Shown: positions 1 through 61,996 of the stretch, in pieces
Layout of the letters: each line of letters begins with the position of its first letter
Position numbering within the stretch: position 1 is the first letter of the stretch
IMG/VR virus record: IMGVR_UViG_3300008452_005740
Span: 1-61,996 of that record
Length of the DNA: 61,996 bases
Reading direction: 5' to 3' (one strand)
From: a virus
Notes under the pieces: generated by a model
What the model was told of the DNA's origin: nothing
The model's input: only the letters and a program-made list of their open reading frames with translations
Databases searched by the model: none
Made by a program: the position numbers and the translations under genes

Positions 1-90
1 GTAACGCCTTCGCCGGTAACGCCTTCGCCGGTAACGCCTTCGCCGGTAACGCCTTCGCCGGTAACGCCTTCGCCGGTAACGCCTTCGCCA
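1..90 (+). repeat. 15-nt tandem repeat coding VTPSP
   Basis: Five exact copies of gtaacgccttcgccg (1-75) followed by one copy with a single change (76-90). Each unit codes Val-Thr-Pro-Ser-Pro. Unlike the codon-scrambled TPSITT arrays elsewhere, these units are identical in DNA, so they are probably recent expansions and a likely reason the assembly stops here. Confidence 0.9.
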
Positions 91-585
91 GTAGCATGTT
101 CAGTTGGGTGTATAGGTTCACTTTATTGTAAAGATTTATATTTAGTAGGATGTACCACTTATCAATTTGCTAACTGTTCTACGGTAGCAAATTACACAGT
201 ACAAAATTGCGATTTAACTGATCAAATTTGTAGTGGAGGTTCTTGTGTAAATACGCCATCGCCAATAACTCCTTCGCCAATAACTCCTTCACCAATAACT
301 CCATCACCAGAAACGCCATCACCAATAACTCCATCACCAGAAACGCCATCACCAATAACTCCATCACCAGAAACGCCATCACCTGAAACACCATCACCAA
401 TAACTCCATCACCAGAAACGCCATCACCAGAAGCACCTGCGCCTACACCTGCTCCGACATCTTCGTGTCAACACGACACATATGCCTGTTTTGGGGTAGA
501 TTTATATTATTGTTCGTTTGGAACCTATGTATTAGCATGCGTGGATTATGTAGACTGTGGTGGAAGTCAGTTTTTATGTACATAA
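1..585 (+). CDS. Giant Pro/Thr/Ser-rich fibre protein, C-terminal part (5' truncated)
   Basis: Open from the first base in frame 1 to TAA at 583-585 (194 codons seen). The order is VTPSP repeats (1-90), a cysteine-rich module with eight Cys (97-249), I/E-TPSP repeats (253-459), and a C-terminal six-Cys module ending CVDYVDCGGSQFLCT. That last module is nearly identical to the end of the 1549-aa fibre at 41089-45738, so this is a paralogous surface fibre tip. Disulfide-stapled tip domains on a Pro-rich stalk are an inference. The N-terminus lies outside the window. It could be the missing end of the gene truncated at 61996, but the simple junction is not in frame. Confidence 0.8.
   Translation, partial: VTPSPVTPSPVTPSPVTPSPVTPSPVTPSPVACSVGCIGSLYCKDLYLVGCTTYQFANCSTVANYTVQNCDLTDQICSGGSCVNTPSPITPSPITPSPITPSPETPSPITPSPETPSPITPSPETPSPETPSPITPSPETPSPEAPAPTPAPTSSCQHDTYACFGVDLYYCSFGTYVLACVDYVDCGGSQFLCT
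253..459 (+). repeat. I/E-TPSP pentapeptide repeat
   Basis: Tandem 15-nt units coding ITPSP and ETPSP, degenerating to APAPTPAPT just before the C-terminal Cys module. The Glu-bearing units are not seen in the other arrays of this window. Confidence 0.8.
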
Positions 586-623
586 AATTGTTATAACTAC
601 ACAACAACTTTTAGTAGAATATT

Positions 624-3191
624 ATGGAAGAAAACGTACTAGATTATACAATTCCTAAATTTACAGGTAAACACAAACATCCTGTAGATACTTTAAAAAA
701 ATCACTTACATTAAAATATGTGGACGATGAATCTGGTGTAGAACAGCGCAATGATGATGATTTAATTGAAGCTGATTCTAGTACAACCCGTATGCGTCGA
801 TATAATAAAAAAAATAGAGAAAAAGTACGTCAATATCTAAAAAAGACACAAGATGATCGTGTTGCTCGTAACAGAGACAGACGTAAAGCTGTCGCAAAAC
901 ATGGAAAAACTAAAATGAAAAATCACGATGTCCATCATCCAAACGGTCCACATAACGGTAACGCACGTTTAACTAAAAAAGATCACGGTAGAGATAAAGT
1001 TAATGAAGTATTTCGTATGATTGTGGAAGGTGGTGCCGCTGGTCATATGGCACATCCATACGAAGATGACTCGTTGACGTTTGCCCAAGTAAAAGAAATG
1101 ATTCATCGTGGATTGGTGGGGGCATTAGACGCAGAAGCTCCCGTTACCGAAAAATTAGATGGTCAAAATATTGCATTTACTATTCGTGACGGGGAAATTC
1201 GGTTTGCTCGTAACAAAGGACAAGTTAAGAACCGTGGTCAAAATGCATTAGATGTAGCTGGTATCCGAAATATGTTTGCGGGTAGAGGCAATATTGAACG
1301 AGCTTTTACTGGAGCCGCAGAAGATTTACGAGATGCAGTTGCTAAAATGCCACCTGAACAACGTGACGCTATTTTTGGTAACGGTAGTAAGTTTATGAAT
1401 GTGGAAATCATTTTTCCAGATACAAAAAACGTTATACCATACGATAAATCAGTATTGGTATTTCACGGAACTATTGAATATGACGAATCGGGGGAAGAGA
1501 TTGGTCGTTCACAAGATGATGCAAAGGCCGTACACGATGCATTAGTGAAGGCAAATGCGAGTAAGCAAAAAACATTCGGTATCTCTGGTCCAAAAACCAT
1601 TACATTTAGTGATACAGATACCTCTCGCAACAAGAAAAAGATGCAAGAGTATATTCGTCGTATTCAGCGATTGCAAAATGAGTATAGATTAGATGACGAT
1701 TCTACTGTTGAAGAGTACAAGCGTGAATGGTGGGGTCGTGAAATTGATGCAATGGGGTGGGATTTAACCGATGAACAGCGAGAAGGATTAATTGGTCGTT
1801 GGGCAATGGGTATCAAGAAGTTTGGCCCAAAAGATATTGAAGATAAAGAACTGAAAAAGAAAGTCAAAGAATTTGAAAGTGAACACGTTCCAAGTCTCCA
1901 ACGTAAGGCAGCACAACCATTAGAACGTACCTTCTTGCAAGTAGGTACGGATGCAATGCGTCGAGTCACGGACTTCTTGGGTTCTAATAATCCACAACTA
2001 GCTGCTCAATTAAAGAAAGAAGTGTTAGATACTATCCGAGAACTTCAAAACACCGATGACCAGAACAAATTAGCTAAACTTCAACAGCAAGTAGAACGAC
2101 TACAGGCGTTAGGGGTAGATAACATCGTTCCATCAGAAGGTATGGTGTTCGTCTATAACGGTAAACCTTATAAGTTTACAGGCACATTTGCCCCAGTTAA
2201 CCAAATTTTAGGCACCTTGAAGTTTGCTGCTGGAAAAGCCGAAATAGTCGAACCAGCAGAATCACCAGAAAAGGCAGCAGAACGTAAAGCATCTCCTGCG
2301 GCACAACCAACTGTAGCAAATAAAACACAAGCACGAGGACCAAAACGTACTGTAGCTATCTTTGCTGGACGATTCCAACCATTTCACGCTGGACATTATA
2401 GTGTTTATGAGGCATTGGTAAAGAAATTTGGTAAGGACAACGTATATATTGCCTCATCAGATGTTACAGACCCAGTTCGTTCTCCGTTTGGGTTTGACGA
2501 AAAACACAAAATTATCACAACAATGTTTGATGTTCCAGAAGATCACGTAGTTCAAGTAGCAAATCCATATGCTCCAACGGAAGTATTAGAAAAATTACCA
2601 CCGAACACAACTTACGTTACCGCTGTCAGTCAGAAGGATGCAGAACGATTGGGTTCAAAAGGTAAATACTTTAGACCATATGAAGATGGAAAATCAACAG
2701 AAGGGTTTGCTGACCGTGGGTACTTTATTGTAGCACCAGAATTTCAATTGTCAGTAGATGGTAAGAACATTAGTGGTACTCAACTTCGCCAAGTAATGGG
2801 CGACCCGAGAATTACTGAACGGGCTAAAAAGGAAATCTTTACAAAAGTATATGGTAGATTTAATCCTGAAATATTTAAGAAAATTGTCAAAACAACGACG
2901 GAATCGGAAGAGGCTCGTCAATTAACTGCACAATATGGTGATAGTGGTAAGAAAAGAAAAGCTAAAAAGGTAGCTAAAAAGACAACACCAAAAAAGACGG
3001 CACCAAAGAAACCAGATGCACAGCAAATGCAAAGCGCTCGAGATGTGTTACGTCAACGCATAAAAAATCCAAAGACCGGTCGTGAAATTTATGTTGCAAC
3101 CGCATTAGGATATGATCTAACTGACCCAATGCGTAAACAAGCAGAAAAATTGGTTCGTCAAGCAATCGCAAGAAGTAAAAAGAAAAAGTAA
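624..3191 (+). CDS. RNA-ligase-like / cytidylyltransferase-type fusion protein
   Basis: An 855-aa multidomain enzyme. Residues ~95-125 hold a His-rich stretch (VHHPNGPHNGN...DHGRD) that loosely resembles an HNH motif; this is weak. Residues ~134-330 match a phage RNA-ligase-like nucleotidyltransferase (I recall it as DUF6267): GGAAGHMAHP then EKLDG, where K177 would be the adenylated lysine. Residues ~575-735 are a HIGH-type nucleotidylyltransferase like NMN adenylyltransferase: GRFQPFHAGH and a later ISGTQLRQ. The last ~50 residues (NPKTGREIYVATAL) recur at the end of the 490-aa protein at 16978-18450. Roles in RNA repair or NAD supply are inferences. Start ATG at 624; the ribosome-binding site is weak. 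Confidence 0.8.
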   Translation: MEENVLDYTIPKFTGKHKHPVDTLKKSLTLKYVDDESGVEQRNDDDLIEADSSTTRMRRYNKKNREKVRQYLKKTQDDRVARNRDRRKAVAKHGKTKMKNHDVHHPNGPHNGNARLTKKDHGRDKVNEVFRMIVEGGAAGHMAHPYEDDSLTFAQVKEMIHRGLVGALDAEAPVTEKLDGQNIAFTIRDGEIRFARNKGQVKNRGQNALDVAGIRNMFAGRGNIERAFTGAAEDLRDAVAKMPPEQRDAIFGNGSKFMNVEIIFPDTKNVIPYDKSVLVFHGTIEYDESGEEIGRSQDDAKAVHDALVKANASKQKTFGISGPKTITFSDTDTSRNKKKMQEYIRRIQRLQNEYRLDDDSTVEEYKREWWGREIDAMGWDLTDEQREGLIGRWAMGIKKFGPKDIEDKELKKKVKEFESEHVPSLQRKAAQPLERTFLQVGTDAMRRVTDFLGSNNPQLAAQLKKEVLDTIRELQNTDDQNKLAKLQQQVERLQALGVDNIVPSEGMVFVYNGKPYKFTGTFAPVNQILGTLKFAAGKAEIVEPAESPEKAAERKASPAAQPTVANKTQARGPKRTVAIFAGRFQPFHAGHYSVYEALVKKFGKDNVYIASSDVTDPVRSPFGFDEKHKIITTMFDVPEDHVVQVANPYAPTEVLEKLPPNTTYVTAVSQKDAERLGSKGKYFRPYEDGKSTEGFADRGYFIVAPEFQLSVDGKNISGTQLRQVMGDPRITERAKKEIFTKVYGRFNPEIFKKIVKTTTESEEARQLTAQYGDSGKKRKAKKVAKKTTPKKTAPKKPDAQQMQSARDVLRQRIKNPKTGREIYVATALGYDLTDPMRKQAEKLVRQAIARSKKKK

Positions 3192-3194
3192 GAT

Positions 3195-3203
3195 AAATTT
3201 ATA
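3195..3203 (+). promoter_or_regulatory. Variant of the ATATTTATA intergenic motif
   Basis: AAATTTATA, 36 nt upstream of the ATG at 3240. It is a one-base variant of the motif found before eight other transcription units in the window. A promoter role is inferred from position only. Confidence 0.25.
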
Positions 3204-3239
3204 GACTATGTATATTAGTACTCTCGAAATGAGGTGGTT

Positions 3240-3836
3240 ATGAATCACGACGCAATAAATGATGTTCGAAGAAAAATAAATGAAGTTATGAAAAAAAACG
3301 ATGAACGCATTGTTGTCGGGTGGCGACCTGAATTAGAAGAAAAACATCAAGAGGGTGATGTTTGGGAAGCCCGTGACGGTACAAAATGGACAATGAAAAA
3401 TGGTATTAAACAGAAGGTTACAAAACTAGATGCTGCAAAAACTCCGTGGTGGTGTCCAAAATGTAGTAAAGCACTTAATCATCGTTTAGATGTTAAATTT
3501 TGGCGCATTCGTGGACACTGTTTTGACTGTAATATTAAAGAAGAAATGGAAATTCGTAAACAAGGTAAATGGGAAGAATACGAACAGTCCTTAATGCGAG
3601 CTAATTTTATAGCAGAAATGAAAGACACATTGCAAAGATTAGAACACATCAAAGAAAATCTTTCTGCTCCAGAGGTTATGCATTTTGATGACCACGAAAA
3701 GAAAGTATTGATGGTGGAAAAGTGGGACGTTGATTTAAATAAAATACGTTCTGATTTAGAACAAGATATTACAATTCTCAAAAAGAGTATTGAAAAAGCT
3801 GAAGCCGGAGATTTCACCGATGAAGATATTAAATGA
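3240..3836 (+). CDS. Zinc-ribbon protein upstream of terminase
   Basis: 198 aa. A GTG at 3234 is in frame, but ATG at 3240 is preferred because GAGG at 3231-3234 then sits five bases upstream. Residues ~65-100 carry a CPKC...CFDC pair, a four-cysteine zinc ribbon that probably binds DNA or protein. The rest is charged and helical with coiled-coil character towards the C-terminus. Its 3' end overlaps the next gene by 17 nt. In T4 the small terminase precedes gp17 closely, but I see no specific gp16 signature here, so I do not assign that role. Confidence 0.75.
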   Translation: MNHDAINDVRRKINEVMKKNDERIVVGWRPELEEKHQEGDVWEARDGTKWTMKNGIKQKVTKLDAAKTPWWCPKCSKALNHRLDVKFWRIRGHCFDCNIKEEMEIRKQGKWEEYEQSLMRANFIAEMKDTLQRLEHIKENLSAPEVMHFDDHEKKVLMVEKWDVDLNKIRSDLEQDITILKKSIEKAEAGDFTDEDIK

Positions 3837-4503
3837 AGTAATTAAATTTGGTAAAGCGTTTGGTCAATTAACACAAATAAGCCAAATTGCTGTCGCCGTG
3901 ATTTTAATAGTTGTTGCATTTTCTGTTGGTAATTGTAATGGTAAAACTGAACTGGATTCATTTTTAGTAGAATACAAAACGCTACAAGAAAATGCAAAAA
4001 AGACAACAGTATATGCGGACTCACTACAACGTGAAGTCACACAGCTAGTAGATAGTGCAAAACGTCAAGATGATAAGATTAAAAAATTAACTATTAGTAT
4101 TTCGTTTAGAGAACAACAAAAAGTAGCACAAGTTCGACAACTTGCTCAACTTGAAAACAGAATTGAAGCGGCTAAGGCAGATTCTAACCTAATAGTCGTT
4201 GTTGCCACACAAGATACCGTAATTACAAATTTAAAAGAACAAGTAGTAACTACGGAAGCAATTGTTGATGACCAAAAACAAGTTATTCAGGCTCAGTCAA
4301 CTCAAGTATTGGCGTTAAATCAAGCGTTAACATTATCGACGATGCGGGGAGACAGCCTGCAGACCGTTTTATCATCTTTACCAAAAGCTCCTTCTAACCC
4401 TAATAAGTTTTTCTTTGGATTAATACCAAAGCCAAGTAGAACTGTTGTCGGTGTTGTGGCACTTGCGGCTGGAGTTGTTGTAGGGAGTCAACTAGGACGG
4501 TAA
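3820..4503 (+). CDS. Membrane-anchored coiled-coil protein
   Basis: 227 aa from ATG 3820 (GGAG at 3807-3810). An in-frame TTG at 3790 is less likely. One hydrophobic segment near residues 20-40 (IAVAVILIVVAFSVGN) is followed by ~150 residues of heptad-like coiled coil and a second hydrophobic stretch at the C-terminus (VVGVVALAAGVVVG). The form resembles inner-membrane spanin or other envelope-acting phage proteins, but no lysis partner is seen next to it. It ends one base before the terminase start. Function unknown. Confidence 0.7.
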   Translation: MKILNEVIKFGKAFGQLTQISQIAVAVILIVVAFSVGNCNGKTELDSFLVEYKTLQENAKKTTVYADSLQREVTQLVDSAKRQDDKIKKLTISISFREQQKVAQVRQLAQLENRIEAAKADSNLIVVVATQDTVITNLKEQVVTTEAIVDDQKQVIQAQSTQVLALNQALTLSTMRGDSLQTVLSSLPKAPSNPNKFFFGLIPKPSRTVVGVVALAAGVVVGSQLGR

Positions 4504-4504
4504 A

Positions 4505-6085
4505 ATGACACAACCAAATATAAAAGATATTATTAAAGCAGAGTTTAAAAAGTGTGCGGCGAGTCCAGAATACTTTTTAAAGAAATACTCATTTATTCAA
4601 CACCCGATTCGCGGTCGGGTGTTGTTTGATTTATACACATACCAATTAAACGCGATGCAGGATTTTGAAGAAAATCGATATAATATTGTTCTTAAGGGAC
4701 GCCAGCTCGGATTTTCTACATTGGTTGCAGGATATGCATTGTGGTTAATGTTATTTCATAAAGATAAAAACGTATTAGTTATCGCAACAAAACAAGATAC
4801 TGCAAAAAACTTGGTAACAAAGGTAAGATTTATGCATGCCAATCTTCCCGTTTGGTTACGAGGAAGTATGGTAGAAGATAATAAGTTATCGATGAGATTT
4901 GCAAATGGATCGCAAATTAAAGCTGTAGCAAGTAGTAAAGATGCTGGTCGTTCTGAAGCATTGTCTCTTCTTATTCTTGACGAGTGTGCGTTTATCGATA
5001 ACGCGGAAATTATCTGGACCGCAGCATCCAGTACGTTATCAACTGGTGGTAAAGCTATATTAATTTCTACTCCAAATGGTGTCGGTAACTTCTTCCACAA
5101 GATGTGGCAACAAGCAGAAGCAAAAACAAATGAATTTAATACAATATTATTAGATTGGAGAGTTCATCCAGAACGAGATCAGGCATGGAGAGATAGACAG
5201 ACTGAAATTTTAGGTGAGATGCAAGCGGCACAAGAACACGATGCATCCTTCATATTTTCAGGTAACACAGTCGTCAGTCCAGATATAATTGAATTCTATA
5301 AAAGAACACATATCAAAGAACCAATATCAAAGCAGGGATTTGATAACAACCTATGGGTATGGGAGTATCCTATTCCAGGAAAGACGTATATCGTCGCTGC
5401 GGACGTTGCACGTGGTGATGGCGAAGACTTTTCTACATTTCATGTTATTGACGCAGAACGATCTTTACAGGTAGCAGAATATAAAGGTAAATTATCTACA
5501 AAAGAATTTGGTAATTTGATGATGTCTATCGCTACACAATATAATGACGCTTTATTAATACCTGATAATTCATCGATTGGATGGGCGGCAATTCAACAAG
5601 TAATTGACAGAGGATACCGAAATCTATTCTATATGTCAGCAGATATGCATTATGTAGATGTTGAACATCAAATTACTGACAAAAAATTTGTTACTGAACG
5701 AAATATGAAACCTGGATTTGTTGTTTCATCTCGAACGCGTCCGTTGATTATCGCTAAAATTGAAGAATATATGCGAGAAAATGCCATCACAGTCCAATCT
5801 GTAAGAACTATAACTGAATTTGAAACTTTTATTTGGAAAAATGGTAGAGCAGAGGCATTGCAAGGATATAATGATGACTTAATATTTGCATTAGGAATTG
5901 GTTTGTGGGTACGAGATACGGCACTACGATTGCGTCAACAAGGAATTGAATTAACAAAATTATCGTTAGAACGCACTGCGTATACAACTATGCCTTTTGC
6001 ACTAAACGGAAATCAAGTAAAGAACCCATACCAGATGCAAATCGGGGATCGACAAACAGAAGATATTACTTGGTTACTTGGATAA
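4505..6085 (+). CDS. 17: Terminase large subunit (T4 gp17-like)
   Basis: 526-aa DNA-packaging motor. The N-terminal ATPase has a deviant Walker A, LKGRQLGFST (residues 63-72), Walker B LLILDECAF with D158-E159, and coupling motif ISTPNG (187-191). The C-terminal RNase-H-like nuclease starts at IVAADVARGDGEDFS with D298, followed by LIPDNSS and the late acidic pair NDD in NDDLIFALG. Together these cut concatemeric DNA and pump it through the portal. Length is a little below T4 gp17 (610 aa). The previous stop and this ATG are separated by one base. Confidence 0.97.
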   Translation: MTQPNIKDIIKAEFKKCAASPEYFLKKYSFIQHPIRGRVLFDLYTYQLNAMQDFEENRYNIVLKGRQLGFSTLVAGYALWLMLFHKDKNVLVIATKQDTAKNLVTKVRFMHANLPVWLRGSMVEDNKLSMRFANGSQIKAVASSKDAGRSEALSLLILDECAFIDNAEIIWTAASSTLSTGGKAILISTPNGVGNFFHKMWQQAEAKTNEFNTILLDWRVHPERDQAWRDRQTEILGEMQAAQEHDASFIFSGNTVVSPDIIEFYKRTHIKEPISKQGFDNNLWVWEYPIPGKTYIVAADVARGDGEDFSTFHVIDAERSLQVAEYKGKLSTKEFGNLMMSIATQYNDALLIPDNSSIGWAAIQQVIDRGYRNLFYMSADMHYVDVEHQITDKKFVTERNMKPGFVVSSRTRPLIIAKIEEYMRENAITVQSVRTITEFETFIWKNGRAEALQGYNDDLIFALGIGLWVRDTALRLRQQGIELTKLSLERTAYTTMPFALNGNQVKNPYQMQIGDRQTEDITWLLG

Positions 6086-6111
6086 ATCCATAGATAATAC
6101 AATTTTTCCTT

Positions 6112-6120
6112 ATATTTATA
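6112..6120 (+). promoter_or_regulatory. ATATTTATA motif, candidate late promoter
   Basis: ATATTTATA with 25 nt to the ATG at 6146, in a 60-nt gap after the terminase gene. The same 9-mer precedes other units at similar spacing. Its reverse complement contains the T4 late promoter word TATAAATA. Confidence 0.4.
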
Positions 6121-6145
6121 TAATGACATCGTTTTTGAGACATAT

Positions 6146-6409
6146 ATGAAACCTGATGAATTGAGAGAATTAGTTCGAACTGAATTACATAGTCTTATGA
6201 ACGTTCAAGAAAAATCGGTTCCGCAACCTTACAATAGAAACGGTGCACGGGAAATGACTAGTGCTCAAGTTAAACGTAGGGATAAAGTTGGACAAAAGAT
6301 GTTAGACAATCCCGGCGCAGTTAAATACTTTAAAAAAGAATTTGGCGACGAGTGGGAAGATTATTTGTGGGCAACAGCAACCAATATCGCCATCGATGGT
6401 GGAGAGTAA
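6146..6409 (+). CDS. Small protein with N-terminal targeting-like helix
   Basis: 87 aa, beginning with the amphipathic helix MKPDELRELVRTELHSLM, like several neighbours that may be prohead internal proteins. The rest is soluble and basic (KVGQKMLDNPGAVKYFKKEFG, then EWEDYLWATATNIA). No enzyme motif is visible. It is the first gene after a candidate promoter and abuts the EF-hand gene. Function unknown. Confidence 0.75.
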   Translation: MKPDELRELVRTELHSLMNVQEKSVPQPYNRNGAREMTSAQVKRRDKVGQKMLDNPGAVKYFKKEFGDEWEDYLWATATNIAIDGGE

Positions 6410-6411
6410 TT

Positions 6412-6942
6412 ATGATTCGTTTAACGGGATTAGTAAATTTAAGACCAGTTGTGACTTTAAAAGGGTCTGCATTAGAAGAAGCAGAACTTACTGATAAGCA
6501 AAAACAACTTGATGTTGATAAAGATGGTAAGATTGAAGGTGATGATCTTGCAAAACTTCGTGCTAAAAATGAAACTCACGGAGGTGATCACGAAGTATCA
6601 ATGGCACAAGGATTATTAGACGATATTATTCGTAGTGCAACTGAACTCAAGGCAAAGATGGGCGCGGGGGAAAAGGATATTCCAGCGTGGATTCAAGACC
6701 ACATTTCTCAAGCACAAAATTTTATTAATCAAGCATCTACTAACTATCATGAATATAATACACCTATGGAAAATATGCCGTGTGAGGGTGAAGGTTGTAT
6801 GGATGCACCAGTAACCGAAAAAGCACCAGAGGGATGGGAAGGTACGGTTAAAGCAATGAAAGACGAACCTGGTATTGATAATCCGTGGGCATTAGCACAT
6901 TGGATGAAGAACAAGGGATATAAATCACACAAAGGACAATAA
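6412..6942 (+). CDS. EF-hand-containing phage protein
   Basis: 176 aa. Start ATG 6412 is chosen over an upstream in-frame start because GGAGAG at 6401-6406 fits it and the previous stop lies at 6407-6409. Residues 34-45 form a canonical Ca2+-binding EF-hand loop (DVDKDGKIEGDD). The C-terminal NPWALAHWMKNKGYKSH resembles a tail common in phage structural-region proteins. It may be a virion or internal protein; the function is not known. Confidence 0.75.
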   Translation: MIRLTGLVNLRPVVTLKGSALEEAELTDKQKQLDVDKDGKIEGDDLAKLRAKNETHGGDHEVSMAQGLLDDIIRSATELKAKMGAGEKDIPAWIQDHISQAQNFINQASTNYHEYNTPMENMPCEGEGCMDAPVTEKAPEGWEGTVKAMKDEPGIDNPWALAHWMKNKGYKSHKGQ

Positions 6943-6943
6943 A

Positions 6944-8587
6944 ATGAATAACGCGTTTGATTTTAAAAAATTTGAAAAACGCTTATTAGAAGCTTTACAA
7001 CGAAACGAGAAATTTATTAAAATTCTCGAAGAGCAAGAATCTGCTGCTGACCAAGCTAAAAAAATGGGTTTAAAAAGTATGGGATTCGGTCGTTGGGGTA
7101 AGGACGATAAAGTAACTCACAAAACCACAGATGGTAAACTCGAACCAGTAAAACAAGATGATGAGAAAGAAAAAGAAGCTCCATCTGGTGAGAAAAAACC
7201 ACAAGATAATCAACCTAAAAAAGACACAGCCGCAGGTGAAACTAAACCAGAACAACCTAAAGAAGAACCAGACCCAGCTAAAGACAAAGCACAACAAGCA
7301 ATGCCTAAAGCAAAATTGTCAGGTCGTCCATTAAGTAAAGTCCCATCAGAACAACTCCAGCAAGTTGCTACTCGTATTGATGATTTAGCAAAGATGGGCG
7401 AAGAAGCTAAAGCAAAGGGAGAAAAAGCACCAAACTTTAATTTGTGTCAAGTTGCCATTCCCGGCACTAACCTATTCTGTGGTGATAATAAAGGTATTCC
7501 TCGTGCCGAAATGCCTCAATTTAAAGGTACACCACGCGCGGGATCTCCAGCAGATAAACTTCCTAAAGATAAAGATGGAGAAGTAGATACCGAAGAATTC
7601 TTTAAGCAAATGTTGGAAAAGGATGGCATCAAGGTATCAGAACCAACCACCGTTCCACCTGACCGATTAAAGGCAACGCAATCTGAATTGGTTGGTGTGA
7701 AGGTAGCAGGTATGAGTAAGGTATTAGCAGATAAGAACCATCCTGCATATGGAAAGATTACCGCACCAATCTATGTCAGTCGTGATGGGTATGTATTAGA
7801 CGGACATCATCGTTGGGCGGCAGTAGTTGCACACAACGCATCTAATCCAAACGATCAAATTGAAATGCAAGTTCGTGTTATTGATGATGATATTGAACCT
7901 TTAGTACAAAAATCTAATAAATTTGCAGAAGATATTGGTATTCGTGCTAAAGCAGCAGATACGGGATCGGCCGGTGATGGTAAATCTGCAGAAACTCCAA
8001 AAGAAGAACCAAAGAAAAAAGGATTTACTCGACGTATGTTGGATACGGTTAAATCGTGGGGTAAGAAGCAAAAAGAAGAAGCCAAAGCATTCTTTGAAGA
8101 AGAACTACACAAAGGTAAGACACCAGAACGCCGTTCTCTAGTTGAAAAAGTTCGTGATAAAGCAAAAGGTGCATGGAAAGATATTAAACACGAATTAAAA
8201 CATGAAAAAGCAGTATTTCGTGATGCCGGTCGTGGACTTCGTGGATTCTTCCGTGGTAAAGGACCAAATGAACGTGAAAAGAAAGCAATGCAATCTGTTG
8301 CAACAAAAGTAGTTATGACTGCTGTAGTTGCTACGGGTCTTGGAGCTGCAGCAGGTGGTGCGGCCGCACTTGGTAAGGCAGTCTTAATTGAATTTATTCC
8401 ACACGTTGTTGGTGAAAGTATCTTAAAGGGAGCAGGACGTGCGGCATTGTTCGCTGGTCCAGAAGATCAAACTGATGACGCAATGATGGAAAAATTTATT
8501 GAGTTAGTATTAAAAAATATGGAAGAGATGGATATCCCAGATGAAGTAATAGAAAAAGCATTTATGAATTATAAGGGAGAAGAATAA
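6944..8587 (+). CDS. GFGRWG-module protein with ParB-like domain
   Basis: 547 aa. N-terminal helix MNNAFDFKKFEKRLLEALQ with a nearby ILE site, then the module AKKMGLKSMGFGRWG...THKTTDGKLEPV (residues ~37-70). Next comes a Lys/Glu/Pro-rich linker. A ParB/sulfiredoxin-like fold lies at ~233-320 with YVLDGHHRWAA near residue 286, the GxHR-type active loop of that superfamily. A basic helical region follows, then a hydrophobic Gly/Ala stretch (~445-490). It may be a co-packaged effector; nuclease activity is not shown by sequence alone. ATG overlaps nothing upstream and the stop overlaps the next ATG. Confidence 0.8.
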   Translation: MNNAFDFKKFEKRLLEALQRNEKFIKILEEQESAADQAKKMGLKSMGFGRWGKDDKVTHKTTDGKLEPVKQDDEKEKEAPSGEKKPQDNQPKKDTAAGETKPEQPKEEPDPAKDKAQQAMPKAKLSGRPLSKVPSEQLQQVATRIDDLAKMGEEAKAKGEKAPNFNLCQVAIPGTNLFCGDNKGIPRAEMPQFKGTPRAGSPADKLPKDKDGEVDTEEFFKQMLEKDGIKVSEPTTVPPDRLKATQSELVGVKVAGMSKVLADKNHPAYGKITAPIYVSRDGYVLDGHHRWAAVVAHNASNPNDQIEMQVRVIDDDIEPLVQKSNKFAEDIGIRAKAADTGSAGDGKSAETPKEEPKKKGFTRRMLDTVKSWGKKQKEEAKAFFEEELHKGKTPERRSLVEKVRDKAKGAWKDIKHELKHEKAVFRDAGRGLRGFFRGKGPNEREKKAMQSVATKVVMTAVVATGLGAAAGGAAALGKAVLIEFIPHVVGESILKGAGRAALFAGPEDQTDDAMMEKFIELVLKNMEEMDIPDEVIEKAFMNYKGEE

Positions 8588-8952
8588 TGGAAGAGATTGC
8601 AAAGTTTATCGCAACGTTGATGGCAAGTCGTAATCAAGCACATATATTTCATTTACAGACTACATCATTTGCCGCACATAAAGCATTAGATGATTATTAT
8701 TCTGGAATAGTTGATCTTATTGATTCGTATGCGGAAATGGCACAAGGTCGTTATGGAATTATTACGGGATATTCTGCAACAAATATGGCATTGATTGAAG
8801 ATGGTAACTTTCTTAAGTACTTTATGGGATTACAGAAGTTTGTAGACAATATTCGTCAAACTTTACCACAAGACGGGGAACTCAACAATACTGTTGATGA
8901 AATTTCTGGTTTAATTTCATCTACCGTGTACAAGTTGAAGTTTTTAAAATAA
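8587..8952 (+). CDS. Ferritin/Dps-like phage helical protein (DUF5856-type)
   Basis: 121 aa, all-helical. Pattern SRNQAHIFHLQTTSFAAHKAL...YYSGIVDLIDSYAE resembles the phage family I remember as DUF5856, which looks like a Dps/ferritin-type four-helix bundle with His and Glu in the metal-site positions. A DNA-protecting or iron-binding role is an inference. Start and stop overlap both neighbours by one base, so the genes are translationally coupled. Confidence 0.75.
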   Translation: MEEIAKFIATLMASRNQAHIFHLQTTSFAAHKALDDYYSGIVDLIDSYAEMAQGRYGIITGYSATNMALIEDGNFLKYFMGLQKFVDNIRQTLPQDGELNNTVDEISGLISSTVYKLKFLK

Positions 8953-9182
8953 TGGAATACAAAGATTTTTATCGTGATATATTAAACGAAAATTTACAAC
9001 TTGCTGAAGAAGTGTTTAATTTACTAGAAAAAAACACGCCTACGGACCCCGATAAATGGTCAAAAGCAAAAGCAGCTGCACGTGCTAAATTTGATGTATA
9101 TCCATCTGCATATGCTAACTTATGGGCAGCAAAGAAATATAAGAGTATGGGTGGTGGGTGGAAGAAGGGTAAAAATGATTAG
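8952..9182 (+). CDS. Small basic phage protein with VYPSAYAN motif
   Basis: 76 aa. The N-terminus MEYKDFYRDILNENLQLAEE carries an (I/L)xE-type site. The C-terminal half, KAKAAARAKFDVYPSAYANLW then KSMGGGW, is a motif seen across many phage and giant-virus small basic proteins. It is probably DNA-associated or virion-associated. It overlaps the next gene by 8 nt. Confidence 0.75.
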   Translation: MEYKDFYRDILNENLQLAEEVFNLLEKNTPTDPDKWSKAKAAARAKFDVYPSAYANLWAAKKYKSMGGGWKKGKND

Positions 9183-9501
9183 TCTTACTGATATTTTAGA
9201 AGAAGTTGTTGACCAACTTGACGAAAAATACAAGACCAAAGGTAGTCTTGGTAAATGGCTTCGTCAAAAATGGGTAGACATTTCTCGTAAAAATAAAGAC
9301 GGAAAACATCCACCATGTGGTGATTCAGCAGGTAAGAAAGAACGAAAAGGTGGATCAGCAAAGTATCCAAAGTGTAGACCGGCTCGTTCTGCGGCAGCAA
9401 TGACCAAAGGTGAAAAACGATCGGCAGTTACTAGAAAACGAAAAGCAAAAAATACCGGTGGAAAACCAAAGATGGTATCAACATTTAAGAAGGAAGATTA
9501 A
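9175..9501 (+). CDS. Small basic Cys-containing protein (DUF5872-type)
   Basis: 108 aa from ATG 9175. It begins MISLTDILEEVVDQLDEKY, another helix with an ILE site. The core KWVDISRKNKDGKHPPCG...YPKCRPARSA and the Arg/Lys tail SAVTRKRKAK match the family I recall as DUF5872, common in large phages. The strongly basic charge suggests binding to packaged DNA. Function not established. Confidence 0.75.
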   Translation: MISLTDILEEVVDQLDEKYKTKGSLGKWLRQKWVDISRKNKDGKHPPCGDSAGKKERKGGSAKYPKCRPARSAAAMTKGEKRSAVTRKRKAKNTGGKPKMVSTFKKED

Positions 9502-9503
9502 CT

Positions 9504-9968
9504 ATGGCTAATCTAGACAATGATATGTTTAACGCACAATTTCCAGTTGACGAAACACGACTAGAAGAAGCGTGCTGGGACGGATACAAACAAGTTGGGA
9601 TGAAAGAAAAAAATGGTAAAATGGTTCCTAATTGTGTCCCCGTTAACGAAAATGATTTGTACGAAGGTGAGTTCTGTTCAGCATGTTTAGCAGAGTACAT
9701 CAAAGAACATGCTAATTTAATGATGGAAGCAGAATATCAAGGTCGTAAAGTTAAACTTGGAAAGCCGATGCAAGGTGATGTCAAGAAGTTTAAGGTATAT
9801 GTTAAAGACCCAAAAACCGGAAATGTTAAAAAAGTTAATTTTGGTGACAAATCTATGAGAATTAAAAAGTCCAATCCAGGCCGACGTAAGAATTTTAGAG
9901 CACGACATAATTGCGATAATCCTGGTCCAAGAACAAAAGCTCGGTATTGGTCTTGTCGTAAGTGGTAA
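9504..9968 (+). CDS. Conserved phage basic protein (RARHNCDNPG family)
   Basis: 154 aa. N-terminal ACWDGYKQVGMKEKNGKMVP then NCVP, and C-terminal KKSNPGRRKNFRARHNCDNP with ARYWSC, are both widespread phage motifs; their cysteines and histidine may bind zinc. A LEE site occurs at RLEEAC. Position in the head gene cluster suggests a structural or internal role, but no function is known to me. Its TAA shares a base with the next ATG. Confidence 0.8.
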   Translation: MANLDNDMFNAQFPVDETRLEEACWDGYKQVGMKEKNGKMVPNCVPVNENDLYEGEFCSACLAEYIKEHANLMMEAEYQGRKVKLGKPMQGDVKKFKVYVKDPKTGNVKKVNFGDKSMRIKKSNPGRRKNFRARHNCDNPGPRTKARYWSCRKW

Positions 9969-11185
9969 TGTTTACGACTAACGATTACCTTATTGAAACT
10001 CTTACCCCAGCAGAACAAGCTAAAAAATTAGGCTTGAAATATCTGGGGTTTGGTCGTTGGGGTAAAATTGTAAACAAAAAAGGAGTTACCACGCATAAAA
10101 CCGAAGGTAGTAAACTTGTCCCTGTTGCAAAAAATAAAGGTGGTACAACACAAAAACCAAAAAGCACATCGCAACAAAAGAAAGTTAAAGTTCAAAGGGG
10201 TGAACCATTACTTCCGTGGCTTCTTCCTAATCCGTGGGCTGGAGCAGACGAAGAAACTTCAATAGAACGTTTAGAACGCCGACGAGAACGATATGCGGAG
10301 GGTCAAGGATTAAGTGCAGAATGGAGTCGTCCACCTGAAGTGGTTGAAGAAGCTAAATCACATTGGACACAAATTGATCAGTTAACACAAGGCCCTGCAG
10401 AAACACCAAACGAAAAGGCAATTCGACTACAAGTTAAAACATTAGGATTGAAACGAGCTAACTTGCCGGGTAGTTTGTTACGGGGTACATTGTTTATTGG
10501 TCCAAGTGGAAAGGTAACTCACGCTGCAGATTTTCGTACTGGAAAATTATATAAACTAAAAAAACCATTCAATCCCAAAACAGGAGAACCTTCTGAAGTA
10601 GATGTGGCTACTGGCATAATATGGACAACGCCGGTTGACCCCGCCCGTTCAGATAGACAACAAGTTCTAGCAAATATTCGAATGTGGACTGACGATAAAG
10701 TATTTGACAGAATTACAAGTCAAAGATTGCAAATTTACGAAACAATGGATAAGCTAATTGACCAAGCTAACCTTCGTGTAACTGAAGCAAAAGAACTATA
10801 TCGTGGCGTTTATTTTACAAATAAAAATATAGACTACGCAAAATCATTTATAAAATTGATAACTTCTGGTGGTACCATTGAACTCCCACCGTCAGGATTT
10901 ACCACAACACTTAAAGTGGCAATGGATTTTGCAAATATTGGTGACCCACAAGTATCTGTTATTCTTCGCGCTCTTCCTCCAAAAAAAGGATTTCGAGCAA
11001 TGCATCTCGCTGGTATTCCACGAAACGCTCACGAAAAAGAATCTGAAGTGGTTACTCGGTCGTCAAAGTTCCAAATTATGAGTGTACTACAACAAGAAAC
11101 CAGACGAGAAAAAACTATAACAGAACCAGACGGACGATTGATTAATGTCACATATACCGTTCAACTTCAACAGCTAGAAAAATAA
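9968..11185 (+). CDS. GFGRWG-module ADP-ribosyltransferase
   Basis: 405 aa from ATG 9968. The N-terminus MFTTNDYLIETLTPAEQ contains LIE, followed at once by the module AKKLGLKYLGFGRWG...GSKLVPV (residues ~18-55). The C-terminal ~130 residues fit the R-S-E class of mono-ADP-ribosyltransferases: R279 in LYRGVYF, the strand motif GFTTT (310-314), and the ExE glutamates E358 and E360 in KESEV. Such enzymes move ADP-ribose from NAD+ to arginine or other residues of target proteins. T4 Alt is a packaged, injected member of this class. Analogy with Alt is an inference from the domain and the location. Confidence 0.82.
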   Translation: MFTTNDYLIETLTPAEQAKKLGLKYLGFGRWGKIVNKKGVTTHKTEGSKLVPVAKNKGGTTQKPKSTSQQKKVKVQRGEPLLPWLLPNPWAGADEETSIERLERRRERYAEGQGLSAEWSRPPEVVEEAKSHWTQIDQLTQGPAETPNEKAIRLQVKTLGLKRANLPGSLLRGTLFIGPSGKVTHAADFRTGKLYKLKKPFNPKTGEPSEVDVATGIIWTTPVDPARSDRQQVLANIRMWTDDKVFDRITSQRLQIYETMDKLIDQANLRVTEAKELYRGVYFTNKNIDYAKSFIKLITSGGTIELPPSGFTTTLKVAMDFANIGDPQVSVILRALPPKKGFRAMHLAGIPRNAHEKESEVVTRSSKFQIMSVLQQETRREKTITEPDGRLINVTYTVQLQQLEK

Positions 11186-11186
11186 T

Positions 11187-11645
11187 ATGAAAAAAATGAC
11201 GATTGTAGATTTATTGATGGGTGATTCGATGCGGGGTACGAAAAAACTCCTTGACCGATTGGAAACAAAAAAGACCACTCCCACGGTAAATGAGAATACT
11301 TATATTAGTAAGGTTGACGCAAAGCGTATTTATGATAAGATGGGATATGACTTTGACTTCAACGAGTTTTTGTTGGGTATGAACACCGAATTAGAACATC
11401 AAGACGTTACTAAAGGCAATATCGTCAAGACGGCAAAGATAGCAGCGGCCCACTTGAAGGAGAAGCCAAATTATTATACTTTACTAAAAAAATATATTGA
11501 AACTAAAAACGAAGATATAAGTGGGACCGCAGGACCAACTTCAAGCGTATCAAGTTTAGTGGGTCCAGTTGGTTACATTAAAGGAGCACCAAAACCTAAA
11601 GATGTAAAAAAGATGCGTTCGCATCTCGACAAGGAGAAAAATTAA
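11187..11645 (+). CDS. DUF5661-type phage protein
   Basis: 152 aa. The middle region DFNEFLLGMNTELEHQDVTK, then KTAKIAAAHLKEKPNYYTLL, fits the small helical family I recall as DUF5661. The C-terminus is Gly/Ser/Pro-rich then basic. The N-terminus is a short hydrophobic helix (MKKMTIVDLLMGDSM). Its stop overlaps the next ATG. Function unknown. Confidence 0.75.
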   Translation: MKKMTIVDLLMGDSMRGTKKLLDRLETKKTTPTVNENTYISKVDAKRIYDKMGYDFDFNEFLLGMNTELEHQDVTKGNIVKTAKIAAAHLKEKPNYYTLLKKYIETKNEDISGTAGPTSSVSSLVGPVGYIKGAPKPKDVKKMRSHLDKEKN

Positions 11646-11983
11646 TGATTCGCTTAAAAGATATATTAATAGAACACGGTAATAAAGAAAACCGTATCAA
11701 CTTGATGAAATTAGAAGTGCTAATGGAGAAAATGTTGCCGGTGCTCGCTAAGAATAACGCAACAAAACTGACACAAATTTGCACAGAAATTCATCAAATG
11801 GCTACAAAACTTAATGAATTACCTTATACATTATGGAACGCATATCCAGAGTGGCCGGTGTTAAAGGTAGCATTAATATCTAAAATTGCTGAAGCTAAAG
11901 AAGAAGCTTCAAAATTATTAGAATCTGAAAAAGTCGATGTCCTTCCGTTTGTAAAAGCGTTGGACGAACTTATCGCAGACTAA
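11645..11983 (+). CDS. Small helical protein with LIE N-terminal site
   Basis: 112 aa, entirely helical in appearance. Starts MIRLKDILIEHG, so LIE falls after residue 9. This start is close to those of the proteins at 9175 (MISLTDILEE) and 57121 (MINLKDILQTLSE). No known domain is recognised. It directly precedes the portal gene, suggesting a head-assembly role. Confidence 0.7.
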   Translation: MIRLKDILIEHGNKENRINLMKLEVLMEKMLPVLAKNNATKLTQICTEIHQMATKLNELPYTLWNAYPEWPVLKVALISKIAEAKEEASKLLESEKVDVLPFVKALDELIAD

Positions 11984-11998
11984 CATAAGTGAGGTTTT

Positions 11999-13903
11999 AT
12001 GGCAGATAATACTGTATTTTCAAGACTTAAAAAATTATTTTCTACAAGTACCATCGTCAGAAATGTCGGTGGTAAAAAATTACGCATCGCTGACACAGAC
12101 AACGTTCAGTCTTTTATCAATAGACGAGGTGTTGACAGATATACTCGCGTATATCAATCGGGAACTGGTGGATATGGTTCACATTACGGTAGAATGGAAA
12201 CTGCAGCGGCATTTCAAGGCGCACGTCTCCAATTATTCCGTGATTACGATATGATGGATAATGATCCAATTATATCTTCTGTGTTGGACATTTACGCAGA
12301 CGAATCTACAGTAAAAGACGAATTCAGTAAAATTCTTGCTATTAAAACTGATAACACACAAATTCAACAGATTCTAGAAAATTTATTTTATGATGTATTA
12401 AATGTGGAATTTAATCTCTGGCCGTGGATTCGCAATCTTACAAAATACGGGGATTTTTTCTTATATCTGGACATAGACCCAGAGTATGGTATCGTTAACG
12501 CTGTACCGTTATCAATTTACGAAACTACTAGAGTGGAAGGTGCGAATCCAGAAAATCCTTTTTCTGTAGAGTTTCACATACAAAATGATTTCTTGAATCT
12601 TGGAAAAAAGGAATTCGATAATTACGAAATTGCACACTTCCGTCTCCTTTCTGATACCAATTTCCTTCCATATGGTAAGGCAATGATTGAAGGCGGTCGT
12701 CGTGTCTGGAAGCAATTACAATTGATGGAAGACGCAATGTTAGTACATCGCATTATGCGTGCACCAGATAAACGTAAGTTTAAGATTGATATTGGTAATA
12801 TTCCACCAAATGAAGTGGAAACATATATGCAGCGTATTATTGATCGCATGAAAAAGTCACCACTTATCGATCCAAAAACTGGTGATTATAATCTTCGTTA
12901 TAACATGATGAACATTGTAGAAGATTTTTATATGCCCGTTCGTGGTAGAGATTCGGGTACTGACATTGAAACAATGCAAGGTCTACAATTTAATGCTATT
13001 GAAGATATTGAATACCTTCGTCAAAAGTTACTTGCAGCATTTAAAGTCCCTAAATCATTTATTGGATATGAAGAAGATATTAATGGAAAAGCTACATTGG
13101 CTGCACAAGACGTTCGCTTTGCTCGAACAGTTGAACGTATCCAACGTATCGTGGTATCGGAATTAACTAAAATTGCTATTATTCATCTATATGTTCAAGG
13201 ATTTACTGACGAGGAATTGGTAAATTTTGAATTAGCATTAACAAATCCATCTACGCTTTACGAACAAGAAAAAATTAATATTTGGAAAGAAAAGTTTGCT
13301 TTGGCAAGAGATATGACCGGCGGACAAGCTCAAATTCTTTCACAAGATTGGGTATATAAGCATATTCTTGAAATGTCGCAAGAAGAAGTTGAAGATGAGC
13401 GTAAAAAAATAATGGACGATATTAAACGTGTTCAAGAACAACAAGCTGCGGCACAACCACAAGAATCGGGAACACAAGGTGGTGACGCTCCATCGGGTGA
13501 ATTACAACCAGCAACTCCAGCAGATGCTGATGTTGAATTAGGACCAGACCCAGAAATGGGCCAAGAAGATGGTGTGGAACCAGAGGAACTCGACGATGTA
13601 AATGCTATTTTAAATTCGTTGGGGGAAGATATCGATGAAGATGAATCGATGGACGATGAACTGGAAGAAATTTTAGTGAAAAATAAAGTTGGTCGTCCCC
13701 GTGAAGGATTAAAATTTGGTACGGATAGACATCCGTTAGGTAGAGATCCTTTGGGGCATAAAGAAAATACCAAAACCTATAAAAGAAGTACACTTTCTAC
13801 GGAAGCCAAGCAATTTCTAGACAAATTACCTAGAAAGGGTGTAAGTAAATACCGTCAGATGATTGCTGACAGCATTATTCCAGACACTAAATTGGACGGT
13901 TAG
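11999..13903 (+). CDS. 20: Portal vertex protein (T4 gp20-like)
   Basis: 634 aa. The dodecameric portal forms the DNA channel and nucleates prohead assembly on the membrane. Residues 1-480 follow the gp20 pattern: N-terminal FSRLKKLF, YDMMDNDPIISSVLDIYADE, PWIRNLTKYGDFFLYLD, and the KVPKSFIGYEEDINGKATLA segment. The C-terminal ~150 residues are an acidic, Pro/Gln-rich extension, making it longer than T4 gp20 (524 aa). GAGG at 11991-11994 supports the start. Confidence 0.95.
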   Translation: MADNTVFSRLKKLFSTSTIVRNVGGKKLRIADTDNVQSFINRRGVDRYTRVYQSGTGGYGSHYGRMETAAAFQGARLQLFRDYDMMDNDPIISSVLDIYADESTVKDEFSKILAIKTDNTQIQQILENLFYDVLNVEFNLWPWIRNLTKYGDFFLYLDIDPEYGIVNAVPLSIYETTRVEGANPENPFSVEFHIQNDFLNLGKKEFDNYEIAHFRLLSDTNFLPYGKAMIEGGRRVWKQLQLMEDAMLVHRIMRAPDKRKFKIDIGNIPPNEVETYMQRIIDRMKKSPLIDPKTGDYNLRYNMMNIVEDFYMPVRGRDSGTDIETMQGLQFNAIEDIEYLRQKLLAAFKVPKSFIGYEEDINGKATLAAQDVRFARTVERIQRIVVSELTKIAIIHLYVQGFTDEELVNFELALTNPSTLYEQEKINIWKEKFALARDMTGGQAQILSQDWVYKHILEMSQEEVEDERKKIMDDIKRVQEQQAAAQPQESGTQGGDAPSGELQPATPADADVELGPDPEMGQEDGVEPEELDDVNAILNSLGEDIDEDESMDDELEEILVKNKVGRPREGLKFGTDRHPLGRDPLGHKENTKTYKRSTLSTEAKQFLDKLPRKGVSKYRQMIADSIIPDTKLDG

Positions 13904-13962
13904 TATATGTCGATTATATTTACTTATATGATGGTTGTTTACTCGTTAAATACGGATAACAT

Positions 13963-14823
13963 ATGAGCCTCAAACACAATAAAATTAAGAATACCGGCAT
14001 TTTGTTTGAATTGCTGGTTAGAAAAATCGCAACGGATGTATTAGATGGCAAACAAGATAGTTTTGCCATCAAATTGATGCGTGAGCACTTCCATCCAAAA
14101 TCAGAACTTGGAAAGGAGTTGCAATTATATCGCACGTTTTTTAATACACCGAAGTTGACGGAAAGTAAAGCATTTAACATGCTTGATTTAATTGTTCAAC
14201 GCCGCCGTAGTTTAAATGAAAAAGTACTTTCTGCACAAAAATTTCTTTTAATTAAAGAAATTAAACAAAATTGTGATTTAAAACAATTTCTAAACGGTCG
14301 TGTTCCTTCCTATAAAGTGTATGCATCAATTTATAAACTTTTTGAAAGTGGTTCTGATGATGTGATGCAATTGGAGGATGTGGTAAAATCACGCTTTTTG
14401 GTAGTGGAACATTTGCAAGGTATTTTTAAAGAAGAAGAAATTATTAAAGAAAGCTCATACGTTGAAGCACTTCGTGGTCAAGATGAAGAAATTCGTTATC
14501 TGTCATATAAATTTTTATTAGAACGATTTAATGAAAAATATAGTAATTTTAATGACAAACAAAAAGCATTACTTCGTGAATATATCAATAAAGGAACAGA
14601 TGTTGAGCAGTTTAGAAAATATGCAATAGCTGAAGCAACGTTTTTAGAATCTCAAATTAAAAAACAAAGTGTAAAAATTAAAAACGAGGTAACTCGTATC
14701 AAACTACACGAAGTCGTTGCACAACTAAAAAATATACAAGCAAAACCAATCATTAAAGAAAACCACATCACAGCACTTCTTATTGCATATCAATTAGTAC
14801 AAGATATGAATTCGTTGAGTTAA
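13963..14823 (+). CDS. Conserved T4-like head-cluster protein
   Basis: 286 aa, helical and charged. Begins MSLKHNKIKNTGILFELLVR, with a C-terminal segment NHITALLIAYQLVQDMNSL. Proteins of this appearance lie between portal and protease genes in other marine T4-like phages and are usually annotated only as structural. I see no catalytic motif. It may be a prohead core component. Confidence 0.75.
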   Translation: MSLKHNKIKNTGILFELLVRKIATDVLDGKQDSFAIKLMREHFHPKSELGKELQLYRTFFNTPKLTESKAFNMLDLIVQRRRSLNEKVLSAQKFLLIKEIKQNCDLKQFLNGRVPSYKVYASIYKLFESGSDDVMQLEDVVKSRFLVVEHLQGIFKEEEIIKESSYVEALRGQDEEIRYLSYKFLLERFNEKYSNFNDKQKALLREYINKGTDVEQFRKYAIAEATFLESQIKKQSVKIKNEVTRIKLHEVVAQLKNIQAKPIIKENHITALLIAYQLVQDMNSLS

Positions 14824-14826
14824 TAT

Positions 14827-15330
14827 ATGGATAAAGAACAACGCCTCCGTGAATATATTCGAAAGATGGTTCGTGAATTAATGAATGAAATTTCAACTAC
14901 TGCCGGTGTTCCTGGGTATTTAACTCCACATGCTTTTTCTGGGGAAAAAGATAGAACCGCATCAGTTGACCGTATGGCAAAACGCATCGGGTATACGCTG
15001 ACAAATAAAGGTAAAAAAGACAATAAAGGTGATAAGTTAACCGAGTCTTATAATAAGTTAAAAGATGAGTTTAAGACTCTCACGGAAAACTATTACTATG
15101 AATATCGGAATGATACCAGTAAACTTCCTCATCAAAAGATTGGTACGGCTATCTCTGAATTAAACAAACAATTAAAGCTAGTAGAACGGGCTTTAAAAAT
15201 GAATAGTCGTTTAAAGAAAGAGTACGGTATTTCAGACGACAAATTGTGGAAACGTACCAAACACCAAATGACCAAACTAGAAGGTAAGCTTGTAGAACTT
15301 GCCGGCCGCCTTCGTGAGATGAGAGGATAA
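14827..15330 (+). CDS. Head-cluster protein with N-terminal targeting-like helix
   Basis: 167 aa. N-terminal helix REYIRKMVRELMNEISTTAG followed by GVPGYLTPHAFSG, a motif I have seen in other phage proteins of this region. The C-terminal half is a charged coiled coil (KQLKLVERALKMNSRLKKEY). It may be a prohead core or internal protein. Function unknown. Confidence 0.75.
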   Translation: MDKEQRLREYIRKMVRELMNEISTTAGVPGYLTPHAFSGEKDRTASVDRMAKRIGYTLTNKGKKDNKGDKLTESYNKLKDEFKTLTENYYYEYRNDTSKLPHQKIGTAISELNKQLKLVERALKMNSRLKKEYGISDDKLWKRTKHQMTKLEGKLVELAGRLREMRG

Positions 15331-15331
15331 T

Positions 15332-15907
15332 ATGAAAAAATCTCGTTTAATGGAAATTATTCGTGAAACAATCAACGAAGAATTGGAATTAGAATCACAA
15401 GCAAGTGATGATGCAAAGAAGCAAGGTTTAGTATATAGAGGATTTGGTCGTTGGGGTACAAAAGACAAAATAACCCATACAACCCAAAGTGGAAAACTTG
15501 TTCCATTAAAAGCTATGAATCCGTTAGCGGCTGATAAAGCAAAAAAAGCAAATCGTCCTATTGGTGCATCTACAATGGTAACTAAAACACCAGATCAACA
15601 ACGACGACGAAACAGACCAGAACCAGAAAAGGATGCGGAATTTAACGCAATGGGAAAATACACCGGTACTGATGCGGGGAATAGAATTGCTGACAAAGTT
15701 ATTAGTAAATTTTTTGATACTTCCGATGCATTATTAGGTAAGTACAAGTATTATGATGACATTCCTGCGGATGAATTTATTGCCGCAACGGGTATTCCAA
15801 GAAAGGCAGCAGTTTGGACAGCTCAAAATAACAATAGCTATGAACAACCATTTAGTTATGATTCTGAAACTGATACGTTTAGTATCAATGACCCATACGA
15901 TATTTAA
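15332..15907 (+). CDS. GFGRWG-module protein, third copy
   Basis: 191 aa. Starts MKKSRLMEIIRETINEELEL (INE and LEL-E sites), then the module AKKQGLVYRGFGRWG...SGKLVPL (residues ~28-62). The C-terminal domain (~110-191, YYDDIPADEFIAATGIPRKA...) is not recognised. It shares only the N-terminal third with the proteins at 6944 and 9968, so the module looks like a portable tag. The protease gene gp21 follows 14 nt downstream, which fits a substrate of prohead processing. Confidence 0.75.
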   Translation: MKKSRLMEIIRETINEELELESQASDDAKKQGLVYRGFGRWGTKDKITHTTQSGKLVPLKAMNPLAADKAKKANRPIGASTMVTKTPDQQRRRNRPEPEKDAEFNAMGKYTGTDAGNRIADKVISKFFDTSDALLGKYKYYDDIPADEFIAATGIPRKAAVWTAQNNNSYEQPFSYDSETDTFSINDPYDI

Positions 15908-15921
15908 TTATAGGAAAATAT

Positions 15922-16506
15922 ATGGCATTACTTTGTGAATATACTGAATTACAATACGACCGTAGTATTCTAACGGAAGCAATGGACAGTAACAAACCAT
16001 TAGTTCTTCGTAATGTCGTATTACAACGTGCCGATGCCAAAAACCAAAACGGCCGAGTCTATCCAAAAGAAATTTTGATGCGTGAAGCGGCTATGTATAA
16101 GAAGAACTTTGTGGAAAGCCGCCGAGCATTAGGTGAACTCGACCATCCAGAAAGTCCAGTTGTCAACCTTAAGAATGTTTGCTGCAATATCGTCGGATTA
16201 TGGACAGAAGGTGATGACGTTCGTGGAGACATTGAAATACTCACCACACCAACTGGTAATATTGTTCGTGAACTTATTAAGAACAATATCCGTCTAGGCG
16301 TATCGTCCCGAGGTATGGGTTCGGTAAAATCGCTTGGAGAAAACACCGTTGAAGTACAAGAAGATTTTTCGTTAATTTGTTTTGATATTGTTAGTAATCC
16401 ATCAACTATTGGTGCATTTATCAACGAAAATGTTCAATCAAAAGTTGTTGCGCCTTATGACAATATTGACAAATTAATTCACGATTTCCTCAGCGAAATA
16501 AAATAA
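15922..16506 (+). CDS. 21: Prohead core protease (T4 gp21-like)
   Basis: 194 aa, close to T4 gp21 (212 aa). It is a herpesvirus-protease-like serine protease that degrades the scaffold and trims capsid proteins after (I/L)xE. Seen: NGRVYPKEIL, GELDHPES with the catalytic His at residue 75, and LGVSSRGMGS with the catalytic Ser near 128-129. The later FDIVSNPS is also typical. AGGAAA precedes the ATG. Substrates probably include gp22, gp23 and the nearby internal proteins. Confidence 0.95.
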   Translation: MALLCEYTELQYDRSILTEAMDSNKPLVLRNVVLQRADAKNQNGRVYPKEILMREAAMYKKNFVESRRALGELDHPESPVVNLKNVCCNIVGLWTEGDDVRGDIEILTTPTGNIVRELIKNNIRLGVSSRGMGSVKSLGENTVEVQEDFSLICFDIVSNPSTIGAFINENVQSKVVAPYDNIDKLIHDFLSEIK

Positions 16507-16518
16507 AAGGAGAAATAT

Positions 16519-16770
16519 ATGCTAGGATTTATACTTATACTCGCACTTTTTGTTGCAATTGCTTGGTATGTCATTAAGGATATGAATACTCCGTTAGTTA
16601 AGACCGTAAAGACAACTGCACAAAAAGTAGAAGATACCGTAGAAAAAGTAGTAGATGTCAATAAGGATGGTGTGGTAAATGTTGCTGACGTTAAAGCTGC
16701 AGCAACAAAAGTTAAAAGTGTAGCTAAAAAAGTAACTACAAGAAAGCCACGTAAAAAAAAGGACGTATAA
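16519..16770 (+). CDS. Small membrane protein with EF-hand loop
   Basis: 83 aa. Residues 3-20 form one transmembrane helix (GFILILALFVAIAWYVI). A helical segment follows, then a Ca2+-loop-like or dockerin-like sequence DVNKDGVVNVAD (residues 46-57) and a Lys/Arg-rich tail. AAAGGAGA lies just upstream. A membrane anchor for prohead assembly is one possibility; no homologue is named. Confidence 0.7.
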   Translation: MLGFILILALFVAIAWYVIKDMNTPLVKTVKTTAQKVEDTVEKVVDVNKDGVVNVADVKAAATKVKSVAKKVTTRKPRKKKDV

Positions 16771-16771
16771 T

Positions 16772-16975
16772 ATGATTGAAAACGTCGAACAGACGCTAAA
16801 ACGTATTGTTGAAACGGATACACCAGACTTTGTAAAAGGTAAAATGGTAGATACGTTTACGGCAAATATGTTGATGACCGTGATTCGTAAATTAAACGAA
16901 GAAAACAAACAAAAACTGTTCGGTCGTTCAATTAATGAAATGGTAGCTGTTGCGTATAAAGTACTTACTTATTAA
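16772..16975 (+). CDS. Small helical head-cluster protein
   Basis: 67 aa, one base after the preceding stop. Pattern FTANMLMTVIRKLNEENKQKL...NEMVAVAYKVL looks like a conserved small protein of the gp21-gp22 interval in T4-like phages. No function is known. Confidence 0.65.
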   Translation: MIENVEQTLKRIVETDTPDFVKGKMVDTFTANMLMTVIRKLNEENKQKLFGRSINEMVAVAYKVLTY

Positions 16976-16977
16976 AA

Positions 16978-18450
16978 ATGGCAAAGGGAAAGACTTTATT
17001 TGTAACAGATTTTGATGATACCTTGGCACGCACAGATGCCAAGGTTATTGTCGTTAGAAATGGTAATCGGATAGAAATGGATCCAGCTGAATATGCTACA
17101 TATGAAGAACAGCCGGGCGATCAATTTGATTTTTCAGAATTTGAGCAATTAAAAAATCCACGACCAATTCAACGATTTGTTAAATTATTAAAAGCTGCAG
17201 TAGAGAGCGCAGATAAAGTTGTGGTTTTAACGGCCCGAGGGCATACTAGACCAGTTGCACAATTTTTAAAAATGATTGGAATTCGTTCGGGTAGTGTTGC
17301 AATTGCGGCACTGGGAGATTCCAACCCAGAAAAAAAAGCAAGATACATAGAAAAACAAATACAAGACGGATACACTAGAGTTGCATTTGTTGACGACTCA
17401 CCAAAAAATATTGAAGCAGTCAATAAATTAAAAGCAAAATATCCAGACGTTAAGATGTTGGTGCATCAAGTAAAAGAACCTGAAGAACCTACAACATCTC
17501 CTAAAAAAGAAGTTGAACTTCGTCCTATTAAAAAAGGTGATGACGATTACGTACAAGCAGACGAGTGGATACGTACCCAACATTATCTCAAAAAATGGCC
17601 AAAGTCTGTTCAATCCACATTAGGCGTATATGTTGATGGTAAATTGTCGGGAACATTGGTCTATGGTATTGGGACAAGAGGGCAAGCGGCAACCGATATT
17701 TTTGGACCAGGTGTGATGGCAAACAATCAACTGTGGGAACTTCAACGGGCGTTCACTACTGACGAAGCAAAACAATTAGTACCAAATCTTGGGTCAATGG
17801 TAATATCGCGTGGTAATGAATACATTCGTACAAACGCAAAAACTAAAGACGGTAAACCAGTAAAAGCAATTGTATCCTACGCAGACAGCGCACAAGGTCA
17901 CGCAGGGTCTGTGTATAAAGCAAGTAATGCAACATATCTTGGAGAACAACCACCTCGTACTGGTTGGGCAATTACGGATCCAAAAACAGGCGATACAGTA
18001 ACTCGAACAACAATTAAATCTTCTGTACTAAAATCGTTAGCAGACAAAGGATTTTTTATTGAGAAATTAAAGCCGGAAACTGGTAAACATAAATTTTTAT
18101 ACGCATTGGGTAAAGACCAGAATGAAAGGGATCAGTTGTTAGCTCAAATTAAAAAACCTATATTTGATTATCCAAAGGACGGGCAACCTGCGAAAGAAAT
18201 TGAAAACGCAGCAAAAAAACGTTTGGCTGTAAAGAAACCACAACCAGCACCACCAACTACCACACCAAAATCAAAAAGAGAAACAATAAAACAATTATTA
18301 AGAAGTAAAGTCACTAATCCAGATACGGGTGAGAAGATTTTTGTACAGACGGCATTACGTAAAGACAAAACACATTCAGCGTATAAACAAGCAATGGGTA
18401 TGGTAAATGCGTACGCAAAAAGATTTGGAATAAGAGTTAAACCACGTTAA
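16978..18450 (+). CDS. HAD phosphatase / Mom-like acyltransferase fusion
   Basis: 490 aa. Residues 5-160 are a HAD-superfamily hydrolase: DFDDT (D11, D13), LTARG, KKARYIEKQI and FVDDSPKN give motifs I-IV, as in polynucleotide 3'-phosphatases. Residues ~190-330 fit a GNAT-like Mom family: QHYLKKWP, ELQRAFT, then IVSYADSAQGHAGSVYKASN with YLG. Mu Mom modifies adenine to block restriction. The C-terminal ~50 residues (NPDTGEKIFVQTAL) match the end of the 855-aa protein at 624-3191. Fusing two nucleic-acid enzymes within a head cluster is unusual. Activity on DNA is inferred. Confidence 0.75.
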   Translation: MAKGKTLFVTDFDDTLARTDAKVIVVRNGNRIEMDPAEYATYEEQPGDQFDFSEFEQLKNPRPIQRFVKLLKAAVESADKVVVLTARGHTRPVAQFLKMIGIRSGSVAIAALGDSNPEKKARYIEKQIQDGYTRVAFVDDSPKNIEAVNKLKAKYPDVKMLVHQVKEPEEPTTSPKKEVELRPIKKGDDDYVQADEWIRTQHYLKKWPKSVQSTLGVYVDGKLSGTLVYGIGTRGQAATDIFGPGVMANNQLWELQRAFTTDEAKQLVPNLGSMVISRGNEYIRTNAKTKDGKPVKAIVSYADSAQGHAGSVYKASNATYLGEQPPRTGWAITDPKTGDTVTRTTIKSSVLKSLADKGFFIEKLKPETGKHKFLYALGKDQNERDQLLAQIKKPIFDYPKDGQPAKEIENAAKKRLAVKKPQPAPPTTTPKSKRETIKQLLRSKVTNPDTGEKIFVQTALRKDKTHSAYKQAMGMVNAYAKRFGIRVKPR

Positions 18451-18467
18451 ATAATTTCGGAGGAAGT

Positions 18468-18677
18468 ATGGAAGTTACGGTAAGAGAAGGAAAAGATGAG
18501 TTGTCAAAGGCTTTAAAGGTTTTCAATAGTATGGTAAAAAAATCAGAACTAATCCCAGAACTTAAACGTAGAGAATTTTTTTTGAAGCCATCTAAAAAAC
18601 GTATAGCAAAGCGCCAAGAAGCTCTTCGTAGACGAAAACGGGAAGAAAAAAGATTAGCTCGTCAAAAAAAGTATTAA
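18468..18677 (+). CDS. rpsU: Phage-encoded ribosomal protein bS21
   Basis: 69 aa, full length for bS21. It aligns well with the bacterial family: VREG at the start, ALKVFNSMVKKSELIPELKR, then RREFFLKPSKKR and an Arg/Lys-rich helix (EALRRRKREEKRL). bS21 binds the 30S platform near the anti-Shine-Dalgarno sequence and promotes initiation. Phage copies occur in some pelagiphages and huge phages and may replace host bS21. Its Shine-Dalgarno GGAGG at 18459-18463 is a perfect anti-SD match four bases from the ATG. Confidence 0.93.
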   Translation: MEVTVREGKDELSKALKVFNSMVKKSELIPELKRREFFLKPSKKRIAKRQEALRRRKREEKRLARQKKY

Positions 18678-18709
18678 TTAATAAAATTGAATTTTTAGAA
18701 AATAACCTT

Positions 18710-18721
18710 ATATTTATTATA
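18710..18721 (+). promoter_or_regulatory. ATATTTATTATA motif upstream of gp22
   Basis: A looser copy of the recurrent AT-rich intergenic motif, 89 nt before the gp22 ATG, in a 133-nt gap with no gene. The longer spacing and imperfect match make this weaker than the other copies. Confidence 0.3.
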
Positions 18722-18722
18722 G

Positions 18723-18749
18723 AAACACTAGTTTATTATTAGTGGGTTT
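18723..18749 (+). terminator. Possible weak hairpin between rpsU and gp22
   Basis: CACTA (18726-18730) pairs with TAGTG (18740-18744) around a 9-nt loop, with AAA/TTT able to extend it past a GG bulge. A short T-rich tail follows. It could equally be a leader hairpin for gp22 mRNA. Confidence 0.25.
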
Positions 18750-18810
18750 AATTTCAAAGTAAAATAGCAGATACTAATATCTACTTAAATCCCTATAGGA
18801 GTAACATTTT

Positions 18811-19899
18811 ATGGCAGAAATTACTAACAAGCTTTTAAAACAAGCTATTGCAGATGCAGAAGCAGTTCGTGAAACTGCTATTGCTAATGCTAAGCTCGTT
18901 TTGGAAGAATCAATCACCCCACAAATTAAGGGTATGATTGCACGCCGTCTCCGTGTTGAAGCAGAAGGTGCTACGGAAACACCAGAACTTAAGAAAGACG
19001 CACCAGAAATGGAAGAAGCAACAGAAACACCATTTGAAGATGGTGAAGCAGAAGGTTCTTCCGAAATGCCAGCTGACAGTTCAACTATCGGCACCGGCGA
19101 CAACAAAGAACCATCAGATGATGCATTTGATGCATCAGAAATGGATATGAGTGGTGAAGCACCATCTGATAGTGAAACCGATTGGTATGATGATTGGGAC
19201 GAAGCAGATTTCGATCTCGGTGAAATTATCAAAGAATTAGAAAACGATATCGCAGCTCTCTCTGGTTCGGAAGAAAATAAAGAAGAATCAGAAGAAGAAA
19301 TGCCAGAAGCTCCAGTAGCTGAAGCAAAGGAAGAAGAAAAAGAAGCTCCAGTAGCTGAAGCAAAGGAAGAAGAAGAGAAGGAAGAATTAAAGGAAAGTGA
19401 AGAAAAAGAAGAAGAAGTTTCCCTTGAAGAAATTCTTGCAGAACTTGAAGCCGAAGACGACCTAGCCGGTGCTGAAGCACATGGTGGTGAGGACAAGACA
19501 CACGCAATGGCTGCTAAACTTGCAGGACTCAAGCAAGAACTCGCACAATATAGAGAAGCAGTTAATGTTCTCCGTGGCCGTTTACAAGAAGTTAACTTGT
19601 TAAACGCTAAGTTACTCTTTACAAACAAGATTTTCCGTAAGGAAGGACTCAATAATGATCAAAAAGTTCGCATTGTCGAATCATTCGATCGAGCAACCAC
19701 CGTTCGTGAAGTTAAGCTTGTTTACGCTGCACTTGTAGAAAATCTTTCAGTAGCAGCTAAAACTTTCAACGCATCACGCAAGAAAGTTGTAGTAGAAGGT
19801 TTAGCATCAAAAGCTACACCAAGTACAGCACCAAAGGCTGAAGTTATCGTTGAAAATACGATAGCAAAACGTTTACAACAACTCGCAGGCATTCTATAA
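18811..19899 (+). CDS. 22: Prohead core scaffold (T4 gp22-like)
   Basis: 362 aa. Position between protease and capsid genes, an N-terminal helix (ITNKLLKQAIADAEAVRE), a very acidic centre with a near-repeat EAPVAEAKEEE (residues ~165-195), and a basic C-terminus ending KRLQQLAGIL fit the T4 scaffold. It forms the core around which gp23 assembles and is destroyed by gp21. The acidic insert makes it longer than T4 gp22 (269 aa). GGAG lies upstream of the ATG. Confidence 0.88.
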   Translation: MAEITNKLLKQAIADAEAVRETAIANAKLVLEESITPQIKGMIARRLRVEAEGATETPELKKDAPEMEEATETPFEDGEAEGSSEMPADSSTIGTGDNKEPSDDAFDASEMDMSGEAPSDSETDWYDDWDEADFDLGEIIKELENDIAALSGSEENKEESEEEMPEAPVAEAKEEEKEAPVAEAKEEEEKEELKESEEKEEEVSLEEILAELEAEDDLAGAEAHGGEDKTHAMAAKLAGLKQELAQYREAVNVLRGRLQEVNLLNAKLLFTNKIFRKEGLNNDQKVRIVESFDRATTVREVKLVYAALVENLSVAAKTFNASRKKVVVEGLASKATPSTAPKAEVIVENTIAKRLQQLAGIL

Positions 19900-19916
19900 T
19901 CTAGGAGAAAATATAC

Positions 19917-21509
19917 ATGTCAGTACATGAACTTATTAGTGAAGCTAAGTCCGCTCACGATGTAATCATCAACCAAACACGCGGATTATCAGCAAAGTGG
20001 GAAAAGTCAGGTCTTCTTGAAGGCTTAAAGGGATATGAAAAGCAAGGTATGTCAGTTTTGCTTGAAAACCAAGCACAACAACTTATCAGTGAAGTAACAG
20101 TAACAAATCCACAAGGTGCAGGCACAGCTGGTGAAAACTGGGCAGGTGTTGCACTTCCATTAGTCCGTAAGGTCTTTGGTTCAATTGCATCAAAGAATTT
20201 CGTATCAGTTCAACCAATGAACCTCCCAGCAGGTTTGGTGTTCTATATGGACTTCAAGTACGGTAATACCGCAAACGGTCAAACCGCACAACAATCACTT
20301 TATGGTAGTACACTTTCTTCACCATTCACCACTTTCGGTAACCAAACTACCGGTGGTTTGTATGGTGCAGGACGTTATGGCTACTCAATCAATGACGCGT
20401 CAGTTGCAATCAATTCAGTAGCATCACAATCAGTAACATTTGCTGATGTAAACTACAATGATGAATTCCTTGTAACTGGTTCATTGACCAAGTACGTAGT
20501 ACCAGCAGTTTCTGCATCAAACGGTGATTTCTTAGCATCACGTGCATTCGTAATTTCTGGTTCAACCGTTGATTTTGCAAGCAAATTGCTTCCAGAATTT
20601 ACCAAGTATGATGGTACAAATCTTACCTTCATCGTAAACGCAACTACAAACGATGCAGCAACACATTTGTTCTTTGTCAAGCAACCAACGGACACAACCC
20701 GTGGTGACTTTGAAGATCGTACAGGCGGTCCAGTTGACGCAACAACTGATTTGGCAATTCCACAAATTGATTTGGAACTTAAGTCAGAAACTATCGTTGC
20801 TAAGACCCGTAAGTTGAAGGCAGTCTGGTCACCAGAACTTGCACAAGACTTGAACGCATACCACTCAATTGACGCAGAAGCAGAATTAACAGCAATGTTG
20901 AGTGACTATGTTGCAACTGAAATTGACCTTGAAATTCTTGATATGTTAATTGCAGCAGCACCAGCAGCTAACACCGAATACTGGTCAGCAGAAATTGGTA
21001 CTGTATGGAACGGTTCAACCTTTGCAGCTAACTCTTTCCAAGGAACTGCATGGACCAATATGACCTGGTACCAAACACTTGGTCAAAAGATGCAAAAAGT
21101 ATCAAACAAGATTCACCAAGCAACAATGCGTGGTGGTGCAAACTTCGCAGTTGTTTCGCCAACCGCAGCAACAATTCTTGAAACCATTCCTGGCTTCCAA
21201 GCTGGTACCGATGGTGACAAGATGGAATTCGCAGCTGGTGTAACCAAGATTGGTTCATTTGCTAACCGTTTCACCGTATACAAGAACCCATACATGAAGG
21301 AAAACGTAATGTTGATGGGCTTCCGTGGTTCACAATTCTTGGAAACTGGCGCAGTATATGCACCATACATTCCATTAATTATGACCCCACTTGTCTATGA
21401 TCCAAACAACTTCACACCACGTCGCGGCGTAATGACCCGTTACGCGAAGAAGATTGTTCGTCCGGAATTCTTCGGTAAGATCTACCTCGACAAGCTCTCA
21501 AGAGTTTAA
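19917..21509 (+). CDS. 23: Major capsid protein (T4 gp23-like)
   Basis: 530 aa, the same length class as T4 gp23 (521 aa). Seen: N-terminal prosequence with LISE, then TVTNPQGAGTAGENWAGVAL, FYMDFKYG, a central KLKAVWSPELAQDLNAYH region, and a C-terminal PYIPLIMTPLVYDP...RYAKK. HK97-fold shell subunit. The (I/L)xE rule predicts gp21 cleavage after E59. Codons in this gene favour C-ending forms more than its neighbours, as expected for very high expression. AGGAGA precedes the ATG and a strong terminator follows. Confidence 0.97.
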   Translation: MSVHELISEAKSAHDVIINQTRGLSAKWEKSGLLEGLKGYEKQGMSVLLENQAQQLISEVTVTNPQGAGTAGENWAGVALPLVRKVFGSIASKNFVSVQPMNLPAGLVFYMDFKYGNTANGQTAQQSLYGSTLSSPFTTFGNQTTGGLYGAGRYGYSINDASVAINSVASQSVTFADVNYNDEFLVTGSLTKYVVPAVSASNGDFLASRAFVISGSTVDFASKLLPEFTKYDGTNLTFIVNATTNDAATHLFFVKQPTDTTRGDFEDRTGGPVDATTDLAIPQIDLELKSETIVAKTRKLKAVWSPELAQDLNAYHSIDAEAELTAMLSDYVATEIDLEILDMLIAAAPAANTEYWSAEIGTVWNGSTFAANSFQGTAWTNMTWYQTLGQKMQKVSNKIHQATMRGGANFAVVSPTAATILETIPGFQAGTDGDKMEFAAGVTKIGSFANRFTVYKNPYMKENVMLMGFRGSQFLETGAVYAPYIPLIMTPLVYDPNNFTPRRGVMTRYAKKIVRPEFFGKIYLDKLSRV

Positions 21510-21527
21510 TAAACTTTTGATTGTAGT

Positions 21528-21557
21528 AAAATGGGAACCAGAAATGGTTCCCATTTT
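21528..21557 (+). terminator. Strong intrinsic terminator after the capsid gene
   Basis: A 13-bp perfect stem, AAAATGGGAACCA pairing with TGGTTCCCATTTT, closed by a GAAA tetraloop (21541-21544) and running into a U-tract. It separates gp23 from the neck genes. Confidence 0.92.
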
Positions 21558-21591
21558 TATGCCTATAACACAAGTTATCAAACAGTATTTG

Positions 21592-21600
21592 ATATTTATA
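21592..21600 (+). promoter_or_regulatory. ATATTTATA motif, candidate late promoter
   Basis: ATATTTATA lies 23 nt before the gp13 ATG and just after the capsid terminator, where a new transcript would be expected to start. Confidence 0.45.
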
Positions 21601-21623
21601 TCTGTATCTATTTGGGGAGACAC

Positions 21624-22787
21624 ATGCAAAATCGTGAACCAATTACGTTTGAAGAAAGACCTGTAAACCCATATGGATTAACTCCATTTGGTTTCTATGA
21701 TAACGATCCTCAATTTCAAATTGAAGCACCAAAAGCTGCAACATTCGTAGCACGCAGATTGGGATACCCAGTAGTTGATGTTGAGTTAACGCATAGACAA
21801 ATTTATGCATGTTTTGAGGAAGCAATAACGACATATAGTAATCAAGTTAATCAATTTAATGCACGAGAACATATGTTGTCGTTGCAAGGAATGAGTACGT
21901 CTACAGAAATTACTCAACGTAATATTATTTCTACACCAATTCCACAATTGGTAAAATTATCAGCACAATATGGAACTGAAGCAGAAAGTGGTGGTAATGT
22001 ATCAGTTAAATCTGCAGCAATTAGTGCATCAGCATACACTCAATCATATGATTTACGAAATTGGGTATTGCCAGAAGATACTGGAAAAGCAATAGAAGTT
22101 CGTCGTATCTATCACTACATGCCACCAGCCATTGCACGTTACTATGACCCATTTGCAACCACGGGTCTTGGTTTAACGAACTTGATGAGTGAATTTGGAT
22201 TTGATGGATACTCACCACCAGTTACCTTCGTGATGATGCCGGCATACGAAGATTTACTCCGTATTCAAGCAATTGAAATCAATGATATGATTCGTAAAAG
22301 TCAATACAGCTTTAGTATAGCAAATAATATTGTTCATTTTCAACCAGTTTTTAAAGTAAATTCTGTTGTGTGGTTTGATTATATGGTTGTAGATGATAAG
22401 ATGAGTGGAAATGCACTCTATCAATCTGGCTCAGAAAACTCTATTGTTTCTGATTTTTCAAATATTCCATATGATAATATCCAATACAAAAACATTAATA
22501 GTATTGGGCGTTTGTGGATTTACAAATACACATTAGCAACAGCAAAAGAATTATTAGGTAATATACGATCAAAGTATCAAAGAATACCTATTCCTGATGC
22601 TGAAATAACATTAGATGGTGAAACTTTGCGTAGAGAAGCTGCGGATGAAAAGAAGGGATTGGTTGAAGAACTTCGTGAAACGTTGGAACAAACGGGACAC
22701 CAAGCTCAATTAAAAAAGAGTATGGAAAATGCCGAAGCTATGCAGCAAATATTCAAGCACATCCCAACGCCAATATACATTTATTAA
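21624..22787 (+). CDS. 13: Neck protein (T4 gp13-like)
   Basis: 387 aa from ATG 21624 (GGGGAGA upstream). An in-frame upstream start would read through the terminator and promoter motif, so I reject it. N-terminal NPYGLTPFGFYDNDPQFQIE, ARRLGYPVVDVELTHRQIY and a C-terminal segment around NINSIGRLWIYKYTLA fit gp13. It closes the filled head and forms the collar to which the tail binds. Length is near T4 gp13 (309 aa) with a C-terminal extension. Confidence 0.88.
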   Translation: MQNREPITFEERPVNPYGLTPFGFYDNDPQFQIEAPKAATFVARRLGYPVVDVELTHRQIYACFEEAITTYSNQVNQFNAREHMLSLQGMSTSTEITQRNIISTPIPQLVKLSAQYGTEAESGGNVSVKSAAISASAYTQSYDLRNWVLPEDTGKAIEVRRIYHYMPPAIARYYDPFATTGLGLTNLMSEFGFDGYSPPVTFVMMPAYEDLLRIQAIEINDMIRKSQYSFSIANNIVHFQPVFKVNSVVWFDYMVVDDKMSGNALYQSGSENSIVSDFSNIPYDNIQYKNINSIGRLWIYKYTLATAKELLGNIRSKYQRIPIPDAEITLDGETLRREAADEKKGLVEELRETLEQTGHQAQLKKSMENAEAMQQIFKHIPTPIYIY

Positions 22788-22797
22788 GAGATAGTTA

Positions 22798-23253
22798 ATG
22801 CCACGCTTTGTATCTGAAAGAGACTTTCAGTTCTTCCAACACATCAACAAAGAAATAGTAATTGAAGTAGTTGATGTACCGGTCGTGTTGTATAGAATAA
22901 TTCCAGAAATTACTAGTGTAAACATTTACGGTGAATCTACGAGTAAAACTAGATACCGTGGAATTCAATTACATGGATTGGTTCAATATCCTAAAACTGA
23001 AGCAGTTTCAGAAGGATTTGGATTTGATACAACACAAACTGTCGAATTTAAATTTGTTAAAAAACTATTACAAGATGTTGATGTGTTTCCTGAAGTTGGT
23101 GATATTATTGGATATAATGACAATTTTTATGAAATTGATAATGTAAATGATGTACAATTGATAGCAAGTCGTCCACAATTTGATCATTCAATTATTTGCA
23201 CAACTCACTTGACTCGTCGTAGTGCAATTAATATTGAGGAAACGCACATATGA
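22798..23253 (+). CDS. 14: Neck protein (compact gp14-like)
   Basis: 151 aa. The segment EFKFVKKLLQDVDVFPEVGD then IIGYNDNFYEIDNVND recalls the GDLIYFPMDNSLFEI part of T4 gp14, and gene order (13, this gene, 15) agrees. It is clearly shorter than T4 gp14 (256 aa), so the name is by position and partial motif only. It overlaps the next gene by 4 nt (ATGA). Confidence 0.65.
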   Translation: MPRFVSERDFQFFQHINKEIVIEVVDVPVVLYRIIPEITSVNIYGESTSKTRYRGIQLHGLVQYPKTEAVSEGFGFDTTQTVEFKFVKKLLQDVDVFPEVGDIIGYNDNFYEIDNVNDVQLIASRPQFDHSIICTTHLTRRSAINIEETHI

Positions 23254-24044
23254 GCATTCCAAGATTTAATAGAGCATTAAAAACTACACGAAGCAGAACA
23301 AGTCGTGGGGAAGAAAATAAACAAGAAAAAGAACAAATACTACCAACGTCAGTAGGACTGATGACAGTAGATACTTCTATTATCAAATATCTACAATCAA
23401 AAATAGTTCCAGTAGTTACACAAGACGGTAAACAAATTAAAGTTCCTGTTATTTACGGAAATCCAGAAAGATGGAAGTCTGTACAACGTGATGGTGCCAT
23501 CCGTGACAAGAATGGTAAAATTCAGTTGCCAATCATAATGATACGGCGTACAAGCATAAAGAAAAATAGTATGAACTCACCGGTAAACAAATATCAAGAA
23601 TATCTGTTTAAAACTGGTTGGAATTCTCGTAATATATACGATAAATTTACGGCATTAAATGGAATCACTCCATCGCAAACATTTCAATCTGTGATGGTTC
23701 CCGACTATTACGATATTACATATGAAACCATCATATGGACCGAGTATATGGAACAGATGAATAAAATAGTAGAGAGCGTATCTTTTGAAAGTGATGAATA
23801 TTGGGGTGAAGATAACAATTATAAATTTATAACTAGAATCAATCAATTTGACCAAACAAATGATTTACCAAATGCAAATGACAGACTTGTAAGAAGCAGA
23901 TGTACTATAGACGTTAAGGCATACATCGTTCCAGAATCGGCATTAAACCGTGATGGAAATAGAGTCAGCACATCCCGTATAAACTACACCGCAAAGAAAG
24001 TTGTATTCAATTCCGAAATCGTGACAGACGTAAACGACATATAA
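23250..24044 (+). CDS. 15: Tail completion/sheath stabiliser (T4 gp15-like)
   Basis: 264 aa, very near T4 gp15 (272 aa). Key features are KVPVIYGNPERWKSVQRDG, KNGKIQLPIIMIRRTSI and the VPDYYDITYETIIWTEYMEQ region, typical of gp15. The hexamer caps the tail at its head-proximal end and joins the neck. Confidence 0.9.
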   Translation: MSIPRFNRALKTTRSRTSRGEENKQEKEQILPTSVGLMTVDTSIIKYLQSKIVPVVTQDGKQIKVPVIYGNPERWKSVQRDGAIRDKNGKIQLPIIMIRRTSIKKNSMNSPVNKYQEYLFKTGWNSRNIYDKFTALNGITPSQTFQSVMVPDYYDITYETIIWTEYMEQMNKIVESVSFESDEYWGEDNNYKFITRINQFDQTNDLPNANDRLVRSRCTIDVKAYIVPESALNRDGNRVSTSRINYTAKKVVFNSEIVTDVNDI

Positions 24045-24074
24045 AAAAATATCAATGTTTCAGAAAAATTTCAT

Positions 24075-24083
24075 ATATTTATG
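24075..24083 (+). promoter_or_regulatory. ATATTTATG motif, candidate late promoter
   Basis: One-base variant of the recurrent motif, 31 nt before the ATG at 24115, in the 70-nt gap after gp15. Confidence 0.33.
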
Positions 24084-24114
24084 ATAGGTATATAATTTTT
24101 AAAAAGGATTCTAT

Positions 24115-24375
24115 ATGAAAAAGGTCACGCCAGAAGAGTTGAAAGAAGTACAAGATTTACGGGACACGTTATATGTTATTACTTCTACTATCGGTGAAAT
24201 GCACCTTACAAAAGTGTTGTTACAAAAAGAAATCGAAACCGTAGAAAATAACATAAAAAACGAAGAACAAAAATTCACGGACTTCCAAGAAAGAGAAAAG
24301 GTTATTTATAATAAGTTGCAAGAAAAATATGGTACCGGTAACATCGATTTGAATACCGGAGAAATAACAGTATAA
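24115..24375 (+). CDS. Small coiled-coil protein upstream of sheath
   Basis: 86 aa, almost wholly coiled coil (LRDTLYVITSTIGEMHLTK...), ending EKYGTGNIDLNTGEITV. This ending is common in small phage proteins encoded near tail genes. AAGGA precedes the ATG. It may be a tail-assembly helper; the function is unknown. Confidence 0.75.
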   Translation: MKKVTPEELKEVQDLRDTLYVITSTIGEMHLTKVLLQKEIETVENNIKNEEQKFTDFQEREKVIYNKLQEKYGTGNIDLNTGEITV

Positions 24376-24398
24376 TATAACCCATTTGGAGGATTCGT

Positions 24399-26732
24399 AT
24401 GGCAGAACGCATTGTGTCACCAGGCGTTTTCACTAGAGAAAGAGATTTGAGTTTCTTGACTCAAGGTATTAGTGAAATCGGGGGTGCATTCATTGGACCG
24501 ACACCAAAAGGTCCAGCATTTATTCCAACTATCGTTAGAAGTCAACAAGAGTATGTTACCCAATTTGGTGAAGCCGACGCAAATCACTATACGGGATTAA
24601 CAGTAAAAAATTATCTACGTGAAGCAGGTGTAGCAACCATCGTTCGTGTTCTTGGATTAAACGGATACGATAATGATGAAGTTGTACCAGCATTAATCTA
24701 CGCAAGTGGATCAACTGGTCAAAAATTGTTTGCAGTATTGCATCCAAGTAGTACTGGTAACACTATTTCAGATGTTACTATATTAGGAAATTCTGGAAGT
24801 TTTAATCTTTCAGTAAACGTTCCAGGAACCGCAGCTGATATTAGTGCAAGTGGATTAAGTGGCGACGCAGGTTCATCAGCATATCTAGGTGATTTTTTTG
24901 GATACACACCGGCAACTAGTAAGGGTGCGTATGTGTATGCAATCTTCCCAGAAGCAATAACATCTGTTGGAACCGCAGTCACTATGTCCGCAGTAACCTC
25001 AAGTACAGCATTGTTCTTCTCTGGTTCAGTATACGGTCGATACAGTAACGCATCAACTCCTTGGATTCAATCACAAACAGTTGGTGGTGATAACATTGAC
25101 TTGTTTAAATTCTGGACATTGGGTGACGGTGTAGCATCAAATAAAGAAATTAAAGTATCATTCTTGAATATGAAAAAAGCATCTGATGAAGATGAGTGGG
25201 CAACATTTACTATGTTGATTCGTTCATATGATGATACGGATGCACGTATTGAAGTTCTTGAACAATATGATAATGTAACATTGGATCCAGATAGTCCACA
25301 ATTTATCGCACGTGTTGTTGGTAATAGTGCTCCATATGACGATCCAAATACTGACGAACGTTATTATCAAGGTGATTTCCCAAATCGTTCAAAGTATGTA
25401 TATGTTGAAATGAGCGATGCAGTAATTCCAAAAACAGCAGTACCATATGGATTTGCGGCACTACAATCACCAGTAAGTGTAACTTCAACAGCATTAGTAT
25501 CACCAGATTATGTCACTTCACGTTGGTTGAGTGGTTCAACGGAAGGATATTCAATTGATGCAGTAGATAAGAAGTACTACTATGGTTGGAACTTTATGAC
25601 CACAGAAGGTACAAATCCATCATATCTTGCACCAATTCCATCAGGCTCAGTAAGTGTTGGTTCAGCATTTAATCTTGAATCATTAAGTGATGTTCCAGAT
25701 GGATTGACATCAAAGACTATTGATATTGATGATGATGACAGTCTCGCATATCGTAAATTCTCTGTTCCATTCCAAGGCGGATTTGACGGATTAAATCCAG
25801 CACGTGATATTAATCTCGGTGGTGACATTGTTGCTTCAAATTCACAAGGATTTAATTTAGCAAATTCAACAACCGATGGTTCAGTAGCATATAAGAAAGC
25901 TATCCAAGCTATCAGTAATCAAGACCAATGGGACTTCAACCTTCTTGTACTTCCAGGCGTTATTTACGAATATCATTCGTATATCGCAAACGAAGCATTA
26001 AGTTTGTGTGAAGAACGTGGTGATGCATTCTATTTGATGGATACTGTTGGATTGAACTCGACCATTGCAAACGCAACTGGTAAGGCTGCAGAAATTGATA
26101 GTAACTATGCAGCAACTTACTATCCTTGGTTAAGAGTCATTGATGTAAATACAAACAAATTGCTTTGGGTTCCACCTTCAGTCATTCTTCCAGAAATTTA
26201 TGCATACAACGACAACGTTGCAGCAGAATGGTTTGCACCAGCTGGTTTGAATCGTGGTGGTATCGCAAGTGCAGTCGGTGTACGTGCAAGACTTCCACAA
26301 GCACTTCGTGACACATTGTACGAAGGTAAGGTAAACCCAATCGCACAGTTCCCAGGTCAAGGCATCTGTGTATGGGGTCAAAAGACCTTACAACGCCGTC
26401 CATCAGCACTTGACCGTGTAAATGTCCGTCGTTTGTTAATCGCTGTGAAGAAATATATTGCAAGTGTTTCACGTTACCTCGTATTCGAACAAAACGTGGA
26501 ATCCACTCGTAACCGTTTCTTAAACATTGTCAATCCATATTTGGCAAGTGTCCAAGAACGTTCTGGTTTGTACGCATTCCGTGTTATTATGGATGAAACC
26601 AACAATACACCGGATATTATCGATAGAAACATCCTCTATGGACAACTCTATCTACAACCGACAAAGACCGCTGAATTCATTATTCTTGACTTCAACGTTC
26701 TTCCAACGGGCGCTACATTCCCAACAGCGTAA
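24399..26732 (+). CDS. 18: Tail sheath protein (T4 gp18-like)
   Basis: 777 aa. The N-terminus RIVSPGVFTRERDLSFL, PTPKGPAFIPTIVRS and YLREAGVATIVRVLG are diagnostic of contractile sheath proteins. The C-terminal core RLPQALRDTLYEGKVNP, GICVWGQKTLQRRPSALDRV and NVRRLLIAVKKYIA forms the inner sheath domain. The middle ~400 residues are the surface-exposed variable part, longer than in T4 (659 aa). TTTGGAGG is an unusually strong ribosome-binding site. Confidence 0.96.
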   Translation: MAERIVSPGVFTRERDLSFLTQGISEIGGAFIGPTPKGPAFIPTIVRSQQEYVTQFGEADANHYTGLTVKNYLREAGVATIVRVLGLNGYDNDEVVPALIYASGSTGQKLFAVLHPSSTGNTISDVTILGNSGSFNLSVNVPGTAADISASGLSGDAGSSAYLGDFFGYTPATSKGAYVYAIFPEAITSVGTAVTMSAVTSSTALFFSGSVYGRYSNASTPWIQSQTVGGDNIDLFKFWTLGDGVASNKEIKVSFLNMKKASDEDEWATFTMLIRSYDDTDARIEVLEQYDNVTLDPDSPQFIARVVGNSAPYDDPNTDERYYQGDFPNRSKYVYVEMSDAVIPKTAVPYGFAALQSPVSVTSTALVSPDYVTSRWLSGSTEGYSIDAVDKKYYYGWNFMTTEGTNPSYLAPIPSGSVSVGSAFNLESLSDVPDGLTSKTIDIDDDDSLAYRKFSVPFQGGFDGLNPARDINLGGDIVASNSQGFNLANSTTDGSVAYKKAIQAISNQDQWDFNLLVLPGVIYEYHSYIANEALSLCEERGDAFYLMDTVGLNSTIANATGKAAEIDSNYAATYYPWLRVIDVNTNKLLWVPPSVILPEIYAYNDNVAAEWFAPAGLNRGGIASAVGVRARLPQALRDTLYEGKVNPIAQFPGQGICVWGQKTLQRRPSALDRVNVRRLLIAVKKYIASVSRYLVFEQNVESTRNRFLNIVNPYLASVQERSGLYAFRVIMDETNNTPDIIDRNILYGQLYLQPTKTAEFIILDFNVLPTGATFPTA

Positions 26733-26740
26733 GCTGAAAC

Positions 26741-26771
26741 TGTGGAGGGAACCTAAAAAATTCCCTCCACA
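26741..26771 (+). terminator. Hairpin after the sheath gene
   Basis: An 11-bp perfect stem, TGTGGAGGGAA with TTCCCTCCACA, around a 9-nt A-rich loop. No U-tract follows, so it may slow polymerase or protect the 3' end rather than act as a full intrinsic terminator. Confidence 0.7.
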
Positions 26772-26786
26772 AATTCAACTAATTTA

Positions 26787-26795
26787 ATATTTATA
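26787..26795 (+). promoter_or_regulatory. ATATTTATA motif, candidate late promoter
   Basis: ATATTTATA, 26 nt before the tube ATG and directly downstream of the sheath hairpin. Confidence 0.45.
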
Positions 26796-26821
26796 GCTAG
26801 ATATCCTTTCGGAGATTATAC

Positions 26822-27310
26822 ATGGCAAACCTAGTACAAGAACAAGAGCTATTCTTTACAGCATTTGAACCAAAAATGAAGAATCGCTTCATCCTTTATA
26901 TGGATGGTATTCCTTCATACATCGTAAAGAAAATCAATCGTCCAAAGTTAACCCAAGACGCAAAAGCACTTGACCACATTAACGTTCAACGTTATGTTAA
27001 GGGCAAAACCAAGTGGGGCACAATGTCATTGACACTTTACGATCCAATTGTTCCATCAGGCGCACAAGCAGTAATGGAATGGGTTCGTTTACACCACGAA
27101 TCAGTAACAGGCCGTGACGGCTATCTTGAATTCTACAAGAAAGATTTAACCCTCAACGTTCTTGGCCCAGTAGGTGACAAGGTTGAAGAGTGGATTATTA
27201 AGGGTGCACAAATTACTCAAGTAGACTTTGCAGAAATGGATTGGGGTGCAGATGACCAAGTTGAATTCACAATTGAAATTCAACCAGACTATTGCGTATT
27301 GAACTACTAA
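26822..27310 (+). CDS. 19: Tail tube protein (T4 gp19-like)
   Basis: 162 aa, matching T4 gp19 (163 aa). Seen: FEPKMKNRFILYMDGIPSYI, LTLYDPIVPSGAQAVMEWVR and the C-terminal QVEFTIEIQPDYCVLNY. Hexameric rings stack inside the sheath and carry the DNA. CGGAGA precedes the ATG. It is transcribed alone between two hairpins, fitting a need for many copies. Confidence 0.95.
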   Translation: MANLVQEQELFFTAFEPKMKNRFILYMDGIPSYIVKKINRPKLTQDAKALDHINVQRYVKGKTKWGTMSLTLYDPIVPSGAQAVMEWVRLHHESVTGRDGYLEFYKKDLTLNVLGPVGDKVEEWIIKGAQITQVDFAEMDWGADDQVEFTIEIQPDYCVLNY

Positions 27311-27330
27311 TCGTAGTTACAATTTAATAA

Positions 27331-27372
27331 TAACTCTCGCAGGTGTTCATTCATCTGCGAGAGTTATATTTT
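27331..27372 (+). terminator. Strong terminator after the tube gene
   Basis: A 12-bp perfect stem, TAACTCTCGCAG with CTGCGAGAGTTA, around a 12-nt loop, followed by TATTTTT. It ends the single-gene gp19 unit. Confidence 0.88.
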
Positions 27373-27407
27373 TATAAGTCAAAATCACTCTCTTAATATG
27401 GTTTTTG

Positions 27408-27416
27408 ATATTTATA
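27408..27416 (+). promoter_or_regulatory. ATATTTATA motif, candidate late promoter
   Basis: ATATTTATA, 27 nt before the ATG at 27444, at the head of the fibre gene cluster and after the gp19 terminator. Confidence 0.45.
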
Positions 27417-27443
27417 CAAGAGTGCTTTTTTCGTGAGAATACT

Positions 27444-27800
27444 ATGGCAGACATTACGGATTTTGATATAGGTCAAGGAGAAACTTTCAAAATTCTTGCA
27501 CATATATACACCGATACATCTGGTAGTGTTCCTATAGACATTACCAATTACACGTTTGTTGGGCAAATGCGTGAAAACTACACAACAACAGAAGTTGCCG
27601 CCACATTTAATGTAGAAAAAATATTACCATATGCTAGTGGTAGTATTTTTGTTAGTTTAACGCCGGAACAAACAGATATGTTAGAACAACGTACATATGT
27701 GTACGATTTATTGATGATTACGGGATCTTCGGGCGAAGTTGTTCGTCGTTTATTAGAAGGGGCATTTACGATCAGACCAGCAGTTACTAGAGATTACTAA
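27444..27800 (+). CDS. Ig-like tail/fibre-base protein
   Basis: 118 aa from ATG 27444. It is a beta-rich domain: GQGETFKILAHIYTDTSGSV then PIDITNYTFVGQMRENYTT, and a C-terminal VRRLLEGAFTIRPAVTR. This resembles the N-terminal fold of baseplate-upper/fibre-base proteins in other phages. It probably attaches fibres. It shares a base with the next ATG. Confidence 0.7.
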   Translation: MADITDFDIGQGETFKILAHIYTDTSGSVPIDITNYTFVGQMRENYTTTEVAATFNVEKILPYASGSIFVSLTPEQTDMLEQRTYVYDLLMITGSSGEVVRRLLEGAFTIRPAVTRDY

Positions 27801-28885
27801 TGGCACATATTGAATTAGATGTTCCAGATTTAAATGTCAATATAGAAAGTGAAATAAATAATACGCGTGTCATTTTACGACAACCTACAACTTTAGTATC
27901 CCAGACTTCTCCATACTTAAATGTAGCACAGAGCGCAATAACTGCGTCATACGCAGTAACTTCGTCGTATGCTATTTATGCATTATCGCTTAGTGGGTCT
28001 ATTGAATCTGCGTCTTATTCTGCGTTTGCAGCGTCATCATCGTATGCATTAACTGCTTCATATGTAAGTGGAGCGGCCAGTACATGGGATACTATTTCAA
28101 ACAAACCAATTGGATTGGTATCATCATCTACACAAATATCAAACTATAATATATTTGTAACAACTGGTTCAAATCAATTTAATGGAAATCAGTACATTAC
28201 CGGTTCACTAAATGTAACACAAGGTATAACTAGTTCGTTATTTGGTACTAGTAGTTGGGCAAACTACGCAACCACTGCGTCTTATGTTAGTGGAATGTCA
28301 AGTGATTGGGACGATATAACAAATAAACCTAGTGGACTTGTATCCAGTTCGGTACAAATTAATACTGGGTCATTTAGTGGATCATTTACTGGTCAACTTA
28401 TTGGTACCAGTAGTTGGGCAAATAATTCAATTTCAAGTAGTTACGCAGAAACTTCTAGTCTAACATTTAAAGTATCAGTATATACGGGAAGTGCAACGGT
28501 CGGCCAGGCATCGTACACCGGCTCATTTACTGGTTCTTTCAACGGTACAGCAAGTTTCGCAACTACAGCATCGTATGCATTAAATTCTTCGGCAATAACA
28601 TCGTCAGCTACCGCACCGGCATATCCTGCTCAGAATGAACTATGGTATGATAACACAACTGGTAAAACATACATCTATTATGTTAGCGCAAGTCAAGGGC
28701 AGTGGGTATTACAATCAGACCCAACATACGATGTAGGTGCTGTTGTACAAGCAGCAAGTTCATCTATAACGTTTACTATTCCAAATTTTCAACCAACTAC
28801 ACCATTAACTGGATCAATTTATTTTTCTGGTAATTGGTTGTATATCTATAACGGCACTAAATATGTTAGTGCAAGTCTAAATTAA
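27800..28885 (+). CDS. Tail fibre with SSYALTASYV repeats
   Basis: 361 aa, rich in Ser, Ala, Tyr and Thr. Motifs such as SSYALTASYVSG and TASYAL recur, alternating with WDDITNKPSGLVSSSVQI-type units. This pattern is typical of trimeric fibres in marine myoviruses. The C-terminus carries a NELWYDNTTGKTYIYYV carbohydrate- or particle-binding-like strand set. Probably a distal or proximal tail fibre. Confidence 0.8.
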   Translation: MAHIELDVPDLNVNIESEINNTRVILRQPTTLVSQTSPYLNVAQSAITASYAVTSSYAIYALSLSGSIESASYSAFAASSSYALTASYVSGAASTWDTISNKPIGLVSSSTQISNYNIFVTTGSNQFNGNQYITGSLNVTQGITSSLFGTSSWANYATTASYVSGMSSDWDDITNKPSGLVSSSVQINTGSFSGSFTGQLIGTSSWANNSISSSYAETSSLTFKVSVYTGSATVGQASYTGSFTGSFNGTASFATTASYALNSSAITSSATAPAYPAQNELWYDNTTGKTYIYYVSASQGQWVLQSDPTYDVGAVVQAASSSITFTIPNFQPTTPLTGSIYFSGNWLYIYNGTKYVSASLN

Positions 28886-28897
28886 TAGGAATGTGAT

Positions 28898-29854
28898 ATG
28901 TTAAGTTTTCCGACAAACCCAACGACGGGACAGCAATATACAGATGGAAATGGAAAAGTGTGGAAATACGATAGCGTGAAGTGGAATATATCCAACACGC
29001 CCGGCATCAAACAATTTTTCGGAACAAAAATTAGTTTAGCAAATGATGTATTTTTAAATGATACATTAAGTACAATACCATGGGATACAGAAGAATTTGA
29101 TACCTCTGGGTTTTTTAATGCATCAGCTGCAACTATAATACGCATTCCAACTACCGGATACTATAGATTACATTTGTCAATATACACGGGACAAGAAGGT
29201 AACGGTGCGTCATATACTATCGAATTAAAAAGAAACTCATCGACATTAATACAAGAGTCGATGGCTGCTTATCAATCGGGTATATATGACGTAACTACAT
29301 TATTAAATAGCGGTGATGAAATTATATTATATGCGTCCGAAGATAATAATATTGGTAGATTAGTTGAAGGTACATTCGTGGAAGTTCAGTTGGTGGGATA
29401 TACATTCGGTAGTTCGTTAATTCCTGGATTTGAATTTAGCGGAATAAAAGCAGAATTGCAAAATCAATTATCGGTATCAAGTACAGAAACTGCTATAGAA
29501 TGGTTAACATCTGATATTGTATTTAATACAAATGCTGATTCGGCAGGAAACGTATATTGGGATAACGGCGAACCTAGCAAATTTACAGTATCCACTGCTG
29601 GATATTATAGATTACGTGCATTTATTTTAACTGGTATAAATGGTTCATCTGATTCATATACGATTAATGTCAAAAAAAACAACACCACAGATATAGAAAC
29701 AATAACGTTAGGCGCAAACGAATCGGCTGAATTAGACGAAACATATTATTTAGAATTAAATGATTATATAGAAATAACATATAGTAATACTGAAAATTTA
29801 GGTACTATAGAAGCAGACAATACATTTTTTGAATTAACACGGTTAGGAGTATAG
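28898..29854 (+). CDS. Fibre protein with two C1q/TNF-like domains
   Basis: 318 aa. Starts SFPTNPTTGQQYTDGNGKVW, a motif common at fibre ends. Two jelly-roll domains follow: residues ~45-165 (IPTTGYYRLHLSIYTGQ) and ~185-318 (VSTAGYYRLRAFILTG). The repeated GYYRLR core marks an internal duplication. C1q/TNF-like heads are trimeric and often bind glycans or proteins. Likely a receptor-binding head. Confidence 0.75.
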   Translation: MLSFPTNPTTGQQYTDGNGKVWKYDSVKWNISNTPGIKQFFGTKISLANDVFLNDTLSTIPWDTEEFDTSGFFNASAATIIRIPTTGYYRLHLSIYTGQEGNGASYTIELKRNSSTLIQESMAAYQSGIYDVTTLLNSGDEIILYASEDNNIGRLVEGTFVEVQLVGYTFGSSLIPGFEFSGIKAELQNQLSVSSTETAIEWLTSDIVFNTNADSAGNVYWDNGEPSKFTVSTAGYYRLRAFILTGINGSSDSYTINVKKNNTTDIETITLGANESAELDETYYLELNDYIEITYSNTENLGTIEADNTFFELTRLGV

Positions 29855-29855
29855 T

Positions 29856-30221
29856 ATGGCATTTATCAAATCGACAAATCTTATTACTGACGTTGCACTC
29901 ACTGTAGATGGTTTGGTAGGTGGAACTAATGGTAAAATAGTACGAATAAGTGGAAACAATACTGTAACCAACGCAAGTTATAATGACACGGCATCTCAAT
30001 TAAATGCAGTACTATTTAAACAGGCAGGCGTATATTACGCAGCAGGTGTAATACCGGAATTAAGTGGACTTGTAGCAGGCGCTCCATATTTTCTTGATGA
30101 GTTTGGTGGATTAACTTCATCACCACCAACACCATCTTCAACAATTCGAGTATTATATATTGGATTTGCAATTAATACTACTGATTTACTTTTCCGTCCT
30201 GGTATTCCTATCTCGGGTTAA
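29856..30221 (+). CDS. Small fibre-associated protein
   Basis: 121 aa, beta-rich and Gly-rich. The pattern SGLVAGAPYFLDEFGGLTSS then TIRVLYIGFAINTTDLLF resembles small phage decoration or fibre-tip domains in which a short barrel ends in such strands. TAGGAGT at the previous stop serves as ribosome-binding site. Confidence 0.65.
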   Translation: MAFIKSTNLITDVALTVDGLVGGTNGKIVRISGNNTVTNASYNDTASQLNAVLFKQAGVYYAAGVIPELSGLVAGAPYFLDEFGGLTSSPPTPSSTIRVLYIGFAINTTDLLFRPGIPISG

Positions 30222-30223
30222 TT

Positions 30224-30865
30224 ATGGCACAAATTTATAATTGGAACGTAGAAGGTTTTCGTAATTCCTATGAAAAATACGTATACAAACAAAAAGGATG
30301 TAAAGCTAAACACATAAAGAGTTGTGTGTGTACTGGAAAACTGGCAACATACTGTCGTCAGTATTTTACATCTATGAAAATGTTTGATATCCGTGCGCAA
30401 CATATTGTCACACATTTTAATCTTGCCGCAGGTAGTCGGGTGTTGGTCGCAGGATGTGCATTAGGATTTTTGATGGAATCATTACAAAAGTTGGGTATGG
30501 TCGTATACGGATTTGATAATTCATCTTATATTCAATTACTAACCAAAGACCCCAAAAATCCAGAAAAAATACAATTTCCAATTCATAATATTGATATTAC
30601 GTCAAGTAACTTTACTACCGAAATACAACAAGCAACGGGTCACACCGCATTTGATTGTATAGTGACTGAAGATGTACTCCCGTCATTTGATGACTTTACA
30701 CAAATTATTTTTAATTGTAATAGTGTGTCACAGAAGGTATTTCATATTGTAGATTTAGATTGTGGTGAAGCATTTACTAATAAAACAGTAGAGCAATGGA
30801 TCGATGTCAGTCCTTCACATACGTGGGCAAATTACGAAGGAGTAGTGTTAAATGCCAATAACTAA
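30224..30865 (+). CDS. Class I SAM-dependent methyltransferase
   Basis: 213 aa. Residues ~66-85 hold motif I, VLVAGCALGFLMESL, then the acidic end of strand 2 at VVYGFDNSS, and CIVTEDVLPSFDD as motif IV-like. It has an N-terminal Cys cluster (CKAKHIKSCVCTGKLATYC) that may bind metal. It lies among fibre genes and overlaps the next gene by 14 nt, so modification of a fibre or of its glycan is a reasonable guess. The substrate is unknown. Confidence 0.75.
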   Translation: MAQIYNWNVEGFRNSYEKYVYKQKGCKAKHIKSCVCTGKLATYCRQYFTSMKMFDIRAQHIVTHFNLAAGSRVLVAGCALGFLMESLQKLGMVVYGFDNSSYIQLLTKDPKNPEKIQFPIHNIDITSSNFTTEIQQATGHTAFDCIVTEDVLPSFDDFTQIIFNCNSVSQKVFHIVDLDCGEAFTNKTVEQWIDVSPSHTWANYEGVVLNANN

Positions 30866-33800
30866 TGTCACTAGAAGTGTAGACCTTAATAATACTAAAT
30901 GGTATCTCCCACATCCCGCAGGTTGCGGGATGGACGAGGGATATTATATTATTTATTCAGCAAGTTCCACATCTAATCAGATCAATAACGGCTCTGGATT
31001 AATTAGAGCGTATAAATGGAATACATTACTATCTGGATCTCGTACTGATGGGTTTCACACGATAACAGGAACCGTACAATTAGTATCGGAAAGTTTAAGT
31101 GGGTCTAGCAATTGGGTCAATTATCACGGTAGTGATATTATTCATATTGGTCGTGGTGTAAACGATATTACTGGTGTTCGTGAAGATGATGCGTTTTTCT
31201 TTGCTCATTTAGGACAATATGGTACGACTAGTGCGACACTTGACGATTTCTTCTATTGGGATCGTTTGTATGTACCGACCGGATCATATACTTGGGATTT
31301 TTATCAATATCATGCACACAATCCTACGTCATATGCGACATTTAATAATGGTCGATTTGTAATGGGAGCAGAAGATAGACAAGGACCAACTGGAATTGAA
31401 GAATATGGGCATATGATTAACGTGTCTGTAAAATCTGGAGCAACAAATTATTTATCTGTTATGGCTCGCGTTCACACACCGTCCGTTGGTGGTGCACACA
31501 ATTCTCATAACGATTTAGAACTTCCATCTGTCACAAATAAAAATTATATGATGGGTGGTATAATTAATGGATCATCTGATAGATTTCATGCATTTTACTT
31601 GACAGCAAATGGATCACAATGGGATGTATTTTCTCGTACATTTAATTATGTTAATCAAGTGTTTAATGCCGAAGTCAATCATGGGACATATGATTTAGCA
31701 GATGCACAGATTGCTAGAACACCAGGGTCGTCTAGTTTGTATCCATTTCGCGCAAGTGTAGGAAAACGTATAGGATCGGAAATATATATTCCTGCTATTT
31801 ACAATAGCGGTTCTTCTGGAAAATTTGACTTAAAGGTGTGGAACTTTACATCCGCAAATAACCTATCAGAACTCCCAACAGTAACAACTATTATCAGCGG
31901 TTCGAATGTACGACCGGATTGTCATTTAGAAATTGCTAATAATACTTTATACGCAGCGGTCAGTAATACAAATGATGGTGGAGTAAATTTGTATAAATAT
32001 AGTGCTAGTGTGTGGTACAATCAAGGACAAATTGTATCTAATAATCCTGGAAAATATTTACGTGTTCACGGATTGAACTTTAATGTAGAAGAATTCAAAT
32101 TTTACACAATGATTTCCGGTGACGCTTCGGGGTCGGGTACGACATATTCTGGGTCAGGTGTGTACTCCTTTTCTCCAGACATCCCGTTTTTAGGTTATAA
32201 GCATTTAGATTACATCACAGGTAGTAATTCATTTATTGTACGAAATGCCTTAACAAATGGCTACGTGCAGTTTGATACATCAACGGGTACATTAAAACGT
32301 TCTGGATCTCAAGAACCACAAGGTCTTGATGTGACTATGCCCGTTTTACAATATGATGATAGCAGTACACAATTTTTTGATAAACGACAAGCTGTTTTGT
32401 CGGCCGACGAAAATTTTATACAAGGTATAGAATTACAGGACGGTCGCCAGTTATTTGTGGGTACTAAAGCAGCGATAGATGATGACTTTGATATTAATTA
32501 TAACAACGGTCTTATCGCATTGTTTAGTCCAGGAGATACATCGCCACCAGAATATTACCAAGTTACTGGACGTTTTGATGACTTTATTACGGGCGTAACA
32601 CAAGCATCAAATGGTAAAATTTATATTGTCGGATATACTAAAGATGAATTAGTACCGAAAAGTAGATTATTCGTACATGGTATTGGTCGTGGATTAGTAA
32701 AGTCAATGAACACTACAGAAAAAATTGAATTTATTGATATGGTAACGGACAGTACGGGGTCACAATACTATGCTGGGAACCATATTCAAAGTTCAAGTAT
32801 TGTAGTTGCAAAATACGACAAGGATTTTGATCTTCAATGGCAACGAGATATATCTGGTGGGTCATTAGCAGATACCGCATATGCAATTACTCGGGACACC
32901 TTGGGATACCTATATGTCGCCGGTGGTACTACTAACAGTGGAAGTGGAAATCAAGATGCATTATTAATTAAGTTAGACTCTACTGGATCTATTGTGTGGA
33001 CAAAAATGTACGGTACGTCTGACAATCAATATGCAAGCTCTGTTGCTCGGGTCACAAAAAATAACACAGATTATATTTTACTTTCCGTTGTTTCGGGTAG
33101 TACAACAACTCTTACAACGGTTGATACTGACGGTACTATTCAAGAACAAAACTCGTATCCTAATTTAGTAGTAAATAGAGTACGCAGACATGAAACCACA
33201 TCAGACGGTAGGTTTACCTTTGCAGGAAAAATTACGGGAAGTGTCAGTACAGCATCATTTGGAGTAGGAACAATTATCAACACTCCAATGATAGAATGGA
33301 TGCGCAGTCACAACAGCGCTTCTACAAATACGGAAGCAATGGACATGCGAAACACCGGTACGGGTTCTGGATATTTGGAATATGTAGTGGTGGGTACGGA
33401 AGGTACGAATGGATTTGCAACAGAAATTGTTAGTCAAAGTGGTGGACTAACAAGTCAATGGACAACTACTACGTCAGGTTCATATTGGAAAGCAGTCTCC
33501 GCATCTCCATCATCGGTCGCCACTTCATCACGACGATTTTTTGCTGTGGGGTATGCAAGTAGTTCTGGTACACAAGTAACTGGTGCTGAACATGGGGGTG
33601 GTGATGGTATTATTGCTGGATTTGATAACACGGGAAGTGTATTCTTTATTAATGGATTAGGTCACGATAAGGCAGAATCATTATATGCAATAGAACGTGA
33701 TGTTACGACATTTAATTATATCACTGCAGGGTGGTCAGAATCACATACCAACGGACGCCGAGGATTGATATTTAGATTTGCTCGTACTGGTTTTGGAACT

Positions 33801-35078
33801 GGTAATCATCATTTACAAGATGAAACGGGAATGGATATGTGGTATGCTTCTGCTTCAGCACTAACTTCAACCGCAAGTTTAGGTACATCCAGTACATCAA
33901 CAACACCAACTAATACTGCAGGAACATTATTAACAAGCGCGTCTATAACATTTACTTCAATATCTAGTTCATACATGAACGAAATTTACGAAGGTAGTAA
34001 TGTGTTTGACGGATTTTTTGGCGTACTAGATTTAAACGATTTACAAGAATATAAAAATTCCGGCTCTTATATTGAAGGAGCAATTAATCCTATTAATAGT
34101 TTAGTTACATGGACACAAATTGGTGTAGCCGGTGACGGTGAAGCAGACGATGGTAATATCTTTGCGTACGATGTAATTGAATTAACCTCGGGTAGTAACG
34201 CAGGACGTATTGGAATTGCAGCGGTAGCATCTGGTGACGTAGTAGCATATAATACGGGTAACACGGGTGTGTACGATTATATGATTGCGTTTTATGATCC
34301 CGCTAATCCACTTTCTGATACCGGATTCTTAATTAATCAGATTGGTACAGAATTCGATGAAGAAATTTATTCGCTTACCGAATTATCAGATGGGCGGGTA
34401 GCATTCGTTGGTCGTACAGCGGGCGACCTTGGTGGTACGCCCGTAGGTGGATATGATATTTTCTTGGGTATCACCGATGTTCGTAACTTGACACAATTTG
34501 TCCCACCTGCCGGCGGTGCGGCACGATTTACCACCGACTATTATACTACTGGATCTGGGTTAGCTGACCGAGGATTTGTTGTGCATGATATAAATAACGT
34601 TATACCAAATACGTTAGCAATTACGTATGAAACTGCTGGTGACGTTGGTGGTAGTGCAAATCTTGGTGCAGAAGATATCGGTATTATTTTATTTAATTAT
34701 AGTACTGATACTTGGGGCAATGTCTATCAGTTAGGTACCACACAAAACGATACATTAAATACTTTTGGCAAACCAAGCACGTATTTGAGAGATGGTCGTA
34801 TTGCAATTGTAGGGTCTACTACAGGTGTATTTGCTGATGATGGAAATTCGTTTGGTTCTAGTGATGTGTTTGTGGCGATATTTGATATAACAACGGAAAC
34901 GTGGAAAAAATATCAAATAGGAACTGGTGCGGCAGATTTTGGTAATTCCGTACAAGTTGGTGCAGGTAACAAACTAATTATAGCAGGCACTACTGCTGCA
35001 TCATTTACCTCACCAAATGATGGAATTACGGTTAGTTTTAATGCGGCACGTGGAATTAAGGGACGAATAACAGAATAA
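30852..35078 (+). CDS. Large beta-propeller-type virion adhesin
   Basis: 1408 aa. The central and C-terminal parts contain repeated units of the SBBP/beta-propeller kind: ADTAYAITRDTLGYLYVAGG, DALLIKLDSTGSIVWTKMYG, EIYSLTELSDGRVAFVGRT and later YLRDGRIAIVGSTTG. No signal peptide is seen. The N-terminal ~600 residues are beta-rich and unassigned. It is probably a large tail or fibre component binding host surface polymers. Enzyme activity cannot be shown from the sequence. Confidence 0.75.
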   Translation: MPITNVTRSVDLNNTKWYLPHPAGCGMDEGYYIIYSASSTSNQINNGSGLIRAYKWNTLLSGSRTDGFHTITGTVQLVSESLSGSSNWVNYHGSDIIHIGRGVNDITGVREDDAFFFAHLGQYGTTSATLDDFFYWDRLYVPTGSYTWDFYQYHAHNPTSYATFNNGRFVMGAEDRQGPTGIEEYGHMINVSVKSGATNYLSVMARVHTPSVGGAHNSHNDLELPSVTNKNYMMGGIINGSSDRFHAFYLTANGSQWDVFSRTFNYVNQVFNAEVNHGTYDLADAQIARTPGSSSLYPFRASVGKRIGSEIYIPAIYNSGSSGKFDLKVWNFTSANNLSELPTVTTIISGSNVRPDCHLEIANNTLYAAVSNTNDGGVNLYKYSASVWYNQGQIVSNNPGKYLRVHGLNFNVEEFKFYTMISGDASGSGTTYSGSGVYSFSPDIPFLGYKHLDYITGSNSFIVRNALTNGYVQFDTSTGTLKRSGSQEPQGLDVTMPVLQYDDSSTQFFDKRQAVLSADENFIQGIELQDGRQLFVGTKAAIDDDFDINYNNGLIALFSPGDTSPPEYYQVTGRFDDFITGVTQASNGKIYIVGYTKDELVPKSRLFVHGIGRGLVKSMNTTEKIEFIDMVTDSTGSQYYAGNHIQSSSIVVAKYDKDFDLQWQRDISGGSLADTAYAITRDTLGYLYVAGGTTNSGSGNQDALLIKLDSTGSIVWTKMYGTSDNQYASSVARVTKNNTDYILLSVVSGSTTTLTTVDTDGTIQEQNSYPNLVVNRVRRHETTSDGRFTFAGKITGSVSTASFGVGTIINTPMIEWMRSHNSASTNTEAMDMRNTGTGSGYLEYVVVGTEGTNGFATEIVSQSGGLTSQWTTTTSGSYWKAVSASPSSVATSSRRFFAVGYASSSGTQVTGAEHGGGDGIIAGFDNTGSVFFINGLGHDKAESLYAIERDVTTFNYITAGWSESHTNGRRGLIFRFARTGFGTGNHHLQDETGMDMWYASASALTSTASLGTSSTSTTPTNTAGTLLTSASITFTSISSSYMNEIYEGSNVFDGFFGVLDLNDLQEYKNSGSYIEGAINPINSLVTWTQIGVAGDGEADDGNIFAYDVIELTSGSNAGRIGIAAVASGDVVAYNTGNTGVYDYMIAFYDPANPLSDTGFLINQIGTEFDEEIYSLTELSDGRVAFVGRTAGDLGGTPVGGYDIFLGITDVRNLTQFVPPAGGAARFTTDYYTTGSGLADRGFVVHDINNVIPNTLAITYETAGDVGGSANLGAEDIGIILFNYSTDTWGNVYQLGTTQNDTLNTFGKPSTYLRDGRIAIVGSTTGVFADDGNSFGSSDVFVAIFDITTETWKKYQIGTGAADFGNSVQVGAGNKLIIAGTTAASFTSPNDGITVSFNAARGIKGRITE

Positions 35079-35092
35079 CGGAGTTATGTACT

Positions 35093-35437
35093 ATGGCAAA
35101 TTTAGTAGAAATTCTTACAAAACGATATCCAAATACGATATGGACATGTGGTAATGATGATTACAACACATTAGCTTGGTATCCAGAAAACACAATACCA
35201 AAACCCACAGAATTGGAGCTTCGTGGATTGGATGCGGAAGTATCATTAGAACTAAAGTGGGATGTGGTTCGTGCTGACCGAGATGAATTATTACAATCAT
35301 CAGATTGGACGCAGTTATCTGACAGTCCGTTAGATGCTGGACAAAAAGCTGCGTGGGCATCTTATCGTCAAGAATTACGAAACGTTCCTCAACAACAAGT
35401 AGAACCTGAAAACATTATTTGGCCCACTCAACCGTAA
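35093..35437 (+). CDS. Tail/fibre assembly chaperone-like protein
   Basis: 114 aa. The C-terminal half VRADRDELLQSSDWTQLSDS, PLDAGQKAAWASYRQELRNV and PQ matches the Phage_tail_APC pattern (WT-rich chaperone tail), common in fibre-assembly proteins. The N-terminal half may be the part contacting the fibre. It precedes the giant 1690-aa fibre, which suits a chaperone for it. Confidence 0.82.
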   Translation: MANLVEILTKRYPNTIWTCGNDDYNTLAWYPENTIPKPTELELRGLDAEVSLELKWDVVRADRDELLQSSDWTQLSDSPLDAGQKAAWASYRQELRNVPQQQVEPENIIWPTQP

Positions 35438-35450
35438 TATGAGGTAGTAG

Positions 35451-38400
35451 ATGGCCAGAATATATTCACAAGCTGCACAAACAGCAGCTTCAGGATCCCC
35501 TCTAACTGCATACAGTAGTCGTACTTCCGTAAGTGTTAGTGTTACGGCGGGTAAACGCTATGCGATATTCTGGTCAGCAATAATGAGTCATAGTGCGTTA
35601 ACTTCTCGTGCGCGCGTTCGACTACAAAACGTTACTAATGGAGTAACATTACAGCAATTTGAATTTGAACCACAAGACTTAACGGACAGAATGAGTGCAG
35701 TGGATGTAAACGTATTTACTGCTTCATCTACTACAACAATTGAATTTGCTATACAATGGAGTGCATCCGCCGGTACTGCTACCATTTCTGACGCGTATAT
35801 TAATGTGTTAGAATTAGATGATGCTGACGTTTCTTCATATGATAGCACACAAATTGCTACAACAAATGCCGTAGCTACTCCAATAGATTCTATTAATATT
35901 CCTGCTGGCGAATGGTTTGTGTTTGGATCGTGTAACGTCAATACTCCACGAACGGCACAAGCAGCGGATGATATGGTTGTACAATTGTCTGACGGCACAA
36001 ACACCTATATGGTACGAACACAGTATTATGCAAAAGATACATTAGGAATAACACCATATTTTGCAATCGTAACGGCTTCTCTTGGTGCAACAACAACGTT
36101 TTCACTAGAACATAGCTCACCAAACGGACAAAATATTGTCAATCAATATCGAACATTATTAGCATTAGACAGGTCTAAATTTGCAGAAACGTATGCCGCG
36201 GTCAGTGAATCTGCACAAATAGACTCTACAAGTGCCGGTGCACCAACCGCCATAATAACATATACGCCAACTATTGCAAACACAGGCAATCATTTAGTGG
36301 TGGGTACGTGGACGACAAAAATTAGCGCAACTAACTCATCAGTCTTTTCTCACTTTGGTACTTCAACTACGGAACCTGGTCAATATACAGCAACCCGCCA
36401 ACCACTCCGTGAAGCATCCGTTAATAATATTGACGAATTTGCACACGGATGGACGGACGTTGAATCATTAACTGCGGGGTCGATTACAAAAGTCATCGCA
36501 TGGCGTCCAGAAGCAAACGTAAATGCGACAATTTCTGATGCAGCCATTGTTATTATGGATTTGGATGGTGCCGTTGCTGCACCGAGTCCAACGCCAACTA
36601 CAACACCAACACCAACACCAACACCGTCTATTACTGTAACACCATCTATTACCACTACACCAAGTATAACTGTTACCCCTAGTATTACTACAACGCCTAG
36701 TATTACAACAACGCCTAGTATTACCACCACCCCAAGTATTACGCCATCTATTACGACCACACCGTCTATTACTACTACACCGAGTGTTACTACAACGCCG
36801 AGTATTACTAGAACTCCAAGTATTACCACTACGCCTTCTATTACCACTACACCATCTATTACTGTAACACCGTCTATCACAACAACGCCGTCAATTACTA
36901 TTACGCCAAGTATAACACCATCTATTACAGTCACACCATCTATTACCACAACGCCGAGTATTACTACCACGCCGAGTATTACGCCAAGTATTACTACAAC
37001 ACCGTCTATTACTACCACGCCTAGTATTACTACTACCCCAAGTGTCACACCTTCCATTACCACAACACCAAGTATTACGACTACTCCGAGTATTACTACA
37101 ACACCCAGCGTTACTAATACACCGTCTATTACTAGAACTCCAAGTATTACTACTACGCCTTCTATTACCACTACTCCAAGTATTACGACTACCCCAAGTA
37201 TTACTGTAACGCCATCTATTACTAGAACGCCATCTATTACTACAACGCCTAGTATTACTACTACACCAAGTGTCACACCTTCCATTACCACTACACCATC
37301 TATTACCACTACACCATCTATTACTACAACCCCAAGTATTACTACTACCCCAAGTATTACTACTACCCCAAGTATTACTACTACCCCAAGTATCACCACA
37401 ACACCAAGTATTACACCCAGTATTACTACTACACCATCTATTACTACAACGCCAAGTATCACTACCACTCCTAGTGTCACGCCAAGTATTACCGTTACGC
37501 CATCTATTACCACTACACCAAGTATTACTACTACTCCGTCAATTACAACTACTCCGAGTATTACCACAACACCGTCTATTACGGTAACGCCTTCTATTAC
37601 CACTACGCCGTCAATTACCACTACTCCAAGTGTCACGCCATCTATTACCACCACGCCTAGTATTACTACTACACCTAGCGTCACGCCTAGTATTACTACT
37701 ACGCCAAGCGTTACAACTACTCCAAGCGTTACGCCATCAATAACCACTACGCCGAGTATTACTACTACACCATCTGTTACCACTACGCCGAGTATTACTA
37801 CTACCCCAAGTATTACTACTACGCCGTCAATTACTACCACACCAAGTATAACACCATCGGTTACAGTTACACCATCTATTACAGTCACACCATCTATTAC
37901 AACAACACCATCGGTCACTGCTACGCCATCGGTTACCGTTACGCCTTCTATTACTGCTACGCCATCTGTTACTAGAACACCTAGCGTTACACCATCAATA
38001 ACGGTAACACCAAGTATAACAACTACGCCAAGTATTACTACTACGCCAAGTATCACGCCAAGTATTACTACTACACCATCTGTTACTACTACGCCGTCTA
38101 TTACTACTACTCCAAGTATTACGCCGTCGGTTACAATTACGCCAAGTATTACTACAACACCGAGTATCACACCTTCTATTACTACAACACCATCTGTTAC
38201 GGCTACGCCAAGTATTACTACAACGCCATCTATCACCACAACTCCAAGTGTAACAGTTACACCAAGTATTACAGCTTCACCTGGTGTATCTGTAACTCCA
38301 TCAATAACTGTAACTCCATCAATAACCACAACACCTTCTATTACACCAAGTATTACAGTAAGTCCTAGTATTACAGCAACCCCTAGTGTTACTGTAACTC

Positions 38401-40523
38401 CTTCGGCTACAACAACACCATCTATTACAACAACGCCTTCTATTACCACTACGCCAAGTATTACTACTACCCCAAGTATTACTACTACGCCGTCAATTAC
38501 TACCACACCAAGTATAACAACTACGCCATCTATTACTACTACGCCTAGTATAACTGTTACCCCAAGTATTACTACTACGCCTAGTATTACCACAACGCCT
38601 TCTATTACCGCAACACCATCTATTACTGTTACGCCAAGTATTACTACTACCCCAAGTATTACTACTACGCCGAGTATAACAACGACCCCAAGTGTCACAC
38701 CTAGTATAACAACTACGCCAAGTATTACTACTACGCCAAGTATCACACCAAGTATTACAACTACGCCAAGCGTTACAACTACGCCAAGTATTACAACTAC
38801 GCCAAGTATTACTAGAACTCCAAGTATTACAACTACGCCAAGCGTTACAACTACGCCAAGCGTTACAACTACGCCAAGCGTTACACCATCAATAACCACT
38901 ACGCCATCTATTACCACTACCCCGAGTATTACTACTACCCCAAGTATTACTACTACCCCAAGTATTACTACAACGCCAAGTATTACTAGAACGCCGTCTA
39001 TTACTACTACACCAAGTGTTACTCCATCTGTTACTACAACGCCTAGTGTTACACCATCCATCACCAATACGCCATCTATTACCACCACACCAAGTGTTAC
39101 ACCAAGTGTTACTATTACGCCAAGTATTACTACAACGCCTAGTGTTACACCATCCATCACCAATACGCCGTCTGTTACAACCACGCCTAGTATTACTACA
39201 ACACCGTCTGTTACAACCACGCCTAGTATTACTACAACACCGTCTATCACGGCAACGCCATCTATTACCACAACGCCAAGTATTACCACAACGCCAAGTA
39301 TTACAACTACGCCAAGTATTACTAGAACGCCGAGTATCACTACAACACCAGGATCAACACCATCTGTTACCGTTACACCGAGTATCACTACCACGCCGTC
39401 TATTACCACTACACCTAGTGTCACTAGAACACCTTCTATTACTACTACCCCAAGTATTACTACTACGCCGTCTATTACCACAACGCCAAGTATTACTAGA
39501 ACGCCCAGTATCACGCCATCTATTACCACTACGCCGTCTGTTACTTCTACACCCAGTATCACTACTACACCGTCTGTTACCAGAACACCATCAATCACAA
39601 CTACGCCAAGTATTACGCCAAGTATTACTACTACGCCGTCAATTACTACCACACCAAGTATTACTACTACGCCATCTATTACCACTACGCCGTCTATTAC
39701 TACTACTCCAAGTATTACTAGAACGCCTAGTGTCACTAGAACGCCAAGTATCACGCCATCTATTACCACTACGCCGTCTATTACCACAACGCCAAGTATT
39801 ACTAGAACGCCATCTATTACGACTACCCCAAGTATTACTAGAACAACAAGTGTTACACCTAGTATTACTACAACGCCTTCAATTACTACTACCCCAAGTA
39901 TTACTACTACCCCAAGTATTACTACTACCCCAAGTATTACTAGAACGCCTTCTATCACAACTACACCAAGTATCACTAGAACATCAGGCGTTACACCTAG
40001 TGTTACTACAACTCCGTCTATTACACCATCAATTACCGTCAGTATTACCCCATCAATAACTAAAACCCCATCGATAACACCGACTCGTAGTGTAACAAAA
40101 ACACCAACGGTTACGCCAACTATTACACCGACTCGTTCAACTACCCCTACAGTAACACCGAGTGTAACAATAACACCTTCTATAACTCCATCAATTACCC
40201 CGTCTGAAGTAAAAGTTAGTGATATAGCAATTTATGGTATAGAATTACGTTATAAAGTTGGAATGGTGGAACATTCATACATTGGTGGTGTAAATCAATC
40301 TTTACCTGTAAAAGACCAAGGTAATATTTGGGTGTACGGAGAACAATTATTATACAGTGATTATAGTGGGGTGACAAGAGTAATTACTGGTGCTAGAGTA
40401 CAAATAACCAATCGTAAAGCAGGTGAAATATTTATCAAAAATGGACGTTTGTATTGGGTAATTGGTGATGATATTACAAATTATGAGTTCGCATTATCTA
40501 ACGAATCTTCATTTAGTTATTAA
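35451..40523 (+). CDS. Giant mucin-like fibre, 1690 aa
   Basis: Residues 1-379 are two related beta-domains (SVSVTAGKRYAIFWSA...; later NIPAGEWFVFGSCN and ...NTGNHLVVGTWTTK) likely to be receptor- or particle-binding. Residues ~380-1585 are a six-residue repeat, TTPSIT, with T/V/R/K/N/I/A swaps at one position and occasional PSIT four-residue slips. Residues 1586-1690 are a distinct C-terminal domain (SDIAIYGIELRYKVG...). Over 1200 residues of Thr/Ser/Pro/Ile with almost no charge would form a stiff extended stalk rich in O-glycosylation sites. Surface location is inferred from context. Confidence 0.85.
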   Translation: MARIYSQAAQTAASGSPLTAYSSRTSVSVSVTAGKRYAIFWSAIMSHSALTSRARVRLQNVTNGVTLQQFEFEPQDLTDRMSAVDVNVFTASSTTTIEFAIQWSASAGTATISDAYINVLELDDADVSSYDSTQIATTNAVATPIDSINIPAGEWFVFGSCNVNTPRTAQAADDMVVQLSDGTNTYMVRTQYYAKDTLGITPYFAIVTASLGATTTFSLEHSSPNGQNIVNQYRTLLALDRSKFAETYAAVSESAQIDSTSAGAPTAIITYTPTIANTGNHLVVGTWTTKISATNSSVFSHFGTSTTEPGQYTATRQPLREASVNNIDEFAHGWTDVESLTAGSITKVIAWRPEANVNATISDAAIVIMDLDGAVAAPSPTPTTTPTPTPTPSITVTPSITTTPSITVTPSITTTPSITTTPSITTTPSITPSITTTPSITTTPSVTTTPSITRTPSITTTPSITTTPSITVTPSITTTPSITITPSITPSITVTPSITTTPSITTTPSITPSITTTPSITTTPSITTTPSVTPSITTTPSITTTPSITTTPSVTNTPSITRTPSITTTPSITTTPSITTTPSITVTPSITRTPSITTTPSITTTPSVTPSITTTPSITTTPSITTTPSITTTPSITTTPSITTTPSITTTPSITPSITTTPSITTTPSITTTPSVTPSITVTPSITTTPSITTTPSITTTPSITTTPSITVTPSITTTPSITTTPSVTPSITTTPSITTTPSVTPSITTTPSVTTTPSVTPSITTTPSITTTPSVTTTPSITTTPSITTTPSITTTPSITPSVTVTPSITVTPSITTTPSVTATPSVTVTPSITATPSVTRTPSVTPSITVTPSITTTPSITTTPSITPSITTTPSVTTTPSITTTPSITPSVTITPSITTTPSITPSITTTPSVTATPSITTTPSITTTPSVTVTPSITASPGVSVTPSITVTPSITTTPSITPSITVSPSITATPSVTVTPSATTTPSITTTPSITTTPSITTTPSITTTPSITTTPSITTTPSITTTPSITVTPSITTTPSITTTPSITATPSITVTPSITTTPSITTTPSITTTPSVTPSITTTPSITTTPSITPSITTTPSVTTTPSITTTPSITRTPSITTTPSVTTTPSVTTTPSVTPSITTTPSITTTPSITTTPSITTTPSITTTPSITRTPSITTTPSVTPSVTTTPSVTPSITNTPSITTTPSVTPSVTITPSITTTPSVTPSITNTPSVTTTPSITTTPSVTTTPSITTTPSITATPSITTTPSITTTPSITTTPSITRTPSITTTPGSTPSVTVTPSITTTPSITTTPSVTRTPSITTTPSITTTPSITTTPSITRTPSITPSITTTPSVTSTPSITTTPSVTRTPSITTTPSITPSITTTPSITTTPSITTTPSITTTPSITTTPSITRTPSVTRTPSITPSITTTPSITTTPSITRTPSITTTPSITRTTSVTPSITTTPSITTTPSITTTPSITTTPSITRTPSITTTPSITRTSGVTPSVTTTPSITPSITVSITPSITKTPSITPTRSVTKTPTVTPTITPTRSTTPTVTPSVTITPSITPSITPSEVKVSDIAIYGIELRYKVGMVEHSYIGGVNQSLPVKDQGNIWVYGEQLLYSDYSGVTRVITGARVQITNRKAGEIFIKNGRLYWVIGDDITNYEFALSNESSFSY
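36588..40205 (+). repeat. TPSITT-coding tandem array, about 3.6 kb
   Basis: An 18-nt coding period (TPSITx), with 12-nt slips giving PSIT-PSIT junctions. Synonymous codons are mixed at nearly every position, including AGT and TCN for serine, so copies are rarely identical over more than a few units. Confidence 0.9.
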
Positions 40524-40528
40524 AATTC

Positions 40529-40537
40529 ATATTTATA
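40529..40537 (+). promoter_or_regulatory. ATATTTATA motif, candidate late promoter
   Basis: ATATTTATA, 26 nt before the GTG start at 40564, in the 40-nt gap after the 1690-aa fibre gene. Confidence 0.42.
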
Positions 40538-40563
40538 TGAAATGTATAACGTGAGGTGTATTC

Positions 40564-41079
40564 GTGGCTGAGACAAGACTTTCTGGCGCATTAATAAGAA
40601 CTGGAACGAATATCGGACCTGTGAACAAACTATCAGTTGGAGATGTGACCACACCAAGTGGTTCTCTTCATGTTGGCGGTACGACAGTTCTACAACAAAT
40701 ATTAGAAAAAAATACTATTGCTGCGACTGCGGCAACGGGGACAATTAATTTTAATGTATTATCACAAGGGGTGTTGTATTATACAACCAACTCATCGGGT
40801 AATTGGACTCTAAACTTCACAGGTGACATTTCAACTACATTAAATAATATAATGTATATTGGGCAAAGTTTGAGTTTGGCGTTTTTAGTAACAAACGGTT
40901 CTCCCGCATTTTATGTCACATCTCATACAATTGATGGTGCTTCTGTAACACCAAAATGGCAAGGTGGTGCTGTTCCCTCAGCGGGTAACACAAATTGTAT
41001 TGATGTGTATTCGTATGTTATAATAAAAACAGCAAATGCTACATTTACTGTGTTAGCATCAGTAATACCTTTCGTTTAA
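40564..41079 (+). CDS. Beta-rich fibre/structural protein
   Basis: 171 aa from GTG 40564 (GTGAGG upstream). Contains GSLHVGGTTVLQQILEK and a beta-rich domain (GTINFNVLSQGVLYYTTNSS; LAFLVTNGSPAFYVTSH) typical of marine phage structural proteins found beside fibres. It lies between the two giant mucin-like fibres. A role as adaptor or tip is likely but not proven. Confidence 0.75.
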   Translation: MAETRLSGALIRTGTNIGPVNKLSVGDVTTPSGSLHVGGTTVLQQILEKNTIAATAATGTINFNVLSQGVLYYTTNSSGNWTLNFTGDISTTLNNIMYIGQSLSLAFLVTNGSPAFYVTSHTIDGASVTPKWQGGAVPSAGNTNCIDVYSYVIIKTANATFTVLASVIPFV

Positions 41080-41088
41080 TAAGATTGT

Positions 41089-44000
41089 ATGACTCCGGTA
41101 CTTGGTGCACGAGGTGGTGCTAGTGTTAGGTCGTTTGGTTTATTTGGGGCAATAACACCAACGCCTACGCCTTCAATTACTCGTACTCCATCGGTTACAC
41201 CAAGTATTACTCCGTCGAGAAGCGTAACGCCTAGTATTACACCATCAATCACAATTACGCCAAGTATTACGCCTTCTATTACTAGAACGCCAAGTATTAC
41301 TCCGTCAATAACAGTAACAACTACACCTAGTGTTACTAACACCCCTTCAATTACGATAACTCCGTCTATTACTGCTACTACTACGCCAAGTATTACAGTT
41401 ACACCTTCTATTACTATTACACCATCTATTACAACTACGCCAAGTATTACTAGAACGCCATCTATTACGACTACGCCATCAATTACTATCACCCCAAGTA
41501 TTACTAGAACGCCTTCTATTACGACTACACCAAGCGTAACTAAAACGCCAAGTATTACTACTACGCCGTCTATTACCACTACGCCGTCTATTACCACTAC
41601 GCCAAGTATTACGCCAAGTATTACTGTTACACCATCTATTACTAAAACGCCAAGTATTACGCCAAGTATTACCATTACACCATCTATTACTAAAACACCT
41701 TCTATTACTACAACACCGAGTGTTACCAGAACGCCATCTATTACGGTAACCCCAAGTATCACACCTTCTATTACTACAACGCCAAGCGTAACAACTACGC
41801 CAAGTGTTACACCATCTATTACCACTACACCGTCTATCACAACTACTCCAAGTATTACTACAACGCCGTCTATTACAACTACCCCTAGTGTTACCACGAC
41901 GCCAAGCGTTACGCCATCTATTACTACCACTCCTAGTATTACCAGAACACCAAGTATTACTACCACGCCTTCTATTACTACAACACCAAGTGTTACCAAA
42001 ACACCATCTATTACTACTACGCCAAGTATTACTACCACGCCTTCTATTACGACTACACCATCTATTACTACTACGCCAAGTATTACTCCAAGTATTACAC
42101 CGTCAATTACCACTACGCCGTCTATTACCACTACGCCGTCTATTACCACTACGCCGTCTATTACCACAACACCGTCAGTTACAACTACTCCAAGTATTAC
42201 AGTTACACCATCTATTACTAAAACGCCAAGTATTACGCCAAGTATTACGTCTTCGCCGGGGATTAGTGTAACCCCAAGTATTACGGTAACACCGTCTATT
42301 ACTACTACGCCTTCTATTACAAAAACACCGAGTGTTACGGTAACGCCTTCTATTACTACTACGCCGTCTATTACCACAACACCGAGTATTACTCCATCAA
42401 TTACAACTACGCCTTCTATTACCACAACACCATCTGTTACAAATACACCAAGTATCACTACAACACCATCAGTAACTACTACACCGTCTATCACCACCAC
42501 GCCTAGTGTTACTACCACACCAAGTATTACTCCATCTATTACCACTACACCATCTATTACTACCACACCAAGTATTACCAAAACGCCTTCTATTACAACT
42601 ACGCCTTCTATTACTACAACGCCAAGTATTACCAAAACGCCTTCTATTACGACTACACCAAGTATTACGGTAACGCCGTCTATTACTACCACGCCATCAG
42701 TAACTACTACACCATCTATTACAACTACACCAAGTATTACGCCAAGTATTACGACAACGCCTTCTATTACTACTACACCATCTATTACAAGAACGCCAAG
42801 TATTACTACTACGCCTTCTATTACTAAAACGCCGAGTATTACGATAACGCCTTCTATTACAAGAACGCCTAGTGTTACGGTAACGCCTTCTATCACAACT
42901 ACACCAAGCATTACACCATCCATTACGACTACTCCATCTATTACCACCACACCAAGTATTACCACTACGCCTTCTATTACTACTACGCCCAGTATTACGC
43001 CGTCTATTACCACTACGCCGTCTATTACCAGAACGCCGTCTATTACGACTACGCCAAGTATTACGCCAAGTATTACGATAACGCCTTCTGTCACTACAAC
43101 ACCAAGTATTACTACAACGCCTTCTGTTACTATTACGCCTAGTATTACACCATCTATTACCACTACGCCTTCTATTACTAGAACCCCGAGTATTACTACT
43201 ACACCGTCTATTACTGTTACGCCAAGTATTACTCCATCAATTACAACTACGCCATCTATTACTAAAACGCCAAGTATTACTACCACACCGTCTATTACAA
43301 CCACACCTTCCGTAACTAGAACGCCAAGTATTACCACTACGCCTTCTATTACCAGAACGCCGTCTATTACTACAACACCTAGCATTACACCTTCTATTAC
43401 CATTACGCCAAGTATTACTACAACACCAAGTGTAACTCCGTCTATTACCACCACACCATCTATTACGACTACACCAAGTATTACTACAACACCGTCTATT
43501 ACAACTACACCAAGTATTACTCCATCTATTACAACTACACCAAGTATTACAAAAACGCCTTCTATTACTAGAACCCCAAGTATTACCACTACACCAAGTA
43601 TTACAACAACGCCAAGTATTACTAAAACGCCGTCAATTACTACTACACCTTCTATCACTACAACGCCAAGTATTACTACAACGCCAAGTATTACTCCAAG
43701 TATTACTAAAACGCCTTCTATTACTACAACGCCAAGTATTACTACAACGCCGAGTATTACCGTAACGCCAAGTATTACTCCATCAATTACAACTACGCCA
43801 TCTATTACTAAAACGCCAAGTATTACCGTTACACCATCTGTTACCATCACACCATCTATTACTACTACTCCTAGTATTACCAGAACACCAAGTATTACGA
43901 CAACGCCTTCTATTACTACAACGCCTTCTATTACTACAACGCCGAGTATTACTCCAAGTATTACGGTAACGCCTTCTATTACTACAACGCCTTCTATTAC

Positions 44001-45738
44001 GAAAACGCCGAGTGTTACTACAACGCCAAGTATTACTACTACACCGTCTATTACTAGAACGCCAAGCGTAACAACTACGCCATCTATTACTACCACGCCT
44101 AGTATTACCAGAACACCAAGTATTACTCCTAGTATTACGCCGTCTATTACCACTACACCATCTATTACGACTACACCAAGTATTACCAGAACACCAAGTA
44201 TTACGACAACGCCTTCTATTACTACAACACCATCTATTACTACTACGCCAAGTATTACTAGAACGCCGTCTATTACGACTACACCATCTATTACTACTAC
44301 GCCAAGTATTACTCCAAGTATTACCATCACGCCAAGTATTACCAAAACACCGTCTATTACCACTACGCCAAGCATTACTACAACGCCTTCTATTACAAGA
44401 ACGCCAAGTATCACGCCAAGTATTACAACAACGCCGTCTATTACTAGAACGCCAAGTATTACTACAACACCGTCTATTACTAGAACGCCGTCTATTACTA
44501 GAACGCCGAGTATTACCACTACGCCGTCTATTACCAGAACACCGTCTATTACGCCTTCTAACACACCGGGAACAATGGTTATTGAACTTGCTAGTGGGTC
44601 AGCAAGTAGTAATACAACAACGGGAGCATCTACAGGATCACATACATGGACCGTACAATCAAACGCTACAGCGTTAGTAGCACGTGTGGCTTCACAGGCA
44701 GAATTTCCAACATACGGTAAACCGACAGCAATGTGGTGGTCTGGAAGTTGGGGAAGAACCGCATTAACAATGCAACAAGAATCAGCTAATATTGGTGATG
44801 GTATTGCTCTAACAATCTGGACATTATTCAGTCCAAATTCTGGCACAGGTGCATTAGAAATTGCGTATAACGGTACTATGTATTATCGTATGTATCATAC
44901 TAATTATAAAAATGCTGTAGCCGTGTGGGATAAAGATTTTACCAGTACAAACGGCACAAGTATGTTCGTTCCATTATACACAGATGCGGATAATAGTTCT
45001 TTAATGATTGGAATTGGTGTTGGAGTAAATGCATTCGGTTCACCAAGTACGTTGTCAGCGGCAGGAGGATCTACCTCGGAATGGACAACAACCAGTACGG
45101 CATTGACATATGATTTTGAAGTAAATATGTCCAAAAAATATGCATCAAGTACAGCTGGACAGTTAGATTGGACCCACAGCCAGACGTTAAATATTAAAGC
45201 AGCGGCAATTCAATTAGAAAATATTATACCATCAGTAACACCGACTATTACACCGACACCGACGATAACTCCATCTAAAACAAGAACGCCATCGCCAGTG
45301 ACGCCTTCGCCAACGCCGTCACCGACGCCATCGCCAGTAACGCCGTCACCTGTAACGCCTTCACCTGTTACCCCATCACCAGTAACACCATCACCAGTAA
45401 CGCCTTCGCCAACACCATCACCAACACCTTCGCCAGTAACACCATCACCGGTAACGCCTTCACCAACGCCGTCACCAACACCATCGCCAGTAACGCCTTC
45501 GCCAACACCATCACCAACACCTGCACCAGTAACGCCTTCGCCAACACCAGCACCAACACCTGCACCAGTAACACCTGCACCAACACCCGCACCAGTAACA
45601 CCATCACCGACATCTTCGTGTCAAGACGGCACGTATGCGTGTATTGGAGTAAATCTATACTATTGTAATCTCGGAACTTATGAACTAGCATGTGTGGATT
45701 ATGTAGACTGTGGTGGAAGTCAATTCCTTTGTACGTAA
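41089..45738 (+). CDS. Giant mucin-like fibre, 1549 aa, with Cys-rich tip
   Basis: Residues 1-20 (TPVLGARGGASVRSFGLFGA) form a short Gly-rich head, which may be the virion anchor. Residues ~21-1159 are TTPSIT repeats. Residues ~1160-1381 are a globular domain (MVIELASGSASSNTTTGAST...SHTWTV...) that looks like a beta-sandwich lectin-type fold. Residues ~1400-1508 are VTPSP repeats and 1509-1549 a six-Cys module ending CVDYVDCGGSQFLCT. The tip repeats the end of the partial gene at 1-585. No good ribosome-binding site is seen; translation may couple to the preceding gene, which ends 9 nt upstream. Confidence 0.85.
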   Translation: MTPVLGARGGASVRSFGLFGAITPTPTPSITRTPSVTPSITPSRSVTPSITPSITITPSITPSITRTPSITPSITVTTTPSVTNTPSITITPSITATTTPSITVTPSITITPSITTTPSITRTPSITTTPSITITPSITRTPSITTTPSVTKTPSITTTPSITTTPSITTTPSITPSITVTPSITKTPSITPSITITPSITKTPSITTTPSVTRTPSITVTPSITPSITTTPSVTTTPSVTPSITTTPSITTTPSITTTPSITTTPSVTTTPSVTPSITTTPSITRTPSITTTPSITTTPSVTKTPSITTTPSITTTPSITTTPSITTTPSITPSITPSITTTPSITTTPSITTTPSITTTPSVTTTPSITVTPSITKTPSITPSITSSPGISVTPSITVTPSITTTPSITKTPSVTVTPSITTTPSITTTPSITPSITTTPSITTTPSVTNTPSITTTPSVTTTPSITTTPSVTTTPSITPSITTTPSITTTPSITKTPSITTTPSITTTPSITKTPSITTTPSITVTPSITTTPSVTTTPSITTTPSITPSITTTPSITTTPSITRTPSITTTPSITKTPSITITPSITRTPSVTVTPSITTTPSITPSITTTPSITTTPSITTTPSITTTPSITPSITTTPSITRTPSITTTPSITPSITITPSVTTTPSITTTPSVTITPSITPSITTTPSITRTPSITTTPSITVTPSITPSITTTPSITKTPSITTTPSITTTPSVTRTPSITTTPSITRTPSITTTPSITPSITITPSITTTPSVTPSITTTPSITTTPSITTTPSITTTPSITPSITTTPSITKTPSITRTPSITTTPSITTTPSITKTPSITTTPSITTTPSITTTPSITPSITKTPSITTTPSITTTPSITVTPSITPSITTTPSITKTPSITVTPSVTITPSITTTPSITRTPSITTTPSITTTPSITTTPSITPSITVTPSITTTPSITKTPSVTTTPSITTTPSITRTPSVTTTPSITTTPSITRTPSITPSITPSITTTPSITTTPSITRTPSITTTPSITTTPSITTTPSITRTPSITTTPSITTTPSITPSITITPSITKTPSITTTPSITTTPSITRTPSITPSITTTPSITRTPSITTTPSITRTPSITRTPSITTTPSITRTPSITPSNTPGTMVIELASGSASSNTTTGASTGSHTWTVQSNATALVARVASQAEFPTYGKPTAMWWSGSWGRTALTMQQESANIGDGIALTIWTLFSPNSGTGALEIAYNGTMYYRMYHTNYKNAVAVWDKDFTSTNGTSMFVPLYTDADNSSLMIGIGVGVNAFGSPSTLSAAGGSTSEWTTTSTALTYDFEVNMSKKYASSTAGQLDWTHSQTLNIKAAAIQLENIIPSVTPTITPTPTITPSKTRTPSPVTPSPTPSPTPSPVTPSPVTPSPVTPSPVTPSPVTPSPTPSPTPSPVTPSPVTPSPTPSPTPSPVTPSPTPSPTPAPVTPSPTPAPTPAPVTPAPTPAPVTPSPTSSCQDGTYACIGVNLYYCNLGTYELACVDYVDCGGSQFLCT
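41149..44565 (+). repeat. TPSITT-coding tandem array, about 3.4 kb
   Basis: Same six-residue period as the array at 36588-40205, with more Lys and Arg at the variable position (ITKTPS, ITRTPS). Synonymous codons are again mixed. Confidence 0.9.
45286..45612 (+). repeat. VTPSP-coding 15-nt array
   Basis: Pentapeptide and related TPSP/APAP units between the globular domain and the Cys module of the 1549-aa fibre. The array is interchangeable in sequence with those at both window ends. Confidence 0.85.
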
Positions 45739-45771
45739 AAATAACGGTAACTTAAAATTTAGAGAATAAAT

Positions 45772-46203
45772 ATGAATACATTTCAAGATTTACAATTATT
45801 GGTTGATGCTAACGCAATAATCCAAAATTATAACTGTGTGGATAATACAACGTGTGATGCTTTAAAATCACTCACCACGGGAAACGGATTATATCGACAA
45901 ATTCATTATTTAATTGATAAACAAACACCTTTTAGAGTGTTATGGTTGCAATACGACACCACAGATGATGAGTTTATATTAAATTTATCGTGTTTTGATA
46001 AAGATAAAAACGTTATAACTCCTTTAGATTTTACGAATAGGGTTGAAGGCCCATCAAAAACATTAGTACAATCGTATATTAATACCAATCCAATAAAATG
46101 GATAAAAACGGTACCAAATGAATATAGTCTCATGTATACGACTCAAAATGCTAATATAGGACAGAAACTACAAAATACTTTACCAATAATTAAAAAGCTG
46201 TAG
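45772..46203 (+). CDS. Unidentified 143-aa protein
   Basis: 143 aa; mixed alpha/beta, with no signal peptide or known motif. Residues such as HYLIDKQTPFRVLWLQYDTT and EFILNLSCFDKDKNVITPLD do not recall a family. It lies between the fibre and the glycosylation operon and could serve either. Confidence 0.65.
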   Translation: MNTFQDLQLLVDANAIIQNYNCVDNTTCDALKSLTTGNGLYRQIHYLIDKQTPFRVLWLQYDTTDDEFILNLSCFDKDKNVITPLDFTNRVEGPSKTLVQSYINTNPIKWIKTVPNEYSLMYTTQNANIGQKLQNTLPIIKKL

Positions 46204-46209
46204 TAAACC

Positions 46210-46226
46210 TTGACTTGTTAAGTCGA
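46210..46226 (+). terminator. Possible short terminator
   Basis: A 7-bp stem with one G-U pair, TTGACTT/AAGTCGA, around GTT, then an AT-rich tail. It lies between the 143-aa gene and the glycosylation operon. Confidence 0.35.
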
Positions 46227-46254
46227 GTAGATTATATTTTTCTATTGACGTAAA

Positions 46255-46263
46255 CTATTTATA
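46255..46263 (+). promoter_or_regulatory. CTATTTATA motif, candidate promoter of glycosylation operon
   Basis: One-base variant of ATATTTATA, 31 nt before the ATG at 46295. The next comparable motif is at 58998, so the 13 genes in between could be one transcript. Confidence 0.4.
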
Positions 46264-46294
46264 CTTGTGTACAGGTTATATAAATGAGGGTTTT

Positions 46295-47614
46295 ATGACT
46301 ACAAAAAAGAAAGTTGTTAAAAAGACTGTAAGAAATCAGAGTATAAAAAAGACTGCTGGACGAGTTAAAAAGAAAGTACCTACTATTTTCGTTCAAATTG
46401 CAGCATACCGTGATCCAGAATTATTACACACTCTTCGCAGTTTATTACAAAACGCAGATCATCCAGAAAATTTGACTATTGCCATTGGTTGGCAGCATTC
46501 TCCCTATGAGAAGTGGGATAATTTAGATGAGTTCAAAGATGACACAAGATTTAAGATAATAGATATAGATTATCGTAAATCTAAAGGTGTTTGCTGGATG
46601 CGTGAAAAAATACAGAAATTGTATAATGGCGAAACTTATACACTACAACTAGATTCACATCATAGATTTACCGAACATTGGGATACGCAAGTAATAGAAA
46701 TGTTAGAAGGATTGCGTAGTAAAGGACACACAAAACCACTGCTGAGTTCATACTTACCAGATTTTAATCCAGTAACAGGACCTGAAGGTGAATTACCTGC
46801 TCCGTGGATTATGGAATTTGACAGATTTGGTCCAGAAGGGCCAGTACACTTCTTACCACATACAATAGACGATTGGAGAGAACTGACATCACCAGTTCCA
46901 TCAAGATTCATGTCTGGTCATTTTATATTTGCTGACGGAATATTTGTTAAAGAAGTTCCGTATGACCCAAATTATTATTTTCACGGTGAAGAAATTGATT
47001 TATCTGTTCGTTCTTATATGGCGGGGTACGATCTATTCGCACCACACAGAACTATTGCTTGGCACGAATACTATAGAGAAGGAAAGAGTAAACATTGGGA
47101 GGACCATACAAATTGGGCATCAGAAGATAGAATCTCACACGCATATCATCGCAAAATGTACGGTATTGAATCGAAGAACAGAAAATTAAAAGATAATGTA
47201 CGAACACTTCAGGAATATGAAATGTATGCTGGATTGGAGTTTTCTACAAAACGTGCTCATACGATGACCATACAAAAAATACGCCCTCCAGTTTCTTTAG
47301 ATGTAGAATCCCATACACAAGGATTGGTTCCTTATCATAAAGTATGTATTGATGTGTATAAAGGATCATTACCAGAGAAGGATTATAATTTCTGGGTAGT
47401 TGCGTTTACAAATAAAGATGGAATAGAATTTCATAGACATGATGCTGATGAAAATGAAATAAATATGGCTATGAGTGTACCTTATGAAGCAGATAAGTTT
47501 GTGCATATATGGAGAGCATTCTATTCTGATCAACCAGCTGATGGGTGGATCGTGTGGCCTCATAGTAAGAGTAATGGGTGGTGTGAAAGATTAACTGGTA
47601 AATTTGGACGATAA
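46295..47614 (+). CDS. GT60-like polypeptide GlcNAc-transferase, copy 1
   Basis: 439 aa from ATG 46295 (GAGGG upstream). A Lys/Arg-rich N-terminus (1-29) precedes a GT-A domain of the Pfam GlcNAc (PF11397, CAZy GT60) type: FVQIAAYRDPELLHTLRSLL, GWQHSPYEKWDN and YTLQLDSHHRF with DSH at 120-122 in place of DxD. Family members (Dictyostelium Gnt1, trypanosome mucin enzymes) start protein O-glycosylation by adding alpha-GlcNAc to hydroxyproline or threonine. A C-terminal domain (FWVVAF, HRHDA, WIVWPHS) is shared with the next gene. Acting on the phage's own Thr-rich fibres is an inference. Confidence 0.85.
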   Translation: MTTKKKVVKKTVRNQSIKKTAGRVKKKVPTIFVQIAAYRDPELLHTLRSLLQNADHPENLTIAIGWQHSPYEKWDNLDEFKDDTRFKIIDIDYRKSKGVCWMREKIQKLYNGETYTLQLDSHHRFTEHWDTQVIEMLEGLRSKGHTKPLLSSYLPDFNPVTGPEGELPAPWIMEFDRFGPEGPVHFLPHTIDDWRELTSPVPSRFMSGHFIFADGIFVKEVPYDPNYYFHGEEIDLSVRSYMAGYDLFAPHRTIAWHEYYREGKSKHWEDHTNWASEDRISHAYHRKMYGIESKNRKLKDNVRTLQEYEMYAGLEFSTKRAHTMTIQKIRPPVSLDVESHTQGLVPYHKVCIDVYKGSLPEKDYNFWVVAFTNKDGIEFHRHDADENEINMAMSVPYEADKFVHIWRAFYSDQPADGWIVWPHSKSNGWCERLTGKFGR

Positions 47615-47615
47615 T

Positions 47616-48857
47616 ATGAGAAAAAATAAAAATATTTTCGTTCAAATTGCAGCATACCGTGATCCAGAATTACTACCCACTATTCGTGATTGTATATCCA
47701 ATGCGAAGAACCCGGAAAATCTTCGATTCTGTATTGCGTGGCAGCATTCTAACGAAGATGTCTGGGACAATTTAGATGAGTTTAAAAACGATTCACGATT
47801 TATAATTCTAGATATTCCACATCTACAGACAAAAGGAACGTGTTGGGCACGGTATCAAATCCAACAACATTGGAACGGAGAAGCATATACCCTACAATTA
47901 GATTCACATCATCGTTTTGCTAAAAATTGGGATAGTATGCTAATTAAGATGGTCAAAGATTTACAAAAAGCAGGATATAAAAAACCATTATTGACTGCAT
48001 ATATGTCAAGTTATGAACCACATAACGATCCCACGGGACGAGCACCAGACCCGTGGTTCTTAACATTTGACAGATTCACTCCAGCTGGAGCAGTATTTTT
48101 TATACCCGCTGTTATTCCTGATTGGAAAAATCGTAAATTACCATATCCAAGTAGATTTTATTCCGCTCATTTTGGATTCACACTTGGACAATTTTGTAAA
48201 GAAGTTCCTCACGATCCGAACTACTTGTTTCACGGTGAGGAAATTTCTATTGCCGCACGAGCGTATACGTGGGGATATGATTTGTTTGCGGCACATAAAC
48301 CTGTAGTGTGGCACGAATATTCACGAAATCACCGCCCTCGTAAATCGTGGGACGACATATCAGATTGGACTAATTGGGATAATCAATCGTTGGCACGTAA
48401 CAGAAGATTGTTAAACGTGGATAACGAGAATGACCCTAATGAAGATTTTGGAGAATTTGGATTTGGTACACAACGTACACTACAGCAGTACGAAGAATAT
48501 GCGGGAATACAATTTTCTACAAGAAGTATACAAAAACATACGTTAGAACATCGTGAACCACCCAACCCGCCAAATCAACCATTCTTTAGAATTTTTAAAC
48601 ATTGTATTGATTTACCATATCAATATGTACCGTATAATGACTATGATTTTTGGGCGGTAGCATTTGAAGATGAATTTGGTAACGAGATATATAGACACGA
48701 TGCTACAGAAGATGATATCATACAAATGAAGAATGATCCTGACGGATATTGTAAATTGTGGAGACAGTTTCACGCAACGGCAAAACCCGCCAGATGGATT
48801 GTTTGGCCACATTCTAAATCACACGGATGGTGTGATCGATTGGTTGGAGATATCTAA
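47616..48857 (+). CDS. GT60-like polypeptide GlcNAc-transferase, copy 2
   Basis: 413 aa from ATG 47616, one base after the previous stop. Same family as copy 1: FVQIAAYRDPELLPTIRDCI, WQHSNEDVWDN, YTLQLDSHHRF (D96), then RFYSAHFGF...FHGEE and the same C-terminal domain (FWAVAF, YRHDA, WIVWPHS, GWCDRL). It lacks the basic N-terminal tail. Tandem duplication with divergence is clear. The two copies may use different acceptors or act in sequence. Confidence 0.85.
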   Translation: MRKNKNIFVQIAAYRDPELLPTIRDCISNAKNPENLRFCIAWQHSNEDVWDNLDEFKNDSRFIILDIPHLQTKGTCWARYQIQQHWNGEAYTLQLDSHHRFAKNWDSMLIKMVKDLQKAGYKKPLLTAYMSSYEPHNDPTGRAPDPWFLTFDRFTPAGAVFFIPAVIPDWKNRKLPYPSRFYSAHFGFTLGQFCKEVPHDPNYLFHGEEISIAARAYTWGYDLFAAHKPVVWHEYSRNHRPRKSWDDISDWTNWDNQSLARNRRLLNVDNENDPNEDFGEFGFGTQRTLQQYEEYAGIQFSTRSIQKHTLEHREPPNPPNQPFFRIFKHCIDLPYQYVPYNDYDFWAVAFEDEFGNEIYRHDATEDDIIQMKNDPDGYCKLWRQFHATAKPARWIVWPHSKSHGWCDRLVGDI

Positions 48858-48858
48858 A

Positions 48859-49818
48859 ATGCAGCACAAAACAAAATTACGTATTCATAATTCCTGCAAC
48901 AAGTACACTAGGTATTATAGATATTATAATTTTTTTTGGGATGCTTTGACTTACGAGTTAGGTAAAACGTTTGAAATTGAAGAAAACAGATATTTCGAAC
49001 ATGCCCATACAATACCAATGCCAATAAAACTCAAAAAGGCAAAATGTGATTTAGAAATTTATGAATCAGACTACGTTATAGAAAACGTAGAATCGGGTGA
49101 CTTCTATATATTGACAGCGTGTGATGTATTGACCGGACACGTAATAGCTGAAAGAGAGAATCCACACTTAAAAAAAGTATTGGTGGCACAGTACATAGAC
49201 CAAATTATTAAACACAACGTAGAAAATCCACATACCAGTAAATATTCCCCATGGATTTATTTTCAAAGTGGATTGACTAATTTAGAAGAATATTTTTATA
49301 AAAGAAAGTTAATACTCAATTTTAATAAAAAATTATACTTTCGTGGTAAAATTGATGACCGTCCTATTTTAAAGTACTTTTCTCCATCTATCTTGGAATC
49401 AGGCCAAACAATTAATCAAAATGATTATTTCAACGAAGCAATTAATCACGAAATCGGATTATCCATAGGCGGTGTTGGTGAGTTGTGTTATAGAGATATT
49501 GAATATATGGGAATGGGTATACCGTTTTTGCGTTTTGAATTCGCTAGCAGTCTTAAAGAACCATTAATTCCAAATGTACACTATATTTCAGTAGATAGGC
49601 CGAATGACTTACCAACAGAACAACGTACTTGTGGTGTTGGATTAGATAGGATGGGATTAGAACATCACGCAAAGTTAATAGAGCAACGTTATTTAGAAGT
49701 AATAGATGACAAAGAATTTTTAAGATTTGTATCTACTAATGCAAGAGAGTATTATGAAAAATATCTTATGTATCCGAACAATGTAAGACACACAATTAAT
49801 TGGTTGGGGTTAGAATAA
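48859..49818 (+). CDS. GT-B-type glycosyltransferase-like protein
   Basis: 319 aa. ATG 48859 is chosen because it follows the previous stop by one base; upstream in-frame starts would overlap the GT60 gene by over 100 nt. Contains IGGVGELCYRDIEYMGMGIP then FLRFEFAS, a C-terminal nucleotide-sugar-binding pattern seen in exostosin/CAP10-like transferases. Assigned as a glycosyltransferase by this motif and the operon; donor and acceptor unknown. Confidence 0.65.
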   Translation: MQHKTKLRIHNSCNKYTRYYRYYNFFWDALTYELGKTFEIEENRYFEHAHTIPMPIKLKKAKCDLEIYESDYVIENVESGDFYILTACDVLTGHVIAERENPHLKKVLVAQYIDQIIKHNVENPHTSKYSPWIYFQSGLTNLEEYFYKRKLILNFNKKLYFRGKIDDRPILKYFSPSILESGQTINQNDYFNEAINHEIGLSIGGVGELCYRDIEYMGMGIPFLRFEFASSLKEPLIPNVHYISVDRPNDLPTEQRTCGVGLDRMGLEHHAKLIEQRYLEVIDDKEFLRFVSTNAREYYEKYLMYPNNVRHTINWLGLE

Positions 49819-49819
49819 T

Positions 49820-50737
49820 ATGAGAATTTTAGTAACAGGTGGAACTGGGTTGGTTGGAGAAAACTTGAAACAATCTCTTCCTGACGCATATTATGTTTCT
49901 TCAAAGGATTACGATTTAACTAGTTACGAAGATACTGCGGCGTTGTTTTATTACTATCGACCAACGCACGTTATCCATTTAGCTTCTAAAGTAGGTGGCA
50001 TAACGTATAATATGAAATACCCAGTAGAGTTTTTTGAAGATAATGTGTTGATGAACGCAAATGTACTAAACTGTGCTCATAAATTTAAAGTGCAAAACTT
50101 AATTGGAATGTTGTCCACTTGTATATTCCCAGATGATGTGACGTATCCTCTAACGCCTGATAAAATTCATAAGGGTGAACCACATCATAGCAACTTTGGA
50201 TATGCTTATGCAAAACGCATGTTAGAAGTTCAAATACGAACATATAATAAACAATACGGAACAGATTGGACCACGATTATCCCAACAAATATTTATGGCA
50301 AATATGATCAATTTAATCTTGAAAAATCTCATGTAATTCCTGCGTTAATTCATAAGATGTATTTGAATAAAATAAATAATCAACCATTGATGAATATGAT
50401 GGGTACTGGATTGGCAGAACGGGAATTTATATACGCTGAAGATTTAGGGAAAATATTAGCGTGGGCTATAGAAAATTACACAACACCAACACCATTAATA
50501 GTTTCATCAGAAACATCATATAGTATAAAATCGGTAGCAGAGCTAATTTCTAATGCTATAGGTTATGAGGGACAATTACTATTTGACGGAGATGTGTCAA
50601 AAGACGGACAATACAGAAAGCCAAGCGATTCCAATGTGGTTAGAACACTTTGTCCAATAGAATATACTCCTCTAGATGTTGGTATAAAAAATACCGTAGA
50701 GTGGTTTGTAGAAAATTACACTAACTGTAGGAAGTAA
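49820..50737 (+). CDS. fcl: GDP-L-fucose synthase (epimerase/reductase)
   Basis: 305 aa, a typical Fcl/WcaG length. Short-chain dehydrogenase with the NADP+ loop TGGTGLVG (6-13), HLASKVGGI, LSTCIFP with the catalytic Ser/Thr/Cys around 99-101, and YxxxK at Y128-K132 (GYAYAKR). It converts GDP-4-keto-6-deoxymannose to GDP-L-fucose in the cytoplasm. The GT10 fucosyltransferase at 53647 would use the product. No Gmd gene is seen here, so the precursor must come from elsewhere in the phage or from the host. Confidence 0.92.
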   Translation: MRILVTGGTGLVGENLKQSLPDAYYVSSKDYDLTSYEDTAALFYYYRPTHVIHLASKVGGITYNMKYPVEFFEDNVLMNANVLNCAHKFKVQNLIGMLSTCIFPDDVTYPLTPDKIHKGEPHHSNFGYAYAKRMLEVQIRTYNKQYGTDWTTIIPTNIYGKYDQFNLEKSHVIPALIHKMYLNKINNQPLMNMMGTGLAEREFIYAEDLGKILAWAIENYTTPTPLIVSSETSYSIKSVAELISNAIGYEGQLLFDGDVSKDGQYRKPSDSNVVRTLCPIEYTPLDVGIKNTVEWFVENYTNCRK

Positions 50738-50740
50738 AAT

Positions 50741-51538
50741 ATGAAAATACTAGTATCTACTATATGTTTTATTCAACCCAATAAAATTAAGGATGGTGCA
50801 GAGATATATGCAACGTTTGCCAATCGTTTGATAGATTCTACGATGGAAAAAACGAATTTTGATATTCGAGTAGCAACAAACAGACCAGAACTGTTTTCCG
50901 ACGCATTATTAAAATATGGTGACAGAGTTTCTTTATTTGTAGACACGTTGGAAGATAAACAGGTTTGGGTTGGTGCATTCAATCAATTACTAAAATTTTT
51001 AGCACTAAAAGATGTACCATCGAAATACGATTATGTTCTGTATTTAGATTGCGATTCATCATTCTTTAAAACAGTTGATAATGAATTGGTAACAGAAACA
51101 ATTACCAAACTAGAAGAAAACAACCAAAACGGCATGGTAAATAGATCTGGTACGGGATACTTCCTGCAACAGTTAACAGAACATTGTTCAGGCATAGCAA
51201 ATATGTTTAGCGCCAAATTTAATTTTTATAACTTAAACTTGAATACCGTACCACCGGAGTGGGAAGATGCTCCAATGCCATGTGAACACATACTGTTCTT
51301 AAAGAATGAAGATAATAAATTACAGATTATGTCAGATAAAATTGCTGAATTTAATGAAAAATTAGAATCTCAAATTGGACAACCGTACATCGCATGTAGT
51401 CCTGATATGGAAGCATTCGAGTTGGGTATTGGGGTAAAAGTTGCTGGTTATAAATTAGCAGAAATTGATTCATATATTCACCACGATGTATTTTGTGTAA
51501 AATATAACGGTAGTAATTGGGAAAAAGCAAAATTATAA
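50741..51538 (+). CDS. GT-A glycosyltransferase (DCD motif)
   Basis: 265 aa. Residues ~95-105 read YVLYLDCDSSFF, a DxD metal/nucleotide-sugar site of GT-A enzymes. A later acceptor-side HHDVF segment gives a His. Otherwise no close family is recognised. It starts 3 nt after fcl. Confidence 0.7.
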   Translation: MKILVSTICFIQPNKIKDGAEIYATFANRLIDSTMEKTNFDIRVATNRPELFSDALLKYGDRVSLFVDTLEDKQVWVGAFNQLLKFLALKDVPSKYDYVLYLDCDSSFFKTVDNELVTETITKLEENNQNGMVNRSGTGYFLQQLTEHCSGIANMFSAKFNFYNLNLNTVPPEWEDAPMPCEHILFLKNEDNKLQIMSDKIAEFNEKLESQIGQPYIACSPDMEAFELGIGVKVAGYKLAEIDSYIHHDVFCVKYNGSNWEKAKL

Positions 51539-51551
51539 AATGAGATAAATT

Positions 51552-52151
51552 ATGTTAAAAACCGATGGAAATGATTATTATGTAATCAAGGATGCATGTG
51601 TTGCTGTAAAGGAAATTGAAGGTTTGGTATGTGAATTAGGATCGTATCAAGGTGGTGGACTCAAATTACTTATGGAAACATTTTCGGAAATGAATCAACG
51701 AGATAGAATATTTCTTTCGGTTGATCCATACGGAGACATTCCATATCACGATATAAATGGTATACACAGTGCGGGATATACAAATAATGTAAAAAATATG
51801 TTTCTACGAGACATACATCAATTGTCTTATGAATTGAATACATACTTTTTGTTTTTCAATATGACAGACACACAGTTTTTCAAAAGATTTTCTGATGGTA
51901 TTCCTGTATACATTAACGAAGAACGTATTTATAACAAATATGCGTTAGTAATTATTGACGGACCACATGAAGTGAATATCGTTAAGGATGAATTTGATTT
52001 CTTTAAAAGTAGAATAGCTACAAATGGTATAATAGTTTTTGATGATGTTGAACAGTACCCACATGAAACTATTCACGAATATATTTTGCAGAATGGATTT
52101 GAAACGTTCAAATCCACAGGATATAAGCACGCATATAAAAAAGTTGTATGA
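51552..52151 (+). CDS. TylF-like methyltransferase
   Basis: 199 aa. Motif I VCELGSYQGGGLKLL, then FLSVDPYGDIPYHD, and LVIIDGPHEVNIVKDEFDFF and IIVFDDVEQYPHE, the DD-containing metal site of the TylF/MacrocinOMT family. These methylate sugar hydroxyls using SAM and Mg2+. It overlaps the next ATG by 4 nt. Likely methylates a glycan built by this operon. Confidence 0.82.
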   Translation: MLKTDGNDYYVIKDACVAVKEIEGLVCELGSYQGGGLKLLMETFSEMNQRDRIFLSVDPYGDIPYHDINGIHSAGYTNNVKNMFLRDIHQLSYELNTYFLFFNMTDTQFFKRFSDGIPVYINEERIYNKYALVIIDGPHEVNIVKDEFDFFKSRIATNGIIVFDDVEQYPHETIHEYILQNGFETFKSTGYKHAYKKVV

Positions 52152-52972
52152 AAATTGCACTTCTGCTTTCAGGTCAACCACGATTATATGAGGAAGTTTT
52201 TCCACACATAAAAAAACATATATTAGACGTATATGATTGTGATGTATATGCACATGCGTGGTGGGACGAAGCGGAATCACACGATGTAGTACATCGTTCA
52301 CCCTGGTCACAGTCTTATAAGTTTGACGTAGATAAACAATTTCCTATTAAGTTTAATAACTTATACAATCCCAAAAAGTTTCAAATAGATAAACCATTAT
52401 TTGATAGCACGGAAGATTCGCAGAATATTTTCATTGAGTCATTGAAAAAATTGTATCCGACTACAAATGGGTGTGAAGTTTTTTATGAAGATAAAAGTAT
52501 GTTAGGTCCAATTCATAAATTTATTTCAATCGAAAAAGTATTTAATATGGTGAATTGGGATGAAAATTATGATTGGATTGTTTTCTGGAGATATGATTTA
52601 CAGCCAGATGTATTTCCCGATTTAACTATCTTAAATGAAGAAGTATTATACGCATATACCGATTATTGGTGTTCTTGGTGTGATAGAGATGATAGAGCGT
52701 GGCCAGATAATCATGGATTTATAGATACTGGATTTATACTACATCCTAATTGTAAACATGCTTTAAATATTAAAAATTTTTACTTTGATGAGTGTATGAA
52801 AAATAATTTATTGTGTAGTGAATCACACAAATGGAAGCACAAACCAATTCCAGAAACAGTCTGGTCGTTGAACGTGTGGTACAATAAAATAAAAACAGTT
52901 ATGTTACCATCTAAAGACTTTTCAGCAAGTTTAATTCGACGAATTGATGAGTACGGAGACTTAAGACCATGA
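52148..52972 (+). CDS. Putative glycosyltransferase (LLLSGQPR family)
   Basis: 274 aa. The N-terminus IALLLSGQPRLYEEVFPHIK then DVYDCDVYAHAWWD is the mark of a sugar-transferase-like family common in phages, algal viruses and marine bacteria. FWRYDLQPDVFPDL gives an acidic candidate for donor binding, with a Trp/His-rich centre (YTDYWCSWCDRDDRAW). Donor and linkage unknown. It overlaps the next gene by 4 nt. Confidence 0.7.
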   Translation: MKIALLLSGQPRLYEEVFPHIKKHILDVYDCDVYAHAWWDEAESHDVVHRSPWSQSYKFDVDKQFPIKFNNLYNPKKFQIDKPLFDSTEDSQNIFIESLKKLYPTTNGCEVFYEDKSMLGPIHKFISIEKVFNMVNWDENYDWIVFWRYDLQPDVFPDLTILNEEVLYAYTDYWCSWCDRDDRAWPDNHGFIDTGFILHPNCKHALNIKNFYFDECMKNNLLCSESHKWKHKPIPETVWSLNVWYNKIKTVMLPSKDFSASLIRRIDEYGDLRP

Positions 52973-53643
52973 ACGAACAATATATATTTTTTGATGTAGG
53001 AGCAAATAATGGTGATAGTTCTGTGCCAATTATACGCAAAAATCCAGATGCTAGAGTATATGCATTTGAACCTGTTCCTGCTTTAGTGAATTACATAAAA
53101 CAACAAACAAAAGATTATCCTAACTATGTTGTAACACAAACTGCTGTTTCTGATTTTAATGGAACGGCATCATTTCGTATATCAGGCGAACCATCAAAAA
53201 AAGAAATTCAAACATTTGTAGATTTAGACTTTCATAAATTCGTGGAACATAATTGGCATGGATGTAGTTCTTTACTAGAATTGTCGGATAATGTATTGGA
53301 TTCTTGGTACGGAAGAACGGATATGTTAGTTCTGGAAGAAATAGAAGTTAATGTCATTAGATTGGATTCTTTTATACAACAAAATAACATAGACCATATT
53401 GATTTTCTTTGGGTAGATACACAAGGATCAGATTTAAATGTATTGAAAGGTTTGGGAGACTACATTCATATAGTAAATTCTGGAACGGTAGAAGCTGCAA
53501 ACAAACCAGACATTTTATATAAAAATCAAAATTCTAAAGAAGAAACAATTGAGTATTTAAAACAATGTGGATTTAACGATATACGAGTGTCCACGAATGA
53601 CCCAGCAGATAATGAAGTAAATATTTCTTTTTATAGAGGATAA
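52969..53643 (+). CDS. FkbM-family methyltransferase
   Basis: 224 aa. FFDVGANNGDSSVPI (motif I), VYAFEPVPALVNYI, TAVSDFNGTASF, and the FkbM signature IDFLWVDTQGSDLNVLKGL. These SAM enzymes O-methylate sugars or glycan termini. It lies directly before the fucosyltransferase, so 2- or 3-O-methyl fucose is a speculative product. Confidence 0.88.
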   Translation: MNEQYIFFDVGANNGDSSVPIIRKNPDARVYAFEPVPALVNYIKQQTKDYPNYVVTQTAVSDFNGTASFRISGEPSKKEIQTFVDLDFHKFVEHNWHGCSSLLELSDNVLDSWYGRTDMLVLEEIEVNVIRLDSFIQQNNIDHIDFLWVDTQGSDLNVLKGLGDYIHIVNSGTVEAANKPDILYKNQNSKEETIEYLKQCGFNDIRVSTNDPADNEVNISFYRG

Positions 53644-53646
53644 GTT

Positions 53647-54528
53647 GTGAAAATTAAATTTCTTCCAAACTGGTGTTCTTCTGAACAAGGTACAAAACGA
53701 TTATTTGACCAATTTTATATAGGACAAGATTTAACAAATGTAGAATTTGTTCACGGTGATGAATTTGACGTTATTTTTTATTGCGGATATGAAACGCAAG
53801 TCGTACCGTCTGGAATAAAAAAATATATTTTTAATATGGAACCGTGTTGGTCGGGAAACGTACAAAGAAACAATTCGGGTATTGATGCTACAATCTTCGC
53901 TCAAGATAAAAACATATTTGATGATTCGACTAGAGTAGTTGAGTGTCCAACCTATATGTTCTACGGAGCTGGTGGCGAAAATTGGACTGTAGAAGATACC
54001 AAAATTGATTACGAAAAAACAAAAAATATCAGTTGTATATTGTCGGATAAAAGAAACATTTACAATATATCTTCATGTCTATACGATAAACGAGATGATG
54101 TAGCTCAATACTTGATGCGTTCGAGTGTATCGGTAGATGTATTCAGAGATTGTGATTCTCCAAATTGCGTTGGTGGACTCCCAAGAAAAATTGAAGGATT
54201 AAAACCATATCGATTTAGTATTGGTATAGAAAACAGTAGAGAACAAAACTACATTTCAGAAAAATTTTATGATGCAATTTTAACAAACACCATCCCAATA
54301 TACTACGGTGCAAAAAATATCAAAGAGGTTTTTCCTGAAAATGGGTATTTTGTAATAGATGATTTAGAAGATTTAGATGGCATTGCCAACCTACTAAAAC
54401 ATATAAACGAAAACGCAGAAGAACTTTATCGACAAATGTTACCAGAAGCACTAAAAATTAAACAGAGATTTTTTAATGAATTTAATCTCATGACAAAAAT
54501 TATAGAAGTAGCGGAGAGTGGTATATGA
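53647..54528 (+). CDS. Alpha-1,3-fucosyltransferase-like (GT10)
   Basis: 293 aa from GTG 53647. Residues ~190-225 contain the GT10 motif YRFSIGIENSREQNYISEKF then YDAILTNTIPIYYG, which binds GDP-fucose (conserved ENS...EK...P-Y-G). The N-terminal half has the acceptor-domain pattern (FNMEPCWSG...). It transfers L-fucose to GlcNAc-containing acceptors in known members. It fits GlcNAc initiation by the GT60 pair and the fcl product. It overlaps the next ATG by 4 nt. Confidence 0.9.
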   Translation: MKIKFLPNWCSSEQGTKRLFDQFYIGQDLTNVEFVHGDEFDVIFYCGYETQVVPSGIKKYIFNMEPCWSGNVQRNNSGIDATIFAQDKNIFDDSTRVVECPTYMFYGAGGENWTVEDTKIDYEKTKNISCILSDKRNIYNISSCLYDKRDDVAQYLMRSSVSVDVFRDCDSPNCVGGLPRKIEGLKPYRFSIGIENSREQNYISEKFYDAILTNTIPIYYGAKNIKEVFPENGYFVIDDLEDLDGIANLLKHINENAEELYRQMLPEALKIKQRFFNEFNLMTKIIEVAESGI

Positions 54529-55529
54529 AAACTATAGGATTTTGGGATAACAATCTAGGATTGCGTGGTACTAGTGTTGCTATGTTTCTTTATGCAAAAT
54601 ATAACGAAGAAATTTTAGGAAATCGTAGTGTCATATATTCACACAGTGCTGTTAGAGAAGATATAGGGGATAAGTCTACACTAGATAAATTCGAAAAACA
54701 GTTTCCAGGTCGTGTACATCTAGTCGGTAGAGAATTGGGTGGATTGTACGATGTTCAGACGCATATGTTGAGAGAATATAACGCTGAATATTTTTATTAT
54801 ATTAAAGCCGGACAACGTGATGGTGGTATGTTAGATGAAAATTATATCAAAAATTTAATACACGCAGTATTTTTGTTTAATGAACCACACGGACATCGAT
54901 ATATGTATGTGTCTGATTGGTTGGCTGGGACGATGGGATATTCACCTAGAGAAAATCACGCGGTACCTCATATCGTTGAACCGTTGCCTGTAGTTGACGA
55001 AGATTTAAGAGATGAGCTAGGTATACCAAAAACAGCGACGGTGTTTGGGTGTTATGGTGGTCCAACTGAATTTAATATTGATTTTGTACATATGGTGATG
55101 GATAGAGTCTTGTCAGAACGTAATGACATTTATTTTATTTTTATGAATATACCAAGTACTCATCGTGGTATAACACACACGCATGAAAATTATAGATGGT
55201 TGCCTGGTACGTGGGATTTAACTCGAAAGGCTAAGTTTGTTAAAACATGCGATGCTATGTTACACGCCAGAGGAGGTGGAGAAACGTTCGGAATGGCTGT
55301 GGCAGAATTTAGTAGCGCAAATAAACCTGTAATAACATACGGATTATCGGGAGAACGATGTCATCTGGAAATTTTAGGAGACAAGGGATTAATTTATAAC
55401 AGTTATGAAGAGCTTTATGACATTATTAATAACCTTGGTACATATTTAAAGTATGAGGATTGGAACTGCTACAGAAATTTCTCCGCAGAAATTATAATGG
55501 ACAGATTCAATAAAAACTTTTTAAATTGA
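54525..55529 (+). CDS. GT4-like glycosyltransferase
   Basis: 334 aa. The C-terminal half holds the retaining GT-B pattern CDAMLHARGGGETFGMAVAE then FSSANKPVITYGLSGE, in which EtFGma.AE binds the nucleotide-sugar phosphate. The N-terminal half carries GFWDNNLGLRGTSVAMFLYA. Probably adds a further sugar. Donor not predictable. Confidence 0.82.
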   Translation: MKTIGFWDNNLGLRGTSVAMFLYAKYNEEILGNRSVIYSHSAVREDIGDKSTLDKFEKQFPGRVHLVGRELGGLYDVQTHMLREYNAEYFYYIKAGQRDGGMLDENYIKNLIHAVFLFNEPHGHRYMYVSDWLAGTMGYSPRENHAVPHIVEPLPVVDEDLRDELGIPKTATVFGCYGGPTEFNIDFVHMVMDRVLSERNDIYFIFMNIPSTHRGITHTHENYRWLPGTWDLTRKAKFVKTCDAMLHARGGGETFGMAVAEFSSANKPVITYGLSGERCHLEILGDKGLIYNSYEELYDIINNLGTYLKYEDWNCYRNFSAEIIMDRFNKNFLN

Positions 55530-55539
55530 GATAATAGAT

Positions 55540-56364
55540 ATGACAAAGGTTATCGTAACAATGACAACGTTACCTCGAAGATTATTTGAGGTTGATTCTG
55601 AATGGGGAATTCGTCCGTCTTTAAAGACGATATTAGAACAATCAAACGCTGACTACGAAGTACATTTAAATGTTCCATACGAACACAGAGGTCAGCAAAT
55701 AACAGTTCCCGATTGGTTAAGAGAATGGCAATCAACATACAAACATTTAAAAGTGTTTAGATGTAAAGATTACGGTCCAATAACAAAGATATATCCTACA
55801 CTAAAACGTGTAACTGATCCGAATACTATTCTTATAACGGTAGACGATGATCTTGCATATAACGATGGATTTGTCCAAGCTCACATAGACGCTCAAACGA
55901 AGTATAAAGAATGTGCCATAGGATATGCTGGAATGGGTTCTATTAATGAATCACTTCCGGCTGACAATAGAGGCGTTCATCCAACCGGTGGACAACATTT
56001 CGTTACATCGTTAGCGGAAGATATAAGAGTGAGAATGTTAGAGGGATATAAAACTGTGTCTTATTTAAGATCATTTTTTTCTGAAGATTTAAAGGATTTA
56101 GAAAACTTTATGGCACAACATTGGAATGATGATATTGTGTTGTCTGCTTATATGGGATATAAAAATATAAAAAAGATAGTGTTGAAGTGTGAAAATTGTA
56201 ATGGAGACAATTCACCACGCGTAGAAACATTCCCAGTAATAAGAATGGTTCCTATTACGTCCGATATTCACGGTTGTAATGCATTTAGAACCAATCAATC
56301 TATTCAAAAAAATATGGAAGATGTGAGTAATATGTGGTATAAACTTGGATATCTGGAGAGATAA
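55540..56364 (+). CDS. GT-A glycosyltransferase with DDD motif
   Basis: 274 aa. N-terminal KVIVTMTTLPRR then WGIRPSLKTILEQSNADYEV and the metal site ILITVDDDLAY (around residue 100). HWNDDIVLSAYM near residue 200 is a GT-A acceptor-side motif. Similar proteins occur in glycan clusters of marine bacteria. Donor and acceptor unknown. Confidence 0.72.
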   Translation: MTKVIVTMTTLPRRLFEVDSEWGIRPSLKTILEQSNADYEVHLNVPYEHRGQQITVPDWLREWQSTYKHLKVFRCKDYGPITKIYPTLKRVTDPNTILITVDDDLAYNDGFVQAHIDAQTKYKECAIGYAGMGSINESLPADNRGVHPTGGQHFVTSLAEDIRVRMLEGYKTVSYLRSFFSEDLKDLENFMAQHWNDDIVLSAYMGYKNIKKIVLKCENCNGDNSPRVETFPVIRMVPITSDIHGCNAFRTNQSIQKNMEDVSNMWYKLGYLER

Positions 56365-56367
56365 AAT

Positions 56368-57108
56368 ATGTCTAATATTATTGAAGCATTAAATGTATAC
56401 AATGTGTTTTCACCTAAAATGCGTTTGGGTGATAACAGAGATGGTGGTTATATAATTAACGAAACAATTGCAGAAGTTTCAAATAAACTTATTACTGTTG
56501 GATTGGGTTCTGATTACTCTTTTGAAAGAGATTGGTACAATAAATTCAAGACTCCAATTGAAGTATATGACGGAACGTGTTCTTGTGGCGGTCTGTGTCA
56601 CGAATTTAAAGATAATATCAATAAAGATATTTTCTTTATAAAGAATAACGTGGGATATGATGAGGGTAATATGCCGATAAACGTATTACTAGATAGAAAA
56701 TCAGATATTCTGTTGAAAGTTGACGCAGAAGGATCTGAATACACTATGTTTGATAATGTTAAATTGGGTTCAAATATTGCAGGATTTATCCTAGAAGTAC
56801 ACGATATACACGTTAGAGAGCATCAAGAAAAACTAATCAGTTTGATTGAAAATCAATTTTCTGATCTTTTGTTGTTTCATATTCACGGTAATTCTTGGGG
56901 AAACACCTTTACATTAAATTTGAGTAAAACGGGAAATCGTGGTTTGGAAATACAAAATTTTCCACATGTACTCGAATTATCTTTCGTAAACAAAAGACTG
57001 CTTGGTAATTTTGAGTTAGAAACGACATCATTCCCAATTCAAGGATTAGACTACAGTAATCACCCAGATAAACAAGATATTCAACTTCCGTGGATAAACG
57101 CATTATAA
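56368..57108 (+). CDS. FkbM-like methyltransferase, second type
   Basis: 246 aa. MRLGDNRDGGYIINE then ITVGLGSDYSFERDWYNKF as the cofactor region and ILLKVDAEGSEYTMFDNV as the FkbM-type signature, with EVHDIHVREHQ near the active site. Probably a sugar O-methyltransferase acting on the same glycan as its operon neighbours. Confidence 0.75.
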   Translation: MSNIIEALNVYNVFSPKMRLGDNRDGGYIINETIAEVSNKLITVGLGSDYSFERDWYNKFKTPIEVYDGTCSCGGLCHEFKDNINKDIFFIKNNVGYDEGNMPINVLLDRKSDILLKVDAEGSEYTMFDNVKLGSNIAGFILEVHDIHVREHQEKLISLIENQFSDLLLFHIHGNSWGNTFTLNLSKTGNRGLEIQNFPHVLELSFVNKRLLGNFELETTSFPIQGLDYSNHPDKQDIQLPWINAL

Positions 57109-57120
57109 TAAAGGTATTTT

Positions 57121-58977
57121 ATGATAAACTTAAAGGATATATTACAGACTTTATCTGAAGATGGTAAATCTTTCGTTATAAATCTCGGAGATAAAGTTTT
57201 ACGATTCACGATAGACGAGATTCCTAAAACTGAGCAAGAATCTTCACAACAAGTAGACAATACTGTTGAAGAATTCAAAACTTTAGAAAATTCTGATACG
57301 ACCATAGTAACCGCTCTTTGGAATTTAGGTAGAGGGTCACTCGGTGATGATTTTAAACGTCCGTATTCTTATTATCTTGACAAATTTGCAGAGTTACTCA
57401 AAACTCCTTCAAATTTATACATTTATGTAGCAAAAGAAGATGAAGAATTTGTTTGGAAGCATAGATCAAGAAAAAATACTCATGTCAAAGTTATGGAGTT
57501 AGAAGAACTAAAAACTTGGTTTCCCTTCTACGAAAAAGTACAAGAAATTAGAAATACTGAAAATTGGAAGAAACAGGCAGCATGGTTAGAAAACTCTCCA
57601 CAAGCAAATTTAGAGTTTTATAATCCGGTAGTTATGAGCAAGATGTTTTTACTGAACGATGCATCAATCAGTAATCCATTTAATACAAATTATTTTTATT
57701 GGTTAGATGCAGGCATCTCCACGACAGTACATCCAGGATATTTTCATCACGATGTCGTTTTAGAAAATCTACCAAAATTAACCGAAGAAGTTGATGCGTT
57801 TATATTCTTATCATATCCGTATGAGGATGGATATGAAGTTCATGGCTTTCCACGTACTGATATTGAAAGATATGCCAAAACACAACATTTAAAATATGTG
57901 TGTCGTGGTGGATTTTTTGGTGGTTCCAAAACTTCAATAGCAACGGCAAATAGTAATTATTATAATCTTTTACGACAAACCCTAGAAAGTAATTTTATGG
58001 GTACGGAAGAAAGTATATTTGCTGTAATGGCACATCTATATCCAGAAACAATATATAGATTTGAACTTTCAGGCGACGGTTTGGTATGGCCGTTTTTTGA
58101 AAAATTAAAGGACGTAGACGAACTTATAAAAAATTTACCGCCGAAAGAACTAACACCAAAAACTGCTAAAGTAAATCTGTATGTTCTTGGATTTAATTCT
58201 ACAGAACAATTTGAATCTGTCGTGAAGTCCATACAATCGGCTGATGACACTATGTTTACACGATGTAGAAAAATATTAGTAAATAACTCTACGGATACTA
58301 GTTTATTTGAACAATACGATAAGTTATGTGAACTGTATGGGTTCGAGGAAATTCATAGAGAGAATTTAGGTGTATGTGGTGGTAGACAATTTATAGCAGA
58401 ACATTTTAGCGAATCCGACGCTGATTTTTATATGTTTTTTGAAGACGATATGCATATTAACAACGAGTCTTTTATTGGTAAGAACTGTAGAAATGGATTT
58501 AGATCACATATACCAAACTTATATGAAAAGCTCGTTAAAATTATGGTAAAAGAAAAATTTGATTTCTTTAAAATGTCTTTTTCCGAATTTTACGGTGATA
58601 ATAGTGTGCAGTGGGCTTGGTATAATGTACCACAATCAGTTAGAAATGAAGTTTGGCCTAACTATAATAAGTTACCTGAACACGGAACTGATCCAAATGC
58701 TCCAAAAACTGTTTTTGATACAATTCACATTGTGGATGAAACTCCTTATATTAAAGGGCAGATTTATTACAGTAATTGGCCACAAATAGTCAGTAAAGAA
58801 GGTAATCAAAAAATGTTTTTAAACACAAAGTGGGCTAGACCATACGAACAAACATGGATGAGTCATATATTCCAACAAACCAGAAAAAACGAATTAACTA
58901 GTGGAATTTTCCTTGCGTCACCTATAGAACACAATAGATTTAATTTTTATCAGAGTGAATTGAGGAAGGAATCCTAA
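57121..58977 (+). CDS. Bifunctional HtrL/YibB-like and GT2-like protein
   Basis: 618 aa. Residues 1-55 are a leader starting MINLKDILQTLSED, which resembles the (I/L)xE-bearing starts of head-cluster proteins. Residues ~60-320 fit the HtrL/YibB family: TIVTALWNLGRG...SYYLDKFAELLKTPSNLYIY and YFYWLDAGIS. Residues ~340-600 look like a GT2 domain: VNLYVLGFNSTEQFESVVKS, NLGVCGGRQFIAEHF, FYMFFEDDMHI with DD as metal site. It is the last gene of the glycosylation operon; two transfer steps on one chain are plausible. Confidence 0.75.
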   Translation: MINLKDILQTLSEDGKSFVINLGDKVLRFTIDEIPKTEQESSQQVDNTVEEFKTLENSDTTIVTALWNLGRGSLGDDFKRPYSYYLDKFAELLKTPSNLYIYVAKEDEEFVWKHRSRKNTHVKVMELEELKTWFPFYEKVQEIRNTENWKKQAAWLENSPQANLEFYNPVVMSKMFLLNDASISNPFNTNYFYWLDAGISTTVHPGYFHHDVVLENLPKLTEEVDAFIFLSYPYEDGYEVHGFPRTDIERYAKTQHLKYVCRGGFFGGSKTSIATANSNYYNLLRQTLESNFMGTEESIFAVMAHLYPETIYRFELSGDGLVWPFFEKLKDVDELIKNLPPKELTPKTAKVNLYVLGFNSTEQFESVVKSIQSADDTMFTRCRKILVNNSTDTSLFEQYDKLCELYGFEEIHRENLGVCGGRQFIAEHFSESDADFYMFFEDDMHINNESFIGKNCRNGFRSHIPNLYEKLVKIMVKEKFDFFKMSFSEFYGDNSVQWAWYNVPQSVRNEVWPNYNKLPEHGTDPNAPKTVFDTIHIVDETPYIKGQIYYSNWPQIVSKEGNQKMFLNTKWARPYEQTWMSHIFQQTRKNELTSGIFLASPIEHNRFNFYQSELRKES

Positions 58978-58997
58978 TGTAAAAGACATATAGTTTT

Positions 58998-59006
58998 ATA
59001 TTTATA
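58998..59006 (+). promoter_or_regulatory. ATATTTATA motif, candidate late promoter
   Basis: ATATTTATA, 27 nt before the ATG at 59034, marking the return from glycosylation genes to fibre genes. Confidence 0.43.
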
Positions 59007-59033
59007 CTAGTGTATCTTTAACAACGTGGATTT

Positions 59034-59921
59034 ATGGGATTAAAAGAACAGGTCCAAGCCGGGGCAAAAATTACCAGAGACGTTATTACAGTTACCGATA
59101 CGGTCGGTAGTGGTTCGGTTGCCCTTGGGGGTTCTTTTCTTATATTAAGTATAGAATCTACACAACCTGCTAGATTACGAATCTATGACACAATTCAGAG
59201 TAGAGACGATTCTACTGAAATTTCCCGTATATTTGGTTCAACCGTACCACCAACCGTAGCACTTGTCGGTGACTACAGTATGAGTTTAAGTAATACAGTA
59301 TATACGATAAACCCAGCGTCAATAGGACATACGAATTCGGCAACTACACCATTAACGTATTATAGATGCACGCCTTCGGGTTCCTCCTTTAAAATTAATA
59401 GGCTTTTAATAGAAGATACATCTATAACTCCTGCGATTAATACATCGTACACAGAAAATAATCGTAGATTAATACAAATAACACCTTCTTCGACTATTGC
59501 GGCGTTAGCGTATGCAAGTGGTACATTTACCAGTATTACGTCACCAACTGTACCAAAAACTTATATAATGGTAAGTGCTTCATTAGCAAACTCTAGCCAC
59601 ATGGTTAGATTTAGAATGTATAATAATAGCGGTAGTATATATAATGTTAGTGAAAGAAATAGATTATTTGCAACTGAACCATCGGAATCAATTGGATTAA
59701 TAATAGATACTGTTATCTCTGGAAGTAATATAGTTTATTTTACTCCTAAAATCATAGGAGCTAATTTACAAAATATGGGAAACGACTTATCGGAATTAAT
59801 CACAGATCCAACAAAAATGGAAGGAATAAATTCTGTTTATTATTATATGCAGAACGTATCATCTTCGGGTTCTCCTATAACTCCAACTGTAAACTTACAT
59901 GTATTTTCACTAGAAGATTAA
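59034..59921 (+). CDS. Virion fibre protein with duplicated beta-domain
   Basis: 295 aa. Two related halves: residues ~30-120 (GSFLILSIESTQPARLRIYD then TIQSRDDSTEISRIFG) and ~170-260 (TYIMVSASLANSSHMVRFRM then YNNSGSIYNVSERNRLFA). Each has a beta-strand pair followed by an R-rich loop and PS. Related beta-domains occur at the N-terminus of the 1690-aa fibre. Probably a fibre or collar component. Confidence 0.7.
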   Translation: MGLKEQVQAGAKITRDVITVTDTVGSGSVALGGSFLILSIESTQPARLRIYDTIQSRDDSTEISRIFGSTVPPTVALVGDYSMSLSNTVYTINPASIGHTNSATTPLTYYRCTPSGSSFKINRLLIEDTSITPAINTSYTENNRRLIQITPSSTIAALAYASGTFTSITSPTVPKTYIMVSASLANSSHMVRFRMYNNSGSIYNVSERNRLFATEPSESIGLIIDTVISGSNIVYFTPKIIGANLQNMGNDLSELITDPTKMEGINSVYYYMQNVSSSGSPITPTVNLHVFSLED

Positions 59922-59924
59922 ACT

Positions 59925-60173
59925 ATGACTACTAGCTCAGCTTTTTATCCATACGCTTCTGGAAGTTTATACACCTCATCATTTGCCTTATCTTCGTCTT
60001 ACGCAAATAATGCACAATACTTGATGTACGTATTTACAGCTTCTTTCGCAGAGTCGGGTACTTCTGGATCAAAAGGCGATCTTGGAGTTCCTGGAATTTG
60101 TAAAATAACCTATGAACAGTATTTACAGTTAAGAGCAAATCCTTCGTTAAAAGAAGTTTGCAATTTTAACTAG
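59925..60173 (+). CDS. Short fibre protein with collagen-like segment
   Basis: 82 aa. N-terminus FYPYASGSLYTSSFALSSSY resembles the next two genes. A short Gly-X-Y stretch, GTSGSKGDLGVPG, follows, then CKITYEQYLQLR. It may be a trimerising fibre adapter. It starts 3 nt after the preceding stop. Confidence 0.65.
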   Translation: MTTSSAFYPYASGSLYTSSFALSSSYANNAQYLMYVFTASFAESGTSGSKGDLGVPGICKITYEQYLQLRANPSLKEVCNFN

Positions 60174-60182
60174 AGTCGGCAT

Positions 60183-60377
60183 ATGAGTATACAATTTATA
60201 CCATTAGGATTACCAATTAGTACTTCTTTCGCAGTTTCGGCAAGTGTAACTATTGCATCGGCAAATACACCTACCACCGCGGCACTTGCCGCTTACGCTG
60301 AAAATTTACTAGGTTTGCCTGGTGACCCGTATAAAGAAGTAGATGCTTCACCAACGTTAATTGTTGTTCCAACATAA
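60183..60377 (+). CDS. Short fibre protein, paralogue of neighbours
   Basis: 64 aa. FIPLGLPISTSFAVSASVTI matches the opening of the adjacent 82-aa and truncated genes (aromatic-P...STSFA.SAS). It ends with GLPGDPYKEVD. No other domain is present, so it may be a minimal fibre-base peptide. Confidence 0.6.
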   Translation: MSIQFIPLGLPISTSFAVSASVTIASANTPTTAALAAYAENLLGLPGDPYKEVDASPTLIVVPT

Positions 60378-60390
60378 TTAGGAGAATTTT

Positions 60391-61996
60391 GTGGCTGTAT
60401 TTTTTCCATTCGGTATTCCTTCTACGGGTTCCTTCGCACAAACAGCTAGTTCTGCTTACGCATTAGTAAACAATCCATCTGTTGTAGCAGCACGTGCGTT
60501 GGTTGGTGTTATAGGACCAAAAGGTACTCCTGGAATTCAAGCTACAAGTTGTCCGCCTGGTTATTATAATGCGTTAACTACGGTCACGGATGCCTATGAC
60601 ACATACCCATCAGTACCGCCGCATTCTGGTAGAGAAAATTATTTTTTATGTTATCCAATTCCCTCTCCATCCATAACCCCAACAAAAACACCGACAGCTA
60701 CCCCGACGATGACAGTAACACCGTCAGTAACAACTACGCCGTCGGTTACCCCAAGTGTAACTGTAACACCTTCTATAACAACTACACCATCAGTTACCAG
60801 AACGCCTTCTATCACTAGAACACCGAGTATCACAACTACGCCGTCTATTACGACCACACCTTCTGTTACTACTACGCCTAGTATTACTAGAACACCATCT
60901 ATTACACCGTCTGTGACAGTAACACCTTCTATCACAACAACACCGTCAATAACGGTTACTCCAACTATAACATCTACACCTTCAATTACACCGTCAATAA
61001 CTGTTACACCAAGTTTAACACGAACACCATCTATTACCACAACACCATCTATTACCACAACACCGTCTATAACTCCAACTAGAACAGTAACTCCATCAAT
61101 AACACAAACAACAAATCAATCTGTAACACCAACGCCTACTCTTACACCTTCTATAACAACTACACCATCAATAACAGCAACTCCATCAATAACAGCAACT
61201 CCATCAATAACGCCGTCGATAACAACTACTAGAACTGTTACCCCAACGGTAACGCCCTCAATAACAACAACCCCATCGGTAACTACGACACCAACTAATA
61301 CACCAACTCCATCGGTAACACCTTCTGCTACCACAATTAATTATGTATTTTGTGAGTGTACTACAGTTCCAAGCTGTAATAATTATCCAGATCCTACTGG
61401 TGGTGGATGTACAGCAGTTGCTGAAGCACTTACTCTCGGAACGTGTTGGCCGTGTACACAAGGAGTAGTAACGCCATCAGTAACACCGAGTGTCACTGCT
61501 ACCCCTTCAATTACTAAAACACCAAGTACTACAGTAACTCCATCAATAACAACTACGCCAAGTATTACGCCAAGTATTACGACAACGCCGTCTATTACCA
61601 CTACACCTTCTATTACTAGAACGCCAAGTATTACCGCTACGCCTTCTATTACTAGAACACCAAGTATTACTCCAAGTATTACCACTACGCCGTCTATTAC
61701 TAGAACACCAAGTATTACTCCAAGTATTACCACTACGCCGTCTATTACTAGAACACCAAGTATTACTAGAACGCCTTCTATTACACCATCTATTACGCCA
61801 AGTATTACTACTACTCCAAGTATTACGCCGTCTGCAACAAAAACGCCTGCGCCCGTAACGCCTTCACCAGTAACACCTTCGCCGGTGACGCCTTCACCGG
61901 TGACGCCTTCGCCGGTGACGCCTTCACCAGTGACGCCTTCACCAGTAACACCTTCGCCAGTGACGCCTTCACCAGTAACACCTTCGCCAGTGACGC
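60391..61996 (+). CDS. Giant Pro/Thr/Ser-rich fibre protein, N-terminal part (3' truncated)
   Basis: 535 codons seen from GTG 60391 (AGGAGA at 60380-60385), open to the window end. Residues 1-90: FFPFGIPSTGSFAQTASS, a Gly-X-Y-like GPKGTPGIQ and a Cys-containing segment. Residues ~91-313 are TPSIT repeats, ~316-358 a six-Cys island (FCEC...CNNY...CWPC), ~359-484 more TPSIT repeats, and from ~488 VTPSP repeats. It has the same plan as the other giant stalks and may be the same gene as the fragment at 1-585 if the genome closes. Confidence 0.8.
   Translation, partial: MAVFFPFGIPSTGSFAQTASSAYALVNNPSVVAARALVGVIGPKGTPGIQATSCPPGYYNALTTVTDAYDTYPSVPPHSGRENYFLCYPIPSPSITPTKTPTATPTMTVTPSVTTTPSVTPSVTVTPSITTTPSVTRTPSITRTPSITTTPSITTTPSVTTTPSITRTPSITPSVTVTPSITTTPSITVTPTITSTPSITPSITVTPSLTRTPSITTTPSITTTPSITPTRTVTPSITQTTNQSVTPTPTLTPSITTTPSITATPSITATPSITPSITTTRTVTPTVTPSITTTPSVTTTPTNTPTPSVTPSATTINYVFCECTTVPSCNNYPDPTGGGCTAVAEALTLGTCWPCTQGVVTPSVTPSVTATPSITKTPSTTVTPSITTTPSITPSITTTPSITTTPSITRTPSITATPSITRTPSITPSITTTPSITRTPSITPSITTTPSITRTPSITRTPSITPSITPSITTTPSITPSATKTPAPVTPSPVTPSPVTPSPVTPSPVTPSPVTPSPVTPSPVTPSPVTPSPVT
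60661..61332 (+). repeat. TPSITT-coding array, part 1
   Basis: Six-residue repeats with more variable swaps than in the big arrays (PTKTPTATPT, PTRTVTPS, QTTNQS), possibly an older or degenerating copy. Confidence 0.82.
61465..61841 (+). repeat. TPSITT-coding array, part 2
   Basis: More regular TPSIT units with R/A/T at the variable position, downstream of the Cys island. Units SITTTPSITRTPSITPS recur with identical DNA over several tens of bases. Confidence 0.85.
61855..61996 (+). repeat. VTPSP-coding 15-nt array at window end
   Basis: About nine VTPSP units, gt(g/a)ac(g/a)ccttc(a/g)cc(a/g), running off the window. It matches the type of array that opens the window at base 1. Confidence 0.9.

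Follow-up and report, generated by a model that had tools for sequence, protein, structure and literature searches.

The 61,996 nucleotides of DNA analysed here (hereafter, the window) belong to a large uncultured tailed phage, and their best reading, which we regard as probably correct, is that the phage encodes O-glycosylation of its own repeat proteins. Long proteins with arrays of the TPSIT type flank a block of genes that includes two members of the GT60 family of glycosyltransferases, and since this pairing of GT60 with arrays recurs in other phages and in some bacterial contigs, sugar coating of the phage's own proteins is probable. Mucin-type glycosylation is usually regarded as a eukaryotic trait. 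Glycosylation of phage virions is already known; the mucin-type form is what is new.

Repeat proteins

The window corresponds, without mismatch, to positions 7499-69494 of a record of 114,529 bases. The three giant Thr/Ser/Pro-repeat proteins named in the original prediction are all present (F1, F2 and F3, Table 1), with Thr, Ser and Pro together accounting for 63-68% of residues. The stretch at 1-585, which had been joined to them as a tail, does encode a repeat protein, but one outside this set, the C-terminus of a fourth protein, F4. A circular window, with the third repeat protein running on at 1-585, is rejected: the longer record holds the window colinearly, so the window is not circular, and F4 starts upstream and F3 ends downstream of it.

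Table 1. Features of the window, in window coordinates
Feature	Position	Strand	Basis and remarks
F4, C-terminal part (702 aa in longer record)	1-585	+	Cys-rich module and Cys-rich C-terminal cap
Mom-family DNA modification protein	16978-18450		PF25680 1.2e-25
Protein resembling tail fibre assembly proteins or tail assembly chaperones, immediately 5' of F1	35093-35437	+	PF16778 1.2e-21; phrog_4912 tail fiber assembly 7.1e-20
F1, 1690 aa	35451-40523	+	TPS[IV]T array behind a non-repeat N-terminus of ~380 aa; own C-terminus
Small phage protein separating F1 from F2	40564-41079	+	phrog_5906 (function-unknown family)
F2, 1549 aa	41089-45738	+	TPS[IV]T array, domain without repeats, VTPSP stalk, Cys-rich cap at the C-terminus
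GT60 polypeptide HexNAc-transferase-like protein 1	46265-47614	+	PF11397 1.6e-65; phrog_24687 3.2e-142
GT60 polypeptide HexNAc-transferase-like protein 2	47604-48857	+	PF11397 2e-71; model matches ppGalNAc-transferases
Block protein without informative match	48733-49818	+	Profile scans (Pfam, PHROG, NCBIfam)
NAD-dependent epimerase, GDP-L-fucose synthase-like	49820-50737	+	PF01370 6.8e-44; NF047922, 209 bits against NCBIfam cut-off of 500
Block protein without informative match	50741-51538	+	Profile scans (Pfam, PHROG, NCBIfam)
Methyltransferase, Methyltransf_24	51552-52151	+	PF13578 1.7e-7; TylF match below cut-off
Phage protein, phrog_13607 (function-unknown family)	52148-52972	+	2.1e-24; otherwise no informative match
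FkbM-family methyltransferase	52969-53643	+	PF05050 1.5e-22; TIGR01444
GT10 fucosyltransferase-like	53647-54528	+	PF00852 4.5e-16
GT4-like glycosyltransferase, below cut-off	54525-55529	+	PF00534 8.6e-5, 22.6 of 26.4 bits
Weak GT2-like protein	55540-56364	+	PF00535 0.015, below cut-off
Weak FkbM-like methyltransferase	56368-57108	+	PF05050 0.0082, below cut-off
HtrL_YibB-family protein	57121-58977	+	PF09612 2.3e-17; C-terminal half weakly glycosyltransferase-like, phrog_842 0.0047
F3, 668 aa in longer record	60391-61996	+	Cut by window end inside VTPSP stalk

F1-F4 have the long Thr/Ser/Pro-rich tandem repeats by which mucins are recognised; read from the longer record, they contain, respectively, 199, 196, 49 and 68 TPS[IV]T motifs, and 2,225 Ser/Thr residues altogether. 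Three of the four have small Cys-rich ends. The repeat is kept by selection at the protein level. At a lag of 6 codons, amino acid identity is 0.70-0.74 in the measured arrays (F1, F2 and F4), mismatches at the third codon position are about twice as frequent as at the first or second, and the ratios of synonymous to non-synonymous codon changes are 478:309, 473:295 and 147:122; this comparison was used in place of a synonymous count on motif-chosen units, which is biased. The codon-position pattern of mismatches leads us to reject the arrays as chance or low-complexity reading frames. Long antisense ORFs at 36380-39976 and 41076-44846 overlap the array stretches of F1 and F2, and are read as by-products of composition.

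F1-F4 would be structural members of the virion, although no family match marks them as such. The N-terminus of F1 has no match in PDB or PHROG, and neither does the large protein at 30852-35078, upstream of F1. The model of this N-terminus was poor (pLDDT 39) and was set aside, and its relatives, found at 9 loci, are every one 99-100% identical.

Glycan genes

Thirteen close-packed genes on one strand follow F2 and separate it from F3. All had been predicted to be glycan genes, and seven pass curated Pfam cut-offs: those starting at 46265 and 47604 (GT60), 49820 (Epimerase), 51552 (Methyltransf_24), 52969 (FkbM), 53647 (GT10) and 57121 (HtrL_YibB). The other six are below cut-off, weak or without informative match. 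The two GT60-like proteins and the GT10 fucosyltransferase-like protein are thereby confirmed as family members, the gene taken for fcl is fcl-like but falls short of a full fcl, and two of three expected methyltransferases hold (51552 and 52969), the one at 56368 staying below cut-off.

A second glycan block, just beyond the window in the longer record, has two further GT60 proteins and two carbamoyltransferases. One of these GT60 proteins is a 923-aa fusion of HPAT (2.4e-6), O-FucT (4.7e-28) and GT60 (4.2e-31) domains, all from families whose names refer to a protein acceptor.

GT60 family and predicted fold

The GT60 proteins of the window score 222 and 242 bits against PF11397, with a curated cut-off of 21. 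An AlphaFold2 model of the second of them (pLDDT 89.3, pTM 0.84) was compared with known structures. The best 17 Foldseek rows were all polypeptide GalNAc-transferases (ppGalNAc-transferases), and so were the best 29 rows when Foldseek candidates were re-compared by VIA; the best match had Z 21.5, rmsd 3.6 and 278 aligned residues, the next other entry Z 16.5, so that, among the candidates re-compared, ppGalNAc-transferases come ahead of other GT-A enzymes. Searches of PDB sequences with the single GT60 sequence or a profile gave nothing usable. The D-S-H-H-R-F motif (residues 100-105) is invariant in 24 relatives and may correspond to the DSH-type metal site of GT27. Family and predicted fold both point to a protein-directed enzyme; transfer of GlcNAc to polypeptides is the activity ascribed to GT60 in the relevant part of PMC6939170.

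Association of GT60 with Thr-Pro arrays

The survey of co-occurrence that the original prediction called for finds GT60 and arrays associated in records picked by either feature, with a large array-free remainder. Among the matches listed, GT60 is found in 12 of 50 array-selected viral records and in 1 of 41 controls chosen by the reversed pattern (Fisher p 0.003, or 0.03 after correction for bases). The former are records of at least 20 kb among 80 of 120 matched stretches, four more of that size being left out; the latter come from 120 reversed-pattern stretches under the same length rule, with one record common to both sets removed. By a looser rule, an array lies around GT60 in eight of these 12 records and is lacking in four. 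Because looser scans of Thr/Ser/Pro content also flagged frame artefacts, all other array counts are from a stricter rule.

Records picked by GT60 numbered 42, and yielded 30 contigs after twelve near-copies or short records were left out. All 30 are linear records, often fragments, and in 15 of them no Thr-Pro array was found on the part covered; eight of the 15 belong to one group with ~47% identity to the query. The operon in related phages without any Thr/Ser-rich fibre gene had been put forward as evidence against the idea, and these contigs go some way towards it, yet some of them have a large Thr/Ser-rich protein upstream of GT60. An array is present in 8 of 10 GT60 contigs of at least 50 kb, the window's own phage included, vs 3 of 9 GT60-free relatives by major head protein (p 0.055), and array density is higher in the GT60 contigs (p 0.004; one contig scanned without its last 335 bases). 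The nine relatives, of 15 planned, were chosen by length, except that a longer record in which GT60 matched weakly was passed over. In the set of 30 contigs, 32 of 35 array ORFs share the strand of GT60.

Array genes also tend to lie close to GT60. In 23 viral loci, one occupies rank -1 four times and rank -2 five times, against 5 of 208 genes at least four away (p 0.007 for rank -1; 4 of 46, p 0.059, for ranks -1 and +1 pooled). These loci were reduced by similarity from 40, which remained of 43, the window's record included, when three same-phage copies were dropped. In loci from bacterial genomes, several of which are metagenome contigs and may be phage, rank -1 is an array gene in 4 of 50 vs 1 of 356 (p 0.0009), although on the opposite strand in two cases; 42 of 51 non-redundant loci (63 before reduction) are array-free within the stretch scanned. 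Among the 43 of 80 relatives that reach at least 20 kb, GT60 is above cut-off in 2 of 9 with the pattern and in 1 of 34 without it; one of the nine is another fragment of the window's phage, and short arrays or pattern matches occur in some GT60-free relatives. Taken singly, these relative-based tests are weak.

GT60 was detected in 3 of 50,697 cultured-phage records. The array scan of cultured phages, which left out CM1, found 43 matches in XacN1 and 52 in RAS14, none for the reversed pattern in either, and no array matches in five GT60-negative jumbo relatives. XacN1 has 14 array ORFs longer than 200 aa in the 320,000 of 384,670 bases scanned, not counting two short rule-passing ORFs in the terminal repeats. 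Its GT60, ORF334, sits with a carbamoyltransferase (ORF333) and HtrL_YibB (ORF330); neither GT10 nor FkbM was matched by the six further neighbours that were scanned. In the pertinent parts of PMC5852040, its authors describe at least two glycoproteins by proteomic analysis, suggest the phage glycosyltransferases as their makers and observe no tail fibres; the same text does not connect these glycoproteins with any array ORF looked up in it.

Proposed pathway and its alternatives

We propose that the phage encodes a cytoplasmic O-glycosylation pathway for its repeat proteins, which are most probably appendages of the tail. GT60 enzymes would put the first sugar, probably HexNAc, on Thr/Ser (less likely on hydroxylated Pro) of the TPSIT-type arrays of F1-F4. 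The glycan would be extended and capped by the other glycosyltransferases, the fucose-type epimerase with GT10, and the methyltransferases, as well as by the O-FucT/HPAT-type domains and carbamoyltransferases of the second block. The product may resemble a set of bottlebrushes, stiff stalks covered with sugar, which might shield the virion, reach through host slime or bind receptors. An O-glycan built on the phage's own fibres, as originally predicted, draws partial support from the GT60/array association, the frequent position of the array gene one or two genes upstream, the ppGalNAc-like fold and the XacN1 glycoproteins.

Some of the same enzymes could serve other ends. Alteration of O-antigen or capsule polysaccharide on the host surface, which would exclude other phages and leave the repeat proteins as unrelated neighbours, is how large cyanophage clusters of epimerases and several glycosyltransferases are read in the part of PMC7824862 that deals with them, and generic sugar enzymes are present in the window's block. 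We find this unlikely, given the protein-directed family and predicted fold of GT60, the O-FucT and HPAT domains of the second block, and the tracking of Thr-Pro arrays by GT60. Furthermore, a simple hydropathy scan found no membrane-like segment in any of 26 ORFs of the two block stretches, where such a cluster would have its own flippase, polymerase or lipid-linked sugar transferase, although host enzymes could substitute for these. A division of labour, with GT60 acting on phage proteins and other genes of the window's block on the host surface or a free sugar product, would agree with the XacN1 neighbourhood, but is quite unlikely for 13 genes packed closely on one strand behind F2 and between two repeat-protein genes.

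Sugar on hydroxyproline, added after a phage prolyl hydroxylase has acted, would be a Skp1-like variant of own-protein glycosylation; Skp1 Gnt1 is a GT60 that requires hydroxyproline, as stated in the passage of PMC6939170 concerned. The HPAT domain and a 176-aa ORF (78535-79062 in the longer record), 2OG oxygenase-like by eye, would fit, but this ORF matches nothing in Pfam and nothing convincingly in PDB, PF13640 is found in none of eight GT60 phages searched, and the variant seems very unlikely. Modification of phage DNA bases by some of the glycosyltransferases is extremely improbable. The Mom-family protein, the weak phrog_842 match in the HtrL_YibB-family protein and a below-cut-off TAGT match that overlaps GT60 in the 923-aa protein speak for it; against it, Mom is not known to act by sugar transfer, the predicted GT60 fold points to polypeptide acceptors, and the thymidylate-synthase/hydroxymethylase family (PF00303) occurs in none of six uncultured GT60 records, the 114-kb record included. 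XacN1 and RAS14 do have PF00303, which may be an ordinary thymidylate synthase there.

Returning to O-glycosylation of the phage's own repeat proteins, its fullest version would be a cytoplasmic mucin-type system with four GT60 proteins (one with O-FucT and HPAT), fucose, methyl and carbamoyl decoration and four tail bottlebrushes, in which GT60 and a nearby Thr-Pro array gene pair up as enzyme and acceptor, and do so generally in large phages as well as in some bacteria; we hold it equally apt to prove right or wrong. A phage that has both acceptor arrays and protein-directed transferases would offer a compact, soluble route to synthetic mucins in bacteria, account for Thr-Pro repeat proteins in large phages, and alter the view of virion surfaces, adsorption and recognition in such phages. 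The pairing itself is a testable rule for finding acceptors.

Comparison with known systems

Literature searches, with most subscription papers outside their reach, found nothing on GT60 in phages, for PF11397 only the genome of a brown alga, and for mucin-like phage virion glycosylation only a coronavirus review; no title or start of abstract describes phages that combine GT60 and Thr-Pro arrays. The original prediction that no such system had been described is nevertheless too strong, in view of the suggestion by the XacN1 authors (PMC5852040) and of mycobacteriophage virion glycosylation (Freeman 2023, as cited in PMC12619734).

The GT60 alpha-GlcNAc-transferases, such as the T. cruzi enzyme and Skp1 Gnt1, share the PF11397 domain; here it is phage-encoded, in tandem and beside presumed acceptor genes. 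Animal ppGalNAc-transferases (GT27), the mucin-type initiators, are the closest solved fold to the GT60 model, and their acceptors are Thr/Ser/Pro-rich, but identity is 12-16% in the best 29 VIA rows, and in the Pfam scan the phage protein matches the GT60 profile, not GT27. Jumbo phage XacN1 of Xanthomonas citri, a relative by gene content, has GT60, carbamoyltransferase, HtrL_YibB, array ORFs and, as far as the cited part of PMC5852040 goes, reported glycoproteins; it differs in its larger genome, TPTVT-type arrays, a GT60 that does not adjoin an array gene, and the lack of GT10 and FkbM among the six neighbours scanned. Mycobacteriophages have sugar on virion proteins, described as a shield, but at the C-termini of capsid and tail tube proteins, mucin-like arrays being unmentioned in the citation of Freeman 2023 by PMC12619734. 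Cyanophage clusters of the P-SSM2 type are likewise large and combine epimerases and glycosyltransferases, a second cluster having carbamoyltransferases, but they are read as serving secondary metabolism or a change of the host surface, and GT60 and Thr-Pro arrays go unnamed in the corresponding part of PMC7824862. Finally, Chlorella virus PBCV-1 (as cited in PMC5852040) encodes glycosylation of its own structural protein, although it is an algal virus and the acceptor is its major capsid protein.

The phage and its repeat proteins

The window (IMG/VR record IMGVR_UViG_3300008339_000054, 61,996 bases) is part of the genome of a contractile-tailed phage. It is found at offset 7498, with zero mismatches, in a 114,529-base record (the longer record). 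In that record positions 1-585 turn out to close a fourth repeat protein, F4, and the third, F3, ends soon past the window. The three Thr/Ser/Pro-repeat proteins F1-F3 and the block of 13 glycan genes between F2 and F3 are present where the original prediction placed them; segment 1-585 likewise belongs to a repeat protein, but to a further one.

The four proteins contain 2,225 Ser and Thr residues in total, and their repeats are selected at the protein level. In the arrays (stretches of TPSIT-like repeats) of F1, F2 and F4, 70-74% of codons agree in residue with the codon six further on. Mismatches hit the third codon position about twice as often as the first or the second, and non-synonymous changes are fewer than synonymous ones. 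F2, F3 and F4, but not F1, share a Cys-rich C-terminal cap, the pattern of which has no match in the other 29 GT60 contigs. F1 is directly preceded by a tail fibre assembly-like gene, which places it in the tail region, although such a neighbor is no proof that it belongs to the virion.

Coordinates of features in the window and in the longer record (L053, a stretch of the latter)
Feature	Sequence	Position
F4, end	window	1-585
Cys-rich cap, F4	window	465-585
Terminase	window	4505-6085
Portal	window	11999-13903
Mom-family protein	window	16978-18450
Major head protein	window	19917-21509
Tail sheath	window	24399-26732
F1	window	35451-40523
F2	window	41089-45738
Cys-rich cap, F2	window	45600-45735
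Modeled GT60 protein	window	47604-48857
F3, start	window	60391-61996
Cys-rich cap, F3	longer record	near 69774
HPAT/O-FucT/GT60 protein, 923 aa	longer record, past window	L053:10936-13704
176-aa ORF	longer record, second glycan block	L053:18535-19062

Glycan genes and the GT60 fold

The 13-gene block encodes two proteins of the GT60 family (PF11397), a GT10 protein and an HtrL_YibB protein; one GT4-like protein scores below cut-off, and a further four proteins have weak or uninformative matches. The predicted fcl gene does encode an epimerase, but one that is only fcl-like, and two of the three predicted methyltransferases score above cut-off, the third below it. Past the window, the longer record has a second block. 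It encodes an epimerase, a pair of carbamoyltransferases, two more GT60 proteins, one of them 923 aa long, and a methyltransferase-like protein that scores below cut-off. A simple hydropathy scan found no membrane-like segment in any of the 26 ORFs in the stretches of both blocks. The 176-aa ORF of the second block resembles 2OG-Fe(II) oxygenases by eye, and has no convincing database match. HPAT, O-FucT and GT60 domains are joined in the 923-aa protein, for which the phage collection holds partial matches only, the O-FucT part in Synechococcus phage S-SCSM1 and the GT60 part in XacN1. HtrL_YibB-like motifs occur in 11 of 30 GT60 contigs (e.g. L013, L029, L033; simple motif scan).

One GT60 protein was modeled on an alignment of 24 relatives (pLDDT 89.3, pTM 0.84). 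For this model, polypeptide GalNAc-transferases fill the top 17 rows in Foldseek and the top 29 in VIA (VIA Z 18.8-21.5; next other entry, 16.5). According to passages of PMC6939170, the T. cruzi polypeptide alpha-GlcNAc-transferase and Skp1 Gnt1 both belong to GT60. Given these family members and the model, our best guess is that the phage enzymes would act on a protein acceptor.

Association of GT60 with arrays

Among viral records of at least 20 kb found solely through a Thr-Pro DNA pattern, 12 of 50 encode GT60, versus 1 of 41 found with the reversed pattern (Fisher p 0.003; 0.03 after sequence-length correction). By the looser of two array-calling rules, which also flagged frame artefacts, a mucin-like ORF lies within the fetched 13-20 kb around GT60 in eight of the twelve, always on the GT60 strand, and is absent from that interval in four. 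By the strict rule, arrays are found in 15 of 30 GT60 contigs; 32 of the 35 array ORFs share the strand of GT60. GT60-free relatives, chosen by major head protein on contigs of at least 58 kb, have an array in 3/9, all short (51-66 residues), versus 8/10 GT60 contigs of at least 50 kb, a set that includes the phage of the window (density, p 0.004; presence, p 0.055). Across 43 relatives, GT60 scores above cut-off in 2/9 pattern-positive versus 1/34 pattern-negative records. The co-occurrence that the original prediction proposed to survey is borne out by the record counts and by array density, but not by the 15 GT60 contigs without an array.

At viral loci, array genes occupy rank -1 relative to GT60 in 4/23 and rank -2 in 5/23, versus 5/208 genes at a distance of at least four; p is 0.007 for rank -1 and 0.059 when -1 and +1 are pooled. 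Individual inspection of twelve viral loci that lack a strict array nearby showed a Thr/Ser-rich protein of 741-751 aa immediately upstream of GT60 in three (L034, L040, L042) and large Thr/Ser-rich proteins, at an upstream distance of three and four genes, in two (L005, L006); the other seven have neither. At loci from bacterial genomes, rank -1 is an array gene in 4/50 versus 1/356 (p 0.0009), two of the four lying on the opposite strand. Thr/Ser/Pro-rich genes adjoin GT60 in contigs L564, L565, L574, L598, L601 (looser rule only) and L621, all filed as bacterial; contigs with the pairing are filed under Jiulongibacter, Gemmatimonas, Prosthecobacter, Acidobacteria and others. A bacterial version of the pairing is possible.

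A tblastn search of 50,697 phage records found GT60 in three: XacN1, CM1 and RAS14. The Thr-Pro pattern matches 43 times in XacN1 and 52 times in RAS14, the two tested, and the reversed pattern in neither; five jumbo phages picked by tail sheath similarity, none a GT60 record, have no Thr-Pro matches. In XacN1 (320 kb scanned), the strict rule accepts 14 ORFs longer than 200 aa; ORF369, 370 and 372 are near ORF367, the tail sheath gene. Its GT60 protein is ORF334, with a carbamoyltransferase next and an HtrL_YibB protein three genes further. Proteomics of XacN1, deposited as PXD008065, reportedly showed at least two glycoproteins. Passages of the XacN1 paper do not name the array ORFs searched for, and report that no tail fibres were seen (PMC5852040).

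Interpretation and known systems

Taken together, the family, fold, association, neighborhood and a single cultured case favor a reading in which repeat proteins encoded by the phage are O-glycosylated. It is weakest in three respects: the half of GT60 contigs without arrays, the putative virion membership, and the chemistry. Some of the glycan genes may instead modify the host surface, or DNA; a Mom-family DNA modification protein (PF25680, 1.2e-25), encoded near the head genes, speaks for the latter. If the repeat proteins are O-glycosylated, a role in adsorption, shielding or mimicry is speculation.

In the literature searched, which left most subscription journals outside, no paper was found that ties phage GT60 to Thr-Pro arrays. 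Virus-encoded glycosylation of virion proteins is already known, in PBCV-1 (as cited in passages of PMC5852040) and in mycobacteriophages (likewise, PMC12619734). XacN1, which shares the HtrL_YibB family with this phage, was suggested by its authors to produce its glycoproteins with phage glycosyltransferases (PMC5852040).
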